Both the position numbers and the translations under genes were made by a program. The notes beneath the pieces are model-generated. The model was not told where the DNA came from and made no database searches. It worked only from the letters and a program-made list of their open reading frames with translations. A stretch of DNA of 24,658 nt, taken from contig NJDV01000022.1 in NCBI GenBank assembly GCA_002254765.1, forward strand, positions 1 through 24,658, written 5' to 3'. This DNA is from Thermoplasmatales archaeon ex4484_36 (GTDB lineage: Archaea; Thermoplasmatota; Penumbrarchaeia; Penumbrarchaeales; EX4484-36). Of the stretch, positions 1 through 24,658 are shown piece by piece. The stretch's first letter is position 1; the number at the start of each line of letters is the position of its first letter.

Positions 1-128
1 TCTGCTAGGGTCTCGCCCAGCTGTGCCCTGTCGAACATCTCTGGGGCTACAACGGTATACCACTTCTTAGCCCTCCACCTGTCCTTGATCTTTTTTGCCT
101 CCGCCCTGCTCTTTGTCTGCCTGGCCAT
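1..128 (-). CDS. rps3ae: 30S ribosomal protein eS1 (S3Ae), N-terminal part
   Basis: The first 42 residues of archaeal/eukaryotic ribosomal protein eS1, a small-subunit protein near the mRNA exit. The gene runs off the left edge of the window. The reverse strand from 128 reads MARQTKSRAEAKKIKDRWRA and continues with KKWYTVVAPEMF, the typical S3Ae N-terminus (basic tail, then the W-[KR]-x-KKWY-x-V-x-APxMF signature). The ATG at 128 is preceded by a strong AGGAGG ribosome site at 135-140, and a TATA box lies further upstream. It is transcribed from its own promoter, downstream of the glycosyltransferase gene on the same strand. Confidence 0.93.
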   Translation of the reverse strand, partial: MARQTKSRAEAKKIKDRWRAKKWYTVVAPEMFDRAQLGETLA

Positions 129-179
129 TGCGATCCTCCTTTAAATGCAGCTTAGACTTGAAGGCTGAGGTACTCTTCT

Positions 180-190
180 CTTATAAAAAT
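180..190 (-). promoter_or_regulatory. TATA box of rps3ae
   Basis: The minus strand reads ATTTTTATAAG, preceded by GTGGAA. The expected transcript start is about 157, giving a leader of roughly 30 bases that holds the AGGAGG site. The box is inferred from archaeal promoter spacing. Confidence 0.6.
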
Positions 191-213
191 TTCCACACCT
201 GTGGGAGCTGCCA

Positions 214-966
214 CTACTCCTCAGGGCGAGGTTTGTACCTGCTCCCCCCGAAGAACTTGCAGGTGAAATAACCCATCACGTTGTAATTTCCCCAGAGTTT
301 GCCGTGCTTTAACGTCAGCTGTTTTCTCCCAAATCCATTCCAGAAGGCCTGTTTAAAGAAGCCCAAAAAGGTGGATCTTGCCCTGTGGTAAATAATCGCC
401 CGGGGATTGTATCCTATTGTATAGCCCGCTTTGACCGCCCTGAAGTTCAGATCTATATCCTCTGCGGTGACAAATATGGGGTCGAACCCGCCTATATCAT
501 CAAGGACATACCTCCAGTAGGCGAGGTTTGCCGAAGGGTAGGTGATATCGTAGCCCCGATAGAAGAGCTCAACCCGTCCCAGCTCTTCAAAGGGCTTGTA
601 GCCGATGTTTATGGTCTTTCCGGCGGCGATGTCATAATCCCTCAGTGTAGCCCTCATCCCCTTGAGCCAGTTGGGGTTGGCTATGCAATCGCCGTCGGTG
701 AAGGCCACCACCTCTCCCCGGGCCATTTTGATCCCCAGATTCCTCGACTCGCCCCTCTGAGCGGCGTACTGCCTCAGCCGTATCTTCTCCTCCCCATACT
801 GCTTTATGTATTCTCTCACTATATGCTGTGTTCTGTCCTCGGAAGCAGCATCTATGATTATGACCTCAAAGGGCTCCTCCTGAATTACAAGGCTGTCAAG
901 CAGGTCTGCTATGTGCCTCTCCTCGTTCTTGACAGTCACCACCACACTTATGAAGGGGTGGTCCAC
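214..966 (-). CDS. Family 2 glycosyltransferase
   Basis: A GT-A fold glycosyltransferase of 250 residues that probably transfers a sugar from a nucleotide-sugar in the cytoplasm. The N-terminal Rossmann part starts at residue 5 (FISVVVTVKNEERHI). The metal-binding TDGDC motif is at 90-94, and an ED acid/base pair is at 169-170 in the TAEDIDLNFR segment. There is no membrane segment, so it is soluble or peripheral. The start is GTG at 966, 14 bases after the aMBF1 stop, with a GAGAAAGGAAAG purine stretch as ribosome site; the two are likely co-transcribed. Donor and acceptor cannot be told from sequence. A glycan or S-layer role would suit the secreted, N-glycosylation-rich proteins in the window, but that is inference. 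Confidence 0.85.
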   Translation of the reverse strand: MDHPFISVVVTVKNEERHIADLLDSLVIQEEPFEVIIIDAASEDRTQHIVREYIKQYGEEKIRLRQYAAQRGESRNLGIKMARGEVVAFTDGDCIANPNWLKGMRATLRDYDIAAGKTINIGYKPFEELGRVELFYRGYDITYPSANLAYWRYVLDDIGGFDPIFVTAEDIDLNFRAVKAGYTIGYNPRAIIYHRARSTFLGFFKQAFWNGFGRKQLTLKHGKLWGNYNVMGYFTCKFFGGSRYKPRPEE

Positions 967-979
967 TTTCTTTCCTTTC

Positions 980-1390
980 TCAGTCAGAGGGCACCTCCTC
1001 CATGAGCTCTATCCCAAGGGCCTTCTCAAGCTTCTTAACGAGCTTATCAGGAGGGTAGATGTGGCCGCTCTCAAGTTTTGCGATTATCGACTTTTTCTCG
1101 TTGATTTTCCGGGCAAGGTCCTCCTGGGAGAGACCGAGAGCTTCCCTAGCTCTTCTTATCCTCTGTGGGTAGTCCTCCACCACTTCTTTGGTCATCCTCT
1201 CAAATATATCCGGCGGTGAGCTCCTCCTTCTCAGGGCAGGAGAGGCTGGAGAGTGGGTTTCGGCTGCCCTAGATGGTCTTTTCATCTCCTTTCCCATCCT
1301 AGCACAGCTTTTACACACTTTAAGAAAAGCTCCTTCAACCTCTACCAGAACAAGCTCGTTCACGTCCTTTCCGCACATCTCGCATATCAT
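980..1390 (-). CDS. Multiprotein bridging factor aMBF1 (zinc ribbon + HTH)
   Basis: An archaeal homologue of MBF1, 136 residues from the chosen start. The N-terminal zinc ribbon has Cys3-x2-Cys6 and Cys26-x2-Cys29. A Ser/Pro/Arg-rich linker follows, then a Cro/C1-type helix-turn-helix at about 75-130 (RIRRAREALGLSQEDLARKI, then KLESGHIYPP). MBF1 proteins bridge transcription factors, and the archaeal form also associates with ribosomes. The reading frame stays open to 1432, but the ATG at 1390 directly precedes the zinc ribbon, as in the family, and follows a GGGGGTG ribosome site. The gene lies just downstream of infB, consistent with a translation-linked neighbourhood. Confidence 0.88.
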   Translation of the reverse strand: MICEMCGKDVNELVLVEVEGAFLKVCKSCARMGKEMKRPSRAAETHSPASPALRRRSSPPDIFERMTKEVVEDYPQRIRRAREALGLSQEDLARKINEKKSIIAKLESGHIYPPDKLVKKLEKALGIELMEEVPSD

Positions 1391-1437
1391 AGGGGCACCC
1401 CCTGATTGTATGTTCCTATATTGTCCGTTCATCTATA

Positions 1438-1448
1438 ACAATTTTTAT
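1438..1448 (-). promoter_or_regulatory. Possible TATA box of the aMBF1 gene
   Basis: The minus strand reads AGATAAAAATT where infB ends, which would start a transcript near 1417 with a leader of about 27 bases. An AT-rich gap alone could give such a match. Confidence 0.35.
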
Positions 1449-1883
1449 CTATATCATTCCCCAAGTCGGCTTCTTCCTCCTGTGGATCTCTATGACCTTC
1501 GTGAGGGTCTCCCGCTCCTCCGGCGTCAGATCAGCTTTGAGAAGCTCTCTCACCCTGCCCTCCGGTATGTCAACGTAGAGGATATCCCCCTCTTTGAACT
1601 GCCTTCCTACCGTAGCCCCCTCAATAGCAACGGCCACCTCCATCCCCAACGACGCCTCCTTAATACTTTTCTTCTCGCTTTGTATGGACTTTATCACCCC
1701 AACCCTCTTCCCATCGCCCCGTATGAGGGCGTGCCCCACCCTCACTCTCCCGGAGAGCACCTTCACTCCCACAATGGCCGGATGGCTGATTCTGAAGACG
1801 TAACCCTCAAGGACCTTGATCTCGGCAGGGTGGGCGTACTGCTGTCTTCTCTCCTCCTCCAGCCCCGGGGAGGGCGTTGACAT
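1449..1883 (-). CDS. infB: aIF5B, C-terminal segment (in a different frame from the N-terminal segment)
   Basis: The C-terminal part of translation initiation factor aIF5B, covering the last beta-barrel domain (domain IV). It begins recognisably at HPAEIKVLEGYVF, followed by RISHPAIVGVKVLSGRVRVG, and ends near the usual family C-terminus. It shares no frame with the N-terminal segment. The apparent TTG/ATG-like start near 1883 lies inside the upstream frame and is unlikely to be a true start. It is best read as the second half of one broken gene. Domain IV docks the factor to eIF1A and the ribosome in the family, so separation from the GTPase would matter if real. Confidence 0.85.
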   Translation of the reverse strand: MSTPSPGLEEERRQQYAHPAEIKVLEGYVFRISHPAIVGVKVLSGRVRVGHALIRGDGKRVGVIKSIQSEKKSIKEASLGMEVAVAIEGATVGRQFKEGDILYVDIPEGRVRELLKADLTPEERETLTKVIEIHRRKKPTWGMI

Positions 1884-3102
1884 TGAAAGCCAAAATGACC
1901 CTGTGGAAGGGGTCTTCTATTGCGGAAAGCTCCTTGATGTCCCTCTCCGAGATGTCGCCAATCTCGGCCCTCGCTATCTTTATTCCCCTGTCCTTGAGCA
2001 TCTTGGAGAGGGCCTCCAAGGATCCCAAGGTGTCAGCCTTTATATAGACACCTTCTCTGTCAAGCTCTATTGAGAGGGTGCTCAGGCGCCGGACCTCTTC
2101 CAGTACCCCTTCAACCCGCTTTTCATCGCTGACCCCCCTCAAAGGAGCCCCAGCTATGACCCCCTCAATGTCCTTCGCGAGCACCTTAACCCCCGCCGCT
2201 GCCACCACCTCATTTATCTGATCGAAGCGGTGCTGGGGATCCCTTATCTCATCAAGTGGTTTGGGCTTGAGAAGGGATTTCACCTTTGTCACCACAGGCT
2301 CGGAGGTCGTTCCCACCACGATGATGTCCCCAATTTTTAAGACACCGTCATAGACTATCACATCTAGAGTCTTTCCCAGACCCTTCTCCTCCTTCACCTC
2401 AAGAACAGTTCCTTTCGCCTCGCCCTCCTCCACCTCAAGGCTCTTCTCAAGAAACCTCTGAGAGAGCCCTATGAGAAGCATCAGGAGCTCCTGAAGGCCC
2501 ACGCCCCATTTGGCGGACATGGGGACTATGGCCAGAGTGTTTGTGAAGTCGGCCACCCGATCAAACCTCTCCGCCGAGAAACCCTGCTCCCCCAAGGCTC
2601 CTATAAGATCGTAAAGCTTCTCCTCAAGCTCCTTCTGGTATCTCTCAGTCTGCTTCTTGAAATTCACTGTGAAGGGCACGTTCTCATCCCTAACCCACCC
2701 GCTCAGCCTGTCTATTTTGTTAGCTGCCACCACAAAGGGCGTTTTGAACTGTTTCAGATAGTTGAGGGACTCTATGCTCTGGGGTTTCAGACCCTCATAG
2801 ATGTCCACCACAAGGACCGCAAGGTCCGCCAGAGACCCTCCGCGGGCCCTTAAAGTGGTGAAAGCCTCATGCCCCGGCGTGTCTATGAAGAGAAGACCCG
2901 GTACTTTCAGGCTTTTATCTTTTAAAAGACCACCGCATAAATCATATATTGCCGAGGCGGGCACTTCAGTAGCACCTATGTGTTGTGTTATTCTCCCCGC
3001 CTCCCTCTGGACAACGGTGGTTCCACGTATTCTGTCCAACAATGTTGTCTTGCCGTGATCTACGTGCCCCAGAACGGAGACTATGGGTTGGCGAATTCTC
3101 AT
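1807..3102 (-). CDS. infB: Translation initiation factor aIF5B (IF2 homologue), N-terminal segment of a broken gene
   Basis: The GTPase that promotes subunit joining and initiator tRNA placement. The G1 box GHVDHGKTT is at residues 12-20, switch QHIGA near 40, G3 DTPGH at 74-78 and G4 NKID at 128-131. Domain II and the EF-like domains follow. The frame is good down to AFNVNALPG near 1865 and then turns to junk (GGGEKTAVRPP). The true continuation is in the next frame. Against the usual family layout, about 30-40 residues between the LP that ends domain III and the HPAEIKVL strand are missing, including the acidic IYRLIEDYEEW-type helix. A CCCCGGGG octamer (1863-1870) sits exactly at the break. 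The start ATG at 3102 is preceded by GGGGTGG. aIF5B is essential in archaea, so an assembly error or a very recent mutation must be considered. Confidence 0.93.
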   Translation of the reverse strand: MRIRQPIVSVLGHVDHGKTTLLDRIRGTTVVQREAGRITQHIGATEVPASAIYDLCGGLLKDKSLKVPGLLFIDTPGHEAFTTLRARGGSLADLAVLVVDIYEGLKPQSIESLNYLKQFKTPFVVAANKIDRLSGWVRDENVPFTVNFKKQTERYQKELEEKLYDLIGALGEQGFSAERFDRVADFTNTLAIVPMSAKWGVGLQELLMLLIGLSQRFLEKSLEVEEGEAKGTVLEVKEEKGLGKTLDVIVYDGVLKIGDIIVVGTTSEPVVTKVKSLLKPKPLDEIRDPQHRFDQINEVVAAAGVKVLAKDIEGVIAGAPLRGVSDEKRVEGVLEEVRRLSTLSIELDREGVYIKADTLGSLEALSKMLKDRGIKIARAEIGDISERDIKELSAIEDPFHRVILAFNVNALPGAGGGEKTAVRPPCRDQGP

Positions 3103-3136
3103 TGAACCACCCCGGGGAGGAAGGTAAGTGAAGGAG

Positions 3137-3146
3137 ATATAAAAAG
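3137..3146 (-). promoter_or_regulatory. TATA box of infB
   Basis: The minus strand reads CTTTTTATAT, about 35 bases before the infB ATG. The predicted transcript start is near 3114, inside the CCCCGGGG octamer at 3110-3117, whose G half also forms part of the ribosome site. Confidence 0.55.
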
Positions 3147-3267
3147 GGTTCTTAGAGGGCTCAGAGAATGCAGGAAGGGGAGTACGGACCCTCTATTAAT
3201 GTTTTCCCCAACAAATGTTAACCTTCGGCACTAAATTGTCATTCTCACCCCCCATGGTTGAAAATTG

Positions 3268-3299
3268 TTAAATACCCTTAAAACATTGTATCTTAAGGG
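3268..3299 (+). promoter_or_regulatory. TATA-like box with an overlapping inverted repeat (operator candidate)
   Basis: TTAAATA at 3268-3274 is directly followed by CCCTTAA (3275-3281), an 11-base spacer, and TTAAGGG (3293-3299), a perfect 7-base inverted repeat. It covers the predicted transcript start (about 3298) of the FG-GAP gene at 3339. A dimeric regulator bound here would block initiation; the winged-helix protein at 5355 in the same unit is an obvious but untested candidate. The rest of 3150-3267 holds nothing I recognise. Confidence 0.4.
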
Positions 3300-3338
3300 C
3301 AAACTGACGAGAAAAGGTGTCCTGTAAGGTGTTTACAC

Positions 3339-5030
3339 ATGTATTTAAAGTTCCTTCTTCCCGCCTTTATAATGCTTTTTTTTGTTTCGCAGCTTCCGGT
3401 CTGGGAGGAGATTGAGGGGGATGATGGAATCGAAAACTCCACCCACACCTACAGAGAATGGCAGAGGTTGGGCTATGATGACCTATGTACCTATTTTTAC
3501 CCTCGCCCCTCACCAACATATCTGCCCCCGGAGAAACCCTACGAACCTCTAATAAAAACTGCTCTTCCTGATTCCCCCCTAATATCTCCATGGCAGACTA
3601 CTTTCACTGGAAACCTTGACAACGATACTGCCCTTGAAATCGTTGTCCTTGGAAATAACACCCTCTACGCCATAGATGATACCGGCGAGCTCCTCTGGGT
3701 AAGACCACACCCACCCAGGTCAAACTTAGGCTGTGTAGGGGATGCTGATGGGGATGGAAGGGCAGAGATCTTCGTGGGAATCAAAGGTACAAATGAGAGC
3801 CAAGCAAGGCTTGAGGTCTTTAACTTTTTAGGTAAGATAGTAAAAAGCATAGCAATTGAAGGCTATGACGGGGGTGTCCCGGGTCACGTAAGAGACGGAT
3901 ATTACGATGGCTCCCCCACTGTAAGCGCCCTCAAAGATTTAAATGGAGACGGGATGGTGGAACTCTATGTGGAGCTTCACGCCTCCTACGATCTCTATCC
4001 TAGGGGACTGCTCTGCATAGACTATTCGACCGGGGAGGTGATGTGGAGCTTCATAGAGGCAACGCATATAACAAACATCATTTTCCCGGATCTCAACGGG
4101 GACGGAAGGAGAGAGATAGTCTTCGGCACCAGTGCCTCAAAGAATGGCGCTATCTGCCCCCTCACTTACACCAATGACTTTACCTCCTACGTCTTCGCCC
4201 TCACGTCTGATGGAAGAGAGCTCTGGAGATATGAAATAGGTAGGGGATTTTACCACACCATGGTTGCTTCGGCTGACATAAACGGTGATGGTGAGTTGGA
4301 GGTTATATGCTACCTTGGCGACAAAGTCCCGGAGGAGCGAACTGATTTCGGAAGGTTACGTGTACTCTCCTCCAGCGGTGAATTAGTTAGGGAATACCGC
4401 ACTCCCTATCTCTGGCTCAAACCGGCGGGCATCTATGATATAGACTCCGACGGCACTCTTGAAGCGATTGTACAGGCACAGAACACTGAAGAGGAGGTTG
4501 ACCACCTAATCATCATGAACCTATCCTCGGGGGAGATCGAGCGAGACGCCGAGGTACCCAGGACCGAGGGGAAGGATATAACCTTTGTTCCCGGGGGGAT
4601 TAATGATATAAACGGCGACGGGAAAGTGGAAATCGTGGTCTCCCCAATGATAGGAGCAAGAGTCCTTGTATACGATAGCAAATTGAATCTTCTTTGGAGT
4701 TATGGGGGTGTAAAGGCTCCTGGCATGGCCCTCATATCTGATGTAATCCCCGGGGGGGTAAACGAGATAGTTTTGACGGGAAACCACCTCACTGTGCTCT
4801 CCCTGAATGTTGACGTTGAAGTGGAGAGAGAAAGCCCAGAGGAGACCACGTACGTAATTGAGGGGAGGAGTGTAAAATTCACCGCTAATATTCTCAACAC
4901 AGGGAATGTGACATGGGTGATGGGAGTCTCCTTGCTTCAGGATGCAGGGGAGGAGCTAAACTGCCTGAAAAGCTGGATGCTTAAAACCCCACCACCCGGA
5001 GGCAGCGATACGATATCCTTTGATTGGTAG
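3339..5030 (+). CDS. Secreted FG-GAP/VCBS beta-propeller protein with start of a CARDB-like domain
   Basis: A secreted protein of 563 residues in this frame. The N-terminus is a signal peptide (FLLPAFIMLFFV). Seven calcium-loop repeats follow, with cores LDNDTALEIVV, DADGDGRAEIFVG, DLNGDGMVELYV, DLNGDGRREIVFG, DINGDGELEVIC, DIDSDGTLEAIV and DINGDGKVEIVV, as expected for a seven-bladed FG-GAP propeller. A beta-sandwich of CARDB/NEW3 type begins at about residue 495 (IEGRSVKFTANILNTGNVTW). This sandwich is cut by TAG at 5028, and coding continues in another frame, so the protein is probably incomplete. ATG 3339 follows AAGGTGT. Ligand and role are unknown; such propellers commonly bind ions, sugars or proteins outside the cell. 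Confidence 0.82.
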   Translation: MYLKFLLPAFIMLFFVSQLPVWEEIEGDDGIENSTHTYREWQRLGYDDLCTYFYPRPSPTYLPPEKPYEPLIKTALPDSPLISPWQTTFTGNLDNDTALEIVVLGNNTLYAIDDTGELLWVRPHPPRSNLGCVGDADGDGRAEIFVGIKGTNESQARLEVFNFLGKIVKSIAIEGYDGGVPGHVRDGYYDGSPTVSALKDLNGDGMVELYVELHASYDLYPRGLLCIDYSTGEVMWSFIEATHITNIIFPDLNGDGRREIVFGTSASKNGAICPLTYTNDFTSYVFALTSDGRELWRYEIGRGFYHTMVASADINGDGELEVICYLGDKVPEERTDFGRLRVLSSSGELVREYRTPYLWLKPAGIYDIDSDGTLEAIVQAQNTEEEVDHLIIMNLSSGEIERDAEVPRTEGKDITFVPGGINDINGDGKVEIVVSPMIGARVLVYDSKLNLLWSYGGVKAPGMALISDVIPGGVNEIVLTGNHLTVLSLNVDVEVERESPEETTYVIEGRSVKFTANILNTGNVTWVMGVSLLQDAGEELNCLKSWMLKTPPPGGSDTISFDW

Positions 5031-5425
5031 AGCTCAGGTTTTCCTCACCCAAAAAAGTTAACCCCGGGAAAGAGTTCACTGTAGAGGGACACGTTGAATT
5101 GAACCTCACCTCAAAGGGCTGGGATGAGAGAAGAGTTAGCACTCTCCTTCCGCCGGTCACCATCACTTTAATCTTTTTTGAACAGAACTACACCACTTCA
5201 ATAGGAATGGGGGAGAGCTTTGAGACCACCTTCATCTCACCGGAGAGAGGTGGGAGTTATCCCATAATTCTACGCATTTGCATCCCTCGGCTGGGCACTC
5301 TGGAGAGAAGGAGCACTGTGGAGGTTACAAGCCCTAGACTGCTCGGGGCAGGGAGTGGGGTGGGGGAAGCATCTTCTGAAGAGGAGAACGTTTCCTTTCA
5401 TTCCACTCTACAGGAGGGACTATGA
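5024..5425 (+). CDS. Continuation of the secreted FG-GAP protein (beta-sandwich domain)
   Basis: Reads as an extracellular beta-sandwich of about 100 residues (VELRFSSPKKVNPGKEFTVE, ending TLERRSTVEV), then a Gly/Ser/Glu-rich tail. It overlaps the previous stop by seven bases, and its only start is a TTG placed directly after an in-frame TGA. There is no signal peptide of its own. The simplest reading is that 3339-5425 was one gene, broken by an indel or small deletion near 5020-5030. Translational coupling to a separate protein is possible but would leave a secreted-type domain with no export signal. The tail overlaps the winged-helix frame that follows. Confidence 0.6.
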   Translation: MVELRFSSPKKVNPGKEFTVEGHVELNLTSKGWDERRVSTLLPPVTITLIFFEQNYTTSIGMGESFETTFISPERGGSYPIILRICIPRLGTLERRSTVEVTSPRLLGAGSGVGEASSEEENVSFHSTLQEGL

Positions 5426-5840
5426 TCACCCGATAAGTGATCACAAGATGAGGGAGAGGATCTATACCCTCATAAAGGAACACCCTGGAATAAACCCCTC
5501 AGAGATATGCAAGAAGCTTGGGATTGCCCATTATAATACTGTGAAACACCACTTACGGGTTCTGAGGGATCGTGAACAGATAGTCCTGAAGAGAGACCCC
5601 GTGAAGAGGAGGTTTATCACATGCTACCCCACCGATAAGAATTATGAAGAGCTTGGTTATCTCTCCGACGCAGAACGGTATCTCCTTGAAGTGATTAAGC
5701 GCTCCCCGGGGATTACCCGCAAGGAACTTACGGAATTGTGGCCCTACTCCCAGGCCTACCTCACAAGATGTCTCAAGTCCCTTCAGGTAAGGGGGGCTGT
5801 GATAAAAGAGGGCAGGAGGTACCGGAGAAGGGGTATATAA
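5355..5840 (+). CDS. Double winged-helix transcriptional regulator
   Basis: A predicted DNA-binding protein of up to 161 residues. The first winged helix runs from MRERIYTLIKEHPGINPSEI through NTVKHHLRVLRDRE. The second runs from SDAERYLLEVIKRSPGITRK to the end. A short hydrophobic-basic element (FPFIPLYRR) precedes the first domain. The corresponding FFPLYSKL precedes the winged helices of the protein at 14197, so both belong to one family. In many euryarchaea this family is joined through a membrane segment to an extracellular sensor; here no membrane segment is visible. The frame is offset +1 from the upstream secreted domain and overlaps it. The start is uncertain: GTG 5355, or the internal ATG 5448, which would remove the IPLY element. 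Confidence 0.7.
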   Translation: MGWGKHLLKRRTFPFIPLYRRDYDHPISDHKMRERIYTLIKEHPGINPSEICKKLGIAHYNTVKHHLRVLRDREQIVLKRDPVKRRFITCYPTDKNYEELGYLSDAERYLLEVIKRSPGITRKELTELWPYSQAYLTRCLKSLQVRGAVIKEGRRYRRRGI

Positions 5841-5900
5841 TTACATTCCCGCTCATAGCATTGATCTTCTTCCAAGAAATTTCACATTTTTTGCAAAAAA

Positions 5901-5939
5901 TATTTTTATGTGGGAGGTATACTTCTTTTTTGTATAAGT
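5901..5939 (+). promoter_or_regulatory. AT-rich promoter region of the gene at 5992
   Basis: Two TATA-like boxes lie here: TATTTTTATG (5901-5910) and TTGTATAAG (5930-5938). The second predicts a start near 5962 and a leader of about 30 bases. I cannot choose between them. Confidence 0.4.
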
Positions 5940-5991
5940 GGTTCCTTCTTTTCAGTTAAACTGCTTTTCTTCTCTGCCAAGGGGTGAGGTC

Positions 5992-6819
5992 ATGCATGTG
6001 TCATATGATAATATTCGGGACGTGAATGTGCCAAACCTTCTTAAGCGCTCCTTTAAAGAGATAGAGCAGGCCCAATCCTTAAAACACAGGTTCTACACCA
6101 ACGACATAGTAAGGTATCTTAAAAATAAAGGAGTTAACGACAGGGAGCTGACTGTTGCCGAGATGGCTCTAAAGGACCTTGAGAGAGTGTTCTGGGCGGT
6201 GGAGGATACCGTGGGCAATGAATATAGAGAGAGCTCCCTTAGGCTTTACAATGAAATAGTCAAGGTCTACTCCTTTTTGAACTTCACCGAGGTGCTCCTA
6301 CAGTGGAACGGCCACAGAGGAATATTTAGAAAGGGTCCAACTACTCAGGAGATGATAAGAAGGTTCAGAAGCTCCCTTGTCCCCCTCTTTCAAACCACCT
6401 TTGATGAACGTCTTATAAGGGAGAGAATTAAAAGAGCCAAGAGAGACGATGAAATCGTAGAGATTATAGTGGACTTCCTCAAAGGGCGCGCAAGGAACAT
6501 AAAGGTCTATGGGGAGGTAGCTGAAATCCTAACAGGGATTGCGGTGAATACCAAGCCCTTTCTCTATATGAGGGCCCTTGAGAGTTTTGGAGAAGACTTA
6601 GAGAGGGTGGAGAAAGAGCAATTCTTTTTAAGCACCAATATTGCCTTGTTAGTCTCAGAGCAGCTGAAAGATATGGTAAGGACGAAACTGCTCCTTGAAG
6701 ACACCCTCTCATACATCTACGGTGCTATAGAGGTCAGTACAGATGAAGACTCTAATTTTATACTTGATAGGGCGAGGAGGGAAGAAAAAAAGATACGTAG
6801 AATTCTCAAGTGGCTTTGA
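5992..6819 (+). CDS. Uncharacterised helical protein
   Basis: 275 residues, not recognised. It is predicted to be almost wholly alpha-helical, rich in charged residues, with no signal peptide, membrane segment, cysteine cluster or nucleotide-binding motif. Landmarks are VNVPNLLKRSFKEIEQAQSL near the N-terminus and a basic end (RARREEKKIRRILKWL). The frame is open from 5938, but ATG 5992 is chosen because GGGGTGAGGT (5981-5990) is a good ribosome site just before it. The gene has its own promoter region and is followed by a strong hairpin, so it is probably monocistronic. Confidence 0.75.
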   Translation: MHVSYDNIRDVNVPNLLKRSFKEIEQAQSLKHRFYTNDIVRYLKNKGVNDRELTVAEMALKDLERVFWAVEDTVGNEYRESSLRLYNEIVKVYSFLNFTEVLLQWNGHRGIFRKGPTTQEMIRRFRSSLVPLFQTTFDERLIRERIKRAKRDDEIVEIIVDFLKGRARNIKVYGEVAEILTGIAVNTKPFLYMRALESFGEDLERVEKEQFFLSTNIALLVSEQLKDMVRTKLLLEDTLSYIYGAIEVSTDEDSNFILDRARREEKKIRRILKWL

Positions 6820-6830
6820 GAAGGTTTTCG

Positions 6831-6860
6831 GCTGCCCCCGGGGGGCGTACCGGGGGCAGC
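6831..6860. repeat. 10-base inverted repeat with CCCCGGGG in its core, between convergent genes
   Basis: GCTGCCCCCG (6831-6840) and CGGGGGCAGC (6851-6860) are perfect complements around a 10-base loop. The element starts 11 bases after the stop of the gene at 5992 and faces the RecQ remnant on the other strand. It has no T tract, so it is not a typical archaeal terminator; it may stabilise the 3' end. The octamer at 6836-6843 lies across stem and loop. I see nothing else in 6861-6988. Confidence 0.55.
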
Positions 6861-6988
6861 ACAGGGGGGAGGGGCCTCAAATAGAACAGAGGTTTATGGA
6901 GAAGGTGACCATCCCACCCGGTGAGGTCCCTCCTGCTTTAAGCCCCTTACATTGTCGTTATATTCTTCAGAGGATATAAAGAAGTTTG

Positions 6989-7609
6989 TCACATGTGATT
7001 TTCTATAACCTCCAAAAAAGTCCTCCCGTACTCCTCAGCCTTCTTCTCTCCAACTCCCCAGATCTCAAGAAGCTCAGCGTAGCTTCGGGGCTTTTCAAGT
7101 GCCATCTCAAGAAGGGTTCTGTTCTGGAAGATCACGTAGGGTGGACACCCCCTCTCCTCAGCCATCTCATCTCTAAGCGCCTTTAGCTTCTCGTATAGCT
7201 CAAGGTCCTCAGGCACCTCCAGCTCCACAGGGGAGAGGTCGGCAGCCGGCAAGAGGACAATGGACCTATCAGTGTTGAGGGCCTTAATCCCTTTGGGGGT
7301 GATAGCTAGAAGCTTTCCCCCGGGGATAAAAGAGATGTATTTCTCCTCAACAAGCCTTCTAAGAGTTCCCGAGATTACCCCTCTGTCAACCCCTGAGAGA
7401 ACTCCGAAAAGGGGGGAGACCCTCTCCCACCTCTTTATGAAGTCGCTTCTTAGCCTTCCCTTGAGTAGGTCTACTATATAGCTCCTTCCGGCTTCTCCGC
7501 TAAAGCTTTCAACAGCCTTCAGAAGAAACCTAGCAACCGCATCCTCAAGGGAGCGGTACTCACCCAGAAATATGTCCCCCCTTTCGGTGGCGTGAAAGGG
7601 ACTATGAGT
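6989..7609 (-). pseudogene. RecQ-family helicase C-terminal remnant (RQC winged helix + HRDC), no normal start
   Basis: The minus strand is open from 7609 to the TGA at 6989 (206 codons) but has no ATG or GTG. The only TTG, at 7252, falls at the start of the last domain. Translation gives a RecQ tail: GDIFLGEYRSLEDA resembles the last part of the RecQ zinc site (CDxCLGEY) with both cysteines replaced. A winged helix like RQC follows (IVDLLKGRLRSDFIKRWERV ... GVISGTLRRLVEEKYISFIP), then an HRDC domain (LYEKLKALRDEMAEERGCPP ... EIWGVGEKKAEEYG). The helicase core is absent. A TATA-like TTTTTTATAG (about 7626-7635) and a GGGGGGA ribosome-like site (7576-7582) precede a CTG at 7567, so expression of a 192-residue RQC-HRDC protein from a rare start is conceivable. 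A decayed gene is more likely. Confidence 0.65.
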
Positions 7610-7693
7610 TCATTGAAGAGTGTCTATAAAAAAGGATGGTGGAGAGGGGTAAGCAAAAGTACCCTCACAGGCCCGGTTGAATTTGTGAGAGGC

Positions 7694-8197
7694 TCAGAAC
7701 TTTCTGAACTTCTCCTTAGGTACCCCACAGACAGGACACCTCTCCGGGGGCTCCCCCATCACGGTGTAACCGCACACCGGGCAGATGTAAATAGGTTCAT
7801 CTCCAATGTCGCTACCGGCCTCTGCCTTCTCCTTCGCGTCCTTGTACATATTGGCGTGTATTCTCTCCGCCTCCAGGGCGTAAGTGGTGGACCGAACTGC
7901 ACCGGATTCACCCTGCATCTCCGCCGTAGCCCTATACACCGGATACATCTCCTCTATCTCAAAGGTCTCCCCCTCTATTCCGCTCTGCAGGTTCTCGGGG
8001 GTCTTTCCAAGATAGCCCAGCTCCCTAGCGTGGTTCCTGGCATGGACCAGCTCGGCATAGGATATCGCCCGAAATAGGCGGGAGATATTCTTAAACCCCT
8101 CACTCTCGGCAATCTCAGCAAATATGGCGTATTTCATGTGGGCCATGGACTCTCCAGCAAAGGCTTCCTCAAGAGCTTTCTTCGTCATCTTCTTCAT
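7694..8197 (-). CDS. Rubrerythrin
   Basis: A non-haem di-iron peroxidase of 167 residues that reduces hydrogen peroxide in anaerobes, taking electrons through its rubredoxin domain. The N-terminal four-helix bundle carries iron ligands in EAFAGES (Glu16) and YAELVHARNH (Glu49, His52), and in the second half EEMYPVYRATAEMQGE and ALEAERIHANMY. The C-terminal rubredoxin-like site has Cys139-x2-Cys142 and Cys154-x2-Cys157. ATG 8197 follows GAGGTGA. It has its own promoter and lies back to back with the ferritin remnant, so the two formed a divergent oxidative-stress/iron pair. Confidence 0.96.
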   Translation of the reverse strand: MKKMTKKALEEAFAGESMAHMKYAIFAEIAESEGFKNISRLFRAISYAELVHARNHARELGYLGKTPENLQSGIEGETFEIEEMYPVYRATAEMQGESGAVRSTTYALEAERIHANMYKDAKEKAEAGSDIGDEPIYICPVCGYTVMGEPPERCPVCGVPKEKFRKF

Positions 8198-8241
8198 TCT
8201 GTCACCTCAAAACAGTTCTACAGTGGAAGAATCCGCGGAAG

Positions 8242-8252
8242 GTTATAAATAA
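8242..8252 (-). promoter_or_regulatory. TATA box of the rubrerythrin gene
   Basis: The minus strand reads TTATTTATAAC. The predicted start is near 8220 with a leader of about 22 bases that contains GAGGTGA. The stretch between here and the ferritin promoter (8253-8340) shows AT-rich repeats of TTTTAA type but no gene. Confidence 0.6.
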
Positions 8253-8340
8253 GTTCCCCCTTAAAAGCTTTTAAAAAACGCACAGTAAGCCCTTCCCTCC
8301 ACCTCAACAGAGATCCGTCTCTTTAATCTAACGGCTAAAC

Positions 8341-8348
8341 CTTTAAAT
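8341..8348 (+). promoter_or_regulatory. TATA box of the ferritin remnant
   Basis: CTTTAAAT lies 40 bases before the ATG at 8381, predicting a start near 8371. GGTGAT at 8372-8377 is a suitable ribosome site. The promoter and start region look intact although the gene is not. Confidence 0.5.
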
Positions 8349-8380
8349 CCTCCCACCTAGAGAGGCGGAACGGTGATAAA

Positions 8381-8576
8381 ATGCTGAGCGTGAAGACACT
8401 ACCAGTTCCTCCAGTGGTTTGTGAAAGAGCAGGTAGAAGAGGAGGCCAGCGCAAAGGAGGTCCTAGACAAGATTGAACTGTTGAGCGGGAGCCCCCACGG
8501 CATCTATATGCTGGACAGGGAGCTCGCTTCCAGGGCACCCGCACTGAGGGGACTGCTCACGCTCAATGAGGAGTGA
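8381..8576 (+). pseudogene. Ferritin gene with a large internal deletion
   Basis: ATG 8381 begins MLSVK, as in prokaryotic ferritins. Two frames on, from 8397 to the TGA at 8574, the sequence reads [20 protein letters not shown] and then [20 protein letters not shown], the unmistakable ferritin C-terminal half of helix C/D, ending LLTLNEE. About 110-115 residues that should lie between, with most ferroxidase ligands, are absent, and the frames do not match. Ferritin is normally about 165-175 residues. The remaining pieces cannot form a 24-mer cage. The junction is at about 8395-8397, and no repeat is evident there. Confidence 0.85.
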
Positions 8577-8773
8577 GCAGCCCTCCTCTGGCTCTCTTGA
8601 TAAATCAGTATGTAAAGTCCTCTGATTCCACCGATGAGCCCGGAGGAGAGATTTGTAAAAGGAGGACCTGGAGATAGAAATTCCCCACCCCGGAGGCTGA
8701 AGGTAAAGCTACAGGAGATAGAGGGAGGAGCTGGATATCTTTGAGGGATGGGACTGGCCTCCATAATAATTTT
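8577..8773. other. Intergenic stretch without a recognisable gene
   Basis: A 36-codon frame on the plus strand (8634-8744, MSPEERFVKGGPGDRN at its start) could be leaderless, because TGATAAATC lies about 35 bases upstream. Its composition is ordinary and I recognise nothing in it. It may be further decayed coding DNA next to the ferritin remnant. Confidence 0.3.
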
Positions 8774-9415
8774 TCAGAGCAGACCATAGGATATATCCTT
8801 ATCGCCAGAACACTCCTCCTCTTTATTCTTGAGAAAATCGTCCAGTGTAACGTTCCCCGGGGTGCTTTTAAGTTTCAGTTTGACCTCTCTTCGGTACCTC
8901 TCAGGCATCCTCCTTTTGAACATCCCCAAATTTCTTCTCCGGGGTTCGTACTGGCTAAAGTAGTAAGACTCCCAGAGCACACTCCCCTCATCCTCCCTCC
9001 CTCCGCAGCCCAGCTCCCTTCTCAGAACCTTTATGGAACCTTTTACCTCCACCCTCAGGCGCCCCCTCTCGCTGAGAAGGGAGAGGCAAAAAGAGCGCTC
9101 ATCCCCCACAACTATCAGGTTCCCCGGGAAGCGATGAGCGAAGTGGTCCGCTAACATCTGTTTTATCCGGTGTTTAGGGCTTGCATATCCAACCAGAATC
9201 CCTCTCCGGGGCTCTTCAAACCTTATGAAACTTTTCAGGTAGTGGTACTCCGTCCCCACCTCCCGGATCATTCGTCTTATCCGTCTCACCTTCTCGTTCT
9301 CGGGCAGAAGAAGGTCGTCCTCAGAGATGCCCCGGGCCAGAAGTATGTCGGCCTGCCGTAAGTCTCTATGGCGCTTAAGGTAATTAATAGAACTCTCCCT
9401 CAACTCCCCCACCAC
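8774..9415 (-). CDS. DUF4130 / TIGR03915-type protein, partner of the radical SAM enzyme
   Basis: A 213-residue protein with the DUF4130 pattern: VRRIRRMIREVGTEYHYLKS, then FIRFEEPRRGILVGYASPKH, a DHFAHRF core, and a tail rich in charged residues (MPERYRREVKLKLKS). DUF4130 proteins are found beside, or fused to, uracil-DNA-glycosylase-like domains and are encoded next to a dedicated radical SAM enzyme. The pair is annotated as putative DNA repair, but the reaction has not been shown to my knowledge. The GTG at 9415 overlaps the end of the radical SAM gene by 16 bases, so translation is coupled. The frame is open further upstream without a normal start, and homologues are somewhat longer at the N-terminus. 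Confidence 0.8.
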   Translation of the reverse strand: MVGELRESSINYLKRHRDLRQADILLARGISEDDLLLPENEKVRRIRRMIREVGTEYHYLKSFIRFEEPRRGILVGYASPKHRIKQMLADHFAHRFPGNLIVVGDERSFCLSLLSERGRLRVEVKGSIKVLRRELGCGGREDEGSVLWESYYFSQYEPRRRNLGMFKRRMPERYRREVKLKLKSTPGNVTLDDFLKNKEEECSGDKDISYGLL

Positions 9416-10593
9416 CTCAGCGTACTCTGTCTCCAGCCCCTGAGGAGGAGGTATGGCCAGGCCCTCTTCAGAGCTACTCCCAGTTCACTAAGTTCCTCCG
9501 GCGATTCTATTCTTCTCCGTTTTCTGATTCTGATTATTCTCCCTGCGCTTACAGGTCCTATCCCGGGGACAGTGAGGAGCTCCTTAAAAGAGGCGGTATT
9601 GGGGTCAACAGGGCCGTCAAGTAGGCACTCTGCAAGTCTCTTCTTGGGATCCTCCGCTGGGAGGTAGCCCTCATCGTCAAATACGCAGAACAGCTCCTTC
9701 TCAGAGAAACCGTAAACCCTGTGGAGCCAATCCAACTGATAGTGTCTTTTCTCCCTCTGAAGAGGTACAGACTCACGCCCTTCAAAGGGGGTCCCTTCAA
9801 TAGAAGTGAAGGCGGAGTAGTAGACTCTCCTAACTCCCATCTTCCTGTATTCATAGACTGCTCTCCTGAAAATATCAAGGTCCCTCTCCTCTGCTCCCCC
9901 CACTATCATCTGGGTGGTGTGCCCCGCAGGGAGAGGGGTTCTTCTCATCTCCTCTCTTATAAAGCTCTGCCTTCTCAAGATATCTGTCAGGTAGTCCTTG
10001 CTGGGGCTTATCTCCCCCATGGTGGAGCTGGATACAGTCTCTATGTTTATGCTCACCCTGTCCGCAAGCTCCATGGCCCTTCTGATGTGATCCCTTCCTA
10101 CCCCGGGGAGTATCTTCAGGTGCACATAACCTTCAAAACCGTACTTTCCTCTTAGAAGTTCCACGGCTTCTATCATCTCCTCCATGGTCCTCTCCTCATC
10201 CCTCCCAACACCGGAACTTAAGAAGAGACCCTCGATATAGTTCTCCTTATAGAGTTTCAGAACTATTTTCGCCAGCTCCTCAGGAGTGAAGGAGTATTTC
10301 CCGCATCCCCTACTCATGGCCCCGTTGGGGCAGTAGTAGCAGCTGTGAGTGCAGGCGTTGGTATAGAGGGTCTTGAAGAGGCTCACACACCTCCCATCAG
10401 GAGTAAAAGCCTGACAGACCCCTGGGAAGGACACTGCACCAATGCGTCTGAATCCCGAGACACTCCTACTGCTGGAAGTGGAGGCACAAACATCATGCCT
10501 GCTCCCCCTGCCAAGCGCGCTCACCTTGGCCTGAAGCTCCACGTCTAAAGCAGTGGAGGAAGAGAGATGCCCCAGTTTATCTGCTCCATTCAC
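9400..10593 (-). CDS. Putative DNA modification/repair radical SAM protein (TIGR03916 type) with C-terminal helix-hairpin-helix
   Basis: 397 residues from GTG 10593. The N-terminus has DVCASTSSSR, typical of this family, then the 4Fe-4S motif Cys-x3-Cys-x2-Cys in ACTHSCYYCPNG (Cys81, Cys85, Cys88). A SAM barrel follows, with SSGVGRDEERTMEE and INIETVSS. The C-terminus carries a helix-hairpin-helix (LLTVPGIGPVSAGRII), which implies DNA contact. The frame opens at a TTG at 10614, but that lies at the TATA box; the box predicts a transcript start near 10595, which favours the GTG at 10593, nearly leaderless. It forms a two-gene operon with the DUF4130 protein. Confidence 0.88.
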   Translation of the reverse strand: MNGADKLGHLSSSTALDVELQAKVSALGRGSRHDVCASTSSSRSVSGFRRIGAVSFPGVCQAFTPDGRCVSLFKTLYTNACTHSCYYCPNGAMSRGCGKYSFTPEELAKIVLKLYKENYIEGLFLSSGVGRDEERTMEEMIEAVELLRGKYGFEGYVHLKILPGVGRDHIRRAMELADRVSINIETVSSSTMGEISPSKDYLTDILRRQSFIREEMRRTPLPAGHTTQMIVGGAEERDLDIFRRAVYEYRKMGVRRVYYSAFTSIEGTPFEGRESVPLQREKRHYQLDWLHRVYGFSEKELFCVFDDEGYLPAEDPKKRLAECLLDGPVDPNTASFKELLTVPGIGPVSAGRIIRIRKRRRIESPEELSELGVALKRAWPYLLLRGWRQSTLRWWGS

Positions 10594-10615
10594 AGGGAAT
10601 AATCCACTCAACAAG

Positions 10616-10628
10616 TATTTTAATAAAC
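10616..10628 (-). promoter_or_regulatory. TATA box of the radical SAM operon
   Basis: The minus strand reads GTTTATTAAAATA. Spacing places the transcript start at about 10595, next to the GTG at 10593. The region 10594-10690 therefore holds two divergent promoters. Confidence 0.55.
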
Positions 10629-10654
10629 ACTAAGGGGGTGGGTGAAAGATATCC

Positions 10655-10664
10655 CTTTAAATAC
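10655..10664 (+). promoter_or_regulatory. TATA box of the SDR gene
   Basis: CTTTAAATAC predicts a start near 10686, a few bases before ATG 10694. GGTGGTGAG lies at 10682-10690. Confidence 0.55.
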
Positions 10665-10693
10665 GACCAGGAAGTTTTCGCGGTGGTGAGCAT

Positions 10694-11260
10694 ATGAAAA
10701 TAGACTTAAGGGGAAAGCTTGCCCTGGTTACGGGTTCCTCAAAGGGCATCGGGTTCGGTGTAGCCAAGGTGCTCTCCGGGTGCGGTACCGATTTGATCCT
10801 GCTCTCAAGGCTTCTTCTGTACCCCCCGGTGTTTCTCACCCTAGCACTTCTGCCCGGGATGAAGAAGAAAGAGTGGGGTAGGATCACATACCTGACAAGC
10901 GTCGCCATAAAGGAGCCCATAGAGGGGCTCACATTAAGCAACGTGGTCAGGATTTCCACGGCGGGCCTTGTGAGAGACCTTGCAAGGGATGTCGCACCCC
11001 ACGGGATAACGGTCAACGGCATAATGCCGGGAATGATAGACACCGAGAGGTTAAGGGAGCTTGCTGAAGAGAGGGCAACGGCCAGGGGAATCTCCGCAGA
11101 GAAGGTTTTAGAGGGGTTCGCCTCGGAGATACCCACAGGAAGACTGGGTGGCCCGGAGGAGATCGGATACCTTGCTGCCTATCTAGCGAGCGACTACGCC
11201 TCCTACATATGCGGCAGCATGATACCGGTTGATGGGGGAAGACTGAAGTCCTCTCTGTGA
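10694..11260 (+). CDS. Short-chain dehydrogenase/reductase family protein with internal in-frame deletion
   Basis: 188 residues, against about 250-265 for the family. The nucleotide-binding start is intact (LALVTGSSKGIGFGVAK, residues 9-25), and so is the C-terminal half (HGITVNGIMPGMIDTERL, GRLGGPEEIGYLAAYLASDY, IPVDGGRL). After ILLSR at 35-39 the protein jumps directly to LLLYPPVFLTLALLPGM, which normally lies some 70 residues later. The acidic cofactor-binding strand and the NNAG-type region are lost. The catalytic-serine segment (TSVAIKEP, Ser69) remains. The Tyr-x3-Lys pair expected after it is not visible (TLSNVVRIS), as in some archaeal members. The product may not fold as an enzyme. 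The frame is preserved, so either the deletion is recent or the short protein is still made. Confidence 0.78.
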   Translation: MKIDLRGKLALVTGSSKGIGFGVAKVLSGCGTDLILLSRLLLYPPVFLTLALLPGMKKKEWGRITYLTSVAIKEPIEGLTLSNVVRISTAGLVRDLARDVAPHGITVNGIMPGMIDTERLRELAEERATARGISAEKVLEGFASEIPTGRLGGPEEIGYLAAYLASDYASYICGSMIPVDGGRLKSSL

Positions 11261-11263
11261 GGG

Positions 11264-11962
11264 ATGCCCGTGGAGGTGTACCTCATCTGTCACAGCACCG
11301 CTGTAGTGGCATGCGGTGAGATGACGCTCCTCTTCGACTATTCTGAGAAGGTTTGCGGGAGGGCGGTGAGGGAACTGACAGTTAGAGCCCTCTCCGGGAG
11401 AAGCACGGTGGCCCTTTTCTCTCATGCCCACGGTGACCATTTCGATATTGCAGTCCGGACCCTCCCCGGGGTGGAGCTCTTCGTCCTACCCCCTGATGTC
11501 CCAGAGAGCGAAGAAAAGCTGCTCACCCCCTCCATAAAGGTCAAGGTGCGGGATGAAAGAGAGCTCCCCGGGGGACTCTCCTTGAAGACATATCCAAGCA
11601 CCGACGAGGGGGTGGCCTATCTCATTGAAGGGCCGAATGGTGGTAGGGTCTTCTTCGCAGGCGACCTTGCACTGTGGGCCTGGCCCGGGGATGAGGAGGA
11701 AGATATAAGGAAGGCTATAGAGGAATGGAAGAGCATTTTGAAGGAGGTTTCAAAAGAGTTGGTGGACGTGGCGTTCCTTGTGGCGGATCCGAGGCTACCG
11801 CACCTGGGAGGGTTTGAAGAGGCTCTGGACGCATTAAAGCCCAGGCATGCATTCCCCATACACAACTTCGGGAATCTTGAATACTTAAAGAGGCTTTGGA
11901 GGGAAGGGGTGCACGTCCCCACCTCTTTGGGGGAGAAATTCCGCCTCATCCTCCCTTTTTAG
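11264..11962 (+). CDS. Metallo-beta-lactamase-fold hydrolase (UlaG-like)
   Basis: A 232-residue metal-dependent hydrolase fold. The metal motif HxHxDH is at residues 54-59 (SHAHGDHFD), a second ligand Asp lies in FFAGDLALW, and a late His is in PIHNF. The first strand lacks a signal peptide, so the protein is cytoplasmic. The substrate is unknown; UlaG-like members act on phosphodiesters or lactones. ATG 11264 is four bases past the SDR stop, with GTGAGGG overlapping that stop, so the two are co-transcribed. Confidence 0.85.
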   Translation: MPVEVYLICHSTAVVACGEMTLLFDYSEKVCGRAVRELTVRALSGRSTVALFSHAHGDHFDIAVRTLPGVELFVLPPDVPESEEKLLTPSIKVKVRDERELPGGLSLKTYPSTDEGVAYLIEGPNGGRVFFAGDLALWAWPGDEEEDIRKAIEEWKSILKEVSKELVDVAFLVADPRLPHLGGFEEALDALKPRHAFPIHNFGNLEYLKRLWREGVHVPTSLGEKFRLILPF

Positions 11963-11970
11963 AGCGAAAA

Positions 11971-12019
11971 TGTGGTTTTTAGCAGGCCACAACGCTTATA
12001 TAAGGCTACGATTTTTTTT
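11971..12019 (+). terminator. Likely transcription terminator after the metallo-beta-lactamase gene
   Basis: A short stem TGTGG/CCACA (11971-11975 with 11987-11991) is followed by a run of eight T at 12012-12019, the usual archaeal stop signal. A palindromic TTATATAA lies between them and could also act as a promoter box. Confidence 0.5.
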
Positions 12020-12028
12020 CAACTTTTC

Positions 12029-12036
12029 TTATATAC
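12029..12036 (+). promoter_or_regulatory. TATA box in front of the candidate structured RNA
   Basis: TTATATAC, preceded by TTTTC. Normal spacing puts the transcript start at about 12060, exactly where the base-paired region begins, although no protein gene follows for 230 bases. Confidence 0.5.
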
Positions 12037-12059
12037 TCTCCTTTAATTCCTATCAATAC

Positions 12060-12197
12060 GGCGGGAAAAGATGCCTCCTTTCAAGGCATGCCCCCTAACA
12101 TCAGGCCCCTCCTGTGTTTAAGCCCCCCTTGAAAGGAGGTATCCCTGCTAATAAAACCTCTATTAGGAATGCGGGAATAAGGTTGTGCCCTTTTTTT
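12060..12197 (+). ncRNA. Candidate structured non-coding RNA or leader
   Basis: A long hairpin can be drawn by eye. GCGGG (12061-12065) pairs with CCTGC (12144-12148); after an AAAA bulge, 12070-12086 pairs with 12127-12143 over 17 bases. Both stems include a G-U wobble, which favours an RNA role. Inside, AACA-U-CAGG (8 pairs with one bulged U) closes on CCTGTGTT. A second small hairpin CTAATA/TATTAG follows, then a second GCGGGAA at 12171 that could compete for CCTGC. A T7 run at 12191-12197 could end the transcript. It is preceded by a TATA box at the right distance. A 16-codon frame from ATG 12071 (MPPFKACPLTSG...) exists but is buried in the stem. I do not recognise the family. It could instead be the leader of the gene at 12288. 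Confidence 0.42.
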
Positions 12198-12213
12198 GCC
12201 CCCGGGCACAACC
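12181..12213. repeat. 10-base inverted repeat with T7 in the loop
   Basis: GGTTGTGCCC (12181-12190) and GGGCACAACC (12204-12213) are perfect complements around TTTTTTTGCCCCC. It lies between the candidate RNA and the promoter of the CARDB gene, and may act as terminator, insulator or operator. Confidence 0.55.
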
Positions 12214-12230
12214 ACTCATCTTCTAAGAAT

Positions 12231-12239
12231 CTTTAAATA
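12231..12239 (+). promoter_or_regulatory. TATA box of the CARDB gene
   Basis: CTTTAAATA predicts a start near 12261, which argues for ATG 12288 over the TTG at 12261. Confidence 0.55.
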
Positions 12240-12287
12240 GGGTGGTAGGATAAGAATAACTTGGACAAAGGTCAGGTAAGTGGGTCT

Positions 12288-14231
12288 ATGAGATGCCACG
12301 CCTCTAAAGAAAGGCTTAATGCGATTCCAGCTATGCTTCTTATGTTCCTGATAGCCATTATTCCATTTCTAAGCGAAGGCACCTCTATTGAGGAGAGCCG
12401 GGAGGGCGGGAGTAGCTCTTTCGTAGCAGATGGCGTCTATATCAGCATAGGCTCCACCGACGAGAATACCGTCTATCCCCTCTACCCGTACAACCTCACT
12501 CTGACCTTTGAGATGTTGGACCCATCCGAGCTTTACCTTACCTTCACCCACGTGCGCTATTCTATCACCATAAGAGGCGGATTTCTGCGCTCCTTTATCC
12601 TTGATACCTCAGAGGCGGAAGGTTTCTTAACCATACCTCAGGAGAGCGTGAAGCTCCTCTCCCAGCAGGGCTCATGGATGCTCAACTTCACCTTCATTCC
12701 CCACTGGGAGATGGCAGAGGGCAATTACAGCCTGGTGCTCAAACTGACAAACTCAACGGGGGGCAGCAGGGAGTACCTCTTCAGAGATGCGTTCTACCTC
12801 TCCAAGAAAATAATGATATACTGGCAGGGAGGTGTTCTCAACGAGAGAGGCGAGGATGTGTCAAGGGGATGGGTGAGGGGTAGGGAGAAGATAACGCTGA
12901 GGGACATAAGGCTCTACCACCTTAAGGCGAACGGTAATGTAAGCTCTTTCTACAGCCGCATGAAGGACTTCAACTTCACCCTGCTCTCCTCTTCTTTAAC
13001 CAACTGGAGGTGGTGGATCAAGGACTCTGTCCCCTTCTCCGGAAGCTTTGACCTCACGCTTGTAACCCCTTCAACTACTGGCATACTCGACTGTGCCCTC
13101 TCTATGGATAACCTTCCTGACGGTGCCACTCTCTCAGAAGACCTAACCTTTAAGCTGAGGGTGGACTCCAAACCCCCGGAGGTTAGATTCCTGGGGTTTG
13201 AAAGGGAGGGGGACCACATCAACTTCACTTTCTCCGCGGAGGACCCCCATGCTGGTATCGACGGCGGATCCATTTCTGCGAGGGTTTTCAGGCAGAGTGG
13301 TGACGCTTTATTACCCGTCCCGGGGAAGGTCACCTACATTGACGGAACCATAAGGGTAGCCGCCCGGGACGAAGGAGGGGGGTATTATTCTGTTGAAACT
13401 GGTGTGGAGGATACCGCTGGCAACGCTCAGAAGATCAATATAACTGTGATAGTGTCCGATGGGGAGCTCTACGATATAGCGGTTGACGGCCTGAGATTGC
13501 TGGACCTCCCCGTCTTGAATCGGAGCGCAAGAGGGGAGGTCACCATCCGCAACCTTGGCGGGCCCTTAACTGGAGGTCAGTTGAACGTCTGGCTTGATGA
13601 GGAGATTATATACTCAAAGAGACTCCCCTCCCTCTCCCAGGGGGATGTCCTGCGATACACATTCTCCTTCCCATGCGGAGAAGAGGAGAGGACGTTAAAA
13701 GCGAACGTGAGAATCCTGGGCGAGGAGGTGGACAGTAACCTTAAGAACAACGAGCTCTCTATGAAGGTCAAAGGTGTATTCGTGGATGTGGGGCTGAGAG
13801 AGGCTAGCGCTGTGGAGGGCGAGGGGAAGGTGAGGGTCAACGCCACGGTGTACTACGAGGGTGTAGAGACCCTCCCAGGGATCAGATACCAGGTGCTTTA
13901 CGATGAGGTACTCATAGTGGACGGAAACACTCCTGCCATCCAGCCAGGGGAGGAAACGGAGATATCCGTATCTGTATTCCCCTCCCTCAGATATAGCCAG
14001 ATCAGGATAGTTCTGGACCCTGAAGGAGAGCTCCCCGAGAGCGAAGAGGGGAACAACGAGGTGACACTTCCCAACCCCTGCCTAATTGAAGAGCCCCGGG
14101 AGGATATTCCTTCTGAGGACGGCGGCACTACGGATGATCCCCTCCCTGCTGAGGAAGACAGCCCCGGGGAGGAAGAGTCCCAAGCACCTGCAGAGAATGA
14201 CAGAGGAGATCCTCAGGAAGGGGGAGCATGA
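12288..14231 (+). CDS. Secreted protein with two CARDB domains
   Basis: 647 residues from ATG 12288; the frame is also open from TTG 12261, which adds nine residues. A signal peptide (AIPAMLLMFLIAIIPFLSEG) is followed by beta-rich extracellular regions with many N-x-[ST] sites and a divergent Ig-like stretch (FTFSAEDPHAGIDGG ... VEDTAGNAQKINITV). Two CARDB adhesion-type domains follow; each ends in the family sign (DSNLKNNE and ESEEGNNE). The C-terminus is an acidic Pro/Glu/Ser-rich tail without a membrane segment, unlike relatives that are usually anchored. The gene overlaps the winged-helix gene that follows. It heads a run of five same-strand genes. A surface or envelope role is inferred. 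Confidence 0.8.
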   Translation: MRCHASKERLNAIPAMLLMFLIAIIPFLSEGTSIEESREGGSSSFVADGVYISIGSTDENTVYPLYPYNLTLTFEMLDPSELYLTFTHVRYSITIRGGFLRSFILDTSEAEGFLTIPQESVKLLSQQGSWMLNFTFIPHWEMAEGNYSLVLKLTNSTGGSREYLFRDAFYLSKKIMIYWQGGVLNERGEDVSRGWVRGREKITLRDIRLYHLKANGNVSSFYSRMKDFNFTLLSSSLTNWRWWIKDSVPFSGSFDLTLVTPSTTGILDCALSMDNLPDGATLSEDLTFKLRVDSKPPEVRFLGFEREGDHINFTFSAEDPHAGIDGGSISARVFRQSGDALLPVPGKVTYIDGTIRVAARDEGGGYYSVETGVEDTAGNAQKINITVIVSDGELYDIAVDGLRLLDLPVLNRSARGEVTIRNLGGPLTGGQLNVWLDEEIIYSKRLPSLSQGDVLRYTFSFPCGEEERTLKANVRILGEEVDSNLKNNELSMKVKGVFVDVGLREASAVEGEGKVRVNATVYYEGVETLPGIRYQVLYDEVLIVDGNTPAIQPGEETEISVSVFPSLRYSQIRIVLDPEGELPESEEGNNEVTLPNPCLIEEPREDIPSEDGGTTDDPLPAEEDSPGEEESQAPAENDRGDPQEGGA

Positions 14232-14712
14232 GATTCTGAGGAGGGAGGCGCTGAAATACCGCCTCCTTACCCTCTTCTTCCCGCTATACTCAAAGCTGAA
14301 GCGGGAGAAGATAGAGAGCGGGATTAGGTGGGAGATCTTGGGGTACTTAAAGGCAAAGCCCTACGCCACCTTCTCCGACATAAAGAAAGACCTTGGTCTC
14401 ACAAACGGCACGCTGATACACCACCTGAGGATCCTTGAGAGGGAGGAGCTCGTGAGGTCTAGGAAAGTGGGAAAATACAAGGTCTTCTACCCCATTGACA
14501 GGAAGATGCCGGAGGACTTCAACTACCTCTCCCCGGTCAAGAGAAAGATACTTCAGTACATCATGGACCACCCGGGAGCGGTCCAGAAGAGCATAGCAAG
14601 GCTCCTTGGGAAGTCCCCTACAGACCTGAACTACCACTTAAACGAACTTTACCGCATGGGTCTTATAAGAAAGAAAAGAGAGGGGAAGTTTGTGAAGTAC
14701 TACCCCCTCTGA
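14197..14712 (+). CDS. Double winged-helix transcriptional regulator
   Basis: 171 residues from ATG 14197, overlapping the CARDB gene by 35 bases in the +1 frame. The hydrophobic element LLTLFFPLYSKL comes first. The first winged helix follows (IRWEILGYLKAKPYATFSDI ... NGTLIHHLRILEREELVRS, ending VFYP), then a second (SPVKRKILQYIMDHPGAVQK ... PTDLNYHLNELYRMGLIRKK, ending KYYPL). The domain order and FPLY element match the protein at 5355, and both follow a secreted beta-rich protein. In other archaea the same winged helices are joined to the sensor through a membrane helix. The start is uncertain because no clear ribosome site precedes it, as expected for coupled translation. Confidence 0.82.
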   Translation: MTEEILRKGEHEILRREALKYRLLTLFFPLYSKLKREKIESGIRWEILGYLKAKPYATFSDIKKDLGLTNGTLIHHLRILEREELVRSRKVGKYKVFYPIDRKMPEDFNYLSPVKRKILQYIMDHPGAVQKSIARLLGKSPTDLNYHLNELYRMGLIRKKREGKFVKYYPL

Positions 14713-14728
14713 AAGGGGAGGTGGATGG

Positions 14729-16843
14729 ATGGAGGAGACGGTGGAGATAGCAAAGAGCCCTTCCACAGAGGATCTCATTGAGGACTGGATGGACTATTTC
14801 GAGCTGAAAGGCTTAATAGGCGAGATAAACGACATCGCTTCAATTCCCACCCGAAATAGTCTCTACATCTCTTACATGGACCTCTTCTCTCTCAAAGAGA
14901 GCATAGCGAGGGCCCTGAGGGAGCACCCCCGGCTCGTCCTGAGGGCAGGTGAGCTGGCCATCAGGAAGATCCTGGGCCCGGAGGAGGCCGGCAGGAGAAT
15001 AAACATACGATTCACCGACCTCCCGTCGGAGTTCATTGTAAACATAAGGGATCTGAGAAGTGTTCACCTGGACACCCTTGTGATGGTGGAGGGGCTCGTC
15101 AGGAAGGCCACGGACGTGAAGCCCCGCCTTAGAAAAGGGGTTTTTATCTGCCAGAGGTGCGGCCACGAGATAGAGATTGAAATGGACTACCAATACAGAG
15201 AACCTCTGGAGTGTCCAGAGGAGGAGGGGGGGTGTGGGAGGAAAGCGTCATCTACCAAGTTTGAACTTGACATGAAAAAATCAACCTTCGTAGATGTGCA
15301 GAAGATCGAGATACAGGAGTCCCCGGAGTCGCTCACCGGCGGGGATCAGCCAAAGAGGCTCTCTCTCTATTTCTACGACGACATAGCCGGAAAGGTCTTC
15401 CCCGGGGACCAGGTCAAGATATGGGGCATCTTAAGAGCGAGACAGAAGAGAGACGCCTACGGGAAGCTGCCCCTCTTTGACATATACCTTGAGGTTAACA
15501 ACTACGACAAGAGGGAAAAAAGCTACCTTGAGCTCGAGATCACCGAGGAGGATGAGATAGAGATAAGAAAATACGCAAAGAGGATGGACATCTACCAGCT
15601 CCTCATCAACTCCCTCTCTCCATCCATATACGGTATGGAGGCTGAGAAGCTCTCTTTGATCCTTCAGCTCTTCGGCGGAGTGGAGAAGAACCTTCCAGAC
15701 GGCACAAGGGTCCGGGGGGATATCCACGTTCTCCTGGTGGGAGACCCGGGGACAGCGAAATCTCAACTTCTACGCTATATAGCGGACCTCGCACCCCGGG
15801 GAATATACACCTCAGGGAAGTCCTCCTCAGCCGCTGGCCTCACGGCAGCGGTGGTGAAGGACGAGTTCGGCGAGGGAAACTTCACTCTCGAGGCTGGAGC
15901 GCTGGTTCTGGCGGATGGGGGGATAGCCTGTATAGACGAGATAGACAAGATGAGCGATGTTGACCGCTCGGTGATGCATACCGCCATGGAGCAGCAGGTG
16001 GTGGCCCTCTCAAAGGCGGGAATCCAGGCGACTTTAAGGGCCAGGTGCTCCATCCTTGCGGCTGCAAACCCCAAGTTCGGCCGTTTCGGAGAGAGGGAGA
16101 TCGTGGACCAGATAAACATACCCCCCGTTCTCCTATCGCGCTTTGATATTATCTTCGCCATAAGGGATCTTCCGAACCCTGATCTCGACCGGAGAAAGGC
16201 CGTCCACATCCTCAACCACCACCAGTGGGGTGAGAAGAAGAGGAAGATAGAGATGACCACAAAGGGAAGAGGGAAGGTGGAGGATCTCGAAGAGATTGAG
16301 GAGAAGGAGTTCATACCTCCTGAGCTTCTGAGAAAATACGTCTCCTACGCCAGGCAGAACATCTTCCCAGTGCTCACGGAGGAGGCGAAGGATAAAATCA
16401 TAGATTACTTCCTCACCCTCCGCTCCCGCTCCCACGAGGAGGGAGGCATGAAGATCATTCCCATAACCACAAGACAGCTTGAAGCCATAATACGTCTGGC
16501 CGAGGCCTCCGCCCGAATACGGCTGAGCGAAGAGGTAACAGTGGAGGACGCTGACAGGGCGATTAAGGTCTTCAACCGTTATCTGGATTCCATAACTGAG
16601 GGAGGGGGGATAGACGCCATATACACCGGCAGGTCACTGGCCAAGAGAGAGAGGCTTCAGGTGATCCTTAAGATAATTAGCGAACTGGACAGCATAACAG
16701 GGGAGGGTGCCTCTATAGAGGCTATCACAGACCGGGCAAAGGAGGAGGGGCTCACCAGGGACGAGGTTGGGGATGTAATAAAACAGCTCCTGACGAGCGG
16801 ATATATATATGAGCCGAGACACAATGTGTTCAAGACGCTGTGA
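14729..16843 (+). CDS. mcm: Replicative DNA helicase MCM
   Basis: The hexameric AAA+ 3'-5' helicase that unwinds the replication fork. 704 residues, full length for the family. The N-terminal domain carries a zinc site with Cys141-x2-Cys144 and Cys162/Cys169. An OB-fold and beta-hairpin region follows. Walker A is GDPGTAKS (338-345), Walker B CIDEID (Asp403-Glu404), sensor 1 AAANPKFG, and the arginine finger is Arg471 in LLSRFD. A small winged helix ends the protein (AKEEGLTRDEVGDVIKQLL). ATG 14729 follows GGGGAGGTGG, 17 bases after the winged-helix stop. A second ATG at 14725 is out of frame. No intein is present at the Walker A site, where archaeal MCM inteins often sit. Confidence 0.98.
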   Translation: MEETVEIAKSPSTEDLIEDWMDYFELKGLIGEINDIASIPTRNSLYISYMDLFSLKESIARALREHPRLVLRAGELAIRKILGPEEAGRRINIRFTDLPSEFIVNIRDLRSVHLDTLVMVEGLVRKATDVKPRLRKGVFICQRCGHEIEIEMDYQYREPLECPEEEGGCGRKASSTKFELDMKKSTFVDVQKIEIQESPESLTGGDQPKRLSLYFYDDIAGKVFPGDQVKIWGILRARQKRDAYGKLPLFDIYLEVNNYDKREKSYLELEITEEDEIEIRKYAKRMDIYQLLINSLSPSIYGMEAEKLSLILQLFGGVEKNLPDGTRVRGDIHVLLVGDPGTAKSQLLRYIADLAPRGIYTSGKSSSAAGLTAAVVKDEFGEGNFTLEAGALVLADGGIACIDEIDKMSDVDRSVMHTAMEQQVVALSKAGIQATLRARCSILAAANPKFGRFGEREIVDQINIPPVLLSRFDIIFAIRDLPNPDLDRRKAVHILNHHQWGEKKRKIEMTTKGRGKVEDLEEIEEKEFIPPELLRKYVSYARQNIFPVLTEEAKDKIIDYFLTLRSRSHEEGGMKIIPITTRQLEAIIRLAEASARIRLSEEVTVEDADRAIKVFNRYLDSITEGGGIDAIYTGRSLAKRERLQVILKIISELDSITGEGASIEAITDRAKEEGLTRDEVGDVIKQLLTSGYIYEPRHNVFKTL

Positions 16844-16854
16844 TGTGGTGCAAA

Positions 16855-17169
16855 ATGGATGAGGAGCCTGAAGGAAGGATATACATGAAGGTGCACAGGA
16901 GGGGAGGGGACATTCTCCTCGCCGCATGTGATGAGGACATTATAGACAAGAGATTCAGGGAGGGCATCTTCAGACTCCACGTGAAGAGGGATTTCTACGG
17001 GGGAGACCTCGTGGCGGAGGAGGTCTTCATAAGAATGCTTCAGCAGTGCACCATGGCGAATCTGTCCGGGAAGTTCGTTGTGGAGCTAGCTATCAAAGAG
17101 GGCTACATCCTTGAGGAGAACGTTCTCTATGTGGAGGGGGTGCCCCACGCCCAGCTCCTGAAGCTTTGA
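16855..17169 (+). CDS. DUF424 family protein
   Basis: A 104-residue archaeal protein of the DUF424 family, function unknown. It shows the family run IYMKVHRRGGDILLAACDED and then FYGGDLV, QCTMANLSGKFVVELAIKEG and the C-terminal GVPHAQLLKL. The frame opens at a GTG (16840) overlapping the mcm stop, and there is also an ATG at 16843. ATG 16855 is chosen because GTGGTG precedes it and homologues begin close to the YMKVH strand. It lies between mcm and the archaeosine gene; DUF424 genes are often near information-processing genes, which hints at RNA or translation work without proving it. Confidence 0.85.
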   Translation: MDEEPEGRIYMKVHRRGGDILLAACDEDIIDKRFREGIFRLHVKRDFYGGDLVAEEVFIRMLQQCTMANLSGKFVVELAIKEGYILEENVLYVEGVPHAQLLKL

Positions 17170-17178
17170 GGTGTTTCC

Positions 17179-18144
17179 GTGCGGGAACTTGTCAAGGTCT
17201 GGAAGGAGCCGGAGGTCCTTCAGGGGAAAAGAATACAGGCCCTTGTTGCCATCATAACCACCCGGGGATGCTCCTGGTTCAGGCGGGGGGGCGGGTGCAC
17301 CATGTGCGGATACAATATCCCCCGGGGGGACGTTGAGATAAACGGTGAGGTGCTGAAAGGTGAGCTTGAGAGAGTGGCCAGTGCTTTCGGAGGCGAGGAG
17401 CTCATCAAAATATACACCTCAGGCTCCTTCCTTGACCCCGGGGAGGTACCGCAGGAGGCTGTTGAGCACTTCGTTGAGAGTCTCGGGAGGCGGGCAGAGG
17501 AGTTGGGGGTAAGACCGCACCTTCTGGTTGAGAGCAGACCTGAATATGTGACAGAAGAGGCTTTAGAGCCCCTTATCTCTAACTTCTCTGTGACGGTGGC
17601 TCAGGGGCTCGAGACCTCAAGCGACGTGATAAGGGAGGAATCCATAAGAAAGGGGTTCAGAACTGTTGATTTCCTTAGGGCCCTTGAGGTTCTTAAGAGG
17701 ACAGGAGCAGGCTCAAAGGTATATCTGCTTCTGAAGCCACCATTCCTCACAGAGAGGGAGGCTATAGAGGACGTCGTAGGCAGCTTTGAGTTCCTCAAAG
17801 ACCTCTACGTCCAGACCATCTCCGTGAATCCTGTTAACGTTCAGAAGGGCACCCTTGTAGAGAGGCTCTATAGGGAGGGGAAGTACAGGCCTCCATGGCT
17901 GTGGAGCCTCATCTACGTCCTCAAAGTAGGGAAGGCCATAGCTGGAGATAGGAGGGTCATGAGCGAGCCCAGCGGTGGGGGGAGGCCCCGGGGTCCCCAC
18001 AACTGCTTCAGGTGTGACAGAAGGGTTCTTAGGGCCATACGGGACTTCTCCTACTCCCCTGACAACAGCCTCCGCCGCCTTGAGGTTGACCGGTGCGTCT
18101 GTATAAGGTCCTGGAGGTTTCAAACCGCCTTCAGCTTCGCCTGA
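17179..18144 (+). CDS. Archaeosine biosynthesis radical SAM protein RaSEA
   Basis: The radical SAM lyase that, with ArcS, converts the lysine adduct of preQ0 at tRNA position 15 into archaeosine, which stabilises the tRNA core. 321 residues. Family-specific cluster spacing is seen: GC (Cys31) SWFRRGGGC (Cys40) TMC (Cys43) GY. Further signatures are IYTSGSFLDPGE, LLVESRPEYVTEE and GLETSSDVIREESIRKGF. The C-terminal metal site is NCFRC, with DRCVC later. The GTG at 17179 follows GAGGTG overlapping the DUF424 stop, so the genes are co-transcribed. It ends five bases from the convergent CBS gene. Confidence 0.9.
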   Translation: MRELVKVWKEPEVLQGKRIQALVAIITTRGCSWFRRGGGCTMCGYNIPRGDVEINGEVLKGELERVASAFGGEELIKIYTSGSFLDPGEVPQEAVEHFVESLGRRAEELGVRPHLLVESRPEYVTEEALEPLISNFSVTVAQGLETSSDVIREESIRKGFRTVDFLRALEVLKRTGAGSKVYLLLKPPFLTEREAIEDVVGSFEFLKDLYVQTISVNPVNVQKGTLVERLYREGKYRPPWLWSLIYVLKVGKAIAGDRRVMSEPSGGGRPRGPHNCFRCDRRVLRAIRDFSYSPDNSLRRLEVDRCVCIRSWRFQTAFSFA

Positions 18145-18148
18145 TGAG

Positions 18149-19029
18149 CTATCTGGAGGTGCGCCTCTCCTTCTCCTTCTTGAGAATCTTCTGAAGTTTT
18201 CTGAAGCATTTGTTCAGAGCCGTTGACATACCCCAGTCCCACTCCTCTACAACATAAATATCATAAGGGGTTGACCCGCCAGTCTGCCCTCCTCATCCAC
18301 TATAACAAGGATGTTAGTGCTGTTGCTGAGCATCCTCTCCACAGCCTCCCTGATAGTCGCTTTGACACTGACGGTGACCGGGGGCGTGGAGATGCTCTTT
18401 ACCAAAACCTCTGTGGGTTCCTTCTCCCCCCTCACCTCCCCCTTGGAGCTCTTGCTCTGAGGCTTCTCAAGGACCCTCATGAGGTCCTTCAGTCCCACCA
18501 CACCGGTGACCTTCCCCCCGGAGTCCACCACGGGAAGTGCCCTGTAATCCTCCATGACCATAAAACGCACCGCATGGGTGCTGTTCTCCTCCTCGCTCAA
18601 AGAGGCGGGGGAGGGGTTCATTATCTCCCCAACCCTGGCACCACCCACAAGCGGGTCCTGAGCGGCAGCCTTTAGAACACTCCTTATGCTCACTACGCCC
18701 TTGAGCCTCTCCCCCTTAACAACAGGAAGGGCCCTCAGGTTCTGATAAATCATAATGTCGGCAATGTCAAAAAGAGATGTATCTGGGTCTATCCTAGGCG
18801 GCATGAAGGTGAAGTGCCTTACTTTGGCGTTTAGGGGTATTTTCCTCCTTTTAAGAAGACTCTTCAGGGAGATCATTCCAAGGAAGCTCTTCTTCTCTAC
18901 AACAGGTAGGACCCTCTCCTCCGTTTTGAGGAGCTTTCCCACAGCTTCCGAAATCGTCTCCTCAGGCGATATGACCTCAGCCGGCTTCTCTGCGATGTCC
19001 TTTGCTTTGATCTCTTTGAGAGGGACCAT
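18149..19029 (-). CDS. Four-CBS-domain regulatory protein with a frameshift in CBS 4
   Basis: A protein built of four CBS domains (two Bateman modules), which usually bind adenosyl ligands and act as energy or SAM sensors. The repeats end in GMISLKSLL, GVVSIRSVL, GVVGLKDLM and a fourth that should read GxxTPYDI. In the annotated frame the fourth stops early (GRLAGQPLMIFML, stop at 18247). One base later the next frame gives STPYDIYVVEEWDWGMSTAL followed by a basic helix, stopping at 18149, five bases from the RaSEA stop. One missing base in the GGCGGGT run (near 18275) would restore a 293-residue protein. ATG 19029 follows AGGTGAG. Without the last strand and helix, CBS 4 would probably not fold. 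Confidence 0.85.
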
Positions 19030-19060
19030 CCGAGCTCACCTTCTACCCCTATATGAACTC

Positions 19061-19072
19061 CATATAATAACC
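19061..19072 (-). promoter_or_regulatory. TATA box of the CBS gene
   Basis: The minus strand reads GGTTATTATATG. The predicted start is near 19039, just before AGGTGAG and the ATG. Confidence 0.45.
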
Positions 19073-19126
19073 TTTGGAGAATTGAAAATCCATCAGTGAT
19101 GCCCCGGTGCAGAAGGCCGAAAAGAT

Positions 19127-19138
19127 AAGATTAATAAC
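19127..19138 (+). promoter_or_regulatory. TATA box of purE-guaA
   Basis: AAGATTAATAAC lies 23-34 bases before the purE ATG, so the transcript should be leaderless. No ribosome site is seen before 19161, which agrees. Confidence 0.5.
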
Positions 19139-19160
19139 ATGAGACATCTTCTGCATCCCC

Positions 19161-19640
19161 ATGACAGGAGCGAAGGTTGCCATCGTGGCCGGGAGCTACT
19201 CGGACCTTGAAGTCATAAAGAAGGCAAAGAAGGTCCTGGATGAACTGGGGGTTGAACACGATGTCTTCATCTACTCAGCTCACAGAACCCCTGAGGAGCT
19301 TGTTAGTTTGATCCGGGAGGATGCCTACAGCTGCTACATCGCTATTGCGGGCCTCTCGGCGGCTCTCCCGGGGGTCATTGCCGCCCACACCACCCGCCCG
19401 GTGATAGGTGTCCCAGTCTCCGGAAAACTCAATCTTGATTCAATACTCTCCATAGTTCAGATGCCCCCCGGGGTCCCCGTGGCCGCCGTGGGCTTGGACA
19501 GGGGGGAGAACGCCGCACTTCTTGCCGCATCCATACTCAGCCTCTCCCACCCAGAGATAGAGAAGAGCTTGAAGGAGTACAGGGTGAGAATGAAAAAAAA
19601 GACCTTAGAAGCGAACGAGAAGGTAAGGGGTGAGCTCTGA
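19161..19640 (+). CDS. purE: PurE, N5-CAIR mutase / AIR carboxylase
   Basis: The purine biosynthesis enzyme that forms CAIR, 159 residues. Motifs are AGSYSDLEV (residues 10-18), the SAHRTPEEL substrate loop (Ser40 to His42), GLSAALPGVIAAHT, PVIGVPVSGKL and IVQMPPGVPVAAVG. The bacterial class I loop normally has an AHLPG histidine; here it is GLSAALPG, the archaeal pattern nearer class II, which may use AIR and CO2 directly. That choice is inference. ATG 19161 is probably leaderless. The 3' end overlaps guaA by 11 bases. Confidence 0.95.
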   Translation: MTGAKVAIVAGSYSDLEVIKKAKKVLDELGVEHDVFIYSAHRTPEELVSLIREDAYSCYIAIAGLSAALPGVIAAHTTRPVIGVPVSGKLNLDSILSIVQMPPGVPVAAVGLDRGENAALLAASILSLSHPEIEKSLKEYRVRMKKKTLEANEKVRGEL

Positions 19641-21495
19641 GTTGAAGGGAGAGAGCATTGTAATTCTGGACAACGGTGGCCAGTTCACCCATCTGATAGC
19701 CAACAGCCTGAGGCGCTTCTCCCAGGTGAGGACGGAGATAAGGGTGGCGGACACCCCTGCGGAGGAGCTTGAGGAATACGGTGGGATAATACTCTCCGGC
19801 AGCCCCTACTCCATCTACGAGGAGGACTCCCCCCAGGTGGACAATAAGATCTTTAACCTTCCCGTCCCCATTCTAGGCCTCTGCTACGGGATGCACCAGA
19901 TAGCCCTCCACTATGGGGGAAAAGTGAAAAGGACTGGCAGAAGGGAGTACGGCTACGCCAGGCTCAAGGTCAGGACCCGCGACCCAATATTCAAGGGATT
20001 GCCCAGAAGCCAAAGGGTCTGGATGTCCCACGGGGATTCCGTGACATCACTCCCTGAAGGCTTCAGGGTCATCGGCAGCACCTCCGGCTGCCCGATAGCT
20101 GCCTTCTCGGACCCCGTGAGGAGAAGGTGGGGCCTACAATTTCACCCGGAGGTGGAGGATACCCGCTGGGGGGACGATATACTCTTCAATTTCGCAAGGG
20201 TAATATGCGGTCTTGAAGGGAGATGGACTGTTGAGAACTTCACCGATATGATCCTGAAGAACATAAGGGAGGAGGTGGGGGAGAAGGAGGTTCTGTCGCT
20301 GGTCTCCGGCGGGGTGGACTCCACCGTGGTGGCAGCCCTTCTCCTGAGGGCCCTTCCCCCTGAGAAGGTGTATTCCATCCACATCAACACCGGTCTGATG
20401 AGGAAGAACGAGTCCGAAGAGGTCATTGTAGCCCTGAAAGCCCTGGGGATTAAGAACCTCATCTACAGGGATCGCTCTGACCTTTTCCTGAAGCGCCTTG
20501 AAGGGGTCCACGACCCGGAGGAGAAGAGGAAGATCATCGGGGAGCTATTCGTTGAGCTTGTAGAGGAAGAGGCGAGAAGACTGAACCTTGAGGACTGGCT
20601 ACTTGCCCAAGGAACCCTCTATCCGGACACCATAGAGTCGGGGGCAACAAAGTACTCCGATGTCATAAAGACCCACCACAACCGTGTGAACATCATTCTG
20701 AGGATGATCGAGGAGGGCAGGGTTATAGAGCCCGTGCACGAGCTATACAAGGCGGAGGTGCGGGAGGTGGGTAGGGCTCTGGGACTGCCCGAAGAGATCG
20801 TTGAGCGCCACCCCTTCCCCGGGCCAGGCCTAGGGATAAGATACCTGTGCCTCTCGGAGGAGAAGGCTGAAGAATATTGGAGGGAGGCACACCGGGCGGA
20901 GGAGGGGATCAGGGAGGGGGGGAGGGTGGAGGATATATTCGATTCCCATAAAGTCAGGCTCAAGGGCTACAGGGTACTGCCCATAAAGAGTGTGGGTGTG
21001 AAGGGAGATGCACGCTCCTATGATCTTCCTTTAGCGGTCTGGATCGAAGACGCTCCCACCGTCAGGATGCAGCGCAGGATGAAACTGGCTGCCACGGAGA
21101 TAACGGGGGTGCTCCCTGAGATAAATCGCGTGGTGCTGATACTGTCCCCAGATGAGATCGGTGAGCCTGAAAACTATCCTGTTTACATAAAGAGGGAGAG
21201 AGTAGAGCTCTTAAGAGAATTGGATTGGGTTGTAACTGAGAACCTAAAGAGCATGAACCTTTACAGGAGAATCTGGCAGTTCCCCACAATAATAACACCT
21301 GTGAGGATTGGGGAAAGCGATCCTTTGATAGTGTTAAGACCCATAAAGTCCAAGAGAGCTATGACCGCCGAGAGCTATCCGCTTCCCCTGAGATTTTTAA
21401 GAAAAGTTCTCAAGAGCTTTGAGAGGGTCGGTGGAAGGATAGCTGTGGGTTTGGACCTCACATCCAAACCCCCGGGGACAATAGAGTGGGAGTAA
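19630..21495 (+). CDS. guaA: GMP synthase, single chain, long form
   Basis: Glutamine-hydrolysing GMP synthase, XMP to GMP. 621 residues. The N-terminal class I amidotransferase has nucleophile Cys85 in GLCYGMHQ and His172/Glu174 in FHPEVED. The ATP-PPase follows with the loop SGGVDST (226-232). The dimerisation part is longer than in bacteria (about 515-525 residues) by roughly 100 residues (INRVVLILSPDEIGEPENYP through TIITPVRIGES), as in the long eukaryotic-like form. It ends TSKPPGTIEWE, the family terminus. Most euryarchaea encode the two parts as separate proteins, so one chain is notable. GTG 19630 follows AAGGTAAGG inside purE; translation is coupled. Confidence 0.95.
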   Translation: MSSELKGESIVILDNGGQFTHLIANSLRRFSQVRTEIRVADTPAEELEEYGGIILSGSPYSIYEEDSPQVDNKIFNLPVPILGLCYGMHQIALHYGGKVKRTGRREYGYARLKVRTRDPIFKGLPRSQRVWMSHGDSVTSLPEGFRVIGSTSGCPIAAFSDPVRRRWGLQFHPEVEDTRWGDDILFNFARVICGLEGRWTVENFTDMILKNIREEVGEKEVLSLVSGGVDSTVVAALLLRALPPEKVYSIHINTGLMRKNESEEVIVALKALGIKNLIYRDRSDLFLKRLEGVHDPEEKRKIIGELFVELVEEEARRLNLEDWLLAQGTLYPDTIESGATKYSDVIKTHHNRVNIILRMIEEGRVIEPVHELYKAEVREVGRALGLPEEIVERHPFPGPGLGIRYLCLSEEKAEEYWREAHRAEEGIREGGRVEDIFDSHKVRLKGYRVLPIKSVGVKGDARSYDLPLAVWIEDAPTVRMQRRMKLAATEITGVLPEINRVVLILSPDEIGEPENYPVYIKRERVELLRELDWVVTENLKSMNLYRRIWQFPTIITPVRIGESDPLIVLRPIKSKRAMTAESYPLPLRFLRKVLKSFERVGGRIAVGLDLTSKPPGTIEWE

Positions 21496-22680
21496 CTATC
21501 CCTCCGCTATCTCAAGGAGCCTCTTCTCAAAGGCTTTCAGACCCTCCTGGGCCCTCGTCCCCTCCCCCCTCTTCATCCACCTTTCAACCACCTTAAGCTC
21601 TTTTAGAAGCTCACTCTTCACCTCTCCCGGGAGGACAAGGGCACCGACGAGCTCTGTATACTTCTCCAGCCTCTTTTTAAGGGCCTCATTCACCCCACCC
21701 TCCCCCCACCTGAGAAGCAACTTCACCTTAACCGCAAATTGATAAGCCTCCTTATATCGCCTCTCCTCAAGCCTCTTTCGGGCAAGTTTGAGAAGAAACT
21801 CCTCAAAAGAGGTGTCACCACCCGTACCCTTCATCATCTCCTCCGCCTCCACTATCACCCTTTTAACAATCTCGCCCATCAGTCTCTCCCGATAGGGCTC
21901 TATCTCCCCGGTGAGCTCCTTTATCTTGAGATCTGACTTCAGCAGGAATCCCTCTTTCACCGCCTTCTTCACCTCAAGAAACTCCGCCCACCACTTATCT
22001 ATTTTTTCTGCATTCTCTCCCAGAATCTCTCGGCTATCTTGAAGCCGCTTAAGTATGCGCTCCAGCCTCTCCAGCTTCAGCTCAAGGTTGAACTTGAACT
22101 GCTCCCTGGGGAGAAGAAGCTTCTCCGTGAGCCTCTCACCCAACTCCTTAAGCCCTTTGAAATCCTCTTCCCTGAGCTTCTTCTTCATCTGGATGAACAT
22201 CTCCGAGATCTCCTTCCCCTCCTCACCACCCACGTTCTTCATCTGCATGTAATCAAATATCTTCTCAACATAATCTAGGGCATCGTGGTACTCCGTCTCC
22301 GGGAGCGCCAATTCCTCCTCCTCTCCAACGCCCTCCGTTATAATATCTGAAGGTTGAATGGAAAAGGCAATGAAGTGCCGGAAAGCCTCCTGAACCCGCT
22401 CTTCCAGTAGGGCCTTCTCAAGCTCGTCAAGAAATTCTCTAAATCTCCCCGAAAGCTTGTAATTAAGGCCCTTACCCTTAAAGTACGATATAATCTGGGT
22501 GAGGAACTCCATCAGAGTCTTCCTCAAGAAAGCCTTTGCCAGCTTCTCATTTCCAAGAGCTATGGTCTCCTCAACTAGTCTCAGTTTCTTTTCTATGTCC
22601 TCTCGGTTCTCAAGAAGACTCCCAAACAATTCAACGAGGGACTTAACCCTCCCGTATTCCACGTCGTTTGCAGCTTTCAT
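21496..22680 (-). CDS. Uncharacterised coiled-coil protein
   Basis: 394 residues, not recognised. Very rich in Glu, Lys and Leu and almost entirely helical, with long coiled-coil-like stretches (NLELKLERLERILKRLQDSR; EIEPYRERLMGEIVKRVIVE). There is no signal peptide, membrane segment or catalytic motif; cysteine is absent. A short loop GVGEEEELALPETEYHD splits the helical parts at about residue 117. ATG 22680 follows a GGGGATG stretch. Its stop abuts the guaA stop with no base between (TAACTA). It has its own promoter. A structural or scaffold role is possible but not shown. Confidence 0.78.
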   Translation of the reverse strand: MKAANDVEYGRVKSLVELFGSLLENREDIEKKLRLVEETIALGNEKLAKAFLRKTLMEFLTQIISYFKGKGLNYKLSGRFREFLDELEKALLEERVQEAFRHFIAFSIQPSDIITEGVGEEEELALPETEYHDALDYVEKIFDYMQMKNVGGEEGKEISEMFIQMKKKLREEDFKGLKELGERLTEKLLLPREQFKFNLELKLERLERILKRLQDSREILGENAEKIDKWWAEFLEVKKAVKEGFLLKSDLKIKELTGEIEPYRERLMGEIVKRVIVEAEEMMKGTGGDTSFEEFLLKLARKRLEERRYKEAYQFAVKVKLLLRWGEGGVNEALKKRLEKYTELVGALVLPGEVKSELLKELKVVERWMKRGEGTRAQEGLKAFEKRLLEIAEG

Positions 22681-22715
22681 TCCGCATCCCCGGGAGGTTT
22701 GAAATATAGGGTAAT

Positions 22716-22727
22716 GATTATTTAACT
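22716..22727 (-). promoter_or_regulatory. TATA box of the coiled-coil gene
   Basis: The minus strand reads AAGTTAAATAAT, giving a start near 22694 and a short leader. Confidence 0.45.
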
Positions 22728-22823
22728 TTGCTTATGGAGGGCGGAGGAGTGTGACGGACACCAAATTCATATCAGGGTTCGGTCAGACCTGTGGGTGGGG
22801 CAGTTTCGGTGGCTTTAAGTAAA

Positions 22824-22835
22824 CTTTTTTAAATC
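22824..22835 (+). promoter_or_regulatory. TATA box of the FG-GAP gene at 22903
   Basis: CTTTTTTAAATC gives a start near 22857. The leader then carries the octamer CCCCGGGG (22871-22878) inside a G-rich run and a purine-rich ribosome site before the ATG codons at 22903 and 22930. I see nothing else in 22728-22902. Confidence 0.45.
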
Positions 22836-22902
22836 GCTATGTAATAATCACCAGCAGCTCTCAGCGCATTCCCCGGGGGGGGCGGGGGTTTGAGGAGAAG
22901 AG

Positions 22903-23879
22903 ATGGAGATGAAACCTGAAGGAGGGAGGATGAGAATATCAAGAGGACAGGAACGCTTTTGATTCTGCTGGGACTGGTGATAAGTGGGTTTGGATATGTA
23001 TGCTTGGACAGGGTAGATGAGGCGGAGGGATACACCTCAGTAAAGGAGACGGAATACGACGTAAGAATCTACCAGGCAGACCCTCCACTTAAAAAACTTA
23101 TGGGAGACATAGATGGGGATGGCCTTATAGACATGGTGATGAAGTACCGGGGAAATGGTATTTACATAAAATTTGGAAGGAGCATAGAATATGGCAGGAC
23201 ATACAATGCAACAGAAGATTATGATTTTGCTATAATTGGGAATGGAACACAAATATACCTGAGACTAAAATACATAATAGACTTAAATAACGACTTTTAC
23301 GATGATCTCATAGTCAATACTCTTTATTCGCCTGATGGGGGAACCACATGGGATTCTCGTTTAAGGATACTGTATGGAAGAGACAATTATCCTAAGATCA
23401 TTTACCTAGAGGAGAACGGAAATAGCAGTCACTGGAATGTTACCATAAGTGGTCCATACGATCCTAGTGGGGGTTTTGCAGACTATGTAGAAGTATTTGA
23501 TTATGATAATGATGGATTGTATGACATATTTCCATCCAATCCAGGATTAATCGTTTCTCCAGATGAGAAAGGAGTAATATATGGGATTTCCGGACGTGTA
23601 TTGAAAAGTAAAAACGAGGTTACGTATGGTGATTTTGATTTTACAATAATTGGAAAGAAATATGACAACGACGTACAGAATTTAGGCCATGGTCTCTTCT
23701 CAATAGACTTTGACGGAGACGGAAATGAAGATTGGGTGTGGTCTGATGTTTTTTTGAGTCCGCCTGGGAGAACTGGGACGGGACTGGTGCGGATTCTCGG
23801 GACTTTGCTGGAATGGATGGTGATTATGGCCTGGGAAAGGGCGATTTCAATTATGATGGAATCGATGATCTTGTGTTAA
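22903..23879 (+). CDS. Secreted FG-GAP protein, 5' segment of a broken gene
   Basis: The 5' part of a large secreted FG-GAP/VCBS repeat protein. In the 22903/22930 ATG frame the start reads MRISRGQERF and then stops at TGA; one more T in CGCTTTTGATT would continue it into LILLGLVISGFGYVC, a perfect signal-peptide core. Without that repair the only start is TTG 22959, which leaves no basic N-region. Calcium-loop repeats follow: DIDGDGLIDMVM, DLNNDFYDDLIV, DYDNDGLYDIF and DFDGDGNEDWVW. At the T7 run near 23750-23756 the frame is lost; one extra T would give DVFFESAWENWDGTG and join the next segment. AT-richer than its neighbours, which could reflect transfer or surface-protein drift. Confidence 0.75.
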
Positions 23880-24658
23880 ATATTGTTGGATCAGACGGAC
23901 CTGACAACAGCATTACTGACTGTGGAGAGATAAGTATAATTCTGGGAAACAGAACTAGAGAGAGCGTAATAGACCTGCGAAGCAACCGTAACCGCGTCTA
24001 TTTCTCAATATATGGAAGTGTAGCTGGAGAACAGATAGGACACACCATGGATGTAGCCGATTACAACAATGACTCCTATCCAGACCTCCTGTTCTCATCT
24101 CGAATCTCAATCACCGCAGCTTACTCTGGTGCAGCGTTTGTATGGCTGGGAAAGAAAAATCCTGCAAAAGAGTACTATTCGTTGAGGGATTCAGAAGTTG
24201 GATTTGAAGGGGTCAACCGGGAGGTCCTGGCGGATTATGGCTATGCGGTGGTATTTGAGGATGTGAATGGTGACGGGTTTCCAGATGTAATAACCTCGCC
24301 AAAACCAGATCCATATAAGGGGAAATATACCGACATCTTTCTGAACAAGAACGACCCGCCCACGGTGAGGTTTTTAGGTGTGGAAAAGAGTGAGGTATTA
24401 AGAGGAGAGGAGAACCACCTCTGGGTTCTCTGCTACGATGGGAGAACCACCTCTGGGTTCTCTGCTACGATGATAGAACTCCCTTCCACGACCTCAACAT
24501 AACAATTCAGCTCTCTGTGGATGGGGGAGAGTGGAGGGAGCTTGAAGATTACTCCTATGACGTGGATGAGAGGAACCTTACTGTGAACATAACAGTCCCG
24601 ATGGGAGGGGAACTGGGGTTTTATTCATACAGAGTGAAGGTGGTTGACAGCGAGGGAT
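23813..24658 (+). CDS. Secreted FG-GAP protein, 3' segment, running off the window
   Basis: Continues the same protein: MDGDYGLGKGDFNYDGIDDL, then DYNNDSYPDLLFSS and DVNGDGFPDVITS, further FG-GAP blades, then DPPTVRFLGVEKSEVLRGEE, the start of an Ig-like domain. The ATG at 23813 is an internal Met, not a real start. An exact 32-base duplication (24409-24472) shifts the frame, giving a stop at 24500-24502. If one copy is removed the frame runs HLWVLCYDDRTPFHDLNITI and on to the window edge (FYSYRVKVVDSEG). PPTVRFLG resembles PPEVRFLG of the CARDB protein at 12288, so the two surface proteins share domain ancestry. Confidence 0.75.
24409..24472. repeat. Perfect 32-base tandem duplication inside a coding region
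   Basis: Bases 24409-24440 and 24441-24472 are identical (each begins GGAGAACCACCTCTGG and ends TGCTACGATG). 32 is not a multiple of three, so the second copy breaks the reading frame. Deleting one copy restores the protein exactly. Confidence 0.95.

Follow-up and report, generated by a model that had tools for sequence, protein, structure and literature searches.

The class of highly iterated palindromes (HIPs) was described in cyanobacteria, HIP1 in 1995. PMC4390886 presents its cause as still debated. There, Elhai states that every cyanobacterial genome with highly over-represented words has a putative methyltransferase for them, that deviations are largest at positions 1 and 8 of the word, and that HIP density is roughly 0.5-2.5 per kb. 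For archaea, PMC10609329 describes CTAG as generally under-represented in Halobacteria.

Here we analyze CCCCGGGG, a perfect palindrome of 100% G+C that recurs in a 24,658-nt stretch of DNA (the window) from an archaeal MAG (G000), using the sole congener compared (G001) and more distant relatives. A real drive or selection at the DNA level, of the HIP kind, is very likely, and the octamer is probably a genus-specific HIP-like DNA signal of this uncultured Thermoplasmata archaeon.

Abundance in the window, the genome and its relatives

A recount of the window returned 19 exact copies, the number given by an earlier sequence-only reading. The host is archaeal and not cyanobacterial, as judged from our own reading of window genes such as aIF5B and MCM. 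The earlier comparison with HIP1, in style but with another sequence, is supported. Fifteen of the 19 copies lie within genes predicted by a simple codon-score method, not a standard annotator (phase 0, 3; phase 1, 3; phase 2, 9), and four lie outside, confirming that copies occur in several phases and in non-coding DNA. The copies are as follows (window positions; strands are those of the genes, the word itself having none).

Copy 1, 1863..1870: in the aIF5B gene (minus strand), at its frame change
Copy 2, 3110..3117: intergenic, immediately upstream of the predicted aIF5B start
Copy 3, 4748..4755: gene 3339-5027 (+), phase 2
Copy 4, 5704..5711: gene 5355-5837 (+), phase 1, Ser-Pro-Gly
Copy 5, 6836..6843: no predicted gene there
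Copy 6, 7318..7325: no predicted gene there
Copy 7, 8855..8862: gene 8777-9415 (-), phase 1
Copy 8, 10101..10108: gene 9403-10614 (-), phase 2
Copy 9, 11464..11471: gene 11264-11959 (+), phase 2
Copy 10, 11566..11573: gene 11264-11959 (+), phase 2
Copy 11, 14162..14169: gene 12261-14228 (+), phase 2
Copy 12, 15400..15407: MCM-like helicase gene 14729-16840 (+), phase 2; absent at aligned G001 place
Copy 13, 15794..15801: MCM-like helicase gene 14729-16840 (+), phase 0, Pro-Arg-Gly; absent at aligned G001 place
Copy 14, 17320..17327: gene 17179-18141 (+), phase 0; absent at aligned G001 place
Copy 15, 17436..17443: gene 17179-18141 (+), phase 2; absent at aligned G001 place
Copy 16, 17986..17993: gene 17179-18141 (+), phase 0; absent at aligned G001 place
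Copy 17, 19466..19473: gene 19161-19637 (+), phase 2
Copy 18, 21470..21477: GMP synthase-like gene 19630-21492 (+), close to its 3' end, phase 1
Copy 19, 22871..22878: no predicted gene there

Dinucleotide shuffles of the window (n = 100) held a mean of 1.13 copies and a maximum of 4. Markov models of orders 1-4 predicted 1.18, 1.33, 1.88, and 6.13 copies, or 1.04, 1.04, 1.13, and 2.03 when octamers were masked from the model. CCCCGGGG was the most frequent 8-mer in the window, and the runner-up palindromic 8-mer occurred five times. Measured against order 3, the window shows a 10- to 17-fold excess and the G000 sample one of 7- to 9.5-fold; the approximately 35-fold figure first estimated refers to base composition. 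The first 1862 and last 1780 bases contain no copy, as had been pointed out, but these gaps are uninformative because spacings look random (coefficient of variation [CV], 1.00 in the G000 sample). Sites are scattered at random, about one every 2 kb, and periodic spacing was rejected, with a CV of 0.95 in G001 and spacings modulo 3 evenly distributed.

Two samples of the genomes were used. The first (32 stretches, 335,798 bp of G000; 49 stretches, 305,043 bp of G001, including 17,299 masked N) served for 8-mer ranking, codon shuffles, spacing, run lengths and near-misses, permissive contexts, and intergenic order-3 counts. The enlarged sample (42 stretches of G000, 423,150 bp, 41%; 79 stretches of G001, 451 kb) served for Markov expectations, density, cross-species alignment, protein-permitted places, and the frame-change test.

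The whole G000 MAG has 507 copies in 1,023,425 bp (0.495 per kb) versus 45 of the reversed word GGGGCCCC, and G001, with a length of about 1.4 Mb, has 521 versus 12 (0.37 per kb). Enlarged-sample densities were 0.49 and 0.39 per kb, though the order-3 expectation differs twofold; for G000 the count was 208 against 21.9 (masked) or 29.6 (unmasked) expected at order 3. The octamer was the most frequent readable 8-mer in both samples and ranked first of the 256 palindromic 8-mers by observed/expected (O/E) ratio at order 3 (7.0 in G000, 11.0 in G001); among all 8-mers it led the ranking in G001 and was outranked in G000 by one word, which had 5 copies. The two genomes are approximately 71% identical where aligned, and a search of genome contigs with the MCM protein returned one matching locus, in the congener. 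The word is common to both genus members compared, despite differing sampled G+C (54% in G000; 49.2% of readable bases in G001).

Comparison with relatives, which the sequence-only reading had proposed as a check, set this pair apart. The eight order relatives searched had no excess (20-126 copies, ratio to control 0.2-1.9). Among the 42 genomes of the phylum that had 100 or more copies, selected by eye from a 389-genome table, the ratio exceeded 5 only in G001 (43) and G000 (11); the third-ranking genome, G036, reached 5.0.

Codon usage, word shape, and turnover of sites

Codon or amino-acid bias, with Pro-Gly spelled as CCC GGG, plus G/C runs could in principle produce such a word: phase 2 is the most frequent, and in both samples Pro is most often written CCC and Gly GGG. 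However, the excess survived synonymous-codon shuffles, with 144 observed versus 26.2 in G000 genes (5.5-fold) and 98 versus 10.8 in G001 genes (9-fold), which bears out the earlier view that Pro-Gly codon choice is insufficient. It was present in all three phases (phases 0/1/2: 30/47/67 versus 2.8/5.4/18.0 in G000 and 10/32/56 versus 0.6/2.8/7.4 in G001). The control GGGGCCCC had no excess over the same shuffles (14 versus 14.1; 3 versus 4.4). Intergenic DNA was as rich as genes or richer (0.511 versus 0.499 per kb in G000; 0.544 versus 0.371 per kb in G001), and intergenic counts exceeded masked order-3 expectation (24 versus 2.6; 13 versus 0.85). GnCm runs were without excess (at most 1.3 over order 3), and ACCCGGGT, GCCCGGGC, and TCCCGGGA were near expectation. 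On the shuffles, phases, intergenic excess, and run tests, codon and run composition was set aside as a highly improbable source. A ratio near 1 after Markov and codon correction, or an excess vanishing from intergenic DNA, had been named as grounds for abandoning the idea; in the samples the ratio was far above 1 and intergenic density was equal or higher. The octamer behaves as a feature of the DNA duplex rather than of the codons.

The octamer was frequent wherever the protein sequence allowed it. Of the 45 sampled G000 tripeptides reading Pro-Arg-Gly, 30 were spelled CCC CGG GGN, where CGG makes up 9.9% of Arg codons; the remaining permissive Pro-Gly contexts carried the octamer in 25-34% of cases. 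The first gene decile held 7 of 144 copies in G000 and 24 of 98 in G001, a disagreement that may reflect the simple gene starts.

An origin in assembly, contamination, or homopolymer error is scarcely credible. One of the 19 window copies, that at 1863, does coincide with the aIF5B reading-frame change and may mark an indel or sequence error, with the other 18 copies unaffected, but two separate MAGs carry the excess. Of the sites judged, 1 of 31 in G000 and none of 7 in G001 had a frame change across the octamer, which falls inside the span set by control words (1.6-5.0% in G000). Homopolymer error was rejected as the origin of the sites.

The enriched unit is four C followed by four G, or longer runs containing these. 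CnGm runs with n and m of at least 4 were about 4- to 16-fold over order 3 in the run-length matrix, versus 0.8-1.0 for 3x3 runs, and the core hexamer CCCGGG was without excess outside the octamer. A longer unit, CCCCCGGGGG, was rejected: order 8 predicted 22.4 and 14.4 copies, and 18 and 12 were counted. Near-miss enrichment was concentrated mainly at the outermost position (ratios of 2.4-2.6 for T, 1.7-2.0 for G, and 1.3 for A); inner near-misses ranged from 0.1 to 1.5, except CGCCGGGG (2.00 in G001) and the 3+5 run CCCGGGGG (2.4-2.5). This outer-position grading is not clean, because against codon shuffles CTCCGGGG reached 1.87 and CCACGGGG 1.66 in G000 (overlaps with full sites included), and because of CGCCGGGG in G001.

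Sites are common to both species more often than controls, on small counts, and over half have turned over. With alignments above 92% identity and overlapping alignments left out, 10 of 30 G000 sites were identical in G001 (19 of 287 all-G/C control 8-mers), and 10 of 23 G001 sites were identical in G000 (19 of 124 controls). The other 20 of the 30 aligned G000 sites were not identical, including all five window sites aligned to a G001 contig (C89). Where both proteins permitted the octamer, G001 had it at 12 of 27 places occupied in G000 versus 5 of 36 unoccupied ones (Fisher p = 0.0099; protein pairs at ≤35% identity left out); frame by frame, p was 1.0, 0.14, and 0.067, none significant singly. 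Identical tripeptides used identical codons in 4 of 11 cases with the octamer versus 466 of 2,478 without, and in 3 of 9 versus 8 of 69 in the all-G/C subset.

Methyltransferases and competing explanations

The sequence-only reading had suggested a methylation target and a search for its cognate methyltransferase; that search, with PF00145, PF01555, PF02384, and PF02086, found no enzyme common to G000 (54% complete) and G001 (80% complete), nor any PF01555-type gene in both that qualified as one shared enzyme; at this completeness the suggestion went unconfirmed. Across the 12 genomes searched, PF00145 and Vsr had zero matches and NucS nothing above cut-off. Both genus members carry a MutS-type gene. 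Unrepaired 5-methylcytosine at the central CpG should leave an excess of C-to-T changes, and none was seen (O/E of CCCTGGGG, 1.07 and 1.03).

Single candidates were few. In G000, a single N4/N6-type methyltransferase fragment lies at the end of a contig (C72), and G001 offered no second PF01555 match as its counterpart; a G000 PF02384 match exactly at cut-off (C12) was judged a small HemK/PrmC-like protein and rejected. The single PF01555 gene of G001 (C109) adjoins a nuclease-like gene and had no counterpart in the available part of G000 (54% complete). Its relatives are 62% identical in G011 and 57% identical in G047, genomes with 15 octamers versus 5 control words and 301 versus 125, neither a strong excess, and close relatives occur in many archaea and bacteria. 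This only candidate of G001 is part of a widely transferred restriction-modification system, and the pair was provisionally set aside as the cause, being not found in the available 54% of G000 and having relatives in kin without strong excess. An NPPY-type N6 methyltransferase-like protein of G001 (C87) was set aside because family and motif point to an adenine target and CCCCGGGG contains no adenine. Viral-contig searches with proteins of octamer-free contigs returned no relatives of the polymerase and one weak match, of 34 residues, to the AAA protein.

We propose that a putative symmetric (dimeric) protein or cytosine-modifying enzyme recognizes the duplex. Recognition would lead to weak selection, or to repair or recombination biased toward the recognized sequence, and the bias would drive near-matches to the full octamer and protect full sites. 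The most concrete version would be the methylation-guided mismatch-repair drive that Elhai proposed for cyanobacterial HIPs, for which both genomes have a MutS-type gene but the required methyltransferase was not found. In that form, an orphan m4C or m5C methyltransferase would act on CCCCGGGG or CCCGGG, and mismatch repair guided by the methyl marks would favor mutations that create fully recognized sites. This is a possibility we hold tentatively: the outer-position near-misses resemble Elhai's positions 1 and 8, and the MutS-type genes and the C72 fragment are in keeping with it, but PF00145 had no match in the 12 genomes searched, the C72 fragment lacks a PF01555 counterpart in G001, and C109 is neither found in the available part of G000 nor accompanied by a strong excess in G011 and G047.

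The octamer might instead, and we say so with some reserve, be a selected binding site of a putative nucleoid, segregation, replication, repair, or recombination protein that involves no methylation. A palindrome suits a dimeric protein, intergenic density is at least genic density, spacing is random, the two densities are alike despite the twofold difference in expectation, and sites are shared above controls; fast turnover of single sites speaks against it, as does the fact that a palindrome gives no orientation, unlike Chi- or KOPS-type signals. A DNA-uptake sequence, with biased uptake of octamer-bearing kin DNA followed by recombination, is unlikely, and we know of no archaeal uptake word. 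For uptake sequences, PMC1939737 attributes graded one-off enrichment to molecular drive, but the Haemophilus and Neisseria uptake words given there are not palindromes. It is also improbable that none of these three accounts applies.

A genus-specific HIP-like signal, the reading we favor, would add an independent example, built on another word, from a distant domain of life; no report of an archaeal word of this kind was among the literature matches listed, which does not prove that none has been published. The border between both genus members compared and the eight order relatives is sharp. This allows a search for the gene behind the word among those present in the genus and absent from sister lineages, and the case puts the methyltransferase explanation of HIPs to a test. 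Conceivably, this is an archaeal HIP without any DNA methyltransferase, read by a hypothetical symmetric binding, repair, or chromosome-organizing protein that, on the same speculative footing, would occur in this genus and be absent from its order relatives. If so, HIPs would have had a separate origin in another domain, and methylation would not be a requirement for them.

Comparison with known repeated words

Like HIP1 (GCGATCGC), the octamer is a GC-rich perfect palindrome, the dominant 8-mer, and limited to a lineage; one-off words cluster at positions 1 and 8, and the core hexamer is without excess outside the octamer (here CCCGGG; Elhai reports this of CGATCG in most genomes). It differs in its archaeal host, its other word with no GATC core, its density (0.37-0.50 per kb, with G000 at the low edge of the cyanobacterial range and G001 below it), and in that no matching methyltransferase was found in MAGs 54% and 80% complete. 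The alternate HIPs GGCGCC (Calothrix PCC 7103), GCsGC (Cyanothece PCC 7822), and rCCGGy (Oscillatoria PCC 10802) are likewise GC-only or GC-rich palindromes prominent in one lineage, but they have a predicted methyltransferase covering the word, for which no equivalent was found here, and they belong to single cyanobacteria, whereas the present excess spans two species. The DNA uptake sequences of Pasteurellaceae and Neisseriaceae are also short genome-wide words with graded one-off enrichment, but they are non-palindromic. The targets of persistent orphan methyltransferases in archaea (CTAG, GTAC, AGCT, GGCC, and others) are, like CCCCGGGG, genome-wide, lineage-tied palindromes; they measure 4-5 bp, whereas CCCCGGGG is an over-represented word of 8 bp with no known enzyme.

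Distribution of the octamer in the window, the genus and the phylum

The octamer palindrome CCCCGGGG, four C followed by four G, occurs 19 times in the window between positions 1863 and 22878, which bears out the count and span of the sequence-only reading. One hundred dinucleotide shuffles of the window contained on average 1.13 copies, with a maximum of 4. Markov models of orders 1 to 4 predicted 1.18, 1.33, 1.88 and 6.13 copies, and 1.04, 1.04, 1.13 and 2.03 when the octamers were masked from the model; our reading of the unmasked rise at order 4 is that 5-mers belonging to the octamer itself enter the model.

The window is contig C9 of a 1,023,425-bp MAG (G000; estimated completeness, 54.1%), which as a whole carries 507 copies of CCCCGGGG versus 45 of the reversed control word GGGGCCCC. 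The sole congener MAG compared (G001; about 1.4 Mb, 80% complete) carries 521 versus 12. The excess is thus present in both genus members compared and not in eight order relatives, which had 20 to 126 copies and ratios to the control of 0.2 to 1.9. Across the phylum, 42 of 389 genomes had at least 100 copies, and among those 42, which were selected by eye, the ratio exceeded 5 only in G001 (43) and G000 (11), followed by G036 (5.0) and G241 (4.2). Family f8 reached 909 copies, yet had 328 controls; judging from these word counts, we take it to be GC-rich. Several genomes elsewhere in the phylum (G036, G065, G069, G223, G230, G349 and others) had fewer copies (34 to 120) at ratios to the control of 5 to 34, and are possible weaker or independent cases.

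Composition, codon choice and the enriched unit

The excess lies at the DNA level, is specific to the octamer, and is found within genes and between them. In enlarged samples of the window's MAG (423,150 bp, 53.8% G+C) and its congener (451,299 readable bp, 49.2% G+C), 208 and 176 copies were observed, compared with 21.9 and 10.6 expected at order 3 with octamers masked (29.6 and 15.5 unmasked). In both genomes of the first sample, CCCCGGGG ranked first of 256 palindromic 8-mers; when all 8-mers were ordered by observed/expected ratio (O/E) at order 3, it headed the G001 list and came second in G000 to a word with 5 copies. Within-gene synonymous codon shuffles (100 replicates) gave 26.2 copies for 144 observed in G000 and 10.8 for 98 in G001, and the control word showed no excess against such shuffles. 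All three codon phases were in excess, with phase 0 proportionally highest (30 versus 2.8 in G000, 10 versus 0.6 in G001). Of the Pro-Arg-Gly tripeptides, 30 of 45 (G000 sample) and 10 of 22 (G001 sample) were spelled with the octamer, while CGG made up 9.9% and 6.5% of Arg codons, respectively. Between genes, G000 had 24 copies where 2.6 were expected, and G001 had 13 where 0.85 were expected (0.511 and 0.544 per kb). Neither of the two outcomes that the sequence-only reading named as refuting it appeared in these samples: the ratio did not fall to about 1 after Markov and codon correction, nor did the excess vanish between genes.

When runs of C followed by runs of G were tabulated by length, enrichment was strong only where each side had at least four letters, at 4- to 16-fold over order 3. 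Where one side had three letters and the other at least four, it was 1.6- to 2.7-fold; three-by-three runs stood at 0.8 to 1.0, and those with just one or two letters on either side at 0.5 to 1.1. G-runs followed by C-runs did not exceed 1.3. The four-by-four class stood at 0.7 in the order relatives G002, G003 and G005 (five stretches each). ACCCGGGT, GCCCGGGC and TCCCGGGA were near expectation in both genomes, and CCCGGG is therefore not in excess per se.

Near-misses are graded mainly outward. With words overlapping a full site excluded, every base at the outermost position was enriched (G000 and G001, respectively: A, 1.26 and 1.33; G, 1.98 and 1.68; T, 2.44 and 2.58), and the one-off word CCCGGGGG reached 2.35 and 2.53; inner changes gave 0.1 to 1.5, the exception being CGCCGGGG at 2.00 in G001. 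Against codon shuffles, with overlaps left in, the inner words CTCCGGGG and CCACGGGG were raised in G000 (1.87 and 1.66) and less so in G001 (1.35 and 1.48), and CCTCGGGG was depressed (0.56 and 0.50). Spacing of CCCCGGGG looks random (coefficients of variation, 1.00 and 0.95), and density in G000 climbs with local GC, from 0.23 to 0.83 per kb over bins from 45% up. Separately, CTTAAG was over-represented in the G000 and G001 samples (O/E at order 3, 2.0 and 1.7), and CGATCG, the core of the cyanobacterial palindrome HIP1, was under-represented (0.30 and 0.17; 6 and 2 copies).

Site turnover, octamer-free stretches and frame changes

Nucleotide comparison of the two samples yielded 48 alignments (59,760 columns, 71.3% identity), in which 10 of 30 G000 sites were identical in G001, versus 19 of 287 all-G/C control 8-mers; reciprocally, the figures were 10 of 23 versus 19 of 124. 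We also compared 155 reciprocal protein pairs at the positions where the octamer is compatible with both proteins. G001 carried it at 12 of 27 such positions with an octamer in G000, versus 5 of 36 lacking one in G000 (Fisher p = 0.0099 with three frames pooled, no single frame being significant). Identical tripeptides of degenerate residues kept identical codons in 4 of 11 cases with an octamer versus 466 of 2,478 without, which is not decisive. None of the five window sites aligned to G001 contig C89 was shared. Sites outlast controls, yet more than half have turned over, a pattern that we infer fits drive or weak selection on the site class, and not fixed regulatory sites.

Four of 42 G000 stretches lacked the octamer. 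Two, picked after the fact, are L006 (contig C6; 9,105 bp, 4.5 copies expected) and L151 (contig C39; 15,357 bp, 7.5 expected), which lie at a tetranucleotide distance of 0.14 from each other versus 0.30 to 0.32 from the rest. Gene products of L006 include a polymerase, a clamp loader and a RecA-like protein and, by our reading, a clamp and a primase: perhaps a virus or other replicon escaping the host's bias. In the window at 1807-1883, a frame change at the copy at 1863 splits the aIF5B gene; it may be an error in the sequence, or a genuine indel may have created the octamer. At 3339-5840, a repeat-bearing protein, FG-GAP-like by our reading, and the HTH-like region following it lie in three overlapping frames, which suggests that the frame also shifts near 5024 and near 5390, places without an octamer.

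Candidate readers, mechanism and comparison with known palindromes

The octamer can be methylated only at cytosine. A PF00145 profile search matched none of 12 genomes (10 of 14 known genomes used as positive controls were matched). PF01555 gave one match in each genus member and no second in G001. On G001 contig C109, a gene encodes a 316-aa protein that PADLOC models as a Type II methyltransferase (E 2.7e-148). The adjoining 294-aa protein, which matched nothing in Pfam, NCBIfam or PADLOC, we take from its position and a D...EVK motif to be a putative nuclease partner; the two genes together occupy 1132-2968 of stretch L082. Relatives of the methyltransferase occur in G011 (62% identity) and G047 (57%), and among the best 120 of 8,000 scored database proteins, the 119 others were 75 to 88% identical, with archaeal and bacterial names where named. 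The query found nothing in the 54.1% of G000 assembled, and the contig's first 3,033 bases hold no octamer, the remaining 16.6 kb 13. The system is probably mobile and a recent arrival, and is unlikely to have caused the excess. In G000, contig C72 carries a 233-aa contig-end fragment with PF01555 and PF01170 matches. PF02384 matched an N6-type gene in G001 and, exactly at cut-off, a G000 protein that we read as HemK/PrmC-like and rejected. The G001 gene, on contig C87 (L165, 649-2082), encodes a 477-aa NPPY-type N6 methyltransferase-like protein and adjoins a gene that we read as TrmO-like, with no other frame of at least 90 aa in the fetched 3 kb. PF02086 matched neither genus member. MutS was present in both (11 of 12 genomes overall); Vsr, and NucS above cut-off, were found in none of the 12.

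A symmetric protein or modification may recognise the CCCCGGGG duplex. If methylation plays a part, methyl-directed repair biased toward recognised sites, as in Elhai's model (PMC4390886), would account for both the density and the outward grading of near-misses; without methylation, weak selection for a binding site would account for them too. C-to-T changes at the central CpG were not in excess (O/E, 1.07 and 1.03), which speaks against 5-methylcytosine left unrepaired at that position. The remaining options are N4-methylcytosine and no methylation at all, which we rate as about equally likely.

A survey of archaeal restriction-modification systems describes persistent orphan methyltransferases with 4- to 5-base targets, and its main text includes neither CCCGGG nor CCGG (PMC10609329). 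The class of highly iterated palindromes (HIPs) is associated with methyltransferases, and no enzyme common to G000 and G001 was found; at 54% and 80% completeness, either assembly or both could lack a shared one. According to Elhai, some genomes are rich in HIP1 yet have no CGATCG methyltransferase (PMC4390886), and a missing enzyme alone therefore does not bar CCCCGGGG from the class. The octamer shows three of the class features, is borderline in density, and differs in host group. It works like a HIP, and we therefore call it HIP-like.
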